NCBI RefSeq assembly: GCF_024128855.1
Contig: NZ_JAMYDV010000010.1
Location: 62,001-126,000 of the forward strand
Direction: 5' to 3'
DNA from: Rhodovulum tesquicola
GTDB lineage: Bacteria; Pseudomonadota; Alphaproteobacteria; Rhodobacterales; Rhodobacteraceae
DNA: 64,000 bases
Shown: one piece after another, positions 1 through 64,000 of the stretch
How positions within the stretch are numbered: the first letter of the stretch is position 1
Layout: every line of letters begins with the position of its first letter
The notes under the pieces: model-generated
What the model saw: only the letters and a program-made list of their open reading frames with translations
What the model was told of the DNA's origin: nothing
Database searches by the model: none
Position numbers and translations under genes: made by a program

Positions 1-830
1 TCGAGGATGCGGTTCAGGCAGGCAACGCGCCGGTGGGCCACGGGCCGACCTATTACGCGGCGGGCAAGAACCCGGCGCTGCACTGGTTCACGGGCGTTCC
101 CTTCGGGATGACTTCGGCCGAGCATTTCGCGTGGCTGCGCTGGGGCGGCGGACAGGCGATCTGGGACGAGATCTATGCCCAGCGCAATCTCAAGCCCTTC
201 TATTCGGGCAATTCCAACACCCAGTCCGGCGGCTGGTTCAAGCGCCCCGTCGAAAGCGTCGACAGCCTGCGCGGCATGAACATGCGCATCGCCGGGCTGG
301 GCGGCGAGATCTATCGCAAGCTTGGCGTGAACGCTGTGCTGATGCCCCCGCCCGAGATATTCCAGGCGCTGCAATCGGGCGCGATCGACGCCGCCGAATG
401 GGTCGGGCCGATGCTGGATCAGGCCTTCGGGCTGCAAAAGCTGACGGATCTGTGCTATGTTCCCGCCTTCAACGAGCCGGGCGCGGGGCTGGCCATCGTC
501 TTCAACGCCGATGCCTGGGCCGAACTGACCCCCGACCTGCAAGCGATCTGCGAGGCGGCGGCCTATGCCGCAGCCCTCGAGGTGCAGGCGCAGTTCGACT
601 ATTACAACGCCAAGGCGATGGCCGATCTCAAGGCGCAGGGCGTGCGGTTCCTGCCCTTCCCCGAGGACGTGATCGCCGCGCTGCGGAACGCCTGGGCCGA
701 GGTTCAGGACGACCTGACCGCGGCGAATGCCGATGTCGCGAAGGTGCGCGAAAGCTATGACGCCTATCTGGCCCAGGCGCGCGACTATGCCGGCGAAATG
801 ACCCTGCCGCTGCTTGCGGGCCGGATCTGA
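1..830 (+). CDS. TRAP transporter substrate-binding protein, DctP/TakP type (3' part only)
   Basis: This is the C-terminal part, about 276 residues, of a periplasmic solute receptor for a tripartite ATP-independent periplasmic (TRAP) transporter. The frame is open to the left edge, so the true start and signal peptide lie outside the window; the GTG at 33 is internal. The family is recognised from the central segment containing RIAGLGGEIYRKLGV, then the PPPEIFQALQSGAIDAAEW block. That second block carries the ligand-contacting tryptophan and the conserved helix of receptors such as Rhodobacter TakP, which bind 2-oxo acids and other small carboxylates. The membrane subunits are not visible to the right, because the next gene is convergent. 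The ligand cannot be assigned from sequence. Confidence 0.88.
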   Translation, partial: EDAVQAGNAPVGHGPTYYAAGKNPALHWFTGVPFGMTSAEHFAWLRWGGGQAIWDEIYAQRNLKPFYSGNSNTQSGGWFKRPVESVDSLRGMNMRIAGLGGEIYRKLGVNAVLMPPPEIFQALQSGAIDAAEWVGPMLDQAFGLQKLTDLCYVPAFNEPGAGLAIVFNADAWAELTPDLQAICEAAAYAAALEVQAQFDYYNAKAMADLKAQGVRFLPFPEDVIAALRNAWAEVQDDLTAANADVAKVRESYDAYLAQARDYAGEMTLPLLAGRI

Positions 831-861
831 GCATCGGGGCCGGTCGCCCAGGCGGCCGGCC

Positions 862-1716
862 CTAGCCTTCGCGGGTCTCGCCTTCGAGGATCGCGGCCAG
901 CCCCGCCCGGTAATCGGGATGGCGCAGGTGGATGCCGAGTTCCGTCTTGATCCGGTCGTTGCGCACCCGCTTGGATTCCGCGTAGAAACTGGCGGCCATC
1001 GGGCCCAGATCGGCGGCCTCGAACGGGATCTCGGGCGGCACCGGCAGGCCCAGCATCCTCGCGGCAAAGGCGATCACGTCCTGCGCGGGCGCGGGTTCGT
1101 CATCGGCGACGTTGTAGACCGCACCGGGATTCGGCCGCGCCATCGAGGCGGCAAGCACCTGCGCGATATCCTCGACATGGATGCGCGAGAAGACCTGCCC
1201 CTCCTTGACGATCCGCTGCGCATTGCCCTCGCGCAGCCGGTCGATGGCAGACCGGCCCGGACCATAGATGCCCGGCAGCCGGAAAATGTGCAGCGGCAGG
1301 CCCAGCCCCGCCCATTCCGCCTCGGCCGCCACGCGTGCCGCACCGCGCCCGGTGGCAGGCGTCAGCGGCGTCGCCTCGTCGACCCAGCCGCCCCGATGGT
1401 CGCCATAGACCCCCGTTGTGGACAGGTAGCCGACCCAGACCAGATGCCGGGCCGCGCACAGCGCCTCGCCCAGCGCGGCCACCACCGGATCGCCACCAGC
1501 CCCGGGCGGCACGGAACTCAAGACATGGGTCGCCGCGGCCAGCGCCGGGCGCAGATCGTCGCCGGGCCAGATCACCGGCTCGACCCCTTCGGCGCGCAGC
1601 TCGTGCGCCCGCGCCGGGCTGCGGGTAGTGCCGATCACGCGCCAGCCCGGGCCAAGCACCCGGCCCAGTTCGCGCGCGGAATAGCCATGCCCGATGGAAA
1701 GAAGCGTTCCTGTCAT
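862..1716 (-). CDS. NAD(P)-binding SDR-family oxidoreductase (NAD-dependent epimerase-like, YeeZ type)
   Basis: A 284-residue Rossmann-fold protein. The N-terminus has the nucleotide-binding loop SIGHGYSARELGRVL, a variant glycine-rich motif typical of short atypical/extended SDR proteins annotated as YeeZ-like. Further on are STTGVYGD, with the SDR-type Tyr region, and RLPGIYGPGRS, common in nucleoside-diphosphate-sugar epimerase-like proteins. The ATG at 1716 was chosen because the Rossmann strand starts directly after it; the upstream in-frame extension is arginine-rich and looks non-coding. No clear Shine-Dalgarno is present. The gene is divergent from amn and convergent with the TRAP gene. 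The substrate is unknown. Confidence 0.8.
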   Translation of the reverse strand: MTGTLLSIGHGYSARELGRVLGPGWRVIGTTRSPARAHELRAEGVEPVIWPGDDLRPALAAATHVLSSVPPGAGGDPVVAALGEALCAARHLVWVGYLSTTGVYGDHRGGWVDEATPLTPATGRGAARVAAEAEWAGLGLPLHIFRLPGIYGPGRSAIDRLREGNAQRIVKEGQVFSRIHVEDIAQVLAASMARPNPGAVYNVADDEPAPAQDVIAFAARMLGLPVPPEIPFEAADLGPMAASFYAESKRVRNDRIKTELGIHLRHPDYRAGLAAILEGETREG

Positions 1717-1827
1717 GCGCCCAGCATCGCGCGCCCGGCGCCGCGCGGCAAGGGGGCGCGCGCAGGGCTTGCGCCGGGCGGCCAAAGCGTGAAACCTGTC
1801 CCGGCACAGCCCAGGGACGCCACATAG

Positions 1828-3312
1828 ATGCAGGACCATGCCGATGAACTGCCGCTTGTCGGCCCCGAACTGCCCGGAGCGGAGGCGTTCACCGATGCCG
1901 GGGCGGCGGTCGCGCGTCTGGCCGGGATCTACCAGACCTCGCGCAGTTTCCTGCGCGAGCGTTTCCGCGAAACCCTTGCGGGCCAGGCGCCGAGGGCACG
2001 GTTCCGCGCGGTCTATCCGCAGGTGCGCTTTTCAACCGCGACCCATGCGCAGGTCGACAGCCGCCTGAGCTTTGGCCATGTCGCCGAGCCCGGAACCTAT
2101 GCCGCGACGATCACGCGGCCGGACCTGTTCGCCAATTACCTGCGCCAGCAGATCGGCCTGTTGATCGCCAATCACGGCCAGACCGTGGTGATCGGTCCGT
2201 CAGAGACGCCGATCCCGGTGCATTTCGCGGTGACGGGCGAAACCGGGCTGTCCGTCCCGCAAGAGGGCGTTCTTGACTATCCGCTGCGCGATCTGTTCGA
2301 CGTGCCCGATCTGAACACCACGAACGACGACATCGTGAACGGCACGCTGGCGCTGGCCGAGGGGGCTGCCCGCCCGCTGGCCCCCTTTACCGCGCAGAGG
2401 GTGGATTATTCGCTGGCGCGGCTTGAACATTATACCGCCACGGCACCGGAACATTTCCAGAACCACGTCCTGTTCACCAACTACCAATTCTATGTCGAGG
2501 AATTCGAGGCGTTCGCCCGAGCCGCGCTGGCCGATCCGGCCTCGGGCTACACCGCCTTCGTCGGCCCCGGCAATGCCGAGATCACCGCGCCCGACGCGCC
2601 CCTGCCCGCCCCGGCCAAGCTGCCGCAGATGCCGACCTATCACCTGAAACGCGCCGACGGGCAGGGCATCACGCTGGTCAATATCGGCGTCGGCCCCTCG
2701 AACGCAAAGACGGCGACCGACCATATCGCGGTCCTGCGCCCGCATGCCTGGATCATGGTCGGCCATTGCGCCGGGCTGCGCAACAGCCAGCGGCTGGGCG
2801 ATTTCGTGCTGGCGCATGGCTATCTGCGTGACGATCACGTTCTGGACGACGATCTGCCGGTCTGGGTGCCGATCCCGGCGCTCGCGGAAATCCAGGTGGC
2901 CCTTCAGGAGGCGGTGGCGCAGATCACGCAGCTTGACGGCTATGAACTCAAGCGCATCATGCGCACCGGCACGGTGGCCACCATCGACAACCGCAACTGG
3001 GAGCTGCGCGACCAGTCCGGCCCGGTGCAGCGGCTGTCACAGTCGCGCGCCATCGCGCTGGACATGGAAAGCGCGACCATTGCGGCCAACGGGTTCCGGT
3101 TCCGGGTGCCCTATGGCACGCTTCTATGCGTATCGGACAAGCCGCTGCATGGCGAACTCAAGCTGCCGGGCATGGCCAGCGACTTCTACAAGACCCAGGT
3201 CTCGCGCCATCTGGCCATCGGAATCCGCGCGATGGAGCGGTTGCGCGACATGCCGCTGGAGCGGATTCACAGCCGCAAGCTGCGCAGCTTCGAGGAAACG
3301 GCCTTCCTCTAG
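1828..3312 (+). CDS. amn: AMP nucleosidase
   Basis: A 494-residue cytoplasmic enzyme that hydrolyses AMP to adenine and ribose 5-phosphate (EC 3.2.2.4) and so limits AMP pools and feeds purine salvage. Its length matches the family (about 480-490). It has the family's N-terminal alpha/beta domain followed by a nucleoside-phosphorylase-like C-terminal domain from about residue 270. Visible there are NIGVGPSNAKTATDH, the phosphate-binding type MVGHCAGLRNSQ, and IALDMESATIAANG, the purine-phosphorylase-type ribose-binding Met-Glu-Ser. The ATG is preceded by AGGGA at about 11 bases. The gene is monocistronic as far as can be seen, with an HU gene 127 bases downstream under its own promoter. Confidence 0.93.
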   Translation: MQDHADELPLVGPELPGAEAFTDAGAAVARLAGIYQTSRSFLRERFRETLAGQAPRARFRAVYPQVRFSTATHAQVDSRLSFGHVAEPGTYAATITRPDLFANYLRQQIGLLIANHGQTVVIGPSETPIPVHFAVTGETGLSVPQEGVLDYPLRDLFDVPDLNTTNDDIVNGTLALAEGAARPLAPFTAQRVDYSLARLEHYTATAPEHFQNHVLFTNYQFYVEEFEAFARAALADPASGYTAFVGPGNAEITAPDAPLPAPAKLPQMPTYHLKRADGQGITLVNIGVGPSNAKTATDHIAVLRPHAWIMVGHCAGLRNSQRLGDFVLAHGYLRDDHVLDDDLPVWVPIPALAEIQVALQEAVAQITQLDGYELKRIMRTGTVATIDNRNWELRDQSGPVQRLSQSRAIALDMESATIAANGFRFRVPYGTLLCVSDKPLHGELKLPGMASDFYKTQVSRHLAIGIRAMERLRDMPLERIHSRKLRSFEETAFL

Positions 3313-3365
3313 GCGGAAAACGCCCACAAAATGCGTGAAAACCGGTGATTTCAATCCACAAATCG

Positions 3366-3394
3366 TTGTGTGCCGCCGCAATATCGAGTTTAAT
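3366..3394 (+). promoter_or_regulatory. Candidate sigma-70-type promoter of the HU gene
   Basis: TTGTGT, a 17-base spacer, then TTTAAT, in an unusually AT-rich patch of the gap between amn and the HU gene. It is followed by a leader of about 40 bases and a good GAGGAG Shine-Dalgarno before the ATG at 3440. Assigned by eye; no transcription-start data. Confidence 0.45.
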
Positions 3395-3439
3395 CCCCAG
3401 GATGAGCCCCCACAGAGGGCACGAACGAGGAGACCCTAG

Positions 3440-3727
3440 ATGTCGAAACCGATGACCAAGACCCAGCTCGTCGCGGCCCTGGCCGAAGAAATGGGCGCTG
3501 ACAAGAAGACCGCGACGGCGGCACTGGACGCGGTGACCAGCATCATCACCCGCGAAGTGGCGGCGGGCGGCTCGGTGACCCTGCCGGGCGTGGGCAAGAT
3601 CTACTGCCGCGAGCGGCCCGAGCGCATGGTGCGCAACCCTGCCACCGGCGAGCAGTTCCAGAAGCCCTCGGACAAGGTCGTCAAGATGACCATTGCCAAG
3701 GCCCTGAAGGACAGCGTGAACGGCTGA
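3440..3727 (+). CDS. hup: HU-family DNA-binding protein
   Basis: A 95-residue histone-like nucleoid protein of the HU/IHF fold. The N-terminal helices (MTKTQLVAALAEEMGADKKT) form the dimer body. The beta arm is recognisable at about residues 50-75 as GVGKIYCRERPERMVRNPATGE, with the arginine-rich segment and the Pro in RNPATGE that intercalates DNA in this family. A C-terminal helix rich in Lys follows (KVVKMTIAKALKD). The arm reads KIYCRERPER rather than the more usual F-V-R/K motif, a mild divergence. It is preceded by GAGGAG and followed at once by a rho-independent terminator, so it is a single-gene unit. Confidence 0.93.
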   Translation: MSKPMTKTQLVAALAEEMGADKKTATAALDAVTSIITREVAAGGSVTLPGVGKIYCRERPERMVRNPATGEQFQKPSDKVVKMTIAKALKDSVNG

Positions 3728-3761
3728 GGCCCAAGCCTTTCCGCGCTGCCGGAAACGGTTC

Positions 3762-3792
3762 AGGGTCGCCCGCGTGGCGGCCCTTTCGCTTT
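3762..3792 (+). terminator. Rho-independent terminator of the HU gene
   Basis: Stem AGGGTCGCC / GGCGGCCCT (nine pairs including one G-U) with loop CGCGT, followed by the T-rich tail TTCGCTTT. It ends just before the ribosome-binding site of the next gene. Confidence 0.75.
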
Positions 3793-3802
3793 GGGGGGAG
3801 CA

Positions 3803-4699
3803 ATGGATCTGCGCGCGCTGGCGATGGGCCTGGCCTTCGCCTTCATCTGGGCCTCGGCCTTCACCTCGGCGCGGATCATCGTCGCCGATACCCCGCCCCT
3901 TGGCGCACTGGCGCTGCGCTTCCTGATCTCGGGGCTTCTGGGCATCGGGATAGCGCTGGCGCTGGGGCAAAGCTGGCGGCTGACGCGCGAGCAATGGCGT
4001 GCCACGCTGATCTTCGGCATCAGCCAGAACGCGCTGTATCTGGGCCTGAACTTCGTCGCGATGCAAACGCTCGAAGCCTCGATGGCGGCGATCATCGCGT
4101 CCACCATGCCGCTTCTGGTGGCGCTGTTCGGCTGGCTGGTGCTGCGCGAAAAGGTGCGGCCGCTGGGCACGCTGGGGCTGGTGATCGGTTTTGCCGGGGT
4201 GGCGATCATCATGGGCAGCCGGATCACCGGCGGCGTCGATCTCTATGGGTTGTTGCTGTGCATCGGCGGGGTCTTTGCGCTGACCGCGGCGACGCTGGCG
4301 GTCCGGAGCGCCTCGTCGGGCGGCAATGTGCTGATGATCGTCGGGCTCCAGATGCTGGTGGGCGCGGCGGCGCTGGCACTGGCCTCCGCCGTAGCGGGCG
4401 AAAGCCCCGAGGTGCGCTGGGGCTGGCCGCTGGTCCTTGCCTTTGCCTACACGACGATCTTTCCGGGTCTCGTCGCCACGCTGATCTGGTTCCTGCTGGT
4501 GCGCCGGATCGGCGCGGTGCGGGCGGCGACCTTCCACTTCCTCAGCCCGTTCTTCGGCGTGTCCATCGCCGCGCTCCTGCTGGGCGAGACGCTGGGGCCG
4601 CTGGACGTGACGGGTGTCGTCGTCATCATGGCGGGAATCCTGGCCGTGCAATTGTCGAAACAGACCCGCACGACCGCGCCGTCCGACCGCCAAGGCTGA
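3803..4699 (+). CDS. DMT-superfamily (EamA) membrane transporter
   Basis: A 298-residue inner-membrane protein with about ten hydrophobic segments arranged as two EamA repeats of five, the usual architecture of drug/metabolite exporters. The first repeat has FAFIWASAFTSARI and later MPLLVALFGWLVLREKV, the typical end of the EamA domain. The second repeat ends in SPFFGVSIAALLLGETLG. The ATG at 3803 is preferred over an in-frame TTG twelve bases upstream because GGGGGGAG sits four bases before it. The substrate is unknown; the family mostly exports amino acids and related metabolites. It lies just behind the HU terminator, so the promoter must be inside or read through that element. Confidence 0.87.
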   Translation: MDLRALAMGLAFAFIWASAFTSARIIVADTPPLGALALRFLISGLLGIGIALALGQSWRLTREQWRATLIFGISQNALYLGLNFVAMQTLEASMAAIIASTMPLLVALFGWLVLREKVRPLGTLGLVIGFAGVAIIMGSRITGGVDLYGLLLCIGGVFALTAATLAVRSASSGGNVLMIVGLQMLVGAAALALASAVAGESPEVRWGWPLVLAFAYTTIFPGLVATLIWFLLVRRIGAVRAATFHFLSPFFGVSIAALLLGETLGPLDVTGVVVIMAGILAVQLSKQTRTTAPSDRQG

Positions 4700-4729
4700 C
4701 CGTCCACGGGGGCGCTCGCCCGTAAAGCG

Positions 4730-4758
4730 TTGGATAACGCCGCGCCGCCCCCTATGCT
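4730..4758 (+). promoter_or_regulatory. Candidate promoter of the pqi operon, placing the start point at the pqiA ATG
   Basis: TTGGAT, exactly 17 bases, then TATGCT. The -10 box ends seven bases before the ATG at 4766, so the transcript probably begins at or within a base or two of the start codon (leaderless). The alternative ATG at 4754 lies inside the -10 box and could not be used from this promoter. Confidence 0.5.
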
Positions 4759-4765
4759 GGTGCCC

Positions 4766-5428
4766 ATGACCCCCTTTGACGAGCCGCAAACCACACCCCC
4801 TGCTCCGAATGCCGCCGGGCCGGACCTGGCCGCGCTGATCGCCTGCCCGCGCTGCGATGCGGTCTATCGCGCGGTCCAGCCCGGCCCCGGCGAGCGCGCG
4901 GTCTGCGCATCCTGCAAGACGGTGCTGATCGCGCCGCGTCGCCGGGCGGGCCAGCACCTGATCGCGGTCGCCGTGGCGGTCGTGGTGCTGGTGGTGGCGG
5001 CAACGCTGGCCCCCTTCCTCGCCATCGAGGCGGCGGGGCGCAGCAATGCCAGTTCGGTGCTTGACGCCGCGCTGGCCTTTGCCGCAACCGGGCCGGTCGC
5101 GATCCTTGCGCTGGCGGTGGCGGCGCTGATCGTCTTCATCCCGGTGCTGCGCGCGCTTCTGGTGATCTATGTGCTCGGCCCGGTCGTTCTGGACCGTCCG
5201 CCCGCGCCCCATGCCGCCGCCGCGTTCCGGCTGTCCGAGGACCTGCGGCCCTGGTCGATGGCCGAGATCTTCGTCATCGGCTGTGCGGTCGCGCTGGTCA
5301 AGATCGCCGATCTGGCGCAAGTCCATTTCGGCCCCGCCTTCTGGATGTTCGCCGCCCTTGTCGTTCTGGTGGTGGTGCAGGACGGATTCATGTGCAGGTA
5401 TTCGGTATGGAAATCGCTGGAACGCTGA
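4766..5428 (+). CDS. pqiA: Paraquat-inducible protein A domain protein, first half (PqiA1)
   Basis: A 220-residue inner-membrane protein corresponding to one PqiA domain. It starts with a rubredoxin-like zinc ribbon (CPRC at about residues 24-27, CASC about 18 residues later), followed by four hydrophobic segments. The PqiA/B/C system is thought to link inner and outer membranes and move lipids with the MCE protein PqiB. In E. coli PqiA is a single protein of about 417 residues with two such domains; here the two domains are separate genes. The start at ATG 4766 is chosen because the promoter -10 covers the earlier candidates. The next gene begins 22 bases inside this one. Confidence 0.85.
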   Translation: MTPFDEPQTTPPAPNAAGPDLAALIACPRCDAVYRAVQPGPGERAVCASCKTVLIAPRRRAGQHLIAVAVAVVVLVVAATLAPFLAIEAAGRSNASSVLDAALAFAATGPVAILALAVAALIVFIPVLRALLVIYVLGPVVLDRPPAPHAAAAFRLSEDLRPWSMAEIFVIGCAVALVKIADLAQVHFGPAFWMFAALVVLVVVQDGFMCRYSVWKSLER

Positions 5429-6036
5429 GAACCGCGCGCGAGATGGGGCTGGTGGCCTGCACAAGCTGCACCCGGGTCTGGCCCGCGGGCACGGATCGCT
5501 GCGGGCGCTGCGGGCATCGGTTGCACACGCGCGCGCCGATGGCGCTGCAACGGGTCTGGGCGTGGTGGCTGGTCGGCGTGATCGCCTATGTGCCCGCCAA
5601 TCTCTACCCGATGCTGTCCACCCGCACGCTCGTCGCCTCGCAGGAGGCCACGATCATCGGCGGCGCGGTCGACCTGGCCCGCCACGGCAACTGGGGCATC
5701 GCGCTGGTGATCCTGACCGCCTCGGTCGCAATCCCGCTGGGCAAGTTCCTGGCCATTGCCATGCTGGCGCTGGGCGTGCGCCATGGCAGCGCGCTGTCCG
5801 GCAGCCGCCGCCAACAGCTTTACCAGGTGGTGGAATATATCGGCCGCTGGTCCATGATCGACGTCTTCGTGGTCGCGATCCTTGCCTCGCTGGTGCAGCT
5901 TGGCGCCGTCGCCTCGGTCAGCCCGGGCCCGGCCAGCCTGTTCTTTGCGCTTTCGGTGATCTTCACCATGCTGTCGGCACAAAGCTTCGACAGCCGCCTG
6001 ATCTGGGACGCCGCGCGGGAGGGGCGCCGCGCATGA
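5407..6036 (+). CDS. pqiA: Paraquat-inducible protein A domain protein, second half (PqiA2)
   Basis: A 209-residue membrane protein forming the second PqiA domain. It has its own zinc ribbon (CTSC at about residues 18-21, CGRCGHRLH after it), then four membrane segments. Signature stretches of the family are visible: YVPANLYPMLSTRTL after the first helix, and VVEYIGRWSMIDVFVVAIL. The start overlaps the end of the first PqiA gene in another frame (GTG 5392 is an alternative), and the stop overlaps the pqiB start as ATGA, so translation is probably coupled along the operon. The partner of PqiA1 is inferred from gene order. Confidence 0.87.
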   Translation: MEIAGTLRTAREMGLVACTSCTRVWPAGTDRCGRCGHRLHTRAPMALQRVWAWWLVGVIAYVPANLYPMLSTRTLVASQEATIIGGAVDLARHGNWGIALVILTASVAIPLGKFLAIAMLALGVRHGSALSGSRRQQLYQVVEYIGRWSMIDVFVVAILASLVQLGAVASVSPGPASLFFALSVIFTMLSAQSFDSRLIWDAAREGRRA

Positions 6037-8117
6037 CCGACCTGCCGCCCGAAACCCCCGTCGAGCCCGCCCGCCGCAGCCTTGTGGAACGGCTCTCCAT
6101 CGTCTGGGTGATCCCGGCCGCGGCGCTGGCGATCGCGCTGGGGGTGGCCTGGAACAGCTATGCCGAACGCGGCCCGCTTCTGGAGCTGGTGTTCGAGACC
6201 GCCTCGGGCATCCGCGCGGGCGAGACCGAGCTGCGCTATCGCGACGTGACCGTGGGGATCGTGGAAAGCGTCGCCTTCACCGAGGGGCTGGACCGGGTGC
6301 TGGTCGGCGTCCGGCTGGATCGCGACGTGGCCGAATTCGTGGACGAGGACGCGCAATTCTGGGTGGTCCGCGCCGAGGTGACGCCGCGCGGCGTGTCGGG
6401 GCTGGAAACCGTGCTGTCGGGCACCTTCATCGAGGGCATCTGGGACGACACGCCCCGCGGCTTCGTCCAGCGCCACGAGGCTTCGACCACCGCACCGCTG
6501 AACCGCGAGGGGCGCGCCGCGCTCCGGCTGCGGTTGCGTGCGGCAGGCTCGGCCTCGCTGACGGCCGAGGCGCCCATCGTCTATCGCGGCATCGAGGTCG
6601 GCCGGATCGGCCGGGCCGAAGTGTCCGAGGACGGCGCCACGGTCGAGGCCGAGGCCATCATCTTCGCCCCGCATGACCGGCTGATTTCCTCGGCAACGCG
6701 GTTCTGGGATACCTCGGGTTTCCGCTTCTCGCTGGGGCCGGGGGGCGCGCGGCTCGATTTCGACTCGATCGCCTCGCTGGTCTCGGGCGGGATCACCTTC
6801 CGCACCGTGGTTTCGGGGGGCGCGCCGGTCGAGCCGGGCACGCAGTTCAACGTCTATTCCGACGAAGCCGCGGCGCGCGCCAGCCTGTTCGGCGCGGATG
6901 AGGGCGAGTTGCTGACGCTGACCGTGATCTTCGAGGAGAATGTCAGCGGTCTAGCCGTGGACGCGCCCGTGGACCTGGGCGGCATCCGCATCGGCAAGGT
7001 CACGGCGCTGGGCGGGATCGTGGATGCCGCGCGCTTCGGCGACGAGCGGGTGCGCCTGACCGCGACGCTGGCGATCCGGCCGGGCCAGTTGGGCCTTGAC
7101 GGCAGGCCCGACCCCGAAGCCGCGCTTGATTACCTTGCCGCCCGCGTGGACGAGGGGCTGCGCGCGCGGCTGGTCACGGCCTCGCTGCTGACCGGCGGGC
7201 TGAAGGTCGAACTGGTCGAGATGGCCGATGCGCTGCCCGCCGCACTGGATCGCGCGGCAAGCCCGAACCCGGTCCTGCCGACCGCGCCGGCCGAGATCGC
7301 CGATGCCGCCGCCACCGCCGAGGGGATCTATAACCGTATCAATGCCTTGCCCATCGAACAGGTGATGGAAAGCGCCATCGCCGCGCTCGACAATATTGCC
7401 CGTCTGGCGGGAAGCGAGGATATCCGCGCCGTGCCGGGAGAGGTGCGCGCCCTGCTGGGCGAGGCGCGCGGGCTTGTCGGCACCGACGAGGCGCAGGCGC
7501 TGCCCGGGCGGCTCTCGGCGGCGGTGGGCGAACTGGAAACGCTGGTCGCGCGGCTGAACGAAAGCGATGCCGCCGGGCGGCTGGGCGCGGCCATCGACGC
7601 GGCCGCCGCCGCCGCCGCACGGGTCGAAAGCACGGTCGAGGGCGTGCCCGACCTGGTGGCCCGCCTGACCGCAATCGCCGAGAATGCCGAGACCGTGCCG
7701 CTGGACGAACTGGCCGCGCGGCTTTCGGCGCTGATGGACGCGGCCGCGCGGCTGGTCGATACCGATGCCGCCCGCGCCCTGCCTGCCGATCTGTCGGCCG
7801 CGCTGGCCGAGTTGCGCAATGTGCTGGCCGAGCTGCGCGACGGCGGCGTGATCGAGAACGCCAATGCAACGCTCGCCTCGGCACGGGCCGCCGCCGACGG
7901 GTTCTCGGCCGCCGCCGAAGACCTGCCCGCCCTTCTGAACCGTGCCCGCGCCGTGCTGGACGAGGCCGCCGCCACGATCCGCGACTATGACGCGACGCGC
8001 GGGGTCGGTCGTGACCTTGGCCCCGCGATCCGCGAGGTCGAGCGCGCCGCCCGCGCCGTCTCGACGCTGGCGCGGACGCTGGAACGCAATCCCAATTCGA
8101 TCCTGTTCGGACGCTAG
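6033..8117 (+). CDS. pqiB: PqiB-type MCE domain protein
   Basis: A 694-residue protein with one N-terminal membrane anchor (LSIVWVIPAAALAIALGVAW, about residues 20-39) and a periplasmic part with three MCE/MlaD domains. The domain cores are visible as GIRAGETELRYRDVTVGIV, then APIVYRGIEVGRIGRAEV, then APVDLGGIRIGKVTALGG. After the third domain comes an alanine/leucine-rich helical region of about 250 residues. MCE proteins form hexameric rings, and PqiB stacks them with a helical needle to make a lipid conduit across the periplasm. E. coli PqiB has about 546 residues, so the C-terminal helical part here is clearly longer. The ATG overlaps the pqiA2 stop. Confidence 0.92.
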   Translation: MTDLPPETPVEPARRSLVERLSIVWVIPAAALAIALGVAWNSYAERGPLLELVFETASGIRAGETELRYRDVTVGIVESVAFTEGLDRVLVGVRLDRDVAEFVDEDAQFWVVRAEVTPRGVSGLETVLSGTFIEGIWDDTPRGFVQRHEASTTAPLNREGRAALRLRLRAAGSASLTAEAPIVYRGIEVGRIGRAEVSEDGATVEAEAIIFAPHDRLISSATRFWDTSGFRFSLGPGGARLDFDSIASLVSGGITFRTVVSGGAPVEPGTQFNVYSDEAAARASLFGADEGELLTLTVIFEENVSGLAVDAPVDLGGIRIGKVTALGGIVDAARFGDERVRLTATLAIRPGQLGLDGRPDPEAALDYLAARVDEGLRARLVTASLLTGGLKVELVEMADALPAALDRAASPNPVLPTAPAEIADAAATAEGIYNRINALPIEQVMESAIAALDNIARLAGSEDIRAVPGEVRALLGEARGLVGTDEAQALPGRLSAAVGELETLVARLNESDAAGRLGAAIDAAAAAAARVESTVEGVPDLVARLTAIAENAETVPLDELAARLSALMDAAARLVDTDAARALPADLSAALAELRNVLAELRDGGVIENANATLASARAAADGFSAAAEDLPALLNRARAVLDEAAATIRDYDATRGVGRDLGPAIREVERAARAVSTLARTLERNPNSILFGR

Positions 8118-8119
8118 AG

Positions 8120-8689
8120 ATGAAACACGCCCCCCTGCTCGCCCTTGCGCTGGCCACCCTTGCCGCGGGCTGCGCCGGCACCCCGCCCCTGCGCTACACC
8201 GTGCCGGAAGCGCCGGTCGCAGGCCCGCGCCTGCCCTCGGCCTTTGCGACCATCGCGCTGCGCGAGGTGGCGCTGCCCGCCTATGCCGCTTCGGACGAAA
8301 TTCATGTCCGCGGCGCGGACGGGGCGCTGGCGCCCGCGCCCGCGGTGCTCTGGGCCGACGATCCGGCCCGCGCGATCACCGGCGATCTGGCGCGCTATCT
8401 GGGCCGGATGACCGGCGCGACGGTCGCTGCCGAACCCTGGCCCTTCTTCGAGCGCGCCGATGCCACGCTAGAGGTGCGCGTTTCCGACATGCTGGCCGAG
8501 ACGGAAGGCCGGTTCCGGCTGTCGGGCCAGTATTTCGTGGCCCCCGAACAGGGGCGGCGCGGGCGTTCGGGCAGCTTTGCCATCACGACTGCTATTGTCC
8601 CGGGCGGGGGCCCGGCCGCCATCGCCGCCGCGCGCGGCGAGGCACTGCGCGACCTTGCGGCGCTGATCGCGCGCGAAGGGCTGCGTTAG
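8120..8689 (+). CDS. pqiC: PqiC/YmbA-like outer-membrane lipoprotein (ABC-type transport auxiliary lipoprotein)
   Basis: A 189-residue lipoprotein. The N-terminus is a short signal peptide ending in the lipobox LAAGC, so Cys18 should be lipidated. The rest matches the ABC-type transport auxiliary component fold: an opening PPLRYTVPEAP strand, then IALREVALPAYAASDEIHVR, a block about recognising substrate-side partners, and the middle segment LGRMTGATVAAEPWPF. In E. coli PqiC anchors the PqiB needle at the outer membrane. It starts two bases after the pqiB stop and closes the operon. Confidence 0.85.
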   Translation: MKHAPLLALALATLAAGCAGTPPLRYTVPEAPVAGPRLPSAFATIALREVALPAYAASDEIHVRGADGALAPAPAVLWADDPARAITGDLARYLGRMTGATVAAEPWPFFERADATLEVRVSDMLAETEGRFRLSGQYFVAPEQGRRGRSGSFAITTAIVPGGGPAAIAAARGEALRDLAALIAREGLR

Positions 8690-8712
8690 AGTCGGCGCGG
8701 CGAACCGAGCGT

Positions 8713-10284
8713 CTATCTCGTGCCGTCGATCTGGCCGTTGCCCGCAGCCCCGGTCCGCGGCCCCTCCGCGACCCAGAGTTCCAGCCGACCGGGTCTTGGC
8801 TTTCTGGGCGAGTCGGTGAAATCGCGGGCCACACCACCCAGCCGCCGGGCCAGCATCCGGGCCGCCTCGGCATCCTGGCGGTAGAAAAAGCGCACATCGG
8901 TTTCGCGGATCGCAACCCGCACACGGGCGGGCTGTGCCATGTCGTACCCGGCCCTGACCAGCGTCGCGACCACTTGGGCCACGCCGCCCTCGGACACCGA
9001 ATGCGGAATGAAGACGCTGACGAAGACGTCCTTTACCGGCGGCAGCGGCGCCTTCGCAGGTTGGGCGTCCGGCGGACGGACGGGGAAAGACATGTCCGCC
9101 GGAGCGCGCGGCGGCCCCGCCACGGAAACGGCGCCTTCAGGCGCCGGAAGCCTCGCGGCCGGTGGATCCGCTTGCGGGGCGGTCGCTGCCGGGCCGCCGA
9201 CCCAGGGGGCGGCAATGGGCACAGGCGCGACCGGGACCGAACCGGCAAACGCCGCAGGTGGCGTGGACAGACGGGCGGCCCGGGGAGGGAAGACCGGACC
9301 CGGAAATGCGGCTGACAAGGGGAACGACGCCGCCTCGACGAGAGGCGCCCGGGACAGGGCATGTGCGACCGTCATTGCGGCTGGCGGGCGCAATAGACCC
9401 GCCGTCGCAACCCGGGCGGGGGGCAGGTCGGGCATCGTTCCGGCCGCGCGCATCGTTCCGGGTCCGGCCGGGCCGATGGGAGGCGGATCGGGTCCGGCTG
9501 TCCCTGCTGGCGGTTCCCCGGCGAGCGGCAGCTCGAGCGCCGAGACGGATAGCTGTCCGGGTCGGGGCAGCACGGGTGCCGAACTTGCGGGCAGCCCCGA
9601 TGCGGCATCCCGCGACGGCGCGCCGGTTTCGGTCGGCAGAACCGTTGCGAGCGTCGGCCGCGAGGGGTCGGGCCATGCGCCGACCGGCACCGCGCGGCGA
9701 TCCGTCATGCCGACAAGCTGCATCGCGGCGATGCCGACGACCAGACCCAGGGCAAAGGCGGCAAGGACCAGCACGGCCCTGCGGAGTCGGCCATGCCGCC
9801 GATCCGCGCCACCCCGTTCCGCGGCCCGGGCCTGGGCAAGCGCCATCTCCAGCCGCGGCGCTTCGGACACGCGATCTGCGATCCGATTCGCGACCGTGAG
9901 TATCGGCCCACGCACCGACGCCGTGCGGGACGGTCGCGCGGGGACCAGTTCAGCGTCTCGGTCCGAGGACCTTGCCGCCTGCCCCGTTGAGGCATCGCCT
10001 TCCTGCGATGACCGGCGCGGCGCCGCGACAGGGGCCGGGACCGCGTCGGGCCGGTCCTTGCCGCGCTCTCCCGCATCCGGGGCCGCACAACCCCTTGTCC
10101 GGGACGCCTTTTCGGCAAGCACCTTCTCGCGTTGAAGGCGCGCTTCCTCCAGGCGCTTCTGCCACGCCTCGGAATTCAGAAGTTCGATGACCCTCGCCCG
10201 TTCCGACCCGGCCAAGTCGGGTCCGGACGGCGGCGAATCCGCTCCAATCCTCTCGCCCATTCCGCCCACCCCCAAGTGGGGCAT
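8713..10284 (-). CDS. Proline/alanine-rich single-pass membrane protein with a conserved C-terminal LytR_C/SPOR-like domain
   Basis: A 523-residue protein I cannot name. Residues 1-165 are charged and low-complexity. A single membrane helix follows at about 168-190 (LVLAAFALGLVVGIAAMQLV). A proline/alanine-rich linker of roughly 220 residues comes next. The last 100 residues form a folded domain with VSVFIPHSVSEGGVAQVV and DVRFFYRQDAEAARMLARRL, ending RLELWVAEG. This C-terminal block resembles the LytR C-terminal/SPOR-like folds seen in envelope proteins of this bacterial group (remembered resemblance, not searched). The topology suggests a cytoplasmic N-terminus and an envelope-spanning linker. 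ATG 10260 is an alternative start. Confidence 0.6.
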   Translation of the reverse strand: MPHLGVGGMGERIGADSPPSGPDLAGSERARVIELLNSEAWQKRLEEARLQREKVLAEKASRTRGCAAPDAGERGKDRPDAVPAPVAAPRRSSQEGDASTGQAARSSDRDAELVPARPSRTASVRGPILTVANRIADRVSEAPRLEMALAQARAAERGGADRRHGRLRRAVLVLAAFALGLVVGIAAMQLVGMTDRRAVPVGAWPDPSRPTLATVLPTETGAPSRDAASGLPASSAPVLPRPGQLSVSALELPLAGEPPAGTAGPDPPPIGPAGPGTMRAAGTMPDLPPARVATAGLLRPPAAMTVAHALSRAPLVEAASFPLSAAFPGPVFPPRAARLSTPPAAFAGSVPVAPVPIAAPWVGGPAATAPQADPPAARLPAPEGAVSVAGPPRAPADMSFPVRPPDAQPAKAPLPPVKDVFVSVFIPHSVSEGGVAQVVATLVRAGYDMAQPARVRVAIRETDVRFFYRQDAEAARMLARRLGGVARDFTDSPRKPRPGRLELWVAEGPRTGAAGNGQIDGTR

Positions 10285-10464
10285 CCGATCGGCGCAACCG
10301 TCCTACAGGTTCCGGACCGGCCGACCGGCCACAGCGTCGGAAAAACTGCCGCACATCCCCGGGTGGAATTTTACCCAAAGGCCCCCTTTGGCACAACGTC
10401 GCAGTTCCGGCCCAAACCCCCGCCGAATGCCCCGGCACGGACCGGGCCGTGTCCCTTCGGCAAC

Positions 10465-12183
10465 TCAGCCCTCCGGCACGGGTTGCAGAAAGCCGAAATC
10501 GCAGCCCTCGTCGGCCTGGAGGACATGCTCGGCGTAAAGCCGGTCATAGCCCCGCCGCGCCTCGGGGGGCACGATGTCGGGCGTCCAGTCCGCGCGGCGG
10601 CGGTCAAGCTCGGCCGCGTCCACCAGCAGTTCGATCCGCTTCCCGGCCACCGACAGCCTGATCCGGTCGCCGGTGCGCACCAGGGCGAGCGGCCCGCCGA
10701 TCGCCGCCTCGGGCGCGACATGCAGCACGATCGTGCCGAAGGCGGTGCCCGACATCCGCGCGTCCGAGATGCGGATCATGTCCTTGACGCCCTTCGAGGA
10801 CAGCTTCTTCGGGATCGGCAGATAGCCCGCCTCGGGCATGCCCGACGCGCTCTTGGGCCCGGCGTTCTGCAAGACCATGATGTCGTCGGGGCCGATGTCG
10901 AGATCGGGGTCGTCCACCCGCGCGGCGAGATCGCCAAGCGAGGAAAAGACCACCGCCCTGCCCTCGTGTTCGAACAGGGTCTTGTCGGCGGCCGAGCGTT
11001 TCAGGATCGCGCCGCGCGGGGCGAGGTTGCCGAACAGCGCCACAAGCCCGCCCTGGGGTTCCAGCGGCGCGTCGGCCGAGGCGATCACGTTGCGGTCGAC
11101 GAAACCGGGATCGTTTTCCAGCCGGTCGCCCAGCGTTTCGCCGGTGACGGTCAGCGTGTCGAGATGCAGCAAGGGTTTCAGTTCCCGCAGCACGGCGCCG
11201 ACGCCGCCCGCGAAGAAGAAATCCTCCATGTAATGGTTGCCGACGGGTTTCAGGTTCACCAGCACCGGGGTTTCGTCGGAAAGCTCGTTGAGCCGGGACA
11301 GCGGAATGTCGATGCCCAGCCGCCCCGCGACCGCCGTCAGGTGGATGATCGCGTTGGTGGACCCGCCCAGCGCCAGCAACACGCGGAGCGCGTTTTCCAC
11401 CGACCTTTCGGTGATGACCTGGCTCGGCCGGATCGGGGCGTCGATCATCCGCGCGGCGGCCAGACCAGAAGCCTCGGCCGCGCGCAGGCGGTCGGCGTGG
11501 ACGGCGGGAATGGCCGCGGTGCCCGGCAGCGCCATGCCCAGCGTCTCGGCGATGCAGGCCATGGTCGAGGCCGTGCCCATCACCGCGCAGGTGCCCGCGG
11601 TCGTGGCCAGCCGCCCCTCAATCTCGTTGATTTCCTCAGTGGAAATCTCGCCCGCGCGGTATTTCCCCCAGAACCGCCGGCAATCGGTGCAGGCGCCCAG
11701 CCGTTCGGTGCCGTAGCGCGAGGTCATCATCGGCCCCGCCACCAGCTGCACCGCCGGCAGGTCGGCCGAGGCCGCGCCCATCAGTTGCGCGGGCACGGTC
11801 TTGTCGCAGCCGCCCACCATAACGACCGCATCCATCGGCTGGGCGCGGATCATCTCTTCGGTGTCCATCGCCATCAGGTTGCGGAATTTCAGCGAGGTGG
11901 GGTTCAGGAACACCTCGCCCAGCGAGATCGTCGGAAACTCGATGGGCAGCCCGCCGCCCAGCAGGACGCCCCGTTTGACCGCCTCGATCAGTTCGGGGAA
12001 ATGCCGGTGGCAGTTGTTGAAGCCCGACGCGCTGTTGGCGATCCCCACGATGGGTTTCTTCAGCACCTCGCGGGAATAGCCCATCGAGGCCGCGAAGGAA
12101 TTGCGCAGGTAGACCGAGAAATCCCGGTCGCCGTAATTCGTCAGCCCGCGGGCAAGGCCCCGGCCCGTGTCGTCTTCACTCAT
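10465..12183 (-). CDS. IlvD/Edd-family dehydratase, sugar-acid (L-arabinonate) dehydratase-like
   Basis: A 572-residue Fe-S dehydratase. Three cysteines expected to hold the [2Fe-2S] cluster are present in SGFNNCHRHF, GGCDKTVPAQ and AGTCAVMGTAS. The catalytic serine motif SDARMSG occurs near residue 475. The run GACTDCRRFWGKYRAGEI and a length of about 570-580 are characteristic of the pentonate/L-arabinonate dehydratase branch rather than IlvD proper. Such enzymes convert an aldonate into a 2-keto-3-deoxy acid. It is the last gene of the minus-strand catabolic cluster, nine bases after the aldehyde dehydrogenase stop, with AAGGGG before the ATG. The actual substrate is unknown. Confidence 0.85.
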   Translation of the reverse strand: MSEDDTGRGLARGLTNYGDRDFSVYLRNSFAASMGYSREVLKKPIVGIANSASGFNNCHRHFPELIEAVKRGVLLGGGLPIEFPTISLGEVFLNPTSLKFRNLMAMDTEEMIRAQPMDAVVMVGGCDKTVPAQLMGAASADLPAVQLVAGPMMTSRYGTERLGACTDCRRFWGKYRAGEISTEEINEIEGRLATTAGTCAVMGTASTMACIAETLGMALPGTAAIPAVHADRLRAAEASGLAAARMIDAPIRPSQVITERSVENALRVLLALGGSTNAIIHLTAVAGRLGIDIPLSRLNELSDETPVLVNLKPVGNHYMEDFFFAGGVGAVLRELKPLLHLDTLTVTGETLGDRLENDPGFVDRNVIASADAPLEPQGGLVALFGNLAPRGAILKRSAADKTLFEHEGRAVVFSSLGDLAARVDDPDLDIGPDDIMVLQNAGPKSASGMPEAGYLPIPKKLSSKGVKDMIRISDARMSGTAFGTIVLHVAPEAAIGGPLALVRTGDRIRLSVAGKRIELLVDAAELDRRRADWTPDIVPPEARRGYDRLYAEHVLQADEGCDFGFLQPVPEG

Positions 12184-12192
12184 GTGAACCCC

Positions 12193-13635
12193 TTACCGCG
12201 CGAGTTTCATCTTGAGGTATTTCGGCTCCAGATAGTCGTGGAGCCCCAGCGAGCCGCCCTCGCGCCCCATCCCGCTTTCCTTCATGCCGCCGAAGGGCGC
12301 CTCGGCGGTGGCGAGCAGCATCTCGTTCACGCCGATCATGCCGCATTCGAGGTCTTCGTAGGCCCGCGTGGCCGTGGTCAGATCGTTGGAAAAGACGTAA
12401 CCGGCCAACCCGAAGGGCAGCGCGTTGGCGCGTTCCATCACCTCGTCATAGTCGCGGAAACTGGTGATGGGGGCGATGGGGCCGAAGGGTTCCTCGTGCA
12501 TCACGCGGGCGTCGTCGGGGACGTGGCCCAGCACCGTGGGGGCGAAGAAGAAGCCGCGGTTGATGCCCTCGGGGCGGCGGCCGCCGGCAAGGATGTCCGC
12601 GCCCCGGTCCACCGCGTCGGCCACGAGGTCCTGGATCGTGGCCAGGCCGCGGGCATTCGCCATCGGCCCCATCTGCACGCCCTCGTCCAGCCCGCGGCCG
12701 AGTTTCAGGCCGTTCGCCACTTCCGCGAAGCGGGCCGAAAAGCGGGCGTAGTGGCTCTCGTGGACGTAGAACCGCGTGGGCGAGATGCAGACCTGCCCGC
12801 AATTGCGGAACTTGGTGGCAGCACAGGTCTCGGCCACCTTCTCGGGGTCCACGTCCTCGAAGATCAGGACAGGTCCGTGACCGCCCAGTTCCATCGAGAC
12901 GCGTTTGACGCCGTCGGCCGCCAGCCGCAGGATCTCCTTGCCCACCGGGACAGAGCCCGTGACCGAGACCTTGCGCACGATGGGGGACGCGATCAGGCGT
13001 TCGGCGATCATGCCGGAATTGCCGGTCAGGAAGTTGACCGCGCCCGGCGGCACGCCGGCGTCGTGGCACGCCTTGACCAGCGCGGCGCAGGAGGCCGGGG
13101 CCTCGCCCGCGGGCTTGATGATGATCGCGCAGCCCGCGCCCAGCGCCGCGGCGATCTTGCGCGCGGGCAGCAGCGCGGGGAAGTTCCAGGCGCTGAAGGC
13201 GGCGACCACGCCCACGGGCTGATGGATCACGGCCATGCGGGCATCGGGCGTGCGCGCCTCGATGATCTGGCCGTAGATGCGCTTGGTCTCCTCGGCATAC
13301 CATTCGAACTGGTCGGCGGCGGCGCCTGTCTCGCCCCGCGCCTCGGCCAGCGGCTTGCCGGTCTCCAGCGACATCAGCGTGGCGATCTCGTCCACGCGCG
13401 CGCGGATCAGGTCCGCCGCGCGGCGCAGGATCGCGCCCCGCTCCCACGTCCCGGTCTGCCGCCACTGGGCGAAGCCCGCCTGGGCGGCGGCAAGGGCCGC
13501 GTCGATATCGGCCTCGGTCGCCACCGCGATGGTGCCAAGCTGTTCCTCGGTCGCGGGGTCGTGGACGCCGCGGGTCGCGCCATCGCTCGCCGCGCGCCAG
13601 TCGCCGCCGATGAACAGGTCCAGATCGTGATACAT
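12193..13635 (-). CDS. NAD(P)-dependent aldehyde dehydrogenase (succinate/2-oxoglutarate-semialdehyde dehydrogenase-like)
   Basis: A 480-residue ALDH-superfamily enzyme. Visible are the oxyanion-hole region SAWNFPALLPARKIAAAL, the coenzyme loop TGSVPVGKEI, the catalytic base in SMELGGHGP and the nucleophile in NCGQVCISPTRF, so all catalytic residues are present. The closest well-known groups are succinate-semialdehyde and 2-oxoglutarate-semialdehyde dehydrogenases. Next to a sugar-acid-type dehydratase this recalls the last step of oxidative pentose (Weimberg-type) routes, an inference only. The start MYHDLDLF was chosen because an upstream in-frame stretch overlaps the preceding gene and lacks homology. 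Confidence 0.88.
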   Translation of the reverse strand: MYHDLDLFIGGDWRAASDGATRGVHDPATEEQLGTIAVATEADIDAALAAAQAGFAQWRQTGTWERGAILRRAADLIRARVDEIATLMSLETGKPLAEARGETGAAADQFEWYAEETKRIYGQIIEARTPDARMAVIHQPVGVVAAFSAWNFPALLPARKIAAALGAGCAIIIKPAGEAPASCAALVKACHDAGVPPGAVNFLTGNSGMIAERLIASPIVRKVSVTGSVPVGKEILRLAADGVKRVSMELGGHGPVLIFEDVDPEKVAETCAATKFRNCGQVCISPTRFYVHESHYARFSARFAEVANGLKLGRGLDEGVQMGPMANARGLATIQDLVADAVDRGADILAGGRRPEGINRGFFFAPTVLGHVPDDARVMHEEPFGPIAPITSFRDYDEVMERANALPFGLAGYVFSNDLTTATRAYEDLECGMIGVNEMLLATAEAPFGGMKESGMGREGGSLGLHDYLEPKYLKMKLAR

Positions 13636-13642
13636 GTGTCCC

Positions 13643-15541
13643 TCAGATATTCTGTTGCAGGTAGCGCGACTGGACGTCGTCGACCCAGTTGCCGACATTC
13701 CAGCTGCCATAGGCGCCCATCTCGGATATCGGATCGCGCCCGTTGTAGACCGGGATATGGATCAGCGAGAGGCCGTCATGTCTGTGCGCCTCGGCCAGGG
13801 CGGCCTCAAGTTCCGCGATGGAATGCCCGCCGTAAAGCGCCTTTACCCCCTCGACGGCCGCGGCCATCAGGACGTAATCCACCTCCACGCTGTCGTTCGT
13901 GGCGAACTCCACCCCGTATTGCGCGTATTGCAGGCCGGTGATCGCGGCCATCCGCCGGTTGTCGAAGAGCGCGATCATGCCCTTCACGCGATGTTCCACC
14001 GCGTCGATCAGCACCTGCGGGTTCATCATGAACGACCCGTCGCCGGTAAACGCGATGGCGTATTTCGGATCGCGCACCCCCGCCGCGCCCAGCAGCGCCG
14101 AGACCGCGAAGCCCATGTAGGAGGCGCCGGTCTCGGTGAAGGTCTGGCCGGGCGCGTCGTCCTCGACGATCTGGAAGCCGTTGGCCTGCACGTCGCCCGC
14201 GTCGAAAAGTTTGATGGCTCCCTGCGCCCTGGCGAAACGGGCGACCGCGCCGATGGCGGCGGGCTGGGTCAGGCAGTCGCGCCCGAAGGCCGCATCGTGC
14301 ATCGGAGGCGCGGACAGGCGGCTGGCCTTGAAGGCGGCCCATTCGGCCTTTTTCGCGGCGCAGGCGGCAAGCCAGTCGGGGCGGTCGGCCCGTTCGGTCG
14401 CGGCGATCAGGCGGTCGGCCACCGCCCCCACATCGCCGGGCAGGCAGACCGTGTTCGCGTAATGCGAAACGTCGTCCAGATCGCCGTTGATGTTGAGGAC
14501 AGCGCGCGCCTTGGGATAGCCCACGCCCGAGCAGTCGGCCTGGCAGACGCCCCGCGAGCCCGCGAAGATCACCAGATCGGCCTCCTCCATCGCGAAATTG
14601 CCGCTGATCGACCCCTTGGAGCCGCCCACATGCATGTTCTGCGGATGCGCGTCGGGCAGAACGCCGGTGGAACCGGGGGACAGCACAACCGCCGCGCCCA
14701 GATGCTCGGCCAGCCGCCGGATCGCTGCGGGCGCGCCGCGCGTGCCGCCGCCTGCCTTGATGACCGGACGCTCGGCCCGGGCCAGCAGGTCGCGGGCGCG
14801 TTCGAACACGCCGCTGCCGGCCGCGGGGGCCATCCGGGGCACGTCCAGACGGCCGGGCAGCGTGGCGAGGTTGATTTCGGCCGCCTGCGGCTGGGTGTTG
14901 ATCGGCAGCAGGATGTAGAACGGCCCCGCCTTGTAGGGATGATGCACGCAGGCGGTGCCCCGGCGCAGGCAGTCGCGCAGCGCCTCGGGCGTGTGCAGGG
15001 TGTAGGACTGACCCATCAGCGCGGTGATCCGCCCGAACATGCCCTGTTCGGGCTTGGGGACCTGCTGCATGTTGTAGCCTTCGCCCCGTGTCGTCTCGTC
15101 GCCGTAGATGTGGTAGACGCCGACCCCGTTCGAGGCGGCGGCCAGCGAACCCGCCATCGCCTGCAAGGCGCCGGGCCCGATCGAGGTTACAACGGCGGGT
15201 GTTTCGCCATGGACCCAGGCGCGCGCGGTTGCGGCATGCGCCATCTCGACCTCGTTGCGACAATGGACGACCGTGACCTGCCCTTCCTCGGCATAGACGC
15301 GCAGCACGTTGCCCAGATCGGTCGAGCCGTGGCCGAAGATCGCGAAGAAGGTGCGCACCCCCTGCCGCAAGAGCCCCAGCACCAGCCCTTCGGAGAGCGT
15401 CAGCGTGGCGCGGGCGGGCAGACGGCCGGCGGCCAGCGCCTCGGTGAGCCCGCCGGTTTCGGCCAGCGCGCGGGCACGCTCGCGCATCTGGGCCTCCAGC
15501 GGGGTATCGGGCCGATCATTCGGATGGGGTGACTGAAGCAC
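13643..15541 (-). CDS. Thiamine-diphosphate-dependent enzyme, IolD-like (acetolactate-synthase superfamily)
   Basis: A 632-residue ThDP enzyme with the three-domain layout of the acetolactate synthase superfamily. The N-terminal PYR domain has TFFAIFGHGSTDLGNVL and the activating glutamate in VHCRNEVEMAHAATA. The C-terminal PP domain has the ThDP-binding GDGSFMMNPQVLIDAV ending in LFDNRR. The FGHG motif, about 630 residues in length, and the YHIYGDETTRGEGYN region are closest to IolD, which hydrolyses the diketone ring of trihydroxycyclohexane-1,2-dione in inositol breakdown. No other inositol gene is nearby, so a different cyclic or oxo acid is likely. It starts at GTG after GGAGGAG, 26 bases inside tctA. 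Confidence 0.8.
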   Translation of the reverse strand: MLQSPHPNDRPDTPLEAQMRERARALAETGGLTEALAAGRLPARATLTLSEGLVLGLLRQGVRTFFAIFGHGSTDLGNVLRVYAEEGQVTVVHCRNEVEMAHAATARAWVHGETPAVVTSIGPGALQAMAGSLAAASNGVGVYHIYGDETTRGEGYNMQQVPKPEQGMFGRITALMGQSYTLHTPEALRDCLRRGTACVHHPYKAGPFYILLPINTQPQAAEINLATLPGRLDVPRMAPAAGSGVFERARDLLARAERPVIKAGGGTRGAPAAIRRLAEHLGAAVVLSPGSTGVLPDAHPQNMHVGGSKGSISGNFAMEEADLVIFAGSRGVCQADCSGVGYPKARAVLNINGDLDDVSHYANTVCLPGDVGAVADRLIAATERADRPDWLAACAAKKAEWAAFKASRLSAPPMHDAAFGRDCLTQPAAIGAVARFARAQGAIKLFDAGDVQANGFQIVEDDAPGQTFTETGASYMGFAVSALLGAAGVRDPKYAIAFTGDGSFMMNPQVLIDAVEHRVKGMIALFDNRRMAAITGLQYAQYGVEFATNDSVEVDYVLMAAAVEGVKALYGGHSIAELEAALAEAHRHDGLSLIHIPVYNGRDPISEMGAYGSWNVGNWVDDVQSRYLQQNI

Positions 15542-17048
15542 GTCTCTTCTCCTCCGTTCTGCGGTCGGACAGCGTGGCGCGGGTAGAGCGCAGCAGTTGC
15601 GCGCCGACGACCAGCGCGGCTAGGCCCAGGAACACGGCGCCCGGGACGGACGCGACGAATACGGACGGGTCGCCCTCGGACAGGATCATCGCGGTGCGGA
15701 AATCGCGCTCGATGGCCGGGCCAAGGACAAGCCCCAGGATGATCGGCGTCAACGGAATGCCGACGCGCATCAGCCCGTAGGCCAGCGCCCCCAGCACCGC
15801 CACCGACACCACGTCGAAGACCGAGTTGCGGATCGCGAACGCGCCGTAGGCGCACATCACGATGACCGCCACCGCCAGCAGATGCGCAGGCACGCGCAGC
15901 ACCTGCACGAAGAAGCGGATGCCCAGAAGCTGGATCGCGACGACGGCGACATAGGCCACGATGATGGCGATGTAGATCTGGTAGATCTCGCCCGGGTTCT
16001 GGATGAACAGCATCGGCCCCGGGATCAGCCCGTGGATCAGCAGCCCCGACAGCAGGATCGCGGTCGCCGGATCGCCCGGGATGCCCAACGAAAGCAGCGG
16101 GATCATCGCGCCCCCCGTCACCGCATTGTTGGCCGTCTCGGGGGCCACCACGCCCGCCATCTCGCCCTTGCCGAAGCGTTCGGGGCGTTTCGAGGATTTC
16201 CGCGCATGGGCATAGGCCAGGAACGCCGCAATCGGCCCACCGGTGCCGGGGATCGCCCCGATCCCGGTGCCCAGCAGCGCACAGCGCAGCATCAGCCAGA
16301 AGTCGCGCAGGATATCGCGGATCGTGGGCAGTTCGGCGCGGACATCGGCCACCTCCTGCGGCTTTTGCTCGCCCGCGTAATGCTGCACGAAGGCGTCGAT
16401 CACGTGCGGCACGGCGAAGAGCGCGATCATCGCCACCAGCAGGCTCACCCCCTGCTGCAGCACGACAGTACCGAAGGTCAGCCGCTGCGCGCCCTCGATC
16501 TCGTCTATGCCGATGGTCATCACCATCAGCCCCAGAATGCCCGCGATCAGCCCCTTGACCAGCGATTTCTGCGCCAGCCCGCAGATCGTGGACAAGCCGA
16601 AGACCAGCAGCCCGAAGGTCTCGGCCGGGCCAAACCTCAGCGCGAGCCTCGCCACCATGTCGACCGAAACCACCATGATGATCAGCGAGACGATGCCCCC
16701 GAAGGCCGAGGCCACGACCGCCGTGCCCAGCGCCAGCGACGCCTTGCCACGGCGGGTCAGTTGATAGCCGTCCAGAACCGTCGCCGCCGCCGAGGGCGTG
16801 CCCGGTATGCCCAGCAGGATCGCCGAGACCGAGCCCCCCGTCATCCCGCCGATATAGGTGCCCAGCAGCAGCCCGATCGCGGGCGCGGTCTCCATCGAGA
16901 AGGACATCGGCACCACCAGCGCCATCGCGACGGTGAAGGTCAGCCCCGGAATCGCGCCGAAGACCACGCCCAGCAGGCAACCCGCCATCACCGCGACAAG
17001 AGCGGCGGGCGCAAGAGCGACCTGGGCTGCGGCAAGCAAGAGGTCCAT
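15516..17048 (-). CDS. tctA: Tripartite tricarboxylate transporter large permease TctA
   Basis: A 510-residue inner-membrane protein with roughly eleven or twelve hydrophobic segments. It is recognised from the TctA signatures GVVFGAIPGLTFTVAMAL, GGMTGGSVSAILLGIPGTP, and GVVAPETANNAVTGGAMIP with LGIPGDPATAILL. The TctA family moves the solute with a proton or sodium gradient after capture by the periplasmic TctC. The ATG at 17048 has GGGAAGGA upstream; the in-frame extension before it is arginine-rich and overlaps the gap to tctB. It is the third transporter gene of a tctCBA set embedded in the catabolic cluster. Confidence 0.93.
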   Translation of the reverse strand: MDLLLAAAQVALAPAALVAVMAGCLLGVVFGAIPGLTFTVAMALVVPMSFSMETAPAIGLLLGTYIGGMTGGSVSAILLGIPGTPSAAATVLDGYQLTRRGKASLALGTAVVASAFGGIVSLIIMVVSVDMVARLALRFGPAETFGLLVFGLSTICGLAQKSLVKGLIAGILGLMVMTIGIDEIEGAQRLTFGTVVLQQGVSLLVAMIALFAVPHVIDAFVQHYAGEQKPQEVADVRAELPTIRDILRDFWLMLRCALLGTGIGAIPGTGGPIAAFLAYAHARKSSKRPERFGKGEMAGVVAPETANNAVTGGAMIPLLSLGIPGDPATAILLSGLLIHGLIPGPMLFIQNPGEIYQIYIAIIVAYVAVVAIQLLGIRFFVQVLRVPAHLLAVAVIVMCAYGAFAIRNSVFDVVSVAVLGALAYGLMRVGIPLTPIILGLVLGPAIERDFRTAMILSEGDPSVFVASVPGAVFLGLAALVVGAQLLRSTRATLSDRRTEEKRRASVTPSE

Positions 17049-17103
17049 CCGGGTCCTTCCCTTTGCGCCGGACCCCGCAAGGCGCGGCCCGGCCCGTTTG
17101 CGT

Positions 17104-17619
17104 TCAGAACAGCGAGATCCAGGTTCCGCGCGGCATGTAGGCGCCCAGCAGCTTGCCAAAGGCGAGCCAGGCGCCCAGCGCGATGCCGAAGGCCATGCCG
17201 CCCACCACCAGCGGGCGGCGCTCGCCGAGGGCGACGACCAACGTTGCGGAAACCGTCAGCACGGTCGCAGGCAGAAACCCGATCTTCTGCATCAGGACGC
17301 CATAGGCAGCGATGATTCCGCAGACCGTCGCGACAAGTGCCAGACGCCGCCCCGCCGAGACCGGCGGCGCGGCCGCCGAGCCCTCCCCCTCGCCGGGCGG
17401 GTCGAGACCATGGCCCCCGCGCAGACCCTTGAGCAGCAGCAGCGCCGACAGCACCGCCAGCCCCACGCCCAGCCAGAACGGGAATGCCCGCGGCCCGACC
17501 CCATGGCCGACCGGCACCGTCAGCCACACCGCTGCCGTCCAGGCCAGTGCAAGGACCAGCAGAACGCTGCCCGCGATCAGATCCTTGCGGCGCTCGCCCG
17601 CGTCGGGGACGGGTGGCAT
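17104..17619 (-). CDS. tctB: Tripartite tricarboxylate transporter small permease TctB
   Basis: A 171-residue membrane protein with four predicted helices, the size and pattern of TctB. The first helix begins DLIAGSVLLVLALAWTAAVW. It is followed by the family-type GVGPRAFPFWLGVGLAVLS, and the last pair surrounds KIGFLPATVLTVSATLVVAL. A hydrophilic loop with GEGEGSAAAPP separates the halves. It starts four bases after the tctC stop and lies 55 bases before tctA. The role is structural within the TctAB permease. Confidence 0.88.
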   Translation of the reverse strand: MPPVPDAGERRKDLIAGSVLLVLALAWTAAVWLTVPVGHGVGPRAFPFWLGVGLAVLSALLLLKGLRGGHGLDPPGEGEGSAAAPPVSAGRRLALVATVCGIIAAYGVLMQKIGFLPATVLTVSATLVVALGERRPLVVGGMAFGIALGAWLAFGKLLGAYMPRGTWISLF

Positions 17620-17623
17620 GGCG

Positions 17624-18586
17624 CTACTGCTCCGTCAGGCCGAGCTGGCCCATCAGGTCGGCGATGATCGTATCGTCGCGCGCGATCAACTCGCCGAACG
17701 CCTCGTGCCCTGCGAATTCGACCTCGAAACCGATGGTCTGGGCCGCCTTTCGGAATTCCTCGCTTTCGGCGGCCAGCCTCGCGGCCTCTTCCAGACGGGC
17801 GATCGCCTCGGGCGGCGTGCCAGCCGGGGCGGCCAGGCCGCGCCACATCACGATGTCCATCTCGCCCGCGCCGCTTTCGGCACAGGTCGGCACGTCGGGC
17901 AGTTGCGAGATCCGCGCCGCAGAGGTCACGCAAAGGATGCGCAGCGTGCCCGCCTCGTGATGCGAGACGAACTGGCCCGGCCATTGCAGCGCCGCGTCCA
18001 GCCGACCGGCCAGCAATTCCACCGGCGCGCGGCCCTGGTCATAGGGCACATGGATCGCGCTGTCGGACAGGTCCAGCGCAGCCAGGATGGCCTCGGTCGC
18101 CAGATGCGTGAACGAGCCCCGGCCCGAGGCCCCCACCTTCAGCTTGCGCCCTGCGGACTTGATATCGGCCGCCATGTCGCTCAGCGTTTCCCAGCCACTG
18201 TCGGCCCGCACGGCGATAGCGGGCACCTCGACGCTGATCTTGGCAACCGGCGCAAAGGCGGTGTAGTCGAAGGGCAGCCCTCCGCCATGGTGGACGGTGC
18301 TGATCGAGTTCGAGTTCCAGACGATGTTGTAGCCATCGGGCGCCGTGCCGTGGACGTGCTGATAGCCCACCGCGCCCCCGGCCCCGGTGCGCGCGACCGG
18401 CACCACCGGCTGCGGCAGGTGCCGCGACATCAGTTCGGCCAGCAACTGCCCGATGGTCTGGGCGGTACTGCCGAACAGGATGGTCATCTCGACCGGCTTT
18501 TCCGGAAACTCGGCCCGGGCCGGGGCGCAGAGCCCGACGGCCATTGCCGCCGACAGCGCCACGGATGCGATGATCCCCTTCTGCAT
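17624..18586 (-). CDS. tctC: Tripartite tricarboxylate transporter substrate-binding protein TctC (Bug family)
   Basis: A 320-residue periplasmic receptor with a signal peptide of about 24 residues ending ARA-EFP. It shows the TctC/Bug pattern: PVEMTILFGSTAQTIGQLLA in the first lobe, the GAGGAVGYQHV loop, then VGASGRGSFTHLA and GRLDAALQWPG. In this family the ligand is held by main-chain contacts in the loops after the first and fifth strands, so its identity cannot be read. It is a single copy dedicated to the downstream tctB and tctA. A small GC hairpin precedes its Shine-Dalgarno (AGGGAGGA). Confidence 0.9.
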   Translation of the reverse strand: MQKGIIASVALSAAMAVGLCAPARAEFPEKPVEMTILFGSTAQTIGQLLAELMSRHLPQPVVPVARTGAGGAVGYQHVHGTAPDGYNIVWNSNSISTVHHGGGLPFDYTAFAPVAKISVEVPAIAVRADSGWETLSDMAADIKSAGRKLKVGASGRGSFTHLATEAILAALDLSDSAIHVPYDQGRAPVELLAGRLDAALQWPGQFVSHHEAGTLRILCVTSAARISQLPDVPTCAESGAGEMDIVMWRGLAAPAGTPPEAIARLEEAARLAAESEEFRKAAQTIGFEVEFAGHEAFGELIARDDTIIADLMGQLGLTEQ

Positions 18587-18608
18587 GTGGTCTTCCTCCC
18601 TTCGTTGG

Positions 18609-18624
18609 GCCGCCTTTGGGCGGC
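18609..18624 (-). promoter_or_regulatory. Intergenic GC hairpin upstream of tctC
   Basis: Six-base-pair stem GCCGCC/GGCGGC with a four-base loop, located between the isomerase stop and the tctC Shine-Dalgarno on the transcribed strand. There is no T tract, so it is more likely an mRNA-processing or stability element raising receptor level relative to upstream genes than a terminator. This is inference. Confidence 0.35.
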
Positions 18625-18694
18625 ATGCGGCAGTCCTCCACTGCCAGTCCCTATCTGACGCGCCGCGCCTCCCCTGCGCGACCCGTCCCTTTGG

Positions 18695-19627
18695 TCAGTC
18701 GGGCCGCTGCGACAGCGCCCAGGCGTCGCGGATCACCCGCTTGGCGTTGGCCATGATCACCTCTGACACCTCGCCGGCCAGAACGGGCCGCACCTCGGCG
18801 CTGACCACCGGGCGCACGGGCTTGTCGAAGAAGCCGTTCCTGCGCAGTTCCCGGAAGAAGGTCACCACTTCGGGCGTGTCGGTCTCGCCGCCCGGGATGC
18901 CGAAGCGGGGCTGGATATCGCCATAGGCGGGGTGCGACTTGTCGCGGAAGGCGCAGTTGCCCAGATGCACCGCGTCGAGGAACTCGGCCATCTGCGGGAT
19001 GCTTTCCTCGGGCGTCTCGTCGAGCAGCGGGAAATGGCTGAGGTCCGTCAGCAGGCCGAAATGCGGGTAGTCGGGGCGGATCGCGCGGGCGATGTCCACC
19101 GCGTCGCCCACCGGGCCGATCAGGTTCTTCTTGTCGATGCCGCGGTCGAAGATCTTGAGCGTGAAGGCCAGCCCGTCCTTTTCCTCGGCCGCGTAGTCGA
19201 GGATCTGGTGCAGCGAGTCGATCAGCAGCTTCTTGGCCTCCTCGCGCTTCGCGTCGCCGGGGTCTTTCCCTGCGATCAGGCGGACCACCTCGGCGCCGAG
19301 CTGGCGCGCCTCGTCCACCGCGCTCTTGATCTCCTGCACCGCCTTGGCACGTTCGCCCGTGTCGAAATGGTTGAGGTTCAGCTTGTTGGTCAGCGATTTC
19401 GGCTGGGTGGCGTAGGCGACCGACAGATGGCTCTGGTCCAGCAGGTGACGGGCGGTGTTCCTGACCCGGTAATCCTTCATCCAGCCCACCTCGACGGCGG
19501 TCCAGAATTCGTCGGCGCAAATCTTCTCCAGCGTCTCGACGATGGGGCCTGCGCCCGTCTCGATGCCCGGGAAGGCCTTGAAATGGACGATGCCGACCCG
19601 CATCGCGCTGTACATCGAGGTTTCCAT
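18695..19627 (-). CDS. Sugar-phosphate isomerase/epimerase-like TIM-barrel protein (AP endonuclease family 2 fold)
   Basis: A 310-residue xylose-isomerase-like TIM barrel. Candidate metal and substrate residues sit at strand ends as expected: GLLTDLSHFPLL (Asp, His), DAVHLGNCAFRDKSHP (His) and PVVSAEVRPVL (Glu). Relatives include IolE/IolI-type dehydratases and isomerases. The function is not assignable, but the presence of an IolD-like enzyme in the same cluster makes an isomerase or dehydratase acting on a polyhydroxylated intermediate reasonable (inference). The start METSMYS is preceded by AGGGAGA. Confidence 0.78.
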   Translation of the reverse strand: METSMYSAMRVGIVHFKAFPGIETGAGPIVETLEKICADEFWTAVEVGWMKDYRVRNTARHLLDQSHLSVAYATQPKSLTNKLNLNHFDTGERAKAVQEIKSAVDEARQLGAEVVRLIAGKDPGDAKREEAKKLLIDSLHQILDYAAEEKDGLAFTLKIFDRGIDKKNLIGPVGDAVDIARAIRPDYPHFGLLTDLSHFPLLDETPEESIPQMAEFLDAVHLGNCAFRDKSHPAYGDIQPRFGIPGGETDTPEVVTFFRELRRNGFFDKPVRPVVSAEVRPVLAGEVSEVIMANAKRVIRDAWALSQRPD

Positions 19628-19669
19628 GCTTTCTCCCTGTCCCTCGCGCCGCCCTCGCGGCACCCTTTG

Positions 19670-20689
19670 CTATTCCGCGGCCTCGCGGGCGCCCGCCGCG
19701 CGGGCCTGTTTCTCGGCGATGGCCGCCAGCACCTTTTCCGGCGTCGCGGGCAGCGAGCGGATGCGCACGCCCACCGCGTCGTGGATCGCGTTGATGATCG
19801 CGGGCGCGGTCGGCACCAGTGCCGGCTCGCCGATCCCCTTGGCGCCGAGCGGGCTGAGGGGGTCGGGATCCTCGACCAGGATCGAGGTGATCTCGGGCAC
19901 GTCCAGCGCGGTCGGCAGGATGTATTTCGCGAAACCGTGCGTCACCGGGTGGCCGTTCGCGGTCTGGTAATCCTCCATCAGCGCCTGGCCCAGGCCCTGC
20001 ACCACGCCGCCCTCGATCTGGCCCTCGACGCCGCGGGGGTTGATGACCCGGCCCACGTCATGCGCGGCCCAGAGGCCCAGCACCTGCACCTCGCCGGTGA
20101 CGGTGTCGACCTCGACCTCGGCCACCTGGGTGCCGAAGACATAGGCCTGCCAGGGCGCGCCCGAGCCGTCCTCGGGGTCGAGCCCCGTGCCGTGCGACGT
20201 GAAGTGCCCCGCGCCCACCGGCACCACGCCGCGCCGCTTGCAGAGGTCCACCGCCTCGGCCATGGTCATGGCGAGGTTGGTGCCCTCGGCGCGCAACTCG
20301 CCGTCGAAGGCGACGAGGCTGCCCGCGTCCACCTCCCAATGCGCCGCGATCTCGGTGAAAAGCCGCGCCTTCGCCTCGCGGCACGCGAGCGCCACGGAAT
20401 TGCCGATCATGTAGGTCTGGCGCGTGGCGCCCGCATGGGCCGCCTCGGGCGAGCGCGCGGTATCGTTGTCGCCGATGGTCACGTCCTCGGGGCGGATGCC
20501 CAGTTCCTCGGCGGCGATCTGGGCCAGCACCGTCAGGATGCCCTCGCCGATCTCGGTCACGCCGGTCACGACCTTGGCGGTGCCGCCGTCATCCAGTTCC
20601 GCCCAGGCGCCGGCGCGGTCCACCGTGGCGGTCCGCGCGATGCCGTACCAGCTTGCCGCGACGCCGCGGCCGCGCATCTTGCGTTGCAT
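19670..20689 (-). CDS. C-terminal half of a molybdenum hydroxylase large subunit (xanthine dehydrogenase family)
   Basis: A 339-residue protein equal to the second half of a CoxL/XdhB-type molybdopterin-binding subunit. It opens with RGRGVAASWYGIART and TEIGEGILTVLAQIAAEELG. It ends with the active-site segment GAKGIGEPALVPTAPAII, whose glutamate is the catalytic base in xanthine-dehydrogenase-family enzymes. The first half, including the GGGFGGKED cofactor loop, is encoded by the preceding gene, so the two polypeptides must assemble for activity. The ATG shares one base with the preceding TGA (TGATG), in a different frame, suggesting translational coupling. Either gene fission or a frameshift could explain this. 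Confidence 0.85.
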   Translation of the reverse strand: MQRKMRGRGVAASWYGIARTATVDRAGAWAELDDGGTAKVVTGVTEIGEGILTVLAQIAAEELGIRPEDVTIGDNDTARSPEAAHAGATRQTYMIGNSVALACREAKARLFTEIAAHWEVDAGSLVAFDGELRAEGTNLAMTMAEAVDLCKRRGVVPVGAGHFTSHGTGLDPEDGSGAPWQAYVFGTQVAEVEVDTVTGEVQVLGLWAAHDVGRVINPRGVEGQIEGGVVQGLGQALMEDYQTANGHPVTHGFAKYILPTALDVPEITSILVEDPDPLSPLGAKGIGEPALVPTAPAIINAIHDAVGVRIRSLPATPEKVLAAIAEKQARAAGAREAAE

Positions 20690-22566
20690 CAGGCCACCCT
20701 TTCCTTGCTGTCCTTCGGCGTCTCGAACCGCGCCCCCAGCGTGCAGGGCGCGCGCGTCCCCGGCCCCCCCAGGTCGCCCCGCGTCGGCCCGCGCATGCCC
20801 ACCGGGCCCGGCTCCCAGCGCGACGCCTGTTCGGCCGCCTCCAGCACCCGGTCGATCGAGGCCGAGGTCAGCCGTTGCTGCGTGTGGGTGAGCGAGCCCG
20901 CCCGCATCATGTTGCGCCGCCTGATCTCGAACGGGTCGAGGCCCAACCGTTCGGCGGCGATGTCCATCATGCTTTCGGTGGCGAATTGCGCCTGCATGCC
21001 GCCGAAGGTGCGGAAGGCGCCCGACGGCGTGTTGTTGGTGTAGACGGCGGTGGTGTCGACCTGCAGGTTCTCGACCTCGTAGGGTCCGCAGGACAGGATC
21101 GCGGCCTTGCGCATCACGCCTTCGGACGACATGCCGTAGGCACCGCCATCGGACAGCATCTCGAAGCGGATCGCGGTGATCCGGCCGTCGTTCTTCAGCC
21201 CCATGCGGTATTTGACACGGGAGGGATGCCGCTTGGCCGAGGCGATGATCGATTCCTCGCGGGTGAAGACCAGCCGCACCGGGCGGTCGGTCTTCATCGC
21301 GGCCAAGGCCAGCATGCCCTGGTAGATCATGTCTTCCTTGCCGCCGAAGCCGCCGCCCACCGGCGACATGATGAAGCGCACCTTGTTGATGGGCTTGGCG
21401 ATGATCTCCGACAGCATGTGGCGGTGATGGGTGATGTTCTGGCTGGGCGAAATCACCGTCACCACGTCATCGGCATCGACATAGGCCAGCCCCGCCTCGG
21501 GTTCGAGATAGGCGTGTTCGACCTGCTGGGTCGAGAACTCGTCCTCGAGGATCAGGTCGGCCTCGGCGAAGCCCTTGTCCACGTCGCCCTTCCGGATCGG
21601 GATGTGCTTGACCACGTTGTCGGGGGCGTAATCGTGGATCACCGGGGCACCGGGTTTCAGCGCGTCCTCGGGGTCGAAGAGGCCCGGCAGTTCACGATAT
21701 TCCACCCTGATCTTCGCCAGCGCCCGGCGCGCGGTCGCCGCGTCCTCGGCGGCGATGGCCGCGACCGCCTCGCCCACGTGGCGCACCTTGCCGCGCGCCA
21801 TCACCGGCTGGTCGTGGACGAAGACGCCGAAGCCGTCCTTGCCCGGCACGTCGTCGGCGGTGATGACGCAGGCCACGCCTTCCATGGCTTCCGCCCCGGA
21901 GGTGTCGATGGAGACGATCTCGGCATGGGGATGGGGCGAGCGCAGGACCGCCATGTGCAGCATGCCCGGCATCACCATGTCGCCCGCGTATTTCAGCCGG
22001 CCCGTCACCTTGGAGGGCGCGTCCAGCCGCCGGACATTGTGGCCGATATAGCTGTCGCCCACGCCTTCGGGCTCCAGCACGGCGGGGCTGGCGCGGCCCG
22101 TCACCACGTCGCGGGCCAAGGCCACGGCCTCGATGATCTTGGAGTACCCCGTGCAGCGGCAGATATTGCCGCCCATGCGTTCCTTGATCTCGTCAAGGCT
22201 CGCCTCGGGCGCCTCGCGCAGGACGGACGTCGCCGCCATCACCATGCCGGGGATGCAATAGCCGCACTGGCTGGCCCCGGTCTTGTGGAACGCCTTCTGG
22301 ATGGCCTCCAGCTCGCCCGGCCTGGCCAGCCCCTCGACGGTCTGGATGTCCGCGCCTTGCGCCTTGGCCACCGGCATCAGGCAGGATTTCACCAGCTTGC
22401 CGTCCACGAAGACGCTGCACGTCCCGCATTCGCCCGCGCCGCAGCCTTCCTTGGTGCCGGTGAGGTTCAGCTCGTCGCGCAGGAAATCCAGCAGGCGCTG
22501 GCCGGGATCGGCACGGCGCGTCACCTTGCGGCCATTCACCCGCATGTCCAGTGTCATCTCAGGCAT
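20689..22566 (-). CDS. Fused [2Fe-2S] subunit and N-terminal half of molybdenum hydroxylase large subunit
   Basis: A 625-residue fusion. Residues 1-160 are a CoxS-type iron-sulfur protein: plant ferredoxin cysteines in GCGAGECGTCSVFVDG plus a further Cys, then the helical domain with QCGYCIPGMVM and ICRCTGYSKI. After a short linker, residues 170-600 are the first half of the molybdopterin subunit, with RRLDAPSKVTGRLKYAGD and the cofactor loop VGGGFGGKEDM. The last 40 residues are glycine/arginine-rich without homology, and the catalytic C-terminal half is a separate gene. Together the two make 964 residues, close to the fused XdhD type (about 956 in E. coli). The start overlaps the FAD subunit by eight bases. 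Confidence 0.87.
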   Translation of the reverse strand: MPEMTLDMRVNGRKVTRRADPGQRLLDFLRDELNLTGTKEGCGAGECGTCSVFVDGKLVKSCLMPVAKAQGADIQTVEGLARPGELEAIQKAFHKTGASQCGYCIPGMVMAATSVLREAPEASLDEIKERMGGNICRCTGYSKIIEAVALARDVVTGRASPAVLEPEGVGDSYIGHNVRRLDAPSKVTGRLKYAGDMVMPGMLHMAVLRSPHPHAEIVSIDTSGAEAMEGVACVITADDVPGKDGFGVFVHDQPVMARGKVRHVGEAVAAIAAEDAATARRALAKIRVEYRELPGLFDPEDALKPGAPVIHDYAPDNVVKHIPIRKGDVDKGFAEADLILEDEFSTQQVEHAYLEPEAGLAYVDADDVVTVISPSQNITHHRHMLSEIIAKPINKVRFIMSPVGGGFGGKEDMIYQGMLALAAMKTDRPVRLVFTREESIIASAKRHPSRVKYRMGLKNDGRITAIRFEMLSDGGAYGMSSEGVMRKAAILSCGPYEVENLQVDTTAVYTNNTPSGAFRTFGGMQAQFATESMMDIAAERLGLDPFEIRRRNMMRAGSLTHTQQRLTSASIDRVLEAAEQASRWEPGPVGMRGPTRGDLGGPGTRAPCTLGARFETPKDSKERVA

Positions 22567-23476
22567 TGAGAGCCTCCTTGAGTCCGGCCGCTTGCGGGGC
22601 TGTGCGCGCCCGCTCTGCGGCCTCTTCCAGCGCGGCGCGGACGAAGCCCGGCACCACGCGGCGGCGATACTCGACGCGGCTGCGCGAGGCGACGCGGGCC
22701 GCCGCGGCCTCGGCCACCTCGGCGATCAGGCGGGCGTCCAACGCCGCGCCCTTCAGCCGGTCCTCGATGTCGCGCAGGCGTTCCGGCACGGGTCCGACAC
22801 CGCCCATCGCAAGGCGCACGTCCTCGAAACGGGTGCCGGTCTCGTCCAGTTTCACCAGCGCGGCCACGCAGGCGACCGAGATCACCAGCGAGCGGCGCAG
22901 GCCCACCTTCTGGAAGGACGCGCCGTAGCCCTCGGTGCAGTCGAGCGTCACCGAGTTCACGATCTCGCCGGGCGCAAGCCGCGTGGCGCCGGGGCCGGTC
23001 ACGAAATCCTCGACCCGCATGGTGCGGCACATGATGTGATCGCCCGCCCAGCGGCGAAGCTCCAGTTCGCCGTTCAGCGCAAGGACGGGGGGCGTGCCAT
23101 CGGCGGCGGGCGAGGCGTTCACCAGATTGCCCGCAAGCGTCGCCTGCTGGCGGATCTGGTCGTCGGCGAACCAGACCGAACAATAGGGCATCACCGGCAG
23201 CCAGCGGGCCAGCCGCGGGTCGTCAAGGAAATCCTGCCAGACGGTGTTGGCGCCCAGCCGCACGCGCGCCCCGTGGCGTTCGTAGCCCCTGAGTTCCGCG
23301 ACCCGGCTGAGGTCGATCCCCAGCGGCAGGTCCACGTCGCCCGCGCGCCCCTCGCGCGCCCAGGGCAGGATGTCGGTCGCGCCCGCCACCAGCCGCGCGC
23401 CCGCAGGGGCCTCGGCCCAGAGCGCCAGCGCCTCGGGCAGCGTCGCAGGCATTTCATAGCGTTCGAATGTCAGCAT
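22559..23476 (-). CDS. FAD-binding subunit of molybdenum hydroxylase (CoxM type)
   Basis: A 305-residue medium subunit of the xanthine dehydrogenase/CO dehydrogenase family. It has the FAD-binding motifs LVAGATDILPWAREG near residue 35 and QATLAGNLVNASPAADG near residue 110. It then has the CO-dehydrogenase flavoprotein C-terminal domain with GASFQKVGLRRSLVISVA. It passes electrons from the [2Fe-2S] clusters to NAD or another acceptor. It is encoded directly upstream of and overlapping the Fe-S/Mo gene, so the heterotrimeric-type enzyme is made from one message. ATG 23476 (MLTFERYEM) is preceded by AGGGA. Confidence 0.9.
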   Translation of the reverse strand: MLTFERYEMPATLPEALALWAEAPAGARLVAGATDILPWAREGRAGDVDLPLGIDLSRVAELRGYERHGARVRLGANTVWQDFLDDPRLARWLPVMPYCSVWFADDQIRQQATLAGNLVNASPAADGTPPVLALNGELELRRWAGDHIMCRTMRVEDFVTGPGATRLAPGEIVNSVTLDCTEGYGASFQKVGLRRSLVISVACVAALVKLDETGTRFEDVRLAMGGVGPVPERLRDIEDRLKGAALDARLIAEVAEAAAARVASRSRVEYRRRVVPGFVRAALEEAAERARTAPQAAGLKEALNA

Positions 23477-23536
23477 GTCCCTGGCCCCTCCCTTGGCCAT
23501 GGACGGGGCCGCCCGTCGCGGGGCGGCCCCGGCGGT

Positions 23537-24700
23537 TTACTCGGCGGCCACGCGCTTGGCCTCGGAATGGCGGTTCTTGACCACCACCTTGATCGCGTCC
23601 TCGACCCGGTCCCTAGCGTAGCGGATCGCCTCCTTCAGGTCGTCCATCTCGAAGGTGTGGGTGTGGATCAGCGTGGCGTCGAACCGCTTCTGCCGCATGA
23701 AGGCCTCGGCCCGGTGAGTTGCGGATTTCCCTTCGCCGCGAATGCCGTAGACATAGATGTTGTTGCGCACCAGATGCGCCACATCGACCTGCGGCGGCTC
23801 GCCCGGAAAGGCCGCGAGGCAGACCTTGCCGCCCCGGTTGACCATCTGGCAGGCCTCGTTGATCGCGTTCGCCGCGGCGGAACATTCGAGGACGTAGTCC
23901 ACGCCCGCCCCGCCGTTCAGCCGCTTGACCGCCTCGACCGGATCCTCGTTGCGGACGTTCACGACGTGGTCGGCGCCGAGCTTCTTGCCCATCTCCAGCC
24001 GGTTGTCGCGGGTCCCCGTGAGGATCACGGGCTGCGCGCCCAGCGCCTTGGCGACCGCGACGCCCAGCAACCCGATCGGCCCGGGCCCGGTAACCACCAC
24101 GCTTTCGCCCGCGACCAGCCCGCCCAGTTCGGTCAGGCCATACATCGCGGTTCCGGCGGTGACGACCAGCGTCGCCTCCTCATCCGACATGCTGTCGTCC
24201 ACATGGATCAGCGTGTTGATGTTGTTGACCTGGTATTCGCAGAACCCGCCATCGGTGGTGAATCCGTTGGCGCGGTGGCCCTTGTCCACGTCGCCGTAGT
24301 TCTTGCCGTAATTGTGGCAGGACGTGTACATCCCCTGCCGGCAGCGCTTGCACTGGCCGCAGCCTGCATGGATTTCCACCGTCACCCGCTGGCCGATCTC
24401 GTATTCGTCCACCCCGGGGCCCAGCGCCACGACGGTGCCCATGTATTCATGCCCCGGCGTGAAGTTCTTGTTGAAGGGCGCCCCGCCCTCGATCTGCGCC
24501 GGAGGACCGTGATAGATGATCTCCAGGTCGGTCGCGCAGATCGCCACGGCGTCGATCCGGACCAGCACCTCGGCCTTCTTCGGCACCGGCACCGGCTTTT
24601 CGGCAAGCGTCAGCTCGCCCGGATCGCCCAGCACCCAGGCCTTCATCTTCTCGGGGATCGGATAGCGGCTATCCGTCTTTACACCCGCTGGCATCGCCAT
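23537..24700 (-). CDS. Zinc-dependent medium-chain alcohol dehydrogenase
   Basis: A 387-residue MDR-family dehydrogenase. Catalytic zinc ligands are seen in AICATDLEII (Cys) and FTPGHEYMGTV (His-Glu). The structural zinc site is complete with four cysteines in HAGCGQCKRCRQGMYTSC. The nucleotide-binding fold has VVVTGPGPIGLLGVAVAKAL. The substrate is unknown; relatives oxidise polyols, sugars or cyclic alcohols. It is the first enzyme gene of the cluster, with GGGAGGA before the chosen ATG, and lies 55 bases downstream of the IclR gene on the same strand. A role before ring cleavage is possible (inference). Confidence 0.88.
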   Translation of the reverse strand: MAMPAGVKTDSRYPIPEKMKAWVLGDPGELTLAEKPVPVPKKAEVLVRIDAVAICATDLEIIYHGPPAQIEGGAPFNKNFTPGHEYMGTVVALGPGVDEYEIGQRVTVEIHAGCGQCKRCRQGMYTSCHNYGKNYGDVDKGHRANGFTTDGGFCEYQVNNINTLIHVDDSMSDEEATLVVTAGTAMYGLTELGGLVAGESVVVTGPGPIGLLGVAVAKALGAQPVILTGTRDNRLEMGKKLGADHVVNVRNEDPVEAVKRLNGGAGVDYVLECSAAANAINEACQMVNRGGKVCLAAFPGEPPQVDVAHLVRNNIYVYGIRGEGKSATHRAEAFMRQKRFDATLIHTHTFEMDDLKEAIRYARDRVEDAIKVVVKNRHSEAKRVAAE

Positions 24701-24755
24701 CTGTGATTCCTCCCTTTTGTCCCTGTTTCCCATTCCTCCCCGGACCGCCCCCTCC

Positions 24756-25592
24756 CTAGGGGCGACCCAGGCGCAACCTGTCCGACAGCCTGCGGGCGCA
24801 GGCCACCACTTCCTGCGCGACATGCGCCCGGCAGGCCTCGGTCGCCAGGGCCGCGGGCATCGAGGCAGAGATCGAGCCGATCACCGCGCCCTTCTCGTCC
24901 CTCAGCGCCGCGCCGTAGCACACCACCCCCGCCTTGAGTTCCTCGTTATCCACCGCAAAGCCGTTGCGCCGGACCCAGCGCAGATCCTCGGTCAGATCCG
25001 CCAGACTGGTCAGCGTGTTGTCGGTGAACCGCTCCAGCCCGTTTTCGGAAATGATCTTCAGCGTCTCGCCCTCGGGCAGCCAGGCAAGGATGGCCTTGCC
25101 GGTCGCGGTGGCATGGGCGGCGCGCATCTTCACCACCTCGTCGGCTTCAATGACATGGGTCTCGGCCACATTTGCCCTGAACCGCGTGACCAGCGCGCTG
25201 CCCTGCATCTCGGCCAGTTGCACGCTCAGCCCCAGCCGACCGGACAGTTCGATCAGGTCGGTGCGGGCGAAATCCGACAGGTCGGCCTTGCGCGCGCTCA
25301 TCTCGGTCAGTTCCTGCAAGCGCGAGGACAGCATGTAGCCCCGGCTGCGCCCGGCATTCAGGACATAGCCGCGCTCGACCAGGGTCGCGACCAGATGATG
25401 GCAGGTCGAGACGTTCAGTCCGGCCTGCGCGGCCACCTCGCCCAGCGCCAGCGCGTCGGGCGCGGCAGCCAGGATCTCCAGGATGTCCAGCGCGCGCTCG
25501 ACCGACTGGATGCGTCGCGCCGCCGCCTTCTCCACCGAGGCGAAAGAAGGATCCGCCACGCTGTCCCGATATGTCGCCGCCCTGCTCGCCAT
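24756..25592 (-). CDS. IclR-family transcriptional regulator
   Basis: A 278-residue regulator with an N-terminal winged helix (RIQSVERALDILEILAAA, then LALGEVAAQAGLNVSTCHHL as the HTH). A C-terminal effector-binding GAF-like domain follows, including HATATGKAILAWLPEGE and DNEELKAGVVCYGAALRD, typical IclR blocks. It probably binds the carboxylate substrate or an intermediate and controls the cluster that follows it on the same strand. Two starts are adjacent (GTG 25595, ATG 25592); the ATG is placed five bases after GGGAGG. An AT-rich segment upstream is the likely operator region. Confidence 0.9.
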   Translation of the reverse strand: MASRAATYRDSVADPSFASVEKAAARRIQSVERALDILEILAAAPDALALGEVAAQAGLNVSTCHHLVATLVERGYVLNAGRSRGYMLSSRLQELTEMSARKADLSDFARTDLIELSGRLGLSVQLAEMQGSALVTRFRANVAETHVIEADEVVKMRAAHATATGKAILAWLPEGETLKIISENGLERFTDNTLTSLADLTEDLRWVRRNGFAVDNEELKAGVVCYGAALRDEKGAVIGSISASMPAALATEACRAHVAQEVVACARRLSDRLRLGRP

Positions 25593-25631
25593 CACGTCCT
25601 CCCGGGGGAAATTTCGCCCATGGTTGGATGA

Positions 25632-25683
25632 GCGTCAAGTATTTTTCCAAATATCGAAGTCATTTTCACATTGTAAAATAATA
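25632..25683. promoter_or_regulatory. AT-rich probable operator/promoter region between the IclR and BLUF genes
   Basis: A roughly 50-base island of AT-rich sequence in an otherwise GC-rich divergent gap. It contains an imperfect palindrome, ATTTTCACATTGTAAAAT, and TTTTTCCAAATAT. On the minus strand a TTGACG box with a weak GAAATT 17 bases on could serve the IclR gene. IclR regulators often bind AT-rich imperfect palindromes beside their own gene, so this is the best operator candidate. Assigned by composition and position only. Confidence 0.35.
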
Positions 25684-25697
25684 TGGCGGCGATCTCC

Positions 25698-25725
25698 TTG
25701 ACTTGGCAGCGCGCAGCCTTATACC
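25698..25725 (+). promoter_or_regulatory. Candidate promoter of the BLUF gene
   Basis: TTGACT, a 16-base spacer, then TATACC, the closest match to the sigma-70 -35 consensus in this window. The leader is about 35 bases and contains AAGGGAGG (too far from the start to act as Shine-Dalgarno) and GGAG seven bases before the GTG at 25767. Confidence 0.5.
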
Positions 25726-25766
25726 GCCCCAAGGGAGGTCCGTATCACCCGAGCCGGAGCCGCGCA

Positions 25767-26210
25767 GTGAGTACCCATTACATCGTCTATGTCAGCCAGG
25801 CCGCACAGGCGCTGACGCCCCACGACCTTGAGGACATCCTTGAAGAGGCGCGAAGCTACAATCCGCGCCACGGTATCACCGGGGTCCTGCTTTTCGCCGA
25901 GGGCGAGGGGCGCTATCGCGGCAGCTTCATGCAACTTCTCGAAGGCGACGAGGCCGCAATCGAGGCGCTGAGAAAGCGCATCTTCTCGGACCCGCGTCAC
26001 CATACCAAGATCGTGCTGGAACGCGGCGTGAAGGCCGGGCGCGACTTTCCCGACTGGTCGATGGCGTTCCGCACGGTCGATCGGTCGCAACTGCGCGCCC
26101 ATCCCCGTTTCGCCGATCTGTGCGAGCCGCATTTCCAGGACCGCTGCGCCGCCGACGGCGCGGATGGCGCGCTGTCCTTCCTGTGCGATTTCTGGCAGCA
26201 GGCCGCCTGA
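25767..26210 (+). CDS. Short BLUF-domain blue-light sensor protein
   Basis: A 147-residue protein made of one BLUF (blue light using FAD) domain plus a short C-terminal helical tail. The photochemically needed residues are all present: Tyr8 (in IVYVSQ), Asn32 (SYNPRHGITG), Gln56 (FMQLLEG), Trp97 and Met99 (DWSM). FSDPRHH is the usual conserved block before them. A few extra residues (EGEGRYRG) lengthen the hairpin before the glutamine strand. There is no output domain, so signalling should go through a partner protein. The GTG start has GGAG seven bases upstream; an upstream in-frame ATG at 25683 precedes the promoter and is rejected. It is convergent with the ScfR gene. Confidence 0.88.
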   Translation: MSTHYIVYVSQAAQALTPHDLEDILEEARSYNPRHGITGVLLFAEGEGRYRGSFMQLLEGDEAAIEALRKRIFSDPRHHTKIVLERGVKAGRDFPDWSMAFRTVDRSQLRAHPRFADLCEPHFQDRCAADGADGALSFLCDFWQQAA

Positions 26211-26222
26211 GGCAGCCCGGCC

Positions 26223-27626
26223 TCAACTTTCGTAGCGCGTTCGACCCCGGCGCTTGGCGTCGATCGGCAGGACCATGTGCATCGGTTGATGGGCACGCTG
26301 GGAACAGGCCTGGCGCGGGCAGATGTGGCAGGCGATGCCGATCTGCGCCACCATGCCCGGATCGCGGTCCAGATTGACGGCGCGCGCATAACCGATCCGG
26401 TGCGCATCGCCCCGCTCGCAGCCCAGCGCCACCACCAGCCGACTGTCCTGCGGGGTGCGGCTGAAAACCGGACGCGGGCTGGTGCGGCTGATCGTGAAGA
26501 ACTGCGCCCCGTCCGGCATCTCGACCAGTTGCGGCAGCACCATGTCGGGCATGCTGAAGGCGTTGTGGATATTCCAGGCCGGGCAGGACCCGCCCTTTTC
26601 TGCCAGAGCAAATGGTGTGGCATTGACCCGCTTGGTGACATTGCCCGCCCGGTCGACGCGCAGCAGAAAGAACCCGATCCCCCGCGCCCCGTCGCGCTGC
26701 AGCGTGGTCAGCCGGTGGCAGACCTGCTCGAAGCTCATGCCGAAGGCGGCGGCCAGCCGGTCGATGTCATAGGCCGATTGCTCGGCCAGATCGAGGAAGG
26801 GCCGGTAAGGCATCAGAAGCGCCGCGGCGAAGTAATTCGCCAGTTCCACCCGGCAGCGCGCGCGCGCAGGCTCGGTCGCGATGCCGCTTTCGGCGACCAG
26901 CCCATCCAGGATCTCGGGCAACTCGACCAGCGCGAGCACATGGGCGATCTGAAACACCCGATTGGGATGGTCCAGCGCCTCGGACAGCAGCACGCAGCCT
27001 GCGCGGTCATCGAACAGCCGCAGCGTGTCGGGCATCTCGTCAAGGCTGACCTGTCGCACGTCGATCTGGAACTTCATCCGCAGATAGCGCTTGAGCAGCG
27101 CATACATGTCGTCCGGCGCGCCGACGATCTGACGGCGAATGTCTTCGGCAGCGGTTTCCAAGGCATCGAAGTAATTGGCGTTGTCGCGAAAGAAGTCGTG
27201 GATCGCGGTCTCGGGCGAGGCCCCCAGCAACTCGCCCGCCGAATCGCCCAGCCGCGACAGCCGCTCGACCGCGCTGCGATGGCCGCGGTAAAGCTGAAGG
27301 AACAGGTCCACCAGCCGCGGCGCATGATCGACCGCGGCCCGCAGTTCCGCCAGATCCGGCCGGTCGCGGTCGAAGGCAGGATCGGCAACCGCGCTGCGCA
27401 GTTCGGCCAGCCGCGCGGCGTCGCGGTCGCTGAGCAGTTCGCGCATGTCCACGCCATAGGCTTCGGTCAGGGCCATGAGCACCGGCACCGAAAGCGCACG
27501 CTGGTTGTTCTCGAGCAGGTTCACATAGGCAGGGCTGACCTTCAGCCGCCGGGCCATCTCGGCCTGGGTGTGGCCGTGGTCGCGGCGAAGCTGCCGCAAT
27601 TGCGATCCGATCAGGGCCTTGCGCAT
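26223..27626 (-). CDS. ScfR/RamB-type transcriptional regulator (XRE HTH + IrrE-like + DUF2083)
   Basis: A 467-residue regulator of the short-chain fatty acyl regulator family. The N-terminal XRE helix-turn-helix is clear: LIGSQLRQLRRDHGHTQAEM, then SPAYVNLLENNQRALS. The middle is an IrrE-like domain that lacks the protease HExxH motif (FQIAHVLALVE), as usual for this family. The C-terminal domain has GSCPAWNIHNAFSMP and a cysteine cluster, ACHICPRQACSQRA. Family members sense short-chain acyl-CoA or acid levels and control acetate/propionate metabolism. It is divergent from the second tctC gene, so it probably regulates that operon (inference). The ATG at 27626 lies nine bases from a candidate -10 box. 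Confidence 0.87.
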   Translation of the reverse strand: MRKALIGSQLRQLRRDHGHTQAEMARRLKVSPAYVNLLENNQRALSVPVLMALTEAYGVDMRELLSDRDAARLAELRSAVADPAFDRDRPDLAELRAAVDHAPRLVDLFLQLYRGHRSAVERLSRLGDSAGELLGASPETAIHDFFRDNANYFDALETAAEDIRRQIVGAPDDMYALLKRYLRMKFQIDVRQVSLDEMPDTLRLFDDRAGCVLLSEALDHPNRVFQIAHVLALVELPEILDGLVAESGIATEPARARCRVELANYFAAALLMPYRPFLDLAEQSAYDIDRLAAAFGMSFEQVCHRLTTLQRDGARGIGFFLLRVDRAGNVTKRVNATPFALAEKGGSCPAWNIHNAFSMPDMVLPQLVEMPDGAQFFTISRTSPRPVFSRTPQDSRLVVALGCERGDAHRIGYARAVNLDRDPGMVAQIGIACHICPRQACSQRAHQPMHMVLPIDAKRRGRTRYES

Positions 27627-27635
27627 CTTTACAAC

Positions 27636-27665
27636 ATTACAAAAAGGTGTGGATGTTAACTTCAA
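27636..27665 (-). promoter_or_regulatory. Candidate promoter of the ScfR gene, very close to its start codon
   Basis: On the minus strand, TTGAAG, an 18-base spacer, then TGTAAT. The -10 box ends nine bases before the ATG, leaving a leader of only a few bases and no Shine-Dalgarno. The surrounding 100 bases are AT-rich and probably include the regulator's own operator and that of tctC. Confidence 0.4.
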
Positions 27666-27804
27666 ACTTATCACAACAACTCTTTTCGGTGTGGAATTTT
27701 CTGCGCCGTCCGCGATTTTCGGAGACATGAAATGGCGTTGCATGGTCCGACCGCGGGAGGGTCGCCTGATGCGAGCGCCGCCGTTTCCAACAGGGAGGAA
27801 GAAA

Positions 27805-28782
27805 ATGCTCACCACCTTCACGCGCCGAGGCGCGATCGCTCTCGTGGCGTCGGCCGCCATCGCTGCGGGCAGCCCGGCACTTGCCGAGGACTGGAAACCC
27901 ATGAAGCCGGTCGAGATGGTCATCATGGCCGGCCAGGGCGGCGGCGCGGACCGTCTTGCCCGGCTGTTCCAGACCATCATCCAGAAGGAAAAACTGGCGC
28001 AGATGCCGTTCCTGCCGGTCAACAAGGGCGGTGGGTCGGGGGCCGAGGCGCTGCGCTATCTCAAGGACAAGCAGGGCGATGCCCATGTCATCATGGCGAC
28101 GCTGAACAGCTATTACACCACCCCGATCCAGACCGAGATCGGCGTCGACATCGAGGAATTCACCCCGCTGGCGCGCATGGCAGTCGATGTCTTCGCGCTG
28201 TGGGTCAATGTCGACAGCGGCATCGAGACGATCGAGCAATATGCCGAGGCGGTAAAGGCCGCGGGCGGGTCGTGGCGCATGGGCGGCACCGGCACCGGCC
28301 AGGAGGACAGCCTTGTGACCGCACTGCTCGAACGCGAATTCGGCATCAGTCACACCTACGTCCCGATGGCGGGGGGCGGCGAGGTGGCGACCGCGCTGGT
28401 TGGCGGCCATGTCGACGCCACGGTGAACAACCCCTCCGAGGCGATGAGCTTCTGGCAGGCGGGCCGCGTGCGTCCGATCGCGCTGTTGACGGCCGAGCGG
28501 CTGGACAGCATGCCCGGCGTGCCCACCTTCGCCGAACTTGGCCATGATCTGGAATACTACATGCAGCGCAGCTTCGTCGCGCCGGGCGGGCTGACCGAGG
28601 CGCAACAGGCCTATTATGTCAACCTCCTGCAAAAGCTGCATGAATCCGAGGAATGGCAGACCTATGCCCGCGACCAGGCGCTGTTGACCGATTTCCTGAC
28701 GGGCGACGAGCTTCAGGCCTATTTCCTGTCCGAACGCGAAAAGCACCGCGACATCCTGAAAGGTCTGGACACGCCGTCCTGA
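27805..28782 (+). CDS. tctC: Tripartite tricarboxylate transporter substrate-binding protein TctC (second operon)
   Basis: A 325-residue periplasmic receptor of the Bug/TctC family. It has a signal peptide of about 26 residues that begins with a twin-arginine-like TRRGAIALVASAA and ends PALA-EDW. Family features are VIMAGQGGGADRLARLF, PVNKGGGSGAEALRYL in place of the usual G-G-A-G-x-x-A loop, and GTGQEDSLVTALLE. It is quite different in sequence from the TctC encoded at 17.6-18.6 kb, so the two importers should handle different acids. GGGAGGA precedes the ATG. It is the first gene of the operon that also encodes a CoA ligase. Confidence 0.9.
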   Translation: MLTTFTRRGAIALVASAAIAAGSPALAEDWKPMKPVEMVIMAGQGGGADRLARLFQTIIQKEKLAQMPFLPVNKGGGSGAEALRYLKDKQGDAHVIMATLNSYYTTPIQTEIGVDIEEFTPLARMAVDVFALWVNVDSGIETIEQYAEAVKAAGGSWRMGGTGTGQEDSLVTALLEREFGISHTYVPMAGGGEVATALVGGHVDATVNNPSEAMSFWQAGRVRPIALLTAERLDSMPGVPTFAELGHDLEYYMQRSFVAPGGLTEAQQAYYVNLLQKLHESEEWQTYARDQALLTDFLTGDELQAYFLSEREKHRDILKGLDTPS

Positions 28783-28861
28783 TCCTTTCGCAGACCTTCG
28801 CTGGCGGGCGGGCCCTCGGGTCCGCCCGTATCTTCGAACGCGCAACCGGATGGGAGGCACC

Positions 28862-29353
28862 ATGCTCGCCGCGGACAGACTGATCGCGCTCGCCCTGATG
28901 GGGCTGTCGCTTTACTTCATGTGGTATGCCAAGGCGCTGCCGATCGGCTGGGTCGCAGCTTCCGGCCCCGGCGGTGGAGCGTTCCCGTTCTGGCTGTCGG
29001 CGATCATGCTCGCGGCCTCGTCGCTGATCCTGCTGCGCAGTTTCATCAGCCATCCGCATGAGGGCGAGAAGTTCTTTCCCGATGCCGACGCCATTCCGCA
29101 GATCGCGGGCGTGATCGGGCTGTTCGTTGCGACCATTGCGGTCATTCCCTTCATCGGCACCTATCTGGCGCTGATCGCGTTCCTGTTCATCTACCTGAAA
29201 TTCTTCGGCCATCACGGCTGGGTGCTGATCGGCATCCTGACGCTGGCCACCCCGGTCGTGGTGTTCTTCTTCTTCGAGGTGACGCTGAAAATCCTGTTGC
29301 CCAAGGGCTGGACCGAGCCGTTCTTCATCCCGCTTTACGCGATGTTCTTCTGA
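28862..29353 (+). CDS. tctB: Tripartite tricarboxylate transporter small permease TctB (second operon)
   Basis: A 163-residue membrane protein with four helices, matching TctB in size. It opens with DRLIALALMGLSLYFMWYAK. It has the characteristic GGGAFPFWLSAIMLAASSLI, and two further hydrophobic pairs follow, the last rich in phenylalanine (VVFFFFEVTLKI). The chosen ATG has GGGAGG five bases before it. It partners TctA encoded twelve bases downstream. Confidence 0.88.
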   Translation: MLAADRLIALALMGLSLYFMWYAKALPIGWVAASGPGGGAFPFWLSAIMLAASSLILLRSFISHPHEGEKFFPDADAIPQIAGVIGLFVATIAVIPFIGTYLALIAFLFIYLKFFGHHGWVLIGILTLATPVVVFFFFEVTLKILLPKGWTEPFFIPLYAMFF

Positions 29354-29365
29354 GGAGGGGCGGCC

Positions 29366-30883
29366 ATGGAAGTTCTTTCGCTGCTTGCCGACGGTTTCGC
29401 GACCTCGCTGACACCGCTCAACATCATGATCGTGATCCTCGGCGTGACGGCGGGGCTGTTCATCGGCGCGATGCCGGGGCTGGGTTCGGTGAACGGCGTG
29501 GCGCTGGTGCTGCCGCTGACCTTCATCGTGCCGCCCACCTCGGCGATCATCCTGCTGGCAGCGATCTATTACGGCGCGATGTATGGCGGCGCGGTCAGTT
29601 CGATCCTGCTGGGGATCCCCGGCGCCTCGACGGCGGTCGCCACCACATTCGATGGCAGGCCGATGGCCCTGCAGGGCAAGGCGGGGCTGGCGCTGATCGC
29701 GGCAGCGGTGGCCTCGTTCGTGGGCGGCACGATCTCGGTGATCCTGTTCACGATCTTCGCGGCACCGCTGGCGGAGCTGGCGCTGAAATTCGGCCCGGCC
29801 GAGGAATTCGCGCTCGTTCTGCTGGCCTTCACGACCTTCGTGGGGCTTGGCGGGGACGATACGCTCAAGACCATCGTGATGATCTGCCTCGGGCTGGTGC
29901 TGTCCACCGTGGGGCTGGACATGATCTCGGGCCAGCCGCGGCTGATCTTCGGCGACATTCCGGGTTTCTATTCGGGCATCAGCTTTCTGGTGCTGGCGAT
30001 CGGGGTCTATGGCGTGGGCGAGGTGCTTTACACCATCGAGACCTCGCGCATCTCGCCCGCCGTCTCGACCGCACGGCTGCGAATGCGCGACCTGATCGAC
30101 GGTATCCGCGAGATGAACAAGATGTGGAAGACCATGAGCTTCGGCTCGGTGCTGGGCTTTTTCGTCGGCATGCTGCCAGCCGCCGGCGCGACACCCGCCT
30201 CACTGATGAGCTATGGGCTGGCGCGCACCTTCTCGAAGAAACCCGAGACCTTCGGAAAGGGCAATATCGAGGGTGTGGCCGCGCCCGAGACGGCCAACAA
30301 TGCCGCCTCGACCGGATCGCTGCTGCCGATGCTGACGCTGGGCATCCCCGGTTCGCCCACCACCGCGCTGCTGCTTGGCGGCATGGTGATGTGGGGGCTG
30401 ATGCCGGGGCCGATGCTGTTCATCGAGCAGCAGGATTTCGTCTGGGGGCTGATCAGCTCGCTCTACACCGCCAACCTTGCGGCAGTGCTGATCAACATCG
30501 CGCTGATCCCGCTTTTCGTCTGGGCGCTGCGGATGCCGTTCTCGGTGCTCTGTTCGATGGTGCTGGTGCTGTGCATCCTGGGCGGCTTTGCGCCCAGCCA
30601 GAAACTGCACGATGTCTGGCTGATCGCGGGCTTCGGCGTGGCGGGCTACCTGCTGCGCAAGGCGGATTATCCGCTCGCGCCGCTGGTGCTGGCACTTGTG
30701 CTGGGCCCGTTGATGGAGAAAAGCTTCCGCCAGGCGCTGATCAGCGCGCAGGGCGATGTGACCTTCTTCATCTCGCGGCCGCTGTCGGCAACCTTCCTGG
30801 CGCTCGCGGCGATCTTCTTCGCGCTGCCGCTGATCAAGATGTTGCGCCGGCGTATCGCCAAGCGTCACGCGCCGGCCGAATGA
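29366..30883 (+). CDS. tctA: Tripartite tricarboxylate transporter large permease TctA (second operon)
   Basis: A 505-residue polytopic permease. The TctA motifs are present: GLFIGAMPGLGSVNGVALVL, YGGAVSSILLGIPGAST, GVAAPETANNAASTGSLLP and LGIPGSPTTALLLGGM. About eleven membrane segments are expected. AGGAGGGG precedes the ATG. The sequence is clearly a paralogue of the TctA at 15.5-17.0 kb rather than a recent duplicate. It probably takes up a carboxylic acid that is then activated by the downstream ligase. Confidence 0.93.
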   Translation: MEVLSLLADGFATSLTPLNIMIVILGVTAGLFIGAMPGLGSVNGVALVLPLTFIVPPTSAIILLAAIYYGAMYGGAVSSILLGIPGASTAVATTFDGRPMALQGKAGLALIAAAVASFVGGTISVILFTIFAAPLAELALKFGPAEEFALVLLAFTTFVGLGGDDTLKTIVMICLGLVLSTVGLDMISGQPRLIFGDIPGFYSGISFLVLAIGVYGVGEVLYTIETSRISPAVSTARLRMRDLIDGIREMNKMWKTMSFGSVLGFFVGMLPAAGATPASLMSYGLARTFSKKPETFGKGNIEGVAAPETANNAASTGSLLPMLTLGIPGSPTTALLLGGMVMWGLMPGPMLFIEQQDFVWGLISSLYTANLAAVLINIALIPLFVWALRMPFSVLCSMVLVLCILGGFAPSQKLHDVWLIAGFGVAGYLLRKADYPLAPLVLALVLGPLMEKSFRQALISAQGDVTFFISRPLSATFLALAAIFFALPLIKMLRRRIAKRHAPAE

Positions 30884-30932
30884 TCGGCCGGATGCCCGCA
30901 GGGACAACACGACCTAGAGAAAGGATATCGAG

Positions 30933-32465
30933 GTGACGACCATCAAGGCATTCCTTCAGGGACATGACGACACGAGCCCCGCCATCGGCGCGCCGGGCCG
31001 CGACTGGCTGAGCTATGGCGGGCTGCGCGCGCTGGGCGACAAGGTGGCAGGCCAGCTTCACGCCGCGGGCGTGGGCCGGGGCGACCGGGTGGCCATCGTC
31101 CTGCCGAACGGGCCGGAAATGGCCACGGCCTTCGTCACCATCGCCCAGGCGGCGATGACCGCGCCGCTGAACCCCGCCTATCGCGAGGACGAATATGCCT
31201 TTTACCTCGAGGATCTGAAGGCCAAGGCCATCGTTCTGGCCGAGGGCTATGACGGCCCGGCGCTGGCCGCGGCCAATCGTTTCGGGCTGACCGTGCTGCG
31301 GCTGCGCTTCGATCCGGCGACACCCGCGGGGGAGTTCGAGCTTGTGGCCGAAGGCGGCGGCGGGGCCTGCGATACCGGCGAGCCGCTGCCCGGCGATGTC
31401 GCGCTGATCCTGCACACCTCGGGCACCACGTCCCGGCCCAAGATCGTGCCGCTGCTGCAATCGAATGTCGCAGCCTCGGCCGCGAATATCCACGCCTCGC
31501 TGGACCTGACGCCTGCGGATCGCTGCCTGAACGTGATGCCGCTGTTCCATATCCACGGGCTGCTGGCCGCCGTCTCGGCTTCGCTCTCGGCGGGCGCCTC
31601 GATCTGGTGCGCGCCGGGCTTCGACGCGCTGAAATTCTTCGGCTGGCTCAAGGATGCCGACCCGACCTGGTATACCGCGGTGCCGACCATGCACCAGGCG
31701 ATCCTGTCGCGCGCCGGCCGCAACCGCGATGTCATCGACGCCGCGCGGCTGCGCTTCCTGCGCTCGTCCTCGGCCTCGCTGCCCGCGCAGGTGATGACCG
31801 AACTGGCCGAGACCTTCGGCGCGCCGGTGATCGAGGGCTACGGCATGACCGAGGCCACCCACCAGATGTGTTCGAACCCGCTGCCCCCCCGCGCGCAGAA
31901 GCCCGGATCGGTCGGCATCGCGGCGGGTCCGATGGTGCGCATCGCCCATGAGATCGAGGACCGGCTGACAGACGGCACGGGCGAAGTGGTGATTTCCGGG
32001 CCGAACGTGACGCCGGGCTACGAGGGCAATCCCGAGGCCAATGCGAAAAGCTTCTTCGAGGCCGACGGCCAGCGCTGGTTCCGCACCGGCGACCAGGGGG
32101 CCTTCGACGATGACGGCTATCTGCACCTGACCGGGCGGCTGAAGGAGATCATCAACCGCGGCGGCGAAAAGGTCAGCCCGCTGGAAGTCGATGGCGTGCT
32201 GATGGAGCATCCCGCGATCGCGCAATGCGTGACCTTCGCCCTGCCCCATCCCAAGCTTGGCGAGGAAGTCGCGGCCGCCGTGGTGCTGCGCGAGGGCGCG
32301 ACCGCCACCGGGCGCGAGATCCGCGATTTCGCCGCCGCGCGCATGGCCGATTTCAAGGTGCCGCGCAAGGTGGTGATCCTGGACGAGATCCCGAAAGGCG
32401 CGACCGGCAAGCTGCAACGTATCGGACTGGCCGAGAAGCTGGGGCTGGCGGAAAGCGCGGCTTGA
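30933..32465 (+). CDS. AMP-forming acyl-CoA synthetase, oxalate-CoA ligase-like (AAE3/Pcs60 type)
   Basis: A 510-residue adenylate-forming enzyme. The P-loop-like motif HTSGTTSRPKIVPL, the A5 motif GYGMTEATHQM and the A8/A10 motifs (TGRLKEIINRGGEKVSP, PKGATGKLQR with the catalytic lysine) are intact. WYTAVPTMHQAIL, PLFHIHGLLAA and MCSNPLPPRAQKPGSVG are the distinguishing blocks of the AAE3/Pcs60 branch, whose studied members make oxalyl-CoA. In this operon it would activate the acid imported by TctCBA. No oxalyl-CoA decarboxylase is nearby, so oxalate itself is unproven. It starts with GTG after AAAGGA. Confidence 0.85.
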   Translation: MTTIKAFLQGHDDTSPAIGAPGRDWLSYGGLRALGDKVAGQLHAAGVGRGDRVAIVLPNGPEMATAFVTIAQAAMTAPLNPAYREDEYAFYLEDLKAKAIVLAEGYDGPALAAANRFGLTVLRLRFDPATPAGEFELVAEGGGGACDTGEPLPGDVALILHTSGTTSRPKIVPLLQSNVAASAANIHASLDLTPADRCLNVMPLFHIHGLLAAVSASLSAGASIWCAPGFDALKFFGWLKDADPTWYTAVPTMHQAILSRAGRNRDVIDAARLRFLRSSSASLPAQVMTELAETFGAPVIEGYGMTEATHQMCSNPLPPRAQKPGSVGIAAGPMVRIAHEIEDRLTDGTGEVVISGPNVTPGYEGNPEANAKSFFEADGQRWFRTGDQGAFDDDGYLHLTGRLKEIINRGGEKVSPLEVDGVLMEHPAIAQCVTFALPHPKLGEEVAAAVVLREGATATGREIRDFAAARMADFKVPRKVVILDEIPKGATGKLQRIGLAEKLGLAESAA

Positions 32466-32469
32466 AGGG

Positions 32470-32523
32470 AGCCCGGCCAAGGGCCGGGCTGCCTCCGGCG
32501 GGGATATTTACGGCCAGAAGAAG
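32470..32523 (+). repeat. Intergenic hairpin/CCAGAAGAAG repeat, copy 1
   Basis: A perfect nine-pair hairpin (AGCCCGGCC / GGCCGGGCT, three-base loop) is followed by GGGGATATTT and CCAGAAGAAG. The second part is shared with two other gaps of this window. It sits between the CoA ligase and the ketopantoate-reductase-like gene and may attenuate or end the upstream transcript. Confidence 0.65.
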
Positions 32524-32567
32524 ACAGGGCGGCGGGCGCGGGTCCGCGGCGAGACGAGGGATTGTGC

Positions 32568-33548
32568 ATGAAGATCTGTGTGTTCGGAGCGGGCGCCATC
32601 GGCGGCTATATGGGGGCGAAGCTCGCGCAGGCGGGCGCCGAGGTCAGCCTGGTGGCGCGCGGCCCGCATCTGGCGGCGATGAAGGACCGGGGCCTGCGGC
32701 TGATCGAGGAAGAAACCGGGACGGATGTGACGGTGCCGGTCAATGCCTCTGACAACGCGGCCGATCTGGGGGTGCAGGATTACGTCGTGGTCACGCTCAA
32801 GGCCCATTCGGTGCCGCCGGTGGTCGAGAAGATGAAGCCGCTGATCGGGGAACATACGACCATCGTTTCCGGCGTGAACGGGGTGCCCTGGTGGTATTTC
32901 CACAAGATCGGCGGCCCGCTGGAGGGCACGCGGCTGGCCTCGGTCGATCCGGGCGATGCGCAATGGAACGGGTTCGGGCCGGACCGGGTGCTGGGCTGCG
33001 TGGTCTATCCGGCGGCCGAGGTGATCGAGCCGGGCGTGGTCAAGCATATCGAGGGCAACCGCTTTTCGCTGGGCGAGCCGGACGGATCGAAATCGGAGCG
33101 TGCGGTGCGGCTGTCGGAGGCACTGGCGGCGGCGGGGCTGAAGGCTCCGGTGCGGCCCAAGCTGCGCGACGAAATCTGGGTCAAGCTGTGGGGGAACCTG
33201 TCGTTCAACCCGATTTCGGCGCTGACGCATGCGACGCTGGATGTGCTGTGTACCGATCCGGGGACGCGGGCGGTAGCGCGCAACATGATGCTGGAAGCGC
33301 AGGAGATCGCCGAGAAGCTGGGCGTGAAATTCCCCATCGACGTCGATCGCCGGATCGAGGGCGGTGCGGCCGTGGGGGCGCATCGCACGTCGATGTTGCA
33401 GGATCTGGACATGAGCCGGCCGATGGAGATCGACGCGCTGGTGGGTTCGGTGCAGGAGCTGGGCCGGGTGACCGGCACGCCGACCCCCACCATCGACGCG
33501 GTCCTGGCGCTGGTCACACTGCGCGCGCGGGTGGCCGGGCTTTACTGA
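32568..33548 (+). CDS. Ketopantoate reductase-family NADPH-dependent 2-oxo acid reductase (ApbA/PanE-like)
   Basis: A 326-residue protein with an N-terminal Rossmann domain (MKICVFGAGAIGGYMGAKLA) and a C-terminal all-helical domain of the PanE type. The helical domain has PKLRDEIWVKLWGNLSFNP, with the catalytic lysine region, and AHRTSMLQDLDMSRPMEIDALVG, a highly conserved block. Such paralogues of panE are common in catabolic operons and reduce or oxidise diverse 2-oxo/2-hydroxy acids, so the pantothenate role is not assumed. ATG 32568 is preferred to the upstream TTG. It follows the CoA ligase after a repeat element and ends before a shared terminator. Confidence 0.85.
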   Translation: MKICVFGAGAIGGYMGAKLAQAGAEVSLVARGPHLAAMKDRGLRLIEEETGTDVTVPVNASDNAADLGVQDYVVVTLKAHSVPPVVEKMKPLIGEHTTIVSGVNGVPWWYFHKIGGPLEGTRLASVDPGDAQWNGFGPDRVLGCVVYPAAEVIEPGVVKHIEGNRFSLGEPDGSKSERAVRLSEALAAAGLKAPVRPKLRDEIWVKLWGNLSFNPISALTHATLDVLCTDPGTRAVARNMMLEAQEIAEKLGVKFPIDVDRRIEGGAAVGAHRTSMLQDLDMSRPMEIDALVGSVQELGRVTGTPTPTIDAVLALVTLRARVAGLY

Positions 33549-33571
33549 TCTGGTAGCGCCCGGACGGAAAC

Positions 33572-33603
33572 GGGGCGCCCGATACCGGGCGCCCCTTGTG
33601 TTT
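33572..33603 (+). terminator. Strong bidirectional rho-independent terminator
   Basis: Ten-base-pair perfect stem GGGGCGCCCG / CGGGCGCCCC with the four-base loop ATAC, followed on the plus strand by TTGTGTTT and on the minus strand by GTTTCC. It lies in the convergent gap between the PanE-like and DegP genes and can serve both. Confidence 0.8.
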
Positions 33604-33612
33604 CCCGGCGGT

Positions 33613-35109
33613 TCAGTCCTCGGTGACCGACAGCGCCACGAAGCGCGGCTCTCCGTCGCGGCGCACGAGCAGCAGCAACGACTTTCGCCCTGCATCGCGG
33701 GCCTCGGAAATGCGGGCTTCTAGATCGGCAATGGTCAGCACCTTGCGCTGGCCTGCCTCGGTGATCAGGTCGCCCGCGCGCAGGCCTTTTTCATAGGCCT
33801 CGCCCGTTTCGTCGATATCCTGAACGACAAGCCCTTCGGCGCCCGCGCCCAGTTCGAGCTGTTCGCGAAGAGCGTCGGTCAGGGGAGCAAGCGTCATGCC
33901 GAGCATCTCGCGCGTGTCGGGTTCCTCGGAGGTATCGGGCGCGGCCACGGCGGGCACGGCGCCCTCGGCGGTTTCGCGGCGGCCCAGCGTCACGTCCAGC
34001 GTTTCCGTCTCGCCGCCACGGAACACGGTCAGTTTGACGGTCTTGCCGACGGCGGTGTTGCCGACCTGGCGCACCAGCCCGCGGGTGTCGTCCACCGTGA
34101 CCCCGTCGAAGCTGAGGATCACGTCGCCCTGTTCCATGCCCGCCTCGGCTGCCGGGCCCTCGGGCACGTCGGTCACCAGCGCGCCGCGCGCCTCTTCCAG
34201 GCCCAGCGCCTCGGCCATGTCGGGGGTCAAGTCCTGGATGCGCACGCCCAGCCAGCCGCGCCGGGTCTCGCCGAATTCCTTGAGCTGGTCGACCACATTC
34301 GTCACCACAGTGGAGGACATCGCGAAACCGATCCCGATCGAACCGCCATTGGGCGACAGGATCGCGGTGTTCACACCCACCACCTCGCCCGCCATATTGA
34401 AGAGCGGGCCACCCGAGTTGCCGCGGTTGATCGCGGCATCGGTCTGCAGGTAGTCGTCATAGCTGCCCGACAGCGCCCGGCCCCGGGCGGAGATGATGCC
34501 CGCCGAGACCGAGAAGCCCTGACCCAGCGGGTTGCCCATGGCCATCACCCAGTCGCCCACCCGCATCGCATCGGACTCGCCGAAGGACACGAAGGGCAGC
34601 GGGCTGTCGCTTTCGACCTTCAGAAGCGCGATATCGGTATTGGGATCGGTGCCGACAACGCTGGCCTTGAGGGTCGTGCCCGAGAAGAACTCGATGGTGA
34701 TCTCGTCGGCCTTCTCGATGACGTGGTTGTTGGTGACGATATAGCCATCGGGCGAGATCACGAAGCCCGAACCCAGCGCCTGACTGCGGCGTGGCGGGCG
34801 GGTGCCGTCGCGATCCGGATTCATGAAGTCGCGAAAGAAGTCCTCGAAAGGCGACCCCGGCGGGACCATCGGTGTCACGCCGGTATGGCCCGCGATCGTG
34901 GTCGAGGTGGTGATGTTGACCACCGCCGGGCTAACCTGCTCGGCGAGATCGGCAAAGCTTTCGGGCGCGGCGCGGGCCAGCGCGCCGGATGCCTGTCCCA
35001 GCGCAAGGGCGGCGGCCAGCGCCAGTGCGCGCGCCGGGCCAAGCCAGGCCGACGCGGGACGGGCGGTATTGGAAATGGCCTGCGATGTCACGCTTGGATC
35101 CTCCTGCAT
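33613..35109 (-). CDS. degP: DegP/Do-family periplasmic serine endoprotease
   Basis: A 498-residue HtrA protease. A signal peptide (hydrophobic run ALALAAALALGQASG, ending ALARA) is followed by the trypsin-like domain with the full triad: His129 (TNNHVI), Asp159 (NTDIALL) and Ser232 (GNSGGPL). Two PDZ domains follow, the first with GWLGVRIQDLTPDMAEALGL, the second at about residues 400-495. It degrades or holds misfolded envelope proteins. It lies at the end of an hflK-hflC-DUF2065-degP run on one strand, a common arrangement in alphaproteobacteria, with a 131-base gap and its own candidate promoter upstream. Confidence 0.93.
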   Translation of the reverse strand: MQEDPSVTSQAISNTARPASAWLGPARALALAAALALGQASGALARAAPESFADLAEQVSPAVVNITTSTTIAGHTGVTPMVPPGSPFEDFFRDFMNPDRDGTRPPRRSQALGSGFVISPDGYIVTNNHVIEKADEITIEFFSGTTLKASVVGTDPNTDIALLKVESDSPLPFVSFGESDAMRVGDWVMAMGNPLGQGFSVSAGIISARGRALSGSYDDYLQTDAAINRGNSGGPLFNMAGEVVGVNTAILSPNGGSIGIGFAMSSTVVTNVVDQLKEFGETRRGWLGVRIQDLTPDMAEALGLEEARGALVTDVPEGPAAEAGMEQGDVILSFDGVTVDDTRGLVRQVGNTAVGKTVKLTVFRGGETETLDVTLGRRETAEGAVPAVAAPDTSEEPDTREMLGMTLAPLTDALREQLELGAGAEGLVVQDIDETGEAYEKGLRAGDLITEAGQRKVLTIADLEARISEARDAGRKSLLLLVRRDGEPRFVALSVTED

Positions 35110-35164
35110 GCGTTCCCTGCGGGTCCGGCCAGAGCGTGCAGGGACCGAACCCCTTGTTTCCTGC

Positions 35165-35192
35165 GATATGCGCCTGACGCGGGACGGTGCAA
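35165..35192 (-). promoter_or_regulatory. Weak candidate promoter of degP
   Basis: On the minus strand, TTGCAC, a 16-base spacer, then CATATC, about 55 bases before the degP ATG. The -10 box partly fits the heat-shock sigma-32 pattern (C-x-TAT-x-T-like) as well as sigma-70, so stress control is possible. Weak match. Confidence 0.3.
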
Positions 35193-35240
35193 CTCAACGC
35201 CCGTCGCGGCGCGTCAACAGGCCGTGATGGGCGCAGTGTT

Positions 35241-35435
35241 TCACCCCGCAAGCCTTTGGGCAAGCCAGATGAGCGCGGTGCCCAGCGCAACGGCGACCAG
35301 CCCGATAAACCGCCGTGTTTCCGGCGGGATACGGCGGATCAGGTCAACCAGTTCGTCCAGACGCGAAGGGGCCAGTGCGAACACCAGCCCCTCCACGACC
35401 AGAACCAGCCCGATGGCCAGAACGACAAAGCTCAT
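35241..35435 (-). CDS. DUF2065 small membrane protein
   Basis: A 64-residue protein with two hydrophobic helices (VVLAIGLVLVVEGLVFALAP and FIGLVAVALGTALIWLA) joined by a charged loop, RRIPPETRRF. This is the DUF2065/YjeT pattern, in which the short helix-loop-helix protein is usually encoded next to hflC. Its function is unknown; co-occurrence points to the HflKC/FtsH membrane-protease complex. Its ATG overlaps the hflC stop by four bases, so it is translationally coupled. Confidence 0.8.
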   Translation of the reverse strand: MSFVVLAIGLVLVVEGLVFALAPSRLDELVDLIRRIPPETRRFIGLVAVALGTALIWLAQRLAG

Positions 35436-36340
35436 TGCGCTGCGGCAATCCCCGGAGCCGGCGGTTGCGGACGCTCGGCCTGCTTGAGATAGTCGAAGAA
35501 CTCGCTGTCCGGCGTCAGCACCATCGACGAATTGCCCGCCATCAGCGAATTCTCGTAGGCCCGCAGCGAGCGCAGGAAGGCGAAGAACTCGGGATCGGCA
35601 CCGAAGGCTTCGGCGAAGATCGCGTTGCGCTCGGCATCGGCCTCGCCTCGGGTGATCTGCGCCTCGCGCTCGGCATCCGAGACCAGTTCCACCACGGTCC
35701 GGTCGGCCAGTGCGCGCACCCGCTGCGCCGCCTCGTTACCGCGGGCGATCTCGTCGGCGGCCTCGCGTTCACGCTCGGCCCGCATCCGGGCAAAAGTCGC
35801 CTCGAGGTTCTGTGCGGGCAGGTTGGTCTGCTTCAGCCGCACGTCAACCACTTCCAGACCGATACTGCGGGCAAGCTCGCGGGACTGGTCGCGGATCCGC
35901 GTCATCAGGATGCGCCGATCCTCGGACAGGATGGTGTCCGACGTTACCTGATCGGCACCCAGAACGGCCCGGATCTGGGCGTTCAGGATCGAGGACAGCC
36001 GGTCCTCGGCCGCGCGCAACCCGCCGACGCCAACGGCCTGACGGAACTGCACCGCATCGGCGATGCGATAGCGGGCGAAGGCGTCGACCACGAGCCGACG
36101 GTCATCCGAGGGCGTGACCTCGATCGTGTCGGTGTCCAGCGACAGGATCCGGTCGTCATAGCGGACAACCTCCTGGATGAACGGGATCTTGAAGGCGAGC
36201 CCGGGCTCTTCCTTGACCGCCTTGATCTGGCCGAATTGCAGCACCAGCGCCTTTTCGCGCTCGTCCACCACGAAGATCGAGGACAGCCCCAGGATAAGCG
36301 CCAGGAACAGGATCGGAACGATCATCATCGTCTTGCGCAT
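35432..36340 (-). CDS. hflC: HflC, SPFH-domain modulator of FtsH protease
   Basis: A 302-residue membrane protein with an N-terminal anchor (MMIVPILFLALILGLSSIFVV) and a periplasmic SPFH/prohibitin domain. VDEREKALVLQFGQIK and the later VKLKQTNLP-type stretch (VDVRLKQTNLPAQNLEATFA) are HflC signatures. A coiled region, RAEREREAADEIARGNEAAQ, precedes the C-terminus. HflC and HflK form a cage around FtsH and control its access to membrane substrates. It starts two bases after the hflK stop. Confidence 0.93.
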   Translation of the reverse strand: MRKTMMIVPILFLALILGLSSIFVVDEREKALVLQFGQIKAVKEEPGLAFKIPFIQEVVRYDDRILSLDTDTIEVTPSDDRRLVVDAFARYRIADAVQFRQAVGVGGLRAAEDRLSSILNAQIRAVLGADQVTSDTILSEDRRILMTRIRDQSRELARSIGLEVVDVRLKQTNLPAQNLEATFARMRAEREREAADEIARGNEAAQRVRALADRTVVELVSDAEREAQITRGEADAERNAIFAEAFGADPEFFAFLRSLRAYENSLMAGNSSMVLTPDSEFFDYLKQAERPQPPAPGIAAAQ

Positions 36341-36342
36341 CT

Positions 36343-37467
36343 TCAGTTCCCCCCTGCCCCGGTCGTGCTGCGGCGCAGCTCGTTGAGCGGAAGGTAGGGC
36401 ACCACGCCCTGACCGCCCTCGCCACCCAGCACCGCCGGATCCAGAATGGTCTTGTCCACCTCGCCCATCACCTTTTCCATGGTTTCCAGATATAGCCGCT
36501 TGCGCGTGACTTCTGGCGCCTTGACATATTCGGTCAGGACCGCCGTGAAGCGGCTGGCCTCACCCAGCGCCTCGTTGGTAACGCGGGCACGATAGCCTTC
36601 GGCCTGTTCGATGATCTGCGCGGCCTCGCCTCGGGCCTGGGCCACCACGCGGTTTGCATAGGCATCGGCCTGGCGTTGCAGGCGGTCGCGTTCCTGTTCG
36701 GCGGCCTGAACCTCGCGGAAGCTGTCGATCACCTCGGCGGGCGGGTCGGCCTTGTCGAGGTTGATCCGCACGATGTTGATGCCGCTGTCATATTCGTCCA
36801 GCGTCTCCTGGATGTTCAGCCGCGCCGTGTCCGCGATGATGCCCCGGTCGCGGTTCAGGATCGGCGACAGCGGCGAGGCGGCGATGATCTCGCGCATCAC
36901 CGATTCCGACACGGCCTGCACGGTCAGTTGCGGATCGCGGATGTTGAACAGCACCTTGGCCGGGTCGTTGATGTTCCAGACCACCTGGAAGTCGATATCC
37001 ACGATATTGGCATCGGTGGTCAGCATCAGCCCGTCTTCGATGGCCCCCCGGCGCATGCCGATATTCTCGGTGCGCTCGCCGGTAACGTTGACCACCTCGG
37101 CGGTGATCACCGGCCAGGGGGCAAAGTTCAGACCGGGCTGGCCGGTGGCATAATACTCGCCCAGAAACAGCTCGACCGATTGTTCCTCCGGCTTGACCGT
37201 GTAGAGCGAAGAGAAAAGCCAGACCCCGACGGCCGCCAGAACGCCGAGCGCGATCCCGCCCTTGGTCAGCTTCGGACCGGAGCCGCGCCCGCCACGCCCG
37301 CCCATCAGCACGCGCAACTGCTCCTGCCCGCGGCGCATCAGCTCGTCGATCTCGGGGATCTGGGGCGGCTCACCGCCGGGGCCGCGGCCACCGCCGCCGC
37401 CATTACCGCCGCGGTTGCCACCGCCCTGGCCTCCGCCGCCCCAGGGACCGCCACTTTGTCCAGCCAT
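36343..37467 (-). CDS. hflK: HflK, SPFH-domain modulator of FtsH protease
   Basis: A 374-residue partner of HflC. The N-terminal 45 residues are glycine-rich (many GG/GGG repeats, GGGGQGGGNRGGNGGGGG), as usual for HflK. One membrane helix follows at about 72-90 (GIALGVLAAVGVWLFSSLYTV), then the SPFH domain with VKPEEQSVELFLGEY, MLTTDANIVDIDFQVVWNI and the conserved coiled segment ERDRLQRQADAYANRVV. First gene of the run hflK-hflC-DUF2065-degP. No convincing promoter was found in the 92-base gap to gor. Confidence 0.93.
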   Translation of the reverse strand: MAGQSGGPWGGGGQGGGNRGGNGGGGGRGPGGEPPQIPEIDELMRRGQEQLRVLMGGRGGRGSGPKLTKGGIALGVLAAVGVWLFSSLYTVKPEEQSVELFLGEYYATGQPGLNFAPWPVITAEVVNVTGERTENIGMRRGAIEDGLMLTTDANIVDIDFQVVWNINDPAKVLFNIRDPQLTVQAVSESVMREIIAASPLSPILNRDRGIIADTARLNIQETLDEYDSGINIVRINLDKADPPAEVIDSFREVQAAEQERDRLQRQADAYANRVVAQARGEAAQIIEQAEGYRARVTNEALGEASRFTAVLTEYVKAPEVTRKRLYLETMEKVMGEVDKTILDPAVLGGEGGQGVVPYLPLNELRRSTTGAGGN

Positions 37468-37559
37468 CCAGGTCTTACCTCTTTCCTGTTACCGTTCTCG
37501 CTCGTCTCGCAAACTCGTGTGACCTAACTGGTCGCTCGGGGGCGGAATTCAACCCGCCT

Positions 37560-38918
37560 TCACCACGTCCTGACCGGCGCCTTCAACGTCACAAGTTCCT
37601 CTGCCATGGTCGGATGCACCGCGACGGTGCGGTCGAAGTCGTCCTTGGTCGCGCCCATCCGGATCGCGATCGCGGCCAACTGGATCATCTCGCCCGCATG
37701 GTCGGCGACGATATGACACCCCAAAACCCTGCGGGAATGGGCGCAGACGATCAGCTTCATCAGCACCCGATCCTCGCGTCCCGCAAAGCCCGACTGCATC
37801 GGCCGGAACGCGGTTGCGTAGACCTCCACCCCGCCGCGGGCGCGCGCCTCTTCCTCGCTGAGTCCCACCGTTCCGAATTCGGGCCGGGTGAAGACGGCGC
37901 CGGGCACCAGCTCGTGATCGGCGCGCGTGGGGTTGCCCTTGAACACCGTCTCGACAAAGGCCGCGCCCTCGCGGATCGCCACGGGCGTCAGGTTGATGCG
38001 GTCGGTCACATCGCCCACCGCATAGATCGAGGGGACAGCGGTCTGGGAATAGCCGTCGACCTCGACCGCGCCGTTCTCCTTCAGCCCGATGCCCAGATCC
38101 TCAAGACCCAGACCCGCGGTGTTGGGGACTCGCCCGGTCGCGTAAAGCACCGCATCATATACCCCGTCATGTCCGTCGGTGGCCTTGACCCACAGCCCGT
38201 CCGCGACCCGGTCGATCCGCTGCACGTTGCAGCCCAGCCGAAGGCCGATGCCCTGGTCGCACATCGCCCCGGCGATATGGCCGCGCGCCTCTTCGTCGAA
38301 ACCACGCAGGATCTGCGCGCCGCGATAATACTGCGTCACCTTGACGCCCAAGCCACTCAGGATGCACGCAAACTCGCAGGCGATATAGCCGCCACCGACG
38401 ATCAGGATGCGCTTGGGCAGCGCCTCGAACCTGAACACCTCGTTCGAGGTGATGACATGCTCTGACCCCGGGAACTCGGGCACGAAGGGCCGGCCGCCAG
38501 TCGCGACCAGGACATGGCGCGCGGTCTTCTCGGTGCCATCGGCCAGCCGCACGGTATGTGCATCGGCCAGCACGGCGCGCGTATCGAAGATTTCAACCCC
38601 TGCCTTCTGCAGGTTGCCGCGATAGATACCCTCAAGCCGGTCAAGCTCGGCATCCAGCCTGGCCCGGAACACCGCCCAGTCGAAGCCGCCCGCCGCGACA
38701 TCCCATCCATAGGCGCGCGCATCCTGCATTGCGCCTGCATAACCCGAGGCGAAGACCATCAGCTTCTTGGGCACGCAGCCGCGGATCACGCAGGTCCCGC
38801 CCATGCGGTATTCCTCGGCCAGCCCGACCCGCGCGCCCGCCTCGGCCGCGGCCAGACGCGCCGCCCGGACCCCGCCCGAACCGCCGCCGATGACGAAAAG
38901 ATCGTAGTCGAAGGCCAT
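37560..38918 (-). CDS. gor: Glutathione-disulfide reductase
   Basis: A 452-residue flavoprotein disulfide reductase. The FAD-binding motif is FVIGGGSGGVRAARLAA. The redox-active cysteines are Cys43 and Cys48 in GGTCVIRGCVPKKLM. The NADPH Rossmann motif is ILIVGGGYIACEFACIL. The C-terminal catalytic His-Glu pair is in TVAVHPTMAEE. NADPH preference is consistent with YYRGAQILRGFDEEAR after the second Rossmann strand. The start (MAFDYDL) lies eight bases after the rpiA stop; an upstream ATG overlapping rpiA (38933) is also possible. Co-transcription with rpiA is likely. Confidence 0.92.
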   Translation of the reverse strand: MAFDYDLFVIGGGSGGVRAARLAAAEAGARVGLAEEYRMGGTCVIRGCVPKKLMVFASGYAGAMQDARAYGWDVAAGGFDWAVFRARLDAELDRLEGIYRGNLQKAGVEIFDTRAVLADAHTVRLADGTEKTARHVLVATGGRPFVPEFPGSEHVITSNEVFRFEALPKRILIVGGGYIACEFACILSGLGVKVTQYYRGAQILRGFDEEARGHIAGAMCDQGIGLRLGCNVQRIDRVADGLWVKATDGHDGVYDAVLYATGRVPNTAGLGLEDLGIGLKENGAVEVDGYSQTAVPSIYAVGDVTDRINLTPVAIREGAAFVETVFKGNPTRADHELVPGAVFTRPEFGTVGLSEEEARARGGVEVYATAFRPMQSGFAGREDRVLMKLIVCAHSRRVLGCHIVADHAGEMIQLAAIAIRMGATKDDFDRTVAVHPTMAEELVTLKAPVRTW

Positions 38919-38925
38919 GCCGCGC

Positions 38926-39708
38926 TCAGACATCCTTGAACAGGTTCTCGCTTTCGGCGAATTCGATGCTGTCCTGTTGCACGCTGCCCGCAGCCACGTC
39001 GCGCAGCTCGACCCGACCATCCCCGTGACCGATCACCACGGTGTCGCAGATGTCGATGAACAGCCCGTTCTCGACCACACCGGGAACCTGGTTCAGCACC
39101 AGCGCCAACTGCCGCGGGTTGCCGATGCGCAGCAGGTGGAGATCGAGGATATGGTTGCCCTCATCGGTGACAAAGGGCATCGCGCCGTTCATGCGGATCG
39201 TGACGTCGCGGCCCAGCACGTCCATTCCCTCCAGCATCTCCTCGACCAGCTTGCGCGTCGTCTTCCAGCCGAAGGGGATCACCTCGACGGGCAGCGGGAA
39301 GGCGCCCAGATGCGCCACCTCCTTGGCCGGATCGGCAATCACCACCATGCGGTCGGACGCGCTGGCGACGATCTTTTCCTGCAAATGCGCCCCGCCGCCC
39401 CCCTTGATGAGGTTCAGCTCGGCATCGAACTCGTCCGCCCCGTCGATGGTCAGGTCCAGCCAGCCCGCCTCGTCCAGCGCGATCACCTCGATCCCCACCT
39501 CGCGCGCAAGGTCGGCCGTGCGTGTCGAGGTCGGCACCCCCTTGATCTTCAGCCCCTCCTCGCGCACCCGCTCGCCCAGGCAGCGCACCATCCAGGCCGC
39601 GGTCGAGCCGGTGCCCAGCCCCACCTTCATCCCGTTTTCCACCATGTCGCTGGCACGCCTGGCGGCAACGAACTTGGCCTTCTCGATGGGGGAAAGCTCG
39701 GCGGACAT
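38926..39708 (-). CDS. rpiA: Ribose-5-phosphate isomerase A
   Basis: A 260-residue enzyme interconverting ribose 5-phosphate and ribulose 5-phosphate. The phosphate-binding loop GLGTGSTAAWMV, the catalytic DGADEFD and KGGGGAHLQEKIVA are all present, as is PVEVIPFGW. Length is slightly above E. coli RpiA (219) because of a C-terminal extension after the HGDGRVEL segment, which is usual in alphaproteobacteria. ATG 39708 is chosen, with GAGAGGAG ten bases upstream. The promoter region has a TATAAG but no matching -35. Confidence 0.95.
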   Translation of the reverse strand: MSAELSPIEKAKFVAARRASDMVENGMKVGLGTGSTAAWMVRCLGERVREEGLKIKGVPTSTRTADLAREVGIEVIALDEAGWLDLTIDGADEFDAELNLIKGGGGAHLQEKIVASASDRMVVIADPAKEVAHLGAFPLPVEVIPFGWKTTRKLVEEMLEGMDVLGRDVTIRMNGAMPFVTDEGNHILDLHLLRIGNPRQLALVLNQVPGVVENGLFIDICDTVVIGHGDGRVELRDVAAGSVQQDSIEFAESENLFKDV

Positions 39709-39870
39709 GGGCGGTCTCCTCTCTCGGCTCCGTGCCCTTATAGGCAAGTTGGATCAGGGCCGCGAGGGGCAATCGCGCAGGAGGCACGACCGCGCGCTCC
39801 GCGCGAAACGTCGCTTTCGGGATGGAAAATGGCGCAGGCCATGCCAGTTATGATGACGGGGAGGAGTTCC

Positions 39871-41247
39871 ATGTATCTGTCCGTCTTCGACATCTTCAAG
39901 ATCGGCATCGGGCCTTCGTCCTCGCACACGATGGGGCCGATGGTGGCCGCGGCGCGGTTTCTCGACCTGCTGCGCGCCTCTCCCTTTCGCGCCCATGGCC
40001 TGCGCGCGACGTTGCACGGCTCGCTCGCCTTCACGGGTGTCGGGCATGCCACCGATCGGGCAGTCATACTGGGCCTCGACGGGGTGAGCCCCGAAACCTA
40101 CGATGCCAATGCCGCCGAAGCCGCCCTCGCCCGTATCCGGACCGAGAATCGCGTCATGCCCGAGAGGCTGGACCCGCTCGCCTTCGATCCTGCCCGGGAT
40201 CTGGTCTTCGACTACGACCGCGCGCTGCCGGGCCATGCCAATGGCATGGTCCTGTCGGCCACCGACGCCCAGGGCGACGTGATCCTGACCGAGACCTATT
40301 ATTCCATCGGCGGCGGCTTCGTGCGCACGGCGGCCGAACTTGCGTCCGGTGATCCCGAGGACGGCACAGGCGCCCCCGTCCCCTACCCCTTTCGCAACGC
40401 GGCCGAGATGCTGGACATGGCCGCCCGATCCGGCCTGACCATCGCGCAGATGAAGCGGCAGAACGAACTGACCCGGCGCAGCCCCCCCGCGCTTGAAGAC
40501 GGGCTTGCGGCGATCTGGACGGCGATGTGCGATTGCATCGACCGCGGGCTGGCCACCGACGGCACCCTGCCCGGCGGGCTGAACATACGCCGCAGGGCAC
40601 ATGCGATCCACCAGGCGCTGATCGCCGAACGCGGGCTGAACCTGACGCCGCCGCACACGATCAACGACTGGATGAGCGTCTATGCCATGGCGGTGAACGA
40701 GGAAAACGCCGCCGGCGGGCGCGTGGTCACGGCGCCCACCAACGGCGCGGCCGGCGTTGTGCCCGCCACGATCCGCTACTGGCTGGATCATGTGCCCGGC
40801 GCGCAGCCCTCGAAGACCGGGGATTTCCTGCTGACCGCGGCCGCCATCGGCAGCATCATCAAGCGCAACGCCTCGATCTCGGGCGCCGAATGCGGTTGCC
40901 AGGCCGAGGTCGGCTCGGCCGCGGCGATGGCGGCGGCGGGGCTGGCCGCGGTCATGGGCGGCAGCCCCGGACAGGTGGAAAACGCCGCTGAAATCGCGCT
41001 GGAACACCACCTGGGCATGACCTGCGATCCGGTGAAGGGGCTGGTGCAGGTGCCCTGCATCGAGCGCAACGGCCTGGGCGCGATCAAGGCTGTCTCGGCC
41101 GCCTCGCTCGCACTGCGCGGCGACGGGGACCATTTCGTGCCGCTCGATGCCTGCATCGAGACCATGCGCCAGACCGGCCGCGACATGAGCGAGAAATACA
41201 AGGAAACCGCGCTGGGCGGGCTGGCCGTCAACGTGCCGAACTGCTGA
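39871..41247 (+). CDS. sdaA: L-serine ammonia-lyase (iron-sulfur type)
   Basis: A 458-residue single-chain L-serine dehydratase converting serine to pyruvate and ammonia. It opens with the family signature [20 protein letters not shown]. Cysteines for the oxygen-sensitive [4Fe-4S] cluster are in [12 protein letters not shown] and [28 protein letters not shown] is the substrate-binding block. Length matches E. coli SdaA (454). The ATG has GGGGAGGAG eight bases before it. It stands alone, divergent from rpiA and followed by a repeat element. Confidence 0.95.
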
Positions 41248-41273
41248 GCCCCCTGACCGCGCTGTAGCTTCCA

Positions 41274-41335
41274 TCCTTCTTCTGGCTTCAAATATCCCGG
41301 GGGGGAGTCCGCAAGGACGGGGGGCAGCGCCCCCC
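41274..41335 (-). repeat. Intergenic hairpin/CCAGAAGAAG repeat, copy 2
   Basis: Read on the minus strand it consists of GGGGGGCGCTGCCCCCC (perfect seven-pair stem, three-base loop), then GTCC-TTGC-GGAC, a C-run, GGGATATTT and CCAGAAGAAGG. It is nearly the same order and sequence as copy 3 at 56.3 kb. It lies just downstream of sdaA. Confidence 0.75.
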
Positions 41336-41401
41336 TGCCCCGCCGCGCGCACTCTGGGCAGGGCGCTGGACGGGATCGCAGGGCCGGTGCATCACTGCGC
41401 G

Positions 41402-42316
41402 ATGAGCCCCGCGCCCGACCGCATCCTCGCCGGCATAATGCTGATGATCGGCTTCACCGTCACCGCCCCGGTGATGGACAGCTTCGCCAAGTTGGCCTCG
41501 TCCGAAATCCCCGTCGCCCAGATCTCGGCCGCGCGCTTTGCCGTGCAGGCGGCGATCCTGGTTCCGCTGGCGGCGCTGCTTGGTCTCCTCACCCGCCCCA
41601 CCCCGGGCGAGGCCGGACTGCACCTGCTGCGCGCCGGCCTGATCCTCGCCGCCACCTCCGCCTTCTTCGCCGCGCTGCGGGTGATGCCGCTGGCCGATGC
41701 CATCGCGATCTTCTTCGTCGAGCCCTTCATCCTGACGCTGCTGGGTGCGCTGGTGCTGGGCGAAACCGTGGGCTGGCGGCGGGTTCTGGCCTGTATCATC
41801 GGCTTTGTCGGCGCGCTTCTGGTGATCCGGCCGAGCTTTGCCGCCTTCGGGGCGGCGGCCCTGCTGCCGCTTCTGACGGCCTTGTTCTTCGCCTGCTACA
41901 TGGTCGCGACCCGGCAGGTGGCGCGCCACACCCATCCGGTGGCGCTGCAGGCGTGGACGGCGCTGGGCGCCTGCGTGATCGTGCTGCCGCTGCTCGCGGT
42001 CTTCGAAGGGTCCGGTATCGCCCCGCTCGACCCGGTCATGCCACGGGGCATCTTCTGGCTCTGGCTCGCCGGGGTGGGGCTTGCCGCCACGGTCGCGCAT
42101 CTCTTCATCAGCGCCGCGCTCAGATGCGCGCCCACCGCGGTGATCGCGCCGCTTCAATATCTCGAGATCGTCGCCGCTGCCGTTCTGGGCTTCCTGATCT
42201 TCGACGATCTGCCCGACGCCCAGGCCCTGGCGGGCATCGCGATCATCATGGGCGCCGGACTTTACGTCTTCATGCGCGAGCGTCACCTGAACCGCCCGCC
42301 ACCACCTGCGCCATGA
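41402..42316 (+). CDS. DMT-superfamily (EamA) membrane transporter
   Basis: A 304-residue membrane protein with about ten helices in two EamA repeats. First-repeat landmarks are SEIPVAQISAARFAVQA and ADAIAIFFVEPFILTLLGAL, with VLGETVGWRR as the repeat end. The second repeat has FACYMVATRQVAR and ends PLQYLEIVAAAVLGFLIFDDLP. It belongs to the S-adenosylmethionine/drug-metabolite exporter-like DMT group, but its substrate is unknown. ATG 41402 is preferred to GTG 41387. Its last 47 bases overlap the convergent thiamine pyrophosphokinase gene. Confidence 0.85.
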   Translation: MSPAPDRILAGIMLMIGFTVTAPVMDSFAKLASSEIPVAQISAARFAVQAAILVPLAALLGLLTRPTPGEAGLHLLRAGLILAATSAFFAALRVMPLADAIAIFFVEPFILTLLGALVLGETVGWRRVLACIIGFVGALLVIRPSFAAFGAAALLPLLTALFFACYMVATRQVARHTHPVALQAWTALGACVIVLPLLAVFEGSGIAPLDPVMPRGIFWLWLAGVGLAATVAHLFISAALRCAPTAVIAPLQYLEIVAAAVLGFLIFDDLPDAQALAGIAIIMGAGLYVFMRERHLNRPPPPAP

Positions 42317-42965
42317 GCGCCGCGGCGCTGGCCTCCAGTTCCGTCTCGGGCAGGATGACCACCATGGCACCGGTCTCGATGCGCAGCGTCACCGGGCCGG
42401 TCACCTCGTTCGAGGTGCCGATCCGCCCGCCCGGCGCGAAGTCGAGCCCGGCGATCGGCCAGCGCAGCCCCTCGCTCTCCCCCCGCACCGGCCCCATCGG
42501 GAACAGCGACAGCCGCGCGCCTTGCGGCGGGGCTAGGCGCAATTCCGGCGGACAGAGAAAACAGATATCCGCCTCGCCGATCAGGATGCAGCGCCGGTCG
42601 GGATAACGCGCCAGCGCGTTCATCGCCGCCAGCGCATGGTCGATCCGTGCCCCCATGAAGCCCAGACCGAGCATCAGCGGCGCGGCCACCGCGCGCAGGC
42701 ATTTCTCGAAATCGGTGCTATCCTGCTCGGTGACATGGTGCAGTCGCTCGACCGGCAAGGCGGCGCGCGTCCGATCCGAAATCGAGTCGAAATCCCCGAT
42801 CGCCAGACGCGGCATCAGCCCGGCGGCAAGCGCGTGATCCGCCCCGCCATCGGCAGCCACCACGTCTGACACAAGGCCCAGAACCCGCGTCAGCTGATTC
42901 GGGTTAACGACACCTCCCCCGAGGATTGCGATCGGGTCGGGACTCTGGAGCAATCGCGGCGACAT
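42270..42965 (-). CDS. Thiamine pyrophosphokinase
   Basis: A 231-residue kinase that makes thiamine diphosphate directly from thiamine and ATP. The catalytic-domain motifs are AADGGADHAL, AIGDFDSIS (acidic metal ligands) and EQDSTDFEKCL. The small C-terminal thiamine-binding domain has GLRWPIAGLDFAPG, GTSNEVTG and VVILPE. All core residues are present. This gives the cell a salvage route and supplies cofactor to ThDP enzymes such as the one at 13.6 kb (general role, not a specific link). The 3' end overlaps the convergent DMT gene by 47 bases. Confidence 0.9.
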   Translation of the reverse strand: MSPRLLQSPDPIAILGGGVVNPNQLTRVLGLVSDVVAADGGADHALAAGLMPRLAIGDFDSISDRTRAALPVERLHHVTEQDSTDFEKCLRAVAAPLMLGLGFMGARIDHALAAMNALARYPDRRCILIGEADICFLCPPELRLAPPQGARLSLFPMGPVRGESEGLRWPIAGLDFAPGGRIGTSNEVTGPVTLRIETGAMVVILPETELEASAAALMAQVVAGGSGDARA

Positions 42966-43059
42966 TCTTGCAGCAATGGGTCAGGACCAGGGCCAACGCA
43001 ACCGAAACGCCGAAAAATCCACGAAAAAACACTTTCTGTTCATCTTTAGGAAGGAGCCT

Positions 43060-45204
43060 ATGGTAAATACTCGCGCGATGAGCGGGGGGAGAAAGCGAAC
43101 GAACATGGTTGGTGCAAGCAAGATACTCACGGTGTCCTACGGCACCTTCTCGTGCACCCTCGAAGGGTTCGAGGATTCCTTCGACACGATGAAGGCCATC
43201 GCCGAATACTTCCGTGACCTTGCGGCCGAGGACCGTTTCTTCGGCGCGGAACCGCCCAGCCCGGACGCCGCGATGCTGCAACGCATCGCCGAACGCGAGA
43301 TCCGCAAGCGTGTCGAGGCCCGCGTCGACGAGGGCGGAATCCTGCTTCGCCCCGCAATTGTGCCAGGCGACGATCTGTCCGCCGAGGCGCCGCGGGTCTT
43401 TGCCGAGATGCCGACCCGCACCCAGGACGAGCAACCGCAGGCCGCACCGGGAATGCGCCCTTCCGACGAACCCGAAACCGTCGCGGCCAAGCTCGCGCGT
43501 ATCCGCGCCGTGGTCGAGAACGCGCGCGCCGCCGCCCCGGCCGAGTATTCCGCCCCCTTTGCCGAGGCCGGGTTCAAGGTCGAGACGCCCGCAGCCCGCC
43601 AAGCGGAGGGCCAGCCCGGCCCAAAGTCGCCTGATCCGGCCGCAGAAGCGCCGGAGCCCCCGTTTGCCGGACCAGCCGCAGAACCGCGTGCCACCGGCGA
43701 AGATACCGCGCCGGACCCGGTTCCGGGGACGCCTCCGCATGCTGCGCCTGCCCCAGCCGCCACACCGGTCGCCGAGGCAACGCTCTCCGACGAGGGTGAC
43801 GATGACACGGATGCGGGCACGCGGGCGCGCGTTCTCGCCGCTCTCGACCCCCGTCCCGCGACTGGGGCCGCGCCCGTCGCAGTGACCGCGCCCCCCACCG
43901 ATCCCGTGCCTGCCCAGCCGCGCGCCCGCGCCCGGGTTCTCAAGCTCAAGCGCGAGGATGTCGTCGCCCGCTGGCCCGAGTCCCCGCCGCTTCCCTTGGC
44001 TGCGACCAAGACCGCAACGCAGGAGCATACACCGGACGAGGCGCGTCTGCCCGATGCGCTCGAGGCCGAGCTTCAGGCCGAGCTTGCCGCCGTATGGGCC
44101 GAGTTCAGCGCCACCACCACCAGGGACGAGGCCCCCGAGGCGGCCCACGACACGTCAGCCCCCGAAGACAAGGACGGCACCGGCGCAGCGGCCGCGGCAG
44201 CGGCCCGCGAGGAGGTCCCGGACGAGGACGCGCAGCGGGTAGACGCCGGACACGCGGACATCGCGCTGCGAGACTCCGAGCCCCCGGATGACGAAGCGGC
44301 GCAGGAGGTGCGGCGCGAAGTTGACACGCCACTCCTCCTCGATCAGCCCCTCGCCGTGGAGCGGACGCCGCCCGCGGCCCCCGATGTCCAGGGCGACGAG
44401 ACCGCGCCCCTTGAGCTGCCCACCGCCGCGCAGGCATGGCCCGATGCGGACGATGCCGCCGACGCAGCGAACGAAGAACCGGAGGCCCCCACCCGGGTCG
44501 AGACCGCATTGCAGCGGATCTGGGACGAGACGAACACCAAGCTCGACGGTGCAGAGCAGACGCGCCGCCACAGTTCGATCGCGCATCTCAAGGCTGCGGT
44601 GGCCGCGACCTTCGCCGAAATCAAGTCGGGCGCAGCCCGTTCCGCCGGGTCCGAGGACGAGCACGCGCGCCGCCCCTATCGCCAGGTGCTGGCCAAGGTG
44701 GTGCGCGGCGAACGCACGGCCGGGTCCGACGCCGCAACCGACGAACCCCAGCGGCTTGCCCCGCTCATGCTGGTCTCGGAACAGCGCGTCGACATGCCGC
44801 ACCCCTTCCCGGGCGAGACCCCGATGGCGATCCGCCCCCGGCGCGTCACCGCCACGGACGCCGAAGACGGCATGGCCACCGACAATCCAGAGGCCGAGTC
44901 GGCCAGCGATCAGGAATTCTCCCGGTTCCTGGAAGGGTACGGCCCAACCGGCATGGCCGACCTGCTTGAAGCGGCGGCGACCTATCTGCAGGTCGAACGC
45001 GGGCTGGAACGCTTCACCCGTCCCGAGGTGCTGCGGCTTGCGCAGGCCCGCCTTGGCGAGGGGGACTCGCGCGAAGAGTTGCTGCAGGCCTTCGCGGGTC
45101 TGCTGCGGACCGGCACCTTCAGGAAGGTCCGGCGCGGAGAGTTCGTGCTGGCGACACTTGCCCCAGACGGCGAAACGCCAGAGGCGGCACGCCGCCACGC
45201 CTGA
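43060..45204 (+). CDS. Large acidic protein with conserved N- and C-terminal domains, function unknown
   Basis: A 714-residue protein of a kind common in Rhodobacteraceae and variously annotated there. The first 80 residues are conserved-looking (SKILTVSYGTFSCTLEGFED, then TMKAIAEYFRDLAAEDRFFG and IAEREIRKRVEARV). The central 450 residues are low-complexity Ala/Pro/Glu/Asp. The last 100 residues form a helical domain with FSRFLEGYGPTGMADLLEAA and FTRPEVLRLAQARL. There is no signal peptide or membrane segment. The start was fixed by AAGGAG four bases before the ATG at 43060, which is otherwise a minor codon in an AT-richer leader. I cannot assign a function. Confidence 0.75.
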   Translation: MVNTRAMSGGRKRTNMVGASKILTVSYGTFSCTLEGFEDSFDTMKAIAEYFRDLAAEDRFFGAEPPSPDAAMLQRIAEREIRKRVEARVDEGGILLRPAIVPGDDLSAEAPRVFAEMPTRTQDEQPQAAPGMRPSDEPETVAAKLARIRAVVENARAAAPAEYSAPFAEAGFKVETPAARQAEGQPGPKSPDPAAEAPEPPFAGPAAEPRATGEDTAPDPVPGTPPHAAPAPAATPVAEATLSDEGDDDTDAGTRARVLAALDPRPATGAAPVAVTAPPTDPVPAQPRARARVLKLKREDVVARWPESPPLPLAATKTATQEHTPDEARLPDALEAELQAELAAVWAEFSATTTRDEAPEAAHDTSAPEDKDGTGAAAAAAAREEVPDEDAQRVDAGHADIALRDSEPPDDEAAQEVRREVDTPLLLDQPLAVERTPPAAPDVQGDETAPLELPTAAQAWPDADDAADAANEEPEAPTRVETALQRIWDETNTKLDGAEQTRRHSSIAHLKAAVAATFAEIKSGAARSAGSEDEHARRPYRQVLAKVVRGERTAGSDAATDEPQRLAPLMLVSEQRVDMPHPFPGETPMAIRPRRVTATDAEDGMATDNPEAESASDQEFSRFLEGYGPTGMADLLEAAATYLQVERGLERFTRPEVLRLAQARLGEGDSREELLQAFAGLLRTGTFRKVRRGEFVLATLAPDGETPEAARRHA

Positions 45205-45315
45205 GAAGTTCCTGGGGGCCGGCCCCGCGGTGCGTGATCGACCGCGCATGGAGCAACCCTTTTTGGCAAGGGACCGGCAGGAACCCCGGATCGCTCCGCC
45301 GCAGGCCCGTTTACG

Positions 45316-45632
45316 CTATCGTCCTGCGGAACTGTCCTTGCCCGGCGCCCCATCCACATCGCGGCCCCCCGCCGCGCCGGGGTCCGCCTTGCCGGAACGG
45401 ACCCGCGGCGGTGCAGCGGAGGCGTCAGGGTCCGGCTGGCCGATGCCACGGAAAACGAAGCGAAACGGCAACGCCCAGACGATGCCCAGCGCGATATAGA
45501 CCACCAGTTCGAGCCAGAATGGCGGACGGTCGAACAGCGCCACCACGCTGACGGCCACCATGATATAGGCGGGCAGCCCGATCAGAAGGATCACGAGCGA
45601 CCAGCGGCGGCGGGCTTTCCAGGACAGGGCCA

Positions 45633-45633
<1 letters not shown>
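45316..45633 (-). CDS. DUF2842 small membrane protein
   Basis: A 105-residue protein with two membrane helices (SLVILLIGLPAYIMVAVSVVAL and LVVYIALGIVWALPFRFVF) after a basic N-terminus, MALSWKARRRW. The tail is GIGQPDPDA plus a disordered stretch. This is the DUF2842 pattern found next to purA in many alphaproteobacteria; no function is known. The ATG shares its A with the purA TGA stop, so translation is coupled to purA. Confidence 0.82.
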
Positions 45634-46925
<1,292 letters not shown>

Positions 46926-46963
46926 GGCGGACTTCCTCGCTTAGCTGGATGCAAACCCGCGCC

Positions 46964-46991
46964 GGTATATCGGCCATGGTCGCCGAGGCAA
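46964..46991 (-). promoter_or_regulatory. Candidate purA promoter
   Basis: On the minus strand TTGCCT, a 16-base spacer, then TATACC, with a leader of about 32 bases to the purA ATG and GAGGA before it. Assigned by eye. Confidence 0.4.
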
Positions 46992-47179
46992 GCGGTTTTC
47001 TCGGACAATGCCGCCGCGGCACGCACCGTTCGCCGACCGGCGGGATTTCGCGTCCATCCCGCGGGTCCGAACGTCCCTGCGACGATGAGGCAGGCCATTT
47101 TTCGCCGCAACGGGACTATCCAGAGGTAGACTCTGCCGCGAGTCGGCTTCTGTCGAAATATAACCACGGAGGACGAGAA

Positions 47180-47599
47180 ATGTCCGGATTTCTGCTTCGT
47201 TGGGCGATTGCCGCAATCCTTCTGGCAGCCGCCTACAATCCGACCCAATACAACTACACGACCTGGGCGCAGGCGAACTACGAGGGCGACCAGAGGGCCC
47301 TGGTAATCGGGCTCGGCGCCATGCTCGCCATCGCGTTTCTGGTCTACCTCATCGGCTCGCTGCGCGCGCTGGGTGTCGTGGGCCTGTTCCTTGTCGTCAT
47401 CATCTTCGGCCTTCTGGGCTATATCCTGATCGACAAGGGCATCATCGAGCCCGTCGTCAGCGCGACCAATATCTGGGGCGGCATCGCGGTGCTGTCGCTG
47501 ATCCTGGCCAGCGCGATGAGTTGGCGCCGCGGGACCAAGGCTCCGGCCAAGAAGAGCGCGGCGGCCAAGAAACCAGAGACCAAGACGGCTCAGGCCTGA
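47180..47599 (+). CDS. DUF6524-like small membrane protein
   Basis: A 139-residue protein with four hydrophobic segments. The first is in FLLRWAIAAILLAAAYNPTQ, followed by the short motif YNYTTWAQ. LVIGLGAMLAIAFLVYLIGS, VVGLFLVVIIFGLLGYILID and GGIAVLSLILASAMS complete it. The lysine/alanine-rich tail is cytoplasmic in style. The family is widespread in Rhodobacteraceae without a known role (from memory). GGAGGAC precedes the ATG at 47180. Confidence 0.75.
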   Translation: MSGFLLRWAIAAILLAAAYNPTQYNYTTWAQANYEGDQRALVIGLGAMLAIAFLVYLIGSLRALGVVGLFLVVIIFGLLGYILIDKGIIEPVVSATNIWGGIAVLSLILASAMSWRRGTKAPAKKSAAAKKPETKTAQA

Positions 47600-47604
47600 A
47601 GGGG

Positions 47605-47633
47605 TTGCGGGGGCGGCCCGTTGGGCTTAGGTA
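47605..47633 (+). promoter_or_regulatory. Candidate secG promoter
   Basis: TTGCGG, a 17-base spacer, then TAGGTA, directly after the stop of the DUF6524 gene and 31 bases before the secG ATG. It has the same -35 hexamer as the pyrG promoter 580 bases downstream. Confidence 0.5.
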
Positions 47634-47664
47634 GACCGCCAGACCAAGTCCGGGGCCGCCTCGC

Positions 47665-48048
47665 ATGGAAAACGTCATCCTCATCGTCCACCTGATCCTG
47701 GCGCTTTGCCTGATCGGCATCGTGCTGTTGCAGCGCAACGAAGGGGGTGGCCTCGGAATGGGCGGCGGCGGTGCGGTCACCGGCCGCGCGCCGTCGACGC
47801 CGCTGGGCAAGCTGACCTGGTTCTTCGCCATCTGCTTCATCGGCACCTCGATCACACTGACCATCATCGCCGCACAGAACGCCGCCGGGGTCTCGGTCCT
47901 TGACCGCGTCCGCGGCGCGCCCGCCCCGGTCGAGGCGCCCGTGCCGGACCCCGGCACATCGGGTCTGCCCGCAGGCGAGGGGCTTTTGCCGCCTCCGCCG
48001 GTTGCACCGGGCGACACCTCACCGCTGCTGCCGCCGCGGGCCGACTGA
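47665..48048 (+). CDS. secG: Preprotein translocase subunit SecG
   Basis: A 127-residue membrane protein of the SecYEG export channel. Two helices (VILIVHLILALCLIGIVLLQ, and LTWFFAICFIGTSITLTIIAA) flank the conserved cytoplasmic loop RNEGGGLGMGGGG, the SecG signature. The C-terminal 45 residues are proline-rich and variable, as in alphaproteobacteria. It is followed by pyrG, an order seen widely in this class. Confidence 0.93.
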   Translation: MENVILIVHLILALCLIGIVLLQRNEGGGLGMGGGGAVTGRAPSTPLGKLTWFFAICFIGTSITLTIIAAQNAAGVSVLDRVRGAPAPVEAPVPDPGTSGLPAGEGLLPPPPVAPGDTSPLLPPRAD

Positions 48049-48140
48049 GCCCTTCCCGCCCGGCCGCGCTGCAACAAGCTTTCAGCCCGGCCGGGCCGCA
48101 GGAACAGCTTCAGAACCCTGGCCGCAGTAAACCCACAAGG

Positions 48141-48193
48141 GGTTGCGGCACAATCGAAATCCTTAACAGCATCTAGCGGTCCGGTTGCGGCAC
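48141..48193 (+). repeat. 11-bp direct repeat upstream of pyrG
   Basis: GGTTGCGGCAC occurs at 48141-48151 and again at 48183-48193, 42 bases apart (about four helical turns). The second copy contains the -35 hexamer of the pyrG promoter. The first copy has no good -10 box at the right distance, so it could be a binding site rather than a promoter. Confidence 0.5.
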
Positions 48194-48213
48194 GCCACCG
48201 AATACGCTATATG
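48185..48213 (+). promoter_or_regulatory. Candidate pyrG promoter
   Basis: TTGCGG, exactly 17 bases, then TATATG. It gives a leader of about 72 bases to the ATG at 48292. An in-frame ATG at 48211 lies inside this -10 box and so cannot be the start from this promoter. Confidence 0.55.
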
Positions 48214-48291
48214 TCGAGTCCCGTGATACCGCGGCGGCTCGACGCCGAATCGGGCAGTGAAACGACAAGCATCACGGGAGTCGCCGAGCCT

Positions 48292-49935
48292 ATGGCACGC
48301 TTCATCTTCATCACCGGCGGGGTGGTTTCGTCGCTCGGCAAGGGTCTGGCTTCGGCGGCGCTCGGGGCATTGTTGCAGGCGCGTGGCTTTACCGTGCGGC
48401 TAAGGAAGCTGGACCCCTACCTGAATGTCGATCCCGGCACGATGAGCCCGTTCGAGCATGGCGAGGTCTTCGTCACGGATGACGGCGCCGAGACCGATCT
48501 GGACCTTGGCCACTACGAACGCTTCACCGGCGTTTCGGCGCGTGCGACCGACTCGATCTCGTCGGGCCGCATCTATTCCAACGTGCTGGAAAAGGAACGC
48601 CGGGGCGACTACCTAGGCAAGACGATCCAGGTGATCCCCCACGTCACGAATGAAATCAAGGACTTCATCCGCATCGGCGAGGACGAGGTCGATTTCATGC
48701 TGTGCGAGATCGGCGGCACGGTCGGCGATATCGAGGGCCTGCCCTTCTTCGAGGCGATCCGCCAGTTCAGCCAGGACAAGCCGCGCGGCCAGTGCATCTT
48801 CATGCACCTGACGCTGCTGCCCTATATCCGCGCCTCGGGCGAGCTGAAGACCAAGCCGACCCAGCATTCGGTCAAGGAACTGCGCTCGATCGGGATCGCG
48901 CCCGATGTGCTGGTCTGCCGATCCGAAGGGCCGATCCCCGAGAAGGAGCGCGAGAAGCTGGCGCTGTTCTGCAACGTCCGCCCCGATGCCGTGATCGCCG
49001 CGCAGGACCTGAAGTCGATCTACGAGGCGCCGCTGGCCTATCATCGCGAGGGGCTGGACCAGGCAGTTCTGGATGCCTTCCAGATCAGCCCCGCGCCCAA
49101 GCCCGACCTGGCCAAGTGGGAGGATGTGTCCGACCGCATCTTCAACCCCGAGGGAGAGGTGCGGGTGGCCATCGTCGGGAAATACACGCAACTCGAGGAC
49201 GCCTACAAATCCATCGCCGAGGCGCTGACCCATGGCGGCATGGCCAACCGCGTCCGCGTCCGTGCCGAGTGGATCGACGCCGAGATCTTCGAACGCGAGG
49301 ATCCCTCGCCCTGGCTCGAGGGGTTCCACGCGATCCTGGTGCCCGGCGGGTTCGGGGAACGCGGCACCGAGGGCAAGATCAAGGCCGCCGAATTCGCCCG
49401 CACCCGGCAAATCCCCTATCTCGGCATCTGCCTCGGCATGCAGATGGCGGTGATCGAGGCGGCGCGGAACGTGGCGCATCTGGCCGATGCGGGGTCCGAG
49501 GAATTCGACCACGAGGCGGGCCGCAAGCGGTACACGCCGGTCGTCTATCACCTCAAGGAATGGGTGCAGGGCAACGCCACCGTCACCCGCAAGGCCGATG
49601 ACGCCAAGGGCGGCACGATGCGGCTGGGCAGCTACACCGCGCATCTGGCAGCCGGTTCGAAGGTAGCCGGGATCTATGGCGCCACCGTGATCGAGGAACG
49701 CCACCGCCACCGCTACGAGGTGGACATCAAGTATCGCGACAAGCTGGAGGCCTGCGGGCTGGTCTTTTCCGGCATGTCGCCCGATGGCCGCCTGCCCGAG
49801 ATCGTCGAATGGAAGGATCACCCCTGGTTCATCGGCGTTCAGTTCCACCCCGAACTGAAATCCAAACCCTTCGCCCCGCATCCCCTGTTCGCCGATTTCG
49901 TGCGCGCCGCGGTCGAGGTGTCGCGGCTGGTCTAG
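48292..49935 (+). CDS. pyrG: CTP synthase
   Basis: A 547-residue enzyme that aminates UTP to CTP with glutamine and ATP. The amidoligase domain opens with [19 protein letters not shown], containing the P-loop, and [20 protein letters not shown]. The C-terminal class I glutaminase has the nucleophile in [12 protein letters not shown] and the His-Glu pair in [17 protein letters not shown] is chosen as start because the signature begins there and the earlier in-frame ATG lies in the promoter. Length matches E. coli PyrG (545). rlmJ follows five bases on. Confidence 0.96.
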
Positions 49936-49939
49936 GGCG

Positions 49940-50722
49940 ATGCTCTCCTACCAGCATATCTATCACGCGGGAAACCTGGCCGATGTGCACAAGCACGCGC
50001 TTCTTTGCGCGATGCTCGACTACCTGACCCGCAAGGACAAGCCGCTGAGCTATATCGAGACCCATGCCGGGCGCGGTCTCTACGATCTTGCCGCGCCCGA
50101 GGCGGTCCGGAACGGCGAGGCAGCAGCGGGCATCGGTGCGCTTGAGGGACGGCTGCCCGCCGACCACCCCTACCGGCGGCGCCTGGTCGAGGTTCGCGCG
50201 CGGTTCGGCGCCACCGCCTATCCCGGTTCGCCGCTTCTGGCAGCGCTGTCGCTGCGCAAGGGCGATGTGATGCACCTGGCCGAGCTGCATCCGCAGGAAT
50301 ATCAGGCGCTGTCGCAGGTCATGGCCCCGTTCGGTGCGCATCTGCGCCCCGAGGACGGCTTTCGCGCTGCCCGCGCGCTGGTGCCCCCCACGCCCCGGCG
50401 CGGGCTGATGCTGATCGACCCCAGCTTCGAGGTGAAGGCCGATTATGCCGCGATCCCCGGCCACCTTGCCGCGATCCACCGCAAATGGGCGGTGGGCACG
50501 CTGGCCCTGTGGTATCCGATCCTGCCCGCCGCGCCGCATGCCCCGATGATCGCCGCGCTTTGCGAATCCTTCCCGGACGCGCTGGATCATCAGGTCCGCT
50601 TTCCCCCGGCGCGGCCGGGACATGGCCTGATCGGCTCGGGCATGTTCATCGCCAACCCGCCCTGGGGCGCGCAAGACGAGGCCGCCCGCCTCACCGCCCT
50701 TTTCGCCAGTCTGAAAGGATGA
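49940..50722 (+). CDS. rlmJ: 23S rRNA (adenine-2030-N6)-methyltransferase RlmJ
   Basis: A 260-residue SAM-dependent methyltransferase. The N-terminal MLSYQHIYHAGNLADVHKH is the RlmJ hallmark, the family insertion follows YIETHAGRGLYDL, and the catalytic motif IV is LIDPSFEVKADY. E. coli RlmJ has DPPY at that place; here it is DPSF, with Phe in place of Tyr. This is unusual for N6-adenine methyltransferases, although DPSY/DPSF variants may be common in this branch. The gene is likely co-transcribed with pyrG and overlaps or abuts the DUF1330 gene. Confidence 0.9.
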   Translation: MLSYQHIYHAGNLADVHKHALLCAMLDYLTRKDKPLSYIETHAGRGLYDLAAPEAVRNGEAAAGIGALEGRLPADHPYRRRLVEVRARFGATAYPGSPLLAALSLRKGDVMHLAELHPQEYQALSQVMAPFGAHLRPEDGFRAARALVPPTPRRGLMLIDPSFEVKADYAAIPGHLAAIHRKWAVGTLALWYPILPAAPHAPMIAALCESFPDALDHQVRFPPARPGHGLIGSGMFIANPPWGAQDEAARLTALFASLKG

Positions 50723-50727
50723 AGACC

Positions 50728-51021
50728 ATGCCCAAGGGATACTGGGTCGCCCATGTCGACGTGCACGACGCGGACGCCTATGAACGCTACAAGGCCGCCA
50801 ATGCCGCGCCCTTCGCCGAATACGGCGCGCGCTTTCTGGTGCGGGGCGGCGAGCAGCAGCTGCGCGAGGGCGCTGCGCGCAGGCGGACCGTGGTGATCGA
50901 GTTTCCCAGCCTCGAGGCCGCGCTTGCCTGCTATGAAAGCCCCGCCTACCAGGCCGCCCGCGCCCTGCGCGACCCCGTGTCCGAGGGCGATCTGGTGATC
51001 GTCGCGGGCTACGAGGGCTGA
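50728..51021 (+). CDS. DUF1330 family protein
   Basis: A 97-residue small cytoplasmic protein of ferredoxin-like alpha/beta fold (DUF1330). The family pattern is clear: KGYWVAHVDVHDADAYERYK, AAPFAEYGARFLVRGG, RTVVIEFPSLEAALACYESP and the terminal EGDLVIVAGYEG. Function is unknown; the fold resembles dimeric alpha/beta-barrel monooxygenases. An alternative ATG at 50719 overlaps the rlmJ stop; the later ATG fits the family N-terminus and has AAAGGA eight bases before it. Confidence 0.85.
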   Translation: MPKGYWVAHVDVHDADAYERYKAANAAPFAEYGARFLVRGGEQQLREGAARRRTVVIEFPSLEAALACYESPAYQAARALRDPVSEGDLVIVAGYEG

Positions 51022-51027
51022 ACCCGC

Positions 51028-51056
51028 TTTTCCGGCGCGCGCAGGCATCGTATATC
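51028..51056 (+). promoter_or_regulatory. Candidate terB promoter giving a leaderless message
   Basis: TTTTCC, 17 bases, then TATATC. The -10 box ends six bases before the ATG at 51063 and there is no Shine-Dalgarno, so the transcript would start at or next to the start codon. Confidence 0.45.
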
Positions 51057-51062
51057 ACCCCC

Positions 51063-51509
51063 ATGTTCGCCGATTTCCTCAGCCGGCTGTTCCGGCCCGA
51101 CCCCGACCGCCTGCCCGATGACGATGCGCGCCTCGCGCTTGGCGCGCTTCTGGTGCGCATTGCGCGCGCCGATGGCGAATACGCCCATGAAGAGGCCGAG
51201 CGGATCGACCGCATCCTTGCCGCCCGCTACGGCCTGCCACCTGCGGACGCCCATGCCCTGCGCCTGCGGGCCGAGGCGCTGGAAGCCGAGGCACCCGATA
51301 CCGTCCGCTTCACCCGCGCGATCAAGGACGCCGTGCCCTACGAGGAGCGCGAAGGCGTGATCGAGGCGCTGTGGGACGTGGTTCTGGCCGATGGCATCCG
51401 TGACGAGGCCGAGGACGGGCTGTTGCGGCTGGTGGCCAACCTGCTGGGCGTGAACGACCGCGACAGCGCGCTGGCCCGCCACCGGGCCGAGACCCGGCGC
51501 AGCAGCTGA
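51063..51509 (+). CDS. TerB-family protein (tellurite resistance-like)
   Basis: A 148-residue all-helical TerB-domain protein. The core has LALGALLVRIARADGEYAHEE, then REGVIEALWDVVLADGIRDEAEDGLLRLVANLLGV-type helices (DEAEDGLLRLVANLLGV). The acidic residues that bind calcium in TerB are present in ADGEYAHEE and ADGIRDEAED. These proteins are typically single genes in alphaproteobacteria without a full ter operon, and tellurite resistance is not implied. The start is set by the promoter, as there is no Shine-Dalgarno. Confidence 0.85.
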   Translation: MFADFLSRLFRPDPDRLPDDDARLALGALLVRIARADGEYAHEEAERIDRILAARYGLPPADAHALRLRAEALEAEAPDTVRFTRAIKDAVPYEEREGVIEALWDVVLADGIRDEAEDGLLRLVANLLGVNDRDSALARHRAETRRSS

Positions 51510-51654
51510 AGGGCGCGCAAAACCCACGGGCGAGCGGATCGGACGCAACTGCCCAAATCCTGGGCGCAGCCCGCGCCTTCCGTAGGTTCCCCGTTGCAAT
51601 CGCAGCGGAATCGCGTCCTACTTCGGGGCCGTCAAGCAACAAAAGCCACCCTTC

Positions 51655-52434
51655 GTGACAGACGCAACACCGCCCGTCCTTGAAATCCGCGACCTTCACA
51701 AGAGCTATGGCGCTCTGGAGGTCCTCAAGGGCGTGAGCCTTGCCGCGCATCGGGGCGATGTCGTCTCGCTGATCGGCTCGTCCGGTTCGGGCAAGTCGAC
51801 GCTTCTGCGCTGCGCCAACCTGCTCGAGGACAGCCAGCAGGGCGAGGTCCTGTTCGAGGGCGAGCCCGTCACATGGCGCGGCATCGGCCCGAACCGCCAA
51901 CCCGCCGACCGCCGTCAGGTCATCCGCATCCGCACCAACCTGTCGATGGTGTTCCAGCAGTTCAATCTCTGGGCGCACATGACCATTCTCCAGAACGTTA
52001 TGGAGGCCCCAATCTCCGTGCTGGGCGAGGATCGGGCCGAGGTCGAGACCCGCGCCCGCGCGCTGCTCGACAAGGTGGGGATCGGCGACAAGGCCGATGC
52101 CTGGCCCGCGCAGCTTTCGGGCGGCCAGCAGCAGCGCGCCGCGATCGCGCGGGCGCTGGCGATGCAGCCCCGCGCGCTTCTGTTCGACGAACCCACCTCG
52201 GCGCTTGACCCCGAACTGGAACAGGAGGTGGTGCGCGTCATCAAGGCGCTGGCCGAGGAGGGGCGCACGATGATCATCGTCACCCATGACATGCGGCTGG
52301 CGGCGGATGTGTCGGACCATGTCATCTTCCTGCATCAGGGCCTGATCGAGGAAGAAGGCCCGCCCGACGAGTTGTTCGGCGCGCCAAGGTCCGAGCGTCT
52401 CAAGCAGTTTCTAAGTGCAACCGTGGCGGCCTGA
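51655..52434 (+). CDS. Polar amino acid-type ABC transporter ATP-binding protein (HisP-like)
   Basis: A 259-residue ATPase. Walker A is GSSGSGKST (residues 41-49), the signature is LSGGQQQR and Walker B is ALLFDEPTSALDPE. VFQQFNLWAHMTILQNV is the Q-loop region typical of HisP/GlnQ/OccP proteins. It energises uptake through the two permeases encoded downstream. It begins with GTG, preceded by a weak Shine-Dalgarno, after a 145-base gap from terB. This is the first gene of the amine/amino acid uptake operon. Confidence 0.92.
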   Translation: MTDATPPVLEIRDLHKSYGALEVLKGVSLAAHRGDVVSLIGSSGSGKSTLLRCANLLEDSQQGEVLFEGEPVTWRGIGPNRQPADRRQVIRIRTNLSMVFQQFNLWAHMTILQNVMEAPISVLGEDRAEVETRARALLDKVGIGDKADAWPAQLSGGQQQRAAIARALAMQPRALLFDEPTSALDPELEQEVVRVIKALAEEGRTMIIVTHDMRLAADVSDHVIFLHQGLIEEEGPPDELFGAPRSERLKQFLSATVAA

Positions 52435-52465
52435 ACCGCCCAACCAGACCAACGGGAGAGTAACC

Positions 52466-53185
52466 ATGAAGTCCCTGATCCTCGGCACCGCCGCGCTTGC
52501 GTTTTCGGCGGGCCTTGCCCTTGCACAGGATGTCGTCCGCCTTGGCACCGAAGGCGCCTATCCTCCCTACAATTTCATCAACGACAACGGCCAGGTCGAC
52601 GGGTTCGAGCGCGAACTGGGCGACGAGCTGTGCATCCGCGCCGCGCTGAACTGCGTCTGGGTCACGAATGACTGGGATTCGATCATTCCGAACCTCGTCT
52701 CGGGCAATTACGACGTCATCATCGCCGGCATGAGCATCACGGACGAGCGCAAGCAGGTGGTGGATTTCGCGCAGGAATACACGCCTCCCTCGGTTTCGGC
52801 CTATGTCGGACTGGCCGAGGATGCCGATATCGAGGGCGGCGTGGTCGCGGCCCAGACCGGCACGATCCAGGCCAATCACGTGGTCGATACCGGCGCAACG
52901 CTGCTGGAATTCGCCAATCCCGAGGACACGATCGCGGCCGTGCGCAAGGGCGAGGCCGATGCGGCGCTGGCGGACAAGGATTTCCTGTCTCCCTATGTGG
53001 CCGAGGGCGATCTGGTCTTCGTCGGCGAGGACGTGCAGCTTGGCGGCGGCATCGGGGCAGCGTTCCGCAAGTCCGACCCCGAACTGCGCGACAAGTTCGA
53101 CGCGGCGATCCAGTCGATGAAGGATGACGGCACGCTGAACGAGCTGATCGCCAAGTGGCTCGGCGCCGAATCGCCCTTGTTCTGA
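52466..53185 (+). CDS. Periplasmic polar amino acid-binding protein (HisJ/LAO/opine type)
   Basis: A 239-residue solute receptor with a 21-residue signal peptide ending ALA-QDV. The fold signature is VVRLGTEGAYPPYNFINDNG. DELCIRAALNCVW holds the disulfide cysteines of the LAO/HisJ type, and LVSGNYDVIIAGMSITDERK is the conserved hinge region. The ligand-binding Arg/Asp pattern is of the basic amino acid/opine subgroup but the exact ligand is open. The GGGAGAG sits before the ATG. Confidence 0.9.
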   Translation: MKSLILGTAALAFSAGLALAQDVVRLGTEGAYPPYNFINDNGQVDGFERELGDELCIRAALNCVWVTNDWDSIIPNLVSGNYDVIIAGMSITDERKQVVDFAQEYTPPSVSAYVGLAEDADIEGGVVAAQTGTIQANHVVDTGATLLEFANPEDTIAAVRKGEADAALADKDFLSPYVAEGDLVFVGEDVQLGGGIGAAFRKSDPELRDKFDAAIQSMKDDGTLNELIAKWLGAESPLF

Positions 53186-53225
53186 CCCGATGAGCGGGGC
53201 GGCCCCGCGCCGCCCCTGACCCGCC

Positions 53226-54107
53226 ATGTTCGCGTCCTGCGCCGATCCGTCCACCCTCGAAGGGCTTCACTGGCTTGCCTGCTACCTGACCAGCGGCAAG
53301 CACATGGCGTTCTATGCATCGTTCGGCACGGTGATGGCGCTGCTTGCGATCACCGCGCCTGCGGCGCTGGCCTTCGGCTTCGCCGGTGCGATGGCGACAC
53401 GCTCGCGGCTCTGGCCGGTGCAATGGCTGGGCCGGGCCTATACGGCGATGGTGCGTGGCGTGCCCGACATCATCTTCTTCCTCTTCGTGCCGATCGCACT
53501 GGACCAGGCGCTGGAATGGGTCCGGCACAAGACGATCTGCCCCGACTGGACCGAACCCGTCCGGCGCGGCAGCGATTTCGTGGTCTGCGCCCAGGCCAAG
53601 CTGCCGCTGTCCTCCAGCCCGCAATGGGTGCATGACACCTATGGGTTCGCGCTGGCGGTCACGGCCTTCGCGGTGGTCTTCGGCGCTTTCGCCGCGAATG
53701 TGCTGCATGGCGCAATGCGCGCAGTGCCGCGTGCCCAGATCGAAACCGCCGAGGCCTATGGCATGACCCACGCCCAGGCCTTCTGGCGCATCCTCGTGCC
53801 GCAGATGTGGATCTTTGCGCTGCCCGGCCTGTCGAACCTGTGGATGATCCTGATCAAGGCCACGCCGCTGCTGTTCCTGCTGGGGGTGCAGGACATCGTC
53901 TACTGGGCACGGGAACTGGGCGGGGCCAAGACCTCGATCTATGCCTATCCCCATCCCGACTGGCGGATCTATTACTTCCTCGGGCTTCTGGTGTTCTATC
54001 TGGGGCTGACCAAGATTTCCGAGGTGGTGCTGGGCCGACTGAACGCGCGGCTTTCGCATGGTCAGGCAACGCTGGCGGGCGAAGCCCAGCGCAAGGCCGC
54101 CGCATGA
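53226..54107 (+). CDS. Polar amino acid-type ABC transporter permease (HisQ-like)
   Basis: A 293-residue permease with about five helices and the EAA loop IETAEAYGMTHAQAFWRILVP that docks on the ATPase. The first helix region, LLAITAPAALAFGFAGAMAT, is followed by RGVPDIIFFLFVPI. A hydrophilic insert of about 45 residues (WVRHKTICPDWTEPVRRGSD and later) between helices is longer than in typical HisQ and is also seen in opine/octopine-type permeases. The stop overlaps the next start as ATGA. Confidence 0.88.
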   Translation: MFASCADPSTLEGLHWLACYLTSGKHMAFYASFGTVMALLAITAPAALAFGFAGAMATRSRLWPVQWLGRAYTAMVRGVPDIIFFLFVPIALDQALEWVRHKTICPDWTEPVRRGSDFVVCAQAKLPLSSSPQWVHDTYGFALAVTAFAVVFGAFAANVLHGAMRAVPRAQIETAEAYGMTHAQAFWRILVPQMWIFALPGLSNLWMILIKATPLLFLLGVQDIVYWARELGGAKTSIYAYPHPDWRIYYFLGLLVFYLGLTKISEVVLGRLNARLSHGQATLAGEAQRKAAA

Positions 54108-54943
54108 GCTGTCTTCAGACCATACAGGATTACGCGCTGCGCTCGGTCGGGATCGGCGAGCGTCTGTTGCCGCGTTCGGGCTTCACCATTTGCGAACAGG
54201 TCACCCTGATCGGGTCCGGGATGATCTGGAACGTCTATTTCGGCCTGTTCGCGCTGCTTGCGGGCTTCTTCCTTGCGACCGCCGTGGCGCTGGCGCGGCT
54301 CAGCCCGCTGGTCGCCCTGCGCAAGCCAGCGGAATGGTTCATCTTCCTGTTCCGCGGCTCGCCGCTGTTCATCCAGTTCTTCCTTGCCTACGAGGCGTTC
54401 GTGCTGCTGCCCAAGGCGGGCCTCACGCTGGACCTGATCTTCGTCGAGATCACCGCCGATACGCGCTGGCTGACGCGGGCCTGGGCGGGGGCGCTGATCG
54501 TGCTGTTCCTGAACACCGCCGCCTATACGGCCGAGATCTTCTATGGCGCACTCCGCTCGGTGCCCAGGGGCGATCTGGAGGCCGCCGACGCCTATGGCCT
54601 GTCGGGCTGGGCGCGGTTTCGCCGGGTGGTCTGGCCCACGATGCTGCGGCTTGCCTGGCCCGCCTATACCAACGAGGCGATCTTCCTGTTCCACGCCACC
54701 ACGCTGGTCTTTTTCTCCGGCTTCCCGGCCTGGCAGCAGAAGGGCGACGCGCTCTACTACGCGAAATACTTCGCCGACAAGACCTTCAACCCCTTCGTCG
54801 CCTATCCGATCGTGGCGGGCTATTTCATCCTGATGACGCTTGTCATCATCGCGATCTTCGGACTGATCAACCGCCGCCTGAACCGCCACCTGCCGCCCGA
54901 GGCCCGTCCCCGGTTGCGCATCCGCCCGCAGGTCGTGCGATGA
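54104..54943 (+). CDS. Polar amino acid-type ABC transporter permease (HisM-like)
   Basis: A 279-residue permease. It has FLFRGSPLFIQFFLAYEAFV early, the EAA loop LEAADAYGLSGWARFRRVVWP and a terminal helix, IVAGYFILMTLVIIAIFGLI, ending in basic residues. It pairs with the upstream permease as a heterodimer. The start is the ATG overlapping the previous stop; the stop overlaps the next start, so transporter and ligase translation are coupled. Confidence 0.9.
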   Translation: MSCLQTIQDYALRSVGIGERLLPRSGFTICEQVTLIGSGMIWNVYFGLFALLAGFFLATAVALARLSPLVALRKPAEWFIFLFRGSPLFIQFFLAYEAFVLLPKAGLTLDLIFVEITADTRWLTRAWAGALIVLFLNTAAYTAEIFYGALRSVPRGDLEAADAYGLSGWARFRRVVWPTMLRLAWPAYTNEAIFLFHATTLVFFSGFPAWQQKGDALYYAKYFADKTFNPFVAYPIVAGYFILMTLVIIAIFGLINRRLNRHLPPEARPRLRIRPQVVR

Positions 54944-56271
54944 TCGCCTGGCTCGACACCCATCCCGAAGTGCGCACGATCCGCATCGGTGCGTGCGACC
55001 TGAACGGTCAGGCGCGCGGCAAGCGGTTGCCCGCGCGTTTTGCCGCCAAGGCCGCCGAGGAGGGCGCGCGCTTTCCGCTTTCGGCGCTCAATCTCGACAT
55101 CTGGGGCGAGGATATCGAGGACAGCCCGCTGGTCTTCGAGACGGGCGACGCCGATGGCGTGCTGCGCCCCACGGGACGCGGCGTCGTGCCGATGCCCTGG
55201 CTCGAGTCGCCTAGTGCCCTGTTGCCTGTCTGGATGTTCACCGAGAACGGGGCGCCCTTCGAGGGCTGCCCGCGCCAGGCGCTGGCGCGGGTGCTGGATG
55301 CCTATGCCGCGCGTGGCTGGCAGCCGCAGGTCGCCACCGAGCTGGAATTCTACCTCGTCGACGACAGCGAAAGCGTCCCGCAACCGCCCCGCTCGCCGCG
55401 CTCGGGCAAGCGGCGCGAGGCGGCCGAGATCCTGAGCCTGCGCACGCTCGACGCCTTCGACGGCTTCTTCACCGATCTCTACGACGCATGCGAGGCGATG
55501 GACATCCCGGCGGATGCCGCGATTTCCGAGGCTGGGATGGGCCAATTCGAGGTCAACCTGATGCACGGCCCGGCGATGAACGCCGCGGATGATGCGTGGC
55601 TCTTCAAGATGCTGGTCAAGGGACTGGCGCGGCGGCACGGGATGGCGGGCAGTTTCATGGCCAAGCCCTATCCCGACCATGCGGGCAATGGGCTGCACAT
55701 GCATTTCTCGGTGCTCGATAGCACGGGCGCCAACCTCTTCGACGATGCCCGCCCGGATGGCCCCGGACGGCTGCGCGCCGCGGTCGCAGGCTGTCTTGCC
55801 GCGCTGCCCGACATGACGCTGGTGCTGGCGCCGCATGCCAACAGCTATGAGCGGCTGGTGCCCGGGGCACATGCGCCGACACGGATCTGCTGGGCGCAGG
55901 AGAACCGCACCGCGGCGCTGCGCATCCCCGGCGGAAGCCCGCGCGCACGCCGCATCGAACATCGCGTGGCCGGCGGCGACATCAACCCCTATCTGCTGAT
56001 CGCGGCGGTTCTGGGCGCGGCGCTGATCGGCATCGAGGACGATCTGACGCCACCCCCGCCGGTCACCGGCAACGCCTATCTGCAGGATCTGCCCCAGATC
56101 CCGACCTGCTGGGAGGGCGCGATCGACGCCTTCGAGGCCAGCCCGCTGATCGCGCGGATCTTCGCGCCCGGCCTGATCCGAAACCTCGCGATGACCAAGC
56201 GTCAGGAGGCGCGCCGGGTGGCCGACCTGGATGAAGACGCCCGGCTTGCGCTTTACCTCGACACGGTCTGA
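54940..56271 (+). CDS. Glutamine synthetase-family ligase 1 (gamma-glutamylamide synthetase-like, PuuA type)
   Basis: A 443-residue member of the GS superfamily. The beta-grasp domain has RTIRIGACDLNGQARGKRLP. The catalytic domain has ELEFYLVDDS with metal ligands, GMGQFEVNLMHGP, KPYPDHAGNGLHMHFSV with the ATP-site His, and CWAQENRTAALRIPGG. The regulatory adenylylation loop of true GlnA is missing. Such paralogues ligate glutamate to putrescine, ethanolamine, isopropylamine or similar amines. It overlaps the last permease gene (ATGA), tying it to the imported substrate. A related but different ligase lies 890 bases downstream. Confidence 0.88.
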   Translation: MIAWLDTHPEVRTIRIGACDLNGQARGKRLPARFAAKAAEEGARFPLSALNLDIWGEDIEDSPLVFETGDADGVLRPTGRGVVPMPWLESPSALLPVWMFTENGAPFEGCPRQALARVLDAYAARGWQPQVATELEFYLVDDSESVPQPPRSPRSGKRREAAEILSLRTLDAFDGFFTDLYDACEAMDIPADAAISEAGMGQFEVNLMHGPAMNAADDAWLFKMLVKGLARRHGMAGSFMAKPYPDHAGNGLHMHFSVLDSTGANLFDDARPDGPGRLRAAVAGCLAALPDMTLVLAPHANSYERLVPGAHAPTRICWAQENRTAALRIPGGSPRARRIEHRVAGGDINPYLLIAAVLGAALIGIEDDLTPPPPVTGNAYLQDLPQIPTCWEGAIDAFEASPLIARIFAPGLIRNLAMTKRQEARRVADLDEDARLALYLDTV

Positions 56272-56294
56272 CAGGGCAGACATCCGGAGGGATT

Positions 56295-56382
56295 TCGCCC
56301 GGCTTGCGCCGGGCGACCGGGCGGGGGGCGCTGCCCCCCGTCCTTCGGACTCCCCCCGGGATATTTGGGGCCAGAAGAAGGA
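56295..56382 (+). repeat. Intergenic hairpin/CCAGAAGAAG repeat, copy 3
   Basis: Two perfect hairpins come first: TCGCCCGGC-TTGC-GCCGGGCGA, then CGGGGGGC-GCT-GCCCCCCG. They are followed by GTCC-TTC-GGAC, a C-run, GGGATATTT and CCAGAAGAAG. It lies between the first ligase and the promoter of the amidotransferase gene, so it probably ends the transporter operon transcript. It matches copy 2 nearly base for base over the last 60 bases. Confidence 0.8.
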
Positions 56383-56420
56383 CCGGAAAGAAAGAGCGGA
56401 CGAGACGTCCATGGAGGGGG

Positions 56421-56449
56421 TTGTCCGTCCCCGGGCCGCTGACTAGGTT
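56421..56449 (+). promoter_or_regulatory. Candidate promoter of the amidotransferase/ligase/oxidase genes
   Basis: TTGTCC, 17 bases, then TAGGTT, placed after repeat copy 3 and 28 bases before the ATG at 56477. It shows that the second half of the gamma-glutamylation genes can be expressed separately from the transporter. Confidence 0.5.
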
Positions 56450-56476
56450 GGCGGCGCATAAACCAGAGACCCCGAA

Positions 56477-57154
56477 ATGCGGATCGGCATATTGCAGACC
56501 GGCCATGCGCCCGAAAGTCTTCGGGCAGCGCATGGCGATTATCCCGACATGTTCACGCACCTGCTTGCGGGCCACGGATTCGACTTCGTCACCCATGATG
56601 TCGAGGCGATGGACTTTCCCGCCTCGCCCCTTGACGCGGGCGGCTGGCTGATCACCGGCTCGCGCCATGGCGTCTACGAGGACCATCCCTTCATCCCGCC
56701 GCTGGAAGGGTTCATCCGCGCCGCAATGGAAGCCGCGGTTCCGGTCGTGGGCATCTGTTTCGGCCATCAGATCATCGCCCGGGCGCTCGGCGGACAGGTC
56801 GAGAAATTCGCGGGCGGCTGGGCGGTCGGGCCGACCGATTACCGGATCGAGGGGCGGACCTACCGGTTGAACGCCTGGCACCAGGACCAGGTGCTCCGCC
56901 CGCCCGAAGGTGCCCGGACAGTCGGCTGCAACGATTTCTGCGCCCATGCCGCGCTGATCTATGACGACCGGGCCTTTTCCGTTCAGTCGCATCCCGAATT
57001 CGACCGGGGCTTCATCGCCGGACTGATGCAGACCCGGGCGCCGGGGCTGGTGCCCGAGCCCGTTTTGGCCGAGGCGCGCACGCGGCTGGACCCGCCCACC
57101 GATTCCGAGGCCATGGCCGCGCGCATCGCGCGGTTCTTCACCGAAAGGCGCTAA
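56477..57154 (+). CDS. Class I glutamine amidotransferase-like hydrolase
   Basis: A 225-residue class I GATase. The nucleophile elbow is VVGICFGHQIIA, and the catalytic His-Glu pair is in FSVQSHPEFDRGF. WLITGSRHGVYEDHPF precedes them. It resembles GuaA-like stand-alone amidotransferases rather than the PuuD (peptidase C26) subgroup, but in this setting could remove the gamma-glutamyl group from an oxidised intermediate (inference). A PuuD-like role would complete the gamma-glutamyl cycle. It starts the second transcription unit; the next ligase starts five bases after its stop. Confidence 0.85.
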   Translation: MRIGILQTGHAPESLRAAHGDYPDMFTHLLAGHGFDFVTHDVEAMDFPASPLDAGGWLITGSRHGVYEDHPFIPPLEGFIRAAMEAAVPVVGICFGHQIIARALGGQVEKFAGGWAVGPTDYRIEGRTYRLNAWHQDQVLRPPEGARTVGCNDFCAHAALIYDDRAFSVQSHPEFDRGFIAGLMQTRAPGLVPEPVLAEARTRLDPPTDSEAMAARIARFFTERR

Positions 57155-57158
57155 TCCG

Positions 57159-58514
57159 ATGTCCCACTGGCTCGACCAGCTTCCCGAGGCCGCGACGGCC
57201 TATCTTGGCGGGCGCAAACCCGACGAGGTGGAATGCATCGTCGCCGATCTTGCAGGTGTCGCCCGCGGCAAGGCGATGCCCGCCTCGAAATTCGCCACCC
57301 AGGCCCGGTTCTATCTGCCGAACTCGATCTTCCTGCAGACGATCACCGGCGACTGGGCCGACATTCCGGGCCAGGCCTTCACCGAACCCGACATGATCCT
57401 TACGCCGGATTTCACCACCGCGACGGCCGCGCCCTGGACGGCCGACCTCACGCTTCAGGTGATCCACGACATTTCCGATCAGGCGGGCAACCCGGTTTCC
57501 ATCGCGCCGCGCAACGTGCTGAAACGGATCGTCGGGCTTTACAACGCGCGCGGCTGGAAACCCATCGTCGCCCCCGAGATGGAATTCTTCCTCGTCGCGC
57601 GCAACGTGAACCCCGCCGAGCCGGTGGAGGCACCGATCGGCCGGTCAGGCCGCAAGGCCGCCGCGCGGCAGGCCTATTCGATGAGCGCGGTGGACGAATA
57701 CGGCCCGGTGATCGACGACATCTACGATTTCGCCGAGGCCCAGGGGCTGGAGATCGACGGCATCCTGCAAGAAGGCGGCGCCGGTCAGGTGGAACTGAAC
57801 CTGCGCCATGGCGATCCGGTGCGGCTGGCCGACGAGATCTTCTTCTTCAAGCGACTGATCCGCGAGGCGGCGCTGCGGCATGACTGCTACGCCACCTTCA
57901 TGGCCAAGCCGATCGAGGACGAGCCCGGTTCGGCCATGCACATCCACCATTCGGTGGTCGAGACGGTGACGGGCCGCAACATCTTCTCGGAATCCGATGG
58001 CGGCGAAAGCCCGGCCTTCATGCATTTCATCGCCGGGTTGCAGACGCATATGCCATCGGTCGTCGCGCTGCTTGCGCCCTATGTGAACAGCTATCGCCGC
58101 TACGTCCCCGACTTTGCCGCACCGATCAATCTGGAATGGGGGCGCGACAACCGCACCACCGGGCTGCGCGTGCCGGTCGCCGAACCCGAGGCACGCCGGG
58201 TCGAGAACCGGCTGGCCGGGATGGATTGCAACCCCTATCTGGGCATCGCGGCGTCGCTCGCCTGCGGCTATCTGGGCCTGGTCGAGGGCGCCCAGCCCAA
58301 ACCCGAATACAAGGGCGACGCCTATTCCGGCGACGAGTCGATCCCGCGCAACGTGTCCGAGGCGCTGGACCTTTTCGGCGCGTCCCCGGCGATGCGCGAG
58401 GTTCTGGGCGAGGAGTTCTGCGCCGTCTACGAGTCGGTCAAGACACTGGAATACAAGGAGTTCCTGCAGGTCATCAGCCCGTGGGAACGCGAGCATCTCT
58501 TGCTGAACGTATGA
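57159..58514 (+). CDS. Glutamine synthetase-family ligase 2 (gamma-glutamylputrescine synthetase-like)
   Basis: A 451-residue GS-superfamily ligase. It shows ECIVADLAGVARGKAMPASK in the beta-grasp domain, EMEFFLVARN, EGGAGQVELNLRHGDP and PIEDEPGSAMHIHHSVVE. NLEWGRDNRTTGLRVP supplies the glutamate-binding arginines. It is typical of PuuA-type proteins in alphaproteobacteria. Two different ligases with one transporter suggest either two amines or a hetero-oligomer. The FAD oxidase start overlaps its stop (ATGA). Confidence 0.9.
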   Translation: MSHWLDQLPEAATAYLGGRKPDEVECIVADLAGVARGKAMPASKFATQARFYLPNSIFLQTITGDWADIPGQAFTEPDMILTPDFTTATAAPWTADLTLQVIHDISDQAGNPVSIAPRNVLKRIVGLYNARGWKPIVAPEMEFFLVARNVNPAEPVEAPIGRSGRKAAARQAYSMSAVDEYGPVIDDIYDFAEAQGLEIDGILQEGGAGQVELNLRHGDPVRLADEIFFFKRLIREAALRHDCYATFMAKPIEDEPGSAMHIHHSVVETVTGRNIFSESDGGESPAFMHFIAGLQTHMPSVVALLAPYVNSYRRYVPDFAAPINLEWGRDNRTTGLRVPVAEPEARRVENRLAGMDCNPYLGIAASLACGYLGLVEGAQPKPEYKGDAYSGDESIPRNVSEALDLFGASPAMREVLGEEFCAVYESVKTLEYKEFLQVISPWEREHLLLNV

Positions 58515-59815
58515 ACCTCCTGTTCGCCAACGACCGCCGCGGCGCCTGGCCGGCAAGCTGGTATGCCGAGGTCACGCCGCCGCTGGACCCTTTCCCGCCA
58601 CTCAGGGGCGACATGCGGGCGGATATCTGCGTGGTGGGCGGCGGCTATACCGGGCTGTCGGCGGCGCTGCACGCGGCCGAGGCCGGGGCCGATGTCGTGC
58701 TGGTCGAGGCGCATCGGATGGGCTTCGGCGCCTCGGGGCGCAATGGCGGGCAGGTCGGATCGGGCCAGCGGCTGCATCAGGACGCGCTGGAGCGGATGCT
58801 GGGCGATGCGGCCGCCACCCGACTCTGGCATCTGGCCGAGGATGCGCGCGCGCTGGTTGCCGATCTGATCGCGCGGCACGCCATCGGCTGCGACTACCGC
58901 CCCGGCGTGGCCTATGCCGAATGGACCGCGCGCGGTGTGGCGGACGCACATGGCTATGCCGAAAAGCTGCGCCGCGACTATGGCTACGATCTGGTCGAGC
59001 CGCTGACCCGGGACGAGATGCGCGCGCTTGTGGGATCGCCCGCCTATCGCGGCGGGGTGATCGACTGGGGCGCGGGGCATCTGAACCCGCTGGCCTATGC
59101 GCTGGGGCTGGCGCAGGCCGCCGCCGCGGCCGGGGCGCATCTGCATGAGGGCACGCTGGTCCAGCGCATCGAGCCGGGGACGCGGCCCGTCGTGGTCACC
59201 GAAAGCGGCCGCGTGACGGCCGACCGGGTGATCCTCGCGGCGAACGGCTATCTGGGCGGACTCGACCGGCATGTGGCTGCCCGGGTCATGCCGATCAACA
59301 ATTTCATCGTCGCGACCGAACCGCTCGGCGCGCGCGCGGCAACGGTGCTGGCACGCGACATCGCGGTGGCCGACAGTCGCTTCGTGGTCAATTACTTCCG
59401 CCTGACACCGGACCGGCGGCTTCTGTTCGGCGGCGGCGAAAGCTATGGCTACCGCTTCCCCGAAGACATCCGCACCAAGGTGCGCAAGCCGATGCTTCAG
59501 GTCTTTCCGCATCTGGCGGATGTGGCCCTGACCCATGCCTGGGGCGGCACGCTGGCGATCACCCGCACCCGCCTGCCCCATCTTGCCGCGCCTGCGCCGG
59601 GCATCCTGTCGGCGGGCGGCTATTCCGGGCATGGGGTGGCGCTGGCCACCCTTGCGGGCCGCTTGCTGGCCGAGGCCGCGCAAGGCCAGAGCGAGGGCTT
59701 CGACACGCTCGCCCGCCTGCCCTGCCCCCCCTTCCCGGGCGGCGCTGCGCTGCGCAGCCCGCTTCTGGTACTGGCGATGGCGTGGTTCGGCCTGCGCGAC
59801 CGGCTGGGCATCTGA
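58511..59815 (+). CDS. FAD-dependent amine oxidoreductase (PuuB/DAO family)
   Basis: A 434-residue flavoprotein of the D-amino-acid-oxidase-like fold. The dinucleotide site is DICVVGGGYTGLSAALHAAE with the ribose-binding glutamate in VVLVEAHRM. The substrate-side motif GFGASGRNGGQVG follows at once, as in PuuB (gamma-glutamylputrescine oxidase). The closing motif is SAGGYSGHGVALATLAGRL. It would oxidise a gamma-glutamylated amine to the aldehyde. The aldehyde dehydrogenase expected next (PuuC) is not in this operon. The start overlaps the previous stop. Confidence 0.9.
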   Translation: MNLLFANDRRGAWPASWYAEVTPPLDPFPPLRGDMRADICVVGGGYTGLSAALHAAEAGADVVLVEAHRMGFGASGRNGGQVGSGQRLHQDALERMLGDAAATRLWHLAEDARALVADLIARHAIGCDYRPGVAYAEWTARGVADAHGYAEKLRRDYGYDLVEPLTRDEMRALVGSPAYRGGVIDWGAGHLNPLAYALGLAQAAAAAGAHLHEGTLVQRIEPGTRPVVVTESGRVTADRVILAANGYLGGLDRHVAARVMPINNFIVATEPLGARAATVLARDIAVADSRFVVNYFRLTPDRRLLFGGGESYGYRFPEDIRTKVRKPMLQVFPHLADVALTHAWGGTLAITRTRLPHLAAPAPGILSAGGYSGHGVALATLAGRLLAEAAQGQSEGFDTLARLPCPPFPGGAALRSPLLVLAMAWFGLRDRLGI

Positions 59816-59829
59816 CCCCTGGCGCGGCA

Positions 59830-59858
59830 TTGTCCGCGGCCGGGCTTTCCTTTACAGG
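59830..59858 (+). promoter_or_regulatory. Candidate promoter of the DegT-type aminotransferase gene
   Basis: TTGTCC, 17 bases, then TACAGG. The -35 hexamer is the same as that of the amidotransferase promoter. TTTCC-TTTACA-GGAAA, a short inverted repeat, overlaps the -10 box and might be an operator. The match to consensus is moderate. Confidence 0.35.
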
Positions 59859-59892
59859 AAATTCGAAAGCGCAGTTCAGGAAAGGCGAACCC

Positions 59893-61095
59893 ATGCCCCT
59901 CGCCCCCAATGTCCACGACGCCGAACCGATCCCCGAGGCCGCGCGGGCCGAGATCGACCGGCTGTTGCAATCGGGCGACCTGTTCCGCTACAACGCCGCC
60001 GCCGATGCGCCTGTGACGCTGCTGGAGCGCGAGTTCGCGACCCTGATGGGCACGCGCTTCGCCGTCGCCGTCTCGTCCTGTTCGGCGGCGCTGTTTCTCT
60101 CGCTCAAGGCGCTGGACCTGCCGCGCGGCGCGCGCGTCCTGATCCCCGCCTTCACCTTCGCTGCCGTGCCCTCGGCGGTGATCCATGCCGATTGCCAGCC
60201 CGTGCTGGTCGAGGTCGGCGCGAATTACCGGATCGACATCGACGATTTCGCCGCAAAACTCGACACCGGCATCGCCGCCGTCCTCATCAGCCACATGCGC
60301 GGCCATACCTCGGACATGGACGCGATCCTTGCGCTATGCGCGGAACGCCAGATCCCGGTGATCGAGGATGCGGCCCATTCGCTGGGCACGCTCTGGCATG
60401 GCCGCAGGATCGGCACGCTGGGCGCCATCGGCTGCTTCAGCTTCCAGTCCTACAAGCTGGTGAACGCGGGCGAAGGCGGCATGCTGGTCACCGACGACCC
60501 CGACCTTGCCGCGCGCGCGGTCATCATGTCGGGCGCCTATGAGCATAACTGGAAGAAACATGACGGGCTGTTGAACAGCTTTGCCCGCTGGCAGAACCGC
60601 CTGCCGCTTTACAACATGCGGATGCAGAACCTGTCGGCCGCGGTGATCCGTCCGCAACTGCCCGAGATCGACCGCCGCGTGCGCGACGGGCGGGCGAACC
60701 ACGATCACGTCGCGGTGCGGCTGAACGCCTGCCCGTGGTTCGACGTGCCGCCCCCCCTGCCCCCCGAAACCCGCGCGCCCGACTCAATCCAGTTCAACCT
60801 GGTTGGCTTCGAGAGCGATGCCGAGGCCGTCGCCTTCCAGAACGAGGCCGCAGCGCGCGGCGTTTCGGTGCAGGTCTTCGGACTGAGCCGGGACAATGCC
60901 CGCGCCTTCTGGAACTGGCAGTTCATCGAAGGGCCGCTGCCCGACCTGCCAGGAACGCGCGCGATGCTGATGCGGGCCTGCGATACCCGCCTGCCGGCCA
61001 AGCTCACCCGTGTGGAACTCGATCTGATTGCGGATGCGCTGGTTGCCGCGGCCGAAGCGGTGAAGGGCATCGAGACCCGCGCCTACGGCACCTGA
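59893..61095 (+). CDS. DegT/DnrJ/EryC1/StrS-family PLP aminotransferase
   Basis: A 400-residue PLP enzyme. The PLP-binding lysine is in FQSYKLVNAGEGG, the pyridine-nitrogen aspartate is in VIEDAAHSLGTLW, and FAVAVSSCSAALFLSLKAL is the phosphate region. Family members mostly aminate keto-sugars, but there is no sugar-nucleotide gene here; several marine-bacterial relatives sit in small-molecule catabolic operons. It is downstream of the amine oxidase with its own promoter, so it may or may not belong to the pathway. Confidence 0.85.
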   Translation: MPLAPNVHDAEPIPEAARAEIDRLLQSGDLFRYNAAADAPVTLLEREFATLMGTRFAVAVSSCSAALFLSLKALDLPRGARVLIPAFTFAAVPSAVIHADCQPVLVEVGANYRIDIDDFAAKLDTGIAAVLISHMRGHTSDMDAILALCAERQIPVIEDAAHSLGTLWHGRRIGTLGAIGCFSFQSYKLVNAGEGGMLVTDDPDLAARAVIMSGAYEHNWKKHDGLLNSFARWQNRLPLYNMRMQNLSAAVIRPQLPEIDRRVRDGRANHDHVAVRLNACPWFDVPPPLPPETRAPDSIQFNLVGFESDAEAVAFQNEAAARGVSVQVFGLSRDNARAFWNWQFIEGPLPDLPGTRAMLMRACDTRLPAKLTRVELDLIADALVAAAEAVKGIETRAYGT

Positions 61096-61101
61096 GGCGG
61101 A

Positions 61102-61659
61102 TCAGCCGTTCAGCTGGGACAGCTTGCGCTGCAACTCGGCCAGCTCGCGGCGGATATCTTCCAGTTCGGCGCGGTCCGCGCCCCCGTCCTCGTCGTCGCG
61201 CGCGGGTCCGGAGCTGGCGCTTGCCCAGCCCCCGGTCATCGCCTTGAGGAACGCCTCCTGCTGCGCCTTCAGCGCCTCGAAGCCGGGCATGGCGGCGATC
61301 GGGTTCATCCGTCCCATGTTCTCCATCATCTTCGACTGGCTCTCGCGCAGCATGTCGAAGCTTTGCGCGAGGAACTGGGGCACGATCGAATGGGCCGAGG
61401 TGGTATAGCTGCGCACCAGATCCGTCAGAACGTTGATCGGCAACACGCTTTCGCCCTTGCTTTCATGCTCGGCGATGATCTGGAGCAGGTATTGCCGGGT
61501 CAGGTCGTCGCCGCTTTTCAGATCGACGATCTTCACCTCGCGGCCCTCGCGGATCACCTTGGCGATATCCTCCAGCGTGACGTAATCGCTCGTCTCGGTG
61601 TTGTAGAGACGACGGCTGGCATAGCGCTTGATCAGCAGCGGATCTTTCGCGTCGGTCAC
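61102..61659 (-). CDS. phaR: Polyhydroxyalkanoate synthesis repressor PhaR
   Basis: A 185-residue DNA-binding regulator. The N-terminal PHB/PHA accumulation domain is nearly invariant in the family: LIKRYASRRLYNTETSDYVT, then LEDIAKVIREGREVKIVDLK. A second helical domain with LPINVLTDLVRSY and a coiled C-terminus (ELEDIRRELAELQRKLSQL) follows. PhaR binds both PHB granules and DNA and represses phasin genes until polymer appears. The GTG start is seven bases after GGAGG; the upstream in-frame ATG is discarded because the family domain starts here. Confidence 0.93.
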   Translation of the reverse strand: MTDAKDPLLIKRYASRRLYNTETSDYVTLEDIAKVIREGREVKIVDLKSGDDLTRQYLLQIIAEHESKGESVLPINVLTDLVRSYTTSAHSIVPQFLAQSFDMLRESQSKMMENMGRMNPIAAMPGFEALKAQQEAFLKAMTGGWASASSGPARDDEDGGADRAELEDIRRELAELQRKLSQLNG

Positions 61660-61723
61660 GGGCGGGCCTCCCTCGATGGCAATGCCGCAGAGCGGCGCAG
61701 CCAAGCTTATGCGCTGCAAAGCC

Positions 61724-61753
61724 AAAAAGAAAGGGCGGGCACAAGGCCCGCCC
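61724..61753 (-). terminator. Rho-independent terminator downstream of phaP
   Basis: On the minus strand, an eight-pair perfect stem GGGCGGGC / GCCCGCCC with loop CTTGT, followed by TTTCTTTTT. It lies between phaP and phaR, so phaR must be transcribed mainly from a promoter of its own in the next 60 bases, or by read-through. Confidence 0.8.
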
Positions 61754-61807
61754 CAGTATTGACCATTCGACAGGGAGGAGGAGTCGAGGCCAATTCGAAT
61801 ATGTGGT

Positions 61808-62257
61808 TCACACCGCCGGGGTGGAGACCTTCTTGACGGTCTTCGTCGCGGTGGTGGTGGCTTTCTTCATCGCCGTGGTGGCGTCCTGAGAGAAGTCCTT
61901 GCCCGCGGCCAGCATCAGCTCGACGGTTTCCATCTGGACCTTCTTGGCGACTTCGGCGAAGGCGGCCATGTTTTCGGCAGCCATCTCGGCCGAGGCGGAG
62001 GCGAAATCGGTCAGCGACTTGGTGTAGTCGGTGGGCTCATCCTTGACGGTGGCCACTTCGCCGAACTTGGCCAGCGTGTCCTTGGTCCACTTGGCGGAGA
62101 TCTCGGTCGATTTCTCGGCCGCTTCCAGCGCGACCTTCGACATCTTCTCGGCCAGCGCGGCCTGGGTCTTGAACGCGTCCTGCATGGCGGTCGGGTCCAT
62201 CGAGAACGCCGACATCATGTCCTGCATCATCTTGGTGAAGTCTTGGGTATCAGCCAT
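61808..62257 (-). CDS. phaP: Phasin (PHA granule-associated protein)
   Basis: A 149-residue amphipathic helical protein that coats PHB granules. It starts MADTQDFTKMMQDMMSAF, followed by long helices rich in Ala/Lys/Glu (KMSKVALEAAEKSTEISAKW), and ends with a lysine/threonine-rich tail (KKATTTATKTVKKVSTPAV). This is the phasin_2-like pattern of Rhodobacteraceae. GAGGAG precedes the ATG. Its promoter carries a PhaR operator in the spacer and a second one upstream. It is between phaC and phaR on the same strand. Confidence 0.9.
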   Translation of the reverse strand: MADTQDFTKMMQDMMSAFSMDPTAMQDAFKTQAALAEKMSKVALEAAEKSTEISAKWTKDTLAKFGEVATVKDEPTDYTKSLTDFASASAEMAAENMAAFAEVAKKVQMETVELMLAAGKDFSQDATTAMKKATTTATKTVKKVSTPAV

Positions 62258-62310
62258 TGGGGGTCTCCTCTTGCGGGCAACCCGCCCGCCTCTGCTGTGA
62301 TCCTGAAAAG

Positions 62311-62339
62311 AACATACATGCTGCACTGCAGCATTTCAA
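62311..62339 (-). promoter_or_regulatory. phaP promoter with PhaR operator in the spacer
   Basis: On the minus strand, TTGAAA, exactly 17 bases, then TATGTT. The spacer is almost wholly the palindrome ATGCTGC-AGT-GCAGCAT described separately, so PhaR bound there would block RNA polymerase directly. The leader is about 47 bases and contains GAGGAG before the phaP ATG. Confidence 0.7.
62318..62334. promoter_or_regulatory. PhaR operator 1 (phaP promoter spacer)
   Basis: Perfect seven-base-arm palindrome ATGCTGC-ACT-GCAGCAT containing CTGC-N3-GCAG, the PhaR recognition pattern known from Paracoccus denitrificans (established knowledge). It is located between -35 and -10 of phaP. Confidence 0.75.
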
Positions 62340-62346
62340 GTCTTTC

Positions 62347-62361
62347 TGCTGCGGTGCAGCA
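62347..62361. promoter_or_regulatory. PhaR operator 2 (upstream of phaP -35)
   Basis: TGCTGC-GGT-GCAGCA, the same six-base arms and three-base centre as operator 1, with the centres 28 bases apart (about 2.7 turns). It is between the phaC stop and the phaP -35 box. Confidence 0.72.
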
Positions 62362-62383
62362 AAAAATCGCCGGGGACACACCG

Positions 62384-64000
62384 TCAGGCGGTCTTGCCCG
62401 CCAGGACGTAGGTCCCGGGCGCGTCGCACAGCGCCTCCAGCGGCCCCTCGCCGGGAATGCGCGCGGGCACCTTCTTGCCGGAACGGCGGCTCAGCCACTC
62501 CTGCCAGCGCGGCCACCATGACCCCTCGTGGAACTCGGCGCTCGCGCGCCAATCGTCCGCGGGGGTGTCCTTCAACGGTGCATCGCTCGTGTAATGGCCA
62601 TATTTCCGCTTGCTCGGCGGGTTCACGATCCCCGCGATATGGCCCGATTGCGACAGGATGAAGGTCTTGTCCCGGCTGCCAATCCTGCGCACGCCCTCAT
62701 AGGACGAGGCCCAGGCCGCGATATGGTCGGTCTCGCAGGCGATGGCGAATACCGGCACCTTGACCTCCGAGATCTTCACCCTCTCGCCGCAGATCTCGAA
62801 GCCTTCGGTGGCGAACCGGTCCCCCTGGCAGAGCCCGCGCAGGTATTCCACCACCATCCGCCCCGGCAGGTTCGTCGAATCGCCGTTCCAGTAGAGCAGG
62901 TCGAAGGCGGGCGGGCGTTCGCCCATCATGTAATTGCGGATCGCGGGCCGGTAGATCAGATCATTCGAGCGCAGGAAGGAAAACGTCCGCGACATGAAGA
63001 AACTGTCCAGATAGCCGTTCTCGGTCACCTCGCGCTCGATCCCGTCAACGAAATCGTCGTCGAGGAAGACGCCCACCTCGCCCTGGTCCGAGAAATCGGT
63101 GAGCGTGGTGAAGAAGGTGGCCGAGCGGATCGAGCGGTCCTTGCGCTTTTCCATCAGCGCCAGCGTCAGCGACAGCGTCGTGCCCGCGATGCAATAGCCG
63201 ATGACATTGACCTTGTCCTCGCCGGTGATCGCCTTCACCTGCGCGATGGTTTCCAGATAGCCTTCCTCTACATAGGTGTCCATGCCGACATCGGCATAGC
63301 TGGCATCGGGGTTCACCCAGGAGACCACGAACAGCGTATAGCCCTGATCCACGATCCACTTGATCAGCGAGTTCTTCGGCGTGAGGTCGAGGATGTAGAA
63401 CTTGTTGATCCAGGGCGGGAAGATGATCAGCGGTGTCGCATGCACCGTCTCGGTGCTGGGCGCGTACTGGATCAGCTCCAGCATCCGGTTGCGGAAGACA
63501 ACCTTGCCGGGCGTGGTGGCCAGGTTCTGGCCCACGGTGAATGCCTCGCGGTCGGCCAGCGTGACGAGGATCTCGCCCTCATTGGCCTCGATGTCGCGCA
63601 CCAGGTTTTCCAGCCCGTCCACCAGCGACTGCCCGTCGGTCGCCACCGCCTTTTCCAGCGCCTCGGGATTGGTGCCCAGGAAATTCGCGGGCGACATCAG
63701 GTCCACGATCTGCTGGGTGAAATATTCCAGCCGCTTGGCATCCTTGGGCGACAGCCCCTCGACCTCGCGCACCGCCCGGGCGATCGCCTCGGCATTCATC
63801 AGGTATTGCTGCTTGACGAAGTTGAAATAGGGATGCGTCTGCCACAACGGGTTCGAGAACCGCGCATCGGGGGGCGTTCGGTCCTCGGGCGCCTTGAGCG
63901 TGCCGCGCGCCAGCGCCTCCTGCGCCTCGACGAAATGCTTCAGCGACTTGCCCCAATACGCGACCTGATGCTCGATCAGCTTGGAGGGGTTGCGCATCAT
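62384..64000 (-). CDS. phaC: Class I polyhydroxyalkanoate synthase PhaC (5' end outside window)
   Basis: 538 codons visible; the frame runs to the right edge. Class I synthases are about 590-600 residues, so roughly 50-60 N-terminal residues are probably missing and the ATG at the edge is internal. The lipase-box-like motif VIGYCIAGT carries the nucleophilic Cys. The catalytic Asp is in ACETDHIAAW and the His in SQSGHIAGIVNPP. It polymerises 3-hydroxybutyryl-CoA into granules, which phaP then coats. The sequence PLIIFPPWINKFYILDL is a class I hallmark. Gene order phaC-phaP-phaR is typical of Rhodobacteraceae. Confidence 0.95.
   Translation of the reverse strand: MMRNPSKLIEHQVAYWGKSLKHFVEAQEALARGTLKAPEDRTPPDARFSNPLWQTHPYFNFVKQQYLMNAEAIARAVREVEGLSPKDAKRLEYFTQQIVDLMSPANFLGTNPEALEKAVATDGQSLVDGLENLVRDIEANEGEILVTLADREAFTVGQNLATTPGKVVFRNRMLELIQYAPSTETVHATPLIIFPPWINKFYILDLTPKNSLIKWIVDQGYTLFVVSWVNPDASYADVGMDTYVEEGYLETIAQVKAITGEDKVNVIGYCIAGTTLSLTLALMEKRKDRSIRSATFFTTLTDFSDQGEVGVFLDDDFVDGIEREVTENGYLDSFFMSRTFSFLRSNDLIYRPAIRNYMMGERPPAFDLLYWNGDSTNLPGRMVVEYLRGLCQGDRFATEGFEICGERVKISEVKVPVFAIACETDHIAAWASSYEGVRRIGSRDKTFILSQSGHIAGIVNPPSKRKYGHYTSDAPLKDTPADDWRASAEFHEGSWWPRWQEWLSRRSGKKVPARIPGEGPLEALCDAPGTYVLAGKTA

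What the first reader, a model, noticed from the sequence alone, without database searches (positions are those of the whole stretch)
10465..25592. Long catabolic cluster combining TctCBA, a molybdenum hydroxylase, an IolD-like ThDP enzyme and a sugar-acid-type dehydratase
Seen: eleven same-strand genes with short gaps or overlaps downstream of an IclR regulator gene, with all expected catalytic motifs. Known: TctCBA imports small carboxylates; xanthine-dehydrogenase-family enzymes hydroxylate (hetero)cyclic carbons; IolD hydrolyses a cyclic 1,2-diketone; IlvD/Edd members dehydrate aldonates; ALDHs end such routes. Inference: a cyclic or hydroxylated acid is imported, hydroxylated, oxidised by the Zn-ADH, opened or cleaved by the IolD-like enzyme, then dehydrated and oxidised to a central metabolite. 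This combination matches no pathway I can name.
Basis: partly seen in the sequence, partly recalled or inferred. Interest (0 to 1): 0.75.

Follow-up and report, generated by a model that had tools for sequence, protein, structure and literature searches.

The report
Blue-light-linked catabolic operon, unknown substrate
A twelve-gene bacterial operon that seems to import and oxidise an unidentified small acid is real and recurs in distantly related bacteria, and in many of them a blue-light sensor gene sits beside it, which suggests an undescribed and possibly light-tuned way of using a natural compound.

Summary
In detail: eleven minus-strand genes follow an IclR gene, closely spaced and with catalytic residues kept. 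It is a conserved operon, not a chance mixture. In 198 family genomes, orthologs of the Mo subunit and the ThDP enzyme co-occur in 8, and occur alone in 1 and 2. In 91 distinct ThDP loci the system is modular: 41 carry the Mo gene, with FAD in 41 of 41 and Zn-ADH in 40 of 41; 38 carry a Gfo/Idh/MocA dehydrogenase instead. The ThDP family, IolD-like but below the IolD cut-off, is the hinge; ALDH plus IlvD/Edd often follow it, and six mostly anaerobic loci carry a DhuI-like isomerase. I infer C-C cleavage to an aldehyde sugar acid, then oxidation and dehydration. The substrate is unknown. Not noticed before: a BLUF photoreceptor gene lies beside the operon in the window and 16 other Mo-type genomes or records. 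Sixteen cluster-linked BLUFs fall in one 19-row group, all from genomes with the cluster. A conserved palindrome lies upstream of iclR. Light control is inferred, not shown.

The parts
10465..12183 (-). IlvD/Edd family sugar-acid dehydratase
   Evidence: PF00920, PF24877; NCBIfam PRK06131 821 vs cut-off 539
12193..13635 (-). NAD(P)-dependent aldehyde dehydrogenase, succinate-semialdehyde type
   Evidence: PF00171; start, ORF opens at 13710
13643..15541 (-). IolD-like ThDP enzyme, hinge of the system (GTG start, or ATG at 15487)
   Evidence: TPP_enzyme N, M, C; alignments and tree
15516..17048 (-). TctA permease subunit
   Evidence: PF01970; start
17104..17619 (-). TctB permease subunit
   Evidence: PF07331
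17624..18586 (-). TctC periplasmic binding protein
   Evidence: PF03401
18695..19627 (-). xylose-isomerase-like TIM barrel protein, weak IolO resemblance
   Evidence: PF01261; IolO 44.2 vs cut-off 300; in 8 of 41 distinct Mo-type loci
19670..20689 (-). Mo hydroxylase, C-terminal half (MoCoBD_2)
   Evidence: PF20256; best PDB match 3hrd_B, nicotinate dehydrogenase medium subunit
20689..22566 (-). Mo hydroxylase, 2Fe-2S domains fused to N-terminal half (MoCoBD_1)
   Evidence: PF00111, PF01799, PF01315, PF02738; best PDB match 3hrd_A
22559..23500 (-). Mo hydroxylase FAD subunit
   Evidence: PF00941, PF03450
23537..24733 (-). zinc-dependent medium-chain dehydrogenase
   Evidence: PF08240, PF00107; below Tdh and IolM cut-offs
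24756..25595 (-). IclR-family regulator, first gene of the operon
   Evidence: PF09339, PF01614
25664..25678 (.). palindrome TTTCAN5TGAAA with one mismatch, candidate IclR operator
   Evidence: only site with at most 1 mismatch in the window; conserved upstream of iclR
25683..26210 (+). short BLUF photoreceptor, divergent from iclR (real start may be a GTG at about 25767)
   Evidence: PF04940 89 bits; linkage and tree

Best explanation
An IclR-controlled operon of twelve genes imports a small polyhydroxylated carboxylate and oxidises it. Shown by comparison: it is one conserved unit; Zn-ADH plus the XDH-type Mo hydroxylase behave as one block that other loci replace with a Gfo/Idh/MocA dehydrogenase; ALDH plus IlvD/Edd behave as a second block that is missing or replaced elsewhere. 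Inferred: the front block turns the substrate into a 1,2-dicarbonyl, most likely cyclic; the IolD-like ThDP enzyme cleaves the C-C bond between the carbonyls and leaves an aldehyde sugar acid; ALDH oxidises the aldehyde to a dicarboxylic sugar acid; the IlvD/Edd dehydratase makes a 2-keto-3-deoxy acid that housekeeping enzymes finish. Also inferred: the IclR protein binds the palindrome upstream of its gene, and the BLUF protein adjusts expression or activity to blue light.
For: Block conservation and replacement over 91 distinct loci. FGHG is shared with three IolDs, while the two other ThDP enzymes of this genome have other letters; the His is kept in 93 of 95 rows, 2 gaps. The IolDs are the nearest of the six outgroup rows in a quick, midpoint-rooted tree with very long stems. 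Two different downstream modules would consume an aldehyde acid: ALDH, and in six loci an RpiB-type protein; the one tested (L101) matches gbs1892 best, named DhuI, the DHU ketol-isomerase, in PMC6837340 (passages); in L098 it stands beside an SDR whose best NCBIfam hit is KduD, below cut-off. In L055 and L122 the order Gfo/Idh/MocA, TIM barrel, ThDP recalls IolG-IolE-IolD (in L122 an ABC ATPase gene lies between). Mo-site Glu and Lys invariant, 44 of 44. BLUF and operator.
Against: No enzyme has been assayed. Identity to IolD is 26-30% and the IolD cut-off is missed by far. In most Gfo/Idh/MocA loci one dehydrogenase alone precedes ThDP, which by itself would not make a diketone. L013 has a gene like L-threonate dehydrogenase or tartronate semialdehyde reductase, which points to a linear acid. 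Structure search ranks acetolactate synthases and pyruvate oxidases first and does not separate chemistries. G014 has iclR, Zn-ADH, FAD, Mo and TctCBA without ThDP, and five family genomes have an IlvD ortholog of 71-88% identity without ThDP. BLUF: no match anywhere in 15 of 33 searched Mo-type genomes or records nor in 2 of the 8 family genomes with the cluster, so light sensing is not essential.
Confidence: 0.45

Rival explanations
1. The ThDP enzyme is a decarboxylase of a linear 2-keto sugar acid. The dehydrogenase (with or without the Mo enzyme) makes the 2-keto acid, ThDP removes CO2 to give an aldose one carbon shorter, ALDH and IlvD process it.
For: Decarboxylases dominate the family and the structure matches. 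L013 pairs ThDP with a threonate-dehydrogenase-like protein, a TIM barrel and TRAP transporter. A lactonase-like gene in some Rhizobiales loci and an IlvD homolog of 60-61% identity beside genes that I take from their first letters (recall, no search) for LarB/C/E in L115 and L116 fit linear aldonates.
Against: FGHG and other letters group it with IolD rather than with the acetolactate synthase of the same genome.
Confidence: 0.3
2. Two pathways share one operon: Zn-ADH, Mo enzyme and TctCBA handle an acid (perhaps an N-heterocyclic one), while ThDP, ALDH and IlvD handle a sugar or cyclitol.
For: Each block occurs without the other; the Mo enzyme is nearest nicotinate dehydrogenase in the PDB.
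Against: 8 of 9 family genomes with the Mo ortholog also have ThDP, and Lachnospiraceae loci keep ThDP, Zn-ADH, FAD and Mo together without ALDH or IlvD, which argues that these act on one route.
Confidence: 0.15
3. The BLUF gene is a passenger with no role in this pathway.
For: Absent from many Mo-type genomes; its position varies, divergent from iclR or downstream of the operon.
Against: Six of the seven BLUF genes in the eight family genomes with the cluster lie beside it (binomial about 3e-12 under random placement); the six best matches to the window BLUF are exactly these; the linked BLUFs group together, with three members on other contigs that still come from genomes with the cluster.
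Confidence: 0.2

Closest known systems
IolD, 3D-(3,5/4)-trihydroxycyclohexane-1,2-dione hydrolase, and the iol operon
   Same: ThDP enzyme with FGHG and a C-terminal W[ND]V stretch; neighbouring dehydrogenase, sometimes a TIM barrel
   Different: 26-30% identity, equivalog cut-off missed; in the window ALDH and IlvD stand where iolB, iolC and iolJ would
Nicotinate dehydrogenase (PDB 3hrd) and other XDH-family Mo hydroxylases
   Same: FAD, 2Fe-2S and a Mo subunit split at the same domain border
   Different: 2Fe-2S part fused to the large half; Glu where 3hrd_A has Leu, and Lys where bovine xanthine oxidase has Arg880 (bovine numbering recalled)
DhuI/DhuD unsaturated-uronate route
   Same: RpiB-type isomerase in six loci and a KduD-like SDR in L098 beside ThDP
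   Different: Not in the window operon, where ALDH and IlvD follow ThDP
IlvD/Edd sugar-acid dehydratases such as L-arabinonate dehydratase (PDB 9evv)
   Same: PRK06131 subfamily, cluster cysteines
   Different: L-arabinonate dehydratase cut-off missed
Short BLUF photoreceptors
   Same: PF04940; Tyr, Asn, Gln and Trp of the flavin site kept in 19 of 19
   Different: A group of its own tied to one catabolic operon; I recall no such case

Membership tests
IolD (TIGR04377) | score over the equivalog cut-off | tested here: not met
   184.1 vs 715 bits
IolD (TIGR04377) | ThDP motifs and FGHG motif | tested here: met
IolD (TIGR04377) | hydrolysis of a cyclic 1,2-diketone | not testable with these tools
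   needs an enzyme assay
XDH-family molybdenum hydroxylase | 2Fe-2S, FAD and MoCo domains, catalytic Glu | tested here: met
   Glu288 in 44 of 44
nicotinate dehydrogenase | Mo subunit split in two genes at the MoCoBD border | tested here: met
nicotinate dehydrogenase | Leu in the GGK-x motif as in 3hrd_A | tested here: not met
   Glu in 44 of 44
IlvD/Edd dehydratase, PRK06131 subfamily | score over cut-off, cluster cysteines | tested here: met
   821.3 vs 539 bits; cysteines
L-arabinonate dehydratase (NF009559) | score over cut-off | tested here: not met
   686.6 vs 882
succinate-semialdehyde dehydrogenase (TIGR01780) | score over cut-off | tested here: not met
   505.9 vs 646.35
scyllo-inosose 3-dehydrogenase IolM (NF041097) | score over cut-off | tested here: not met
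   191.2 vs 450
TctCBA tripartite tricarboxylate transporter | three subunits over Pfam cut-offs | tested here: met
BLUF photoreceptor | PF04940 over cut-off, flavin-site Tyr, Asn, Gln | tested here: met
BLUF photoreceptor | photocycle and effect on the operon | not testable with these tools
   needs spectroscopy and reporter assays

The most novel reading that the evidence does not exclude
A carbon-source pathway with its own dedicated blue-light photoreceptor: a BLUF subfamily that has co-evolved with an IclR-controlled operon, so that uptake and oxidation of the substrate, by a new ThDP-centred C-C cleavage route joined to an XDH-type hydroxylase, are tuned by light. The substrate would be one whose supply or toxicity follows daylight, for example a photoproduct or an algal metabolite.
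Probability: 0.3. Interest if true: 0.8.

Novelty: new variant of a known kind. Interest (0 to 1): 0.6.

Why it matters
The operon recurs in marine, soil, freshwater and gut lineages, from a SAR11 isolate (HIMB114, L059) to Lachnospiraceae, so its substrate is probably a common natural compound whose breakdown has no name yet. The ThDP family is a new candidate C-C cleaving enzyme. The BLUF linkage offers a testable case of a non-photosynthetic catabolic operon wired to light, in bacteria that live in sunlit water.

Tried and rejected
Frameshift as cause of the split Mo subunit: rejected, 38 of 41 distinct Mo-type loci share it. Classical inositol operon: rejected by score; of three TPP_enzyme_N proteins in the held genome the other two lack FGHG. 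Structure of the ThDP enzyme: good model, but the matches do not separate decarboxylase, synthase and hydrolase; cyclohexane-1,2-dione hydrolase is not among the 50 rows shown in either list, which excludes nothing. Rfam: nothing in the window. Promoter and terminator scan: uninformative. Papers: of ten answered searches none listed a paper that I recognised as describing this operon; I read listings, and passages of PMC6837340, PMC12247030 and PMC4770636 only. The library holds open-licence PMC papers only. Reaching more anaerobe genomes through a family search failed. Rows dropped before counts: L037, L042 and L093 as near-copies; L021, L034 and L037 from the BLUF tree, where the BLUF of G149 and those of the L053, L063 and L064 genomes are also missing because I did not fetch them. 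L038 was not held and not searched for BLUF.

Full report
What is there. On the minus strand of 10465-25595 lie iclR and eleven further genes, in transcription order Zn-ADH, FAD subunit, 2Fe-2S/MoCoBD_1, MoCoBD_2, TIM barrel, TctC, TctB, TctA, ThDP enzyme, ALDH, IlvD/Edd. Spacing is tight; the only gap above 100 bp is TIM barrel to tctC. The scan for promoters and terminators is uninformative but finds no terminator-like site on the minus strand.

Is it a unit? With 14 loci fetched from plasmids and family genomes I examined the surroundings of 94 loci, 91 of them distinct, window not counted. Many loci are cut short by contig ends or by the 10 kb flank, so absences are upper bounds. Of the 91, 41 carry the Mo gene MoN; FAD accompanies it in 41 of 41, Zn-ADH in 40 of 41, a separate MoC gene in 38 of 41 (three are fused), TctC in 36, TctA in 29, the TIM barrel in 8, ALDH plus IlvD in 28. 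Another 38 carry a Gfo/Idh/MocA gene without MoN; 12 have neither; 6 have both. A ugp-type sugar ABC permease occurs in 21 of 44 loci with Gfo/Idh/MocA and in none of the 41 with MoN. In the reverse direction, 198 family genomes contain MoN orthologs in 9 and ThDP orthologs in 10, both in 8. The exception G014 has iclR, Zn-ADH, FAD, fused Mo and TctCBA but no ThDP. The ThDP family itself is patchy: 4 of 398 genomes of the phylum, own genome included, at E up to 1e-120.

The ThDP enzyme. NCBIfam places it nearest IolD but far under the cut-off (184 vs 715 bits). In an alignment with three IolDs, one haloarchaeal enzyme and the two other ThDP enzymes of this genome, the FGHG motif is shared with the IolDs (the haloarchaeal enzyme has PGHG) and not with those two; the His is present in 93 of 95 rows, the other two being gaps. 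In a quick tree the family is one group and the IolDs are its nearest outgroup, on very long stems and with midpoint rooting, so this is weak support. On that tree the front-end type is clustered (9 changes for Gfo/Idh/MocA, shuffled mean 30) but both types occur in the deep anaerobe branch, so front ends have been exchanged. The AlphaFold2 model is confident (pLDDT 88) and matches acetolactate synthases, pyruvate oxidases and others about equally.

The Mo enzyme. The best solved relatives are the large and medium subunits of nicotinate dehydrogenase 3hrd, split at the same border. Read against xanthine dehydrogenase in the alignment, the Glu of the GGKE motif is kept and the residue at the recalled Arg880 position is Lys; both are invariant in 44 of 44 sequences, gut Clostridia included. 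This is neither the 3hrd pattern (Leu) nor that of aldehyde oxidoreductase (Phe in 1sij), and leaves the substrate open.

Other front and back ends. L013 (Salipiger) has IclR, ThDP, a threonate-dehydrogenase-like protein, an HbpS-like protein, a TIM barrel, TRAP transporter, ALDH and IlvD. L122 and its relative L060 (Paraburkholderia) have an Rbs-type ABC transporter, Gfo/Idh/MocA, TIM barrel, ThDP, ALDH and IlvD. Six loci (L095, L098, L099, L101, L102, L103: Actinomycetota, Bacillota, Myxococcota and Spirochaetota by their titles) carry an RpiB-type gene; the L101 protein matches gbs1892 best, which PMC6837340 names DhuI, a uronate ketol-isomerase (passages). L095, L099 and L102 add transketolase halves, L099 a dihydroxyacetone kinase, L103 a beta-keto acid cleavage enzyme and L102 a methylmalonate-semialdehyde dehydrogenase over cut-off. 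A uronate isomerase and an ALDH as alternative next steps both point to an aldehyde acid as ThDP product. This is inference.

BLUF. At 25683-26210, divergent from iclR, lies a BLUF gene (89 bits). BLUF ORFs occur in the held flanks of 14 of 43 Mo-type loci and of none of the other 51 (near-copies included). In 198 family genomes 76 have BLUF; of the eight with Mo and ThDP, six have one, and all six lie beside the cluster (the own genome has a second elsewhere); G089 and G162 have none. With the window BLUF as query the six best matches are those six. Of 54 named genomes or records searched, 18 of 33 Mo-type have BLUF, 11 of them beside the cluster (L012, L026-L030, L032, L033, L036, L080, L091; for L026-L028 contig lengths agree); 6 of 21 without Mo genes at the locus have BLUF, none within the held flanks. 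In a tree of 48 BLUFs 15 of 16 linked ones and L148 form a clade (95/92); with L091, L152 and L154 they form a 19-row group of weaker support (84/77). L148, L152 and L154 lie on other contigs but come from the genomes of L031, L040 and L046, all with this type of cluster. Flavin-site residues are kept in 19 of 19.

Operator. Upstream of iclR lies TTTCAN5TGAAA, one mismatch in the window, where it is the only such site. Of 19 Mo-type loci, window included, with at least 120 bp held upstream, 7 have it exactly and 14 with at most one mismatch; mononucleotide shuffles give 0.1 loci on average. Three more (L144-L146, the genomes of L026-L028) also have it. Of 29 stretches with unlinked BLUFs 1 has a site, and the three off-contig BLUF stretches have none, so the palindrome goes with iclR and not with BLUF as such.

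Reading. I commit to a modular oxidative route in which the ThDP enzyme cleaves a 1,2-dicarbonyl into an aldehyde sugar acid (0.45), with 2-keto acid decarboxylation as main rival (0.30). The carriers identified in Mo-type loci (TctCBA, DASS, sodium:dicarboxylate symporter) suggest a carboxylate; several Mo-type loci show no carrier. The substrate remains unknown.

Noticed in passing
window 27619-30883 (+): A second TctC-TctB-TctA set, divergent from a regulator with an N-terminal helix-turn-helix (26223-28025, minus; family not searched), followed by an AMP-binding acyl-CoA ligase-like gene at 30933.
   Followed up: partly
L012, L029, L030 (downstream of IlvD): Genes for NAD(P) transhydrogenase subunits follow the operon, then BLUF in L012 and L030; the same gene clusters occur in L020 and L080.
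   Followed up: no
L059 (alpha proteobacterium HIMB114): A SAR11-lineage isolate with a genome of about 1.2 Mb carries the Mo-type operon: IclR, Zn-ADH, FAD, MoN, MoC, TctC, TctA, ThDP, ALDH, IlvD.
   Followed up: no
L038, L039, L043, L047, L048: Rhizobiales variant with a metallo-beta-lactamase-fold lactonase-like gene in the operon, often an alpha/beta hydrolase, and a nearby divergent set with putative cyclase (PF04199), cupin, SDR and 3-hydroxyacyl-CoA-dehydrogenase-like genes.
   Followed up: partly
L115, L116: An IlvD homolog of 60-61% identity stands beside Gfo/Idh/MocA, GMC-like and ALDH genes and genes that look like the lar nickel-cofactor set (recalled from first letters, not searched).
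   Followed up: no
L107 (Halalkalicoccus plasmid): A haloarchaeal IolD-like ThDP protein of 28% identity is next to Gfo/Idh/MocA, sugar ABC transporter and, further off, an iolM gene.
   Followed up: no
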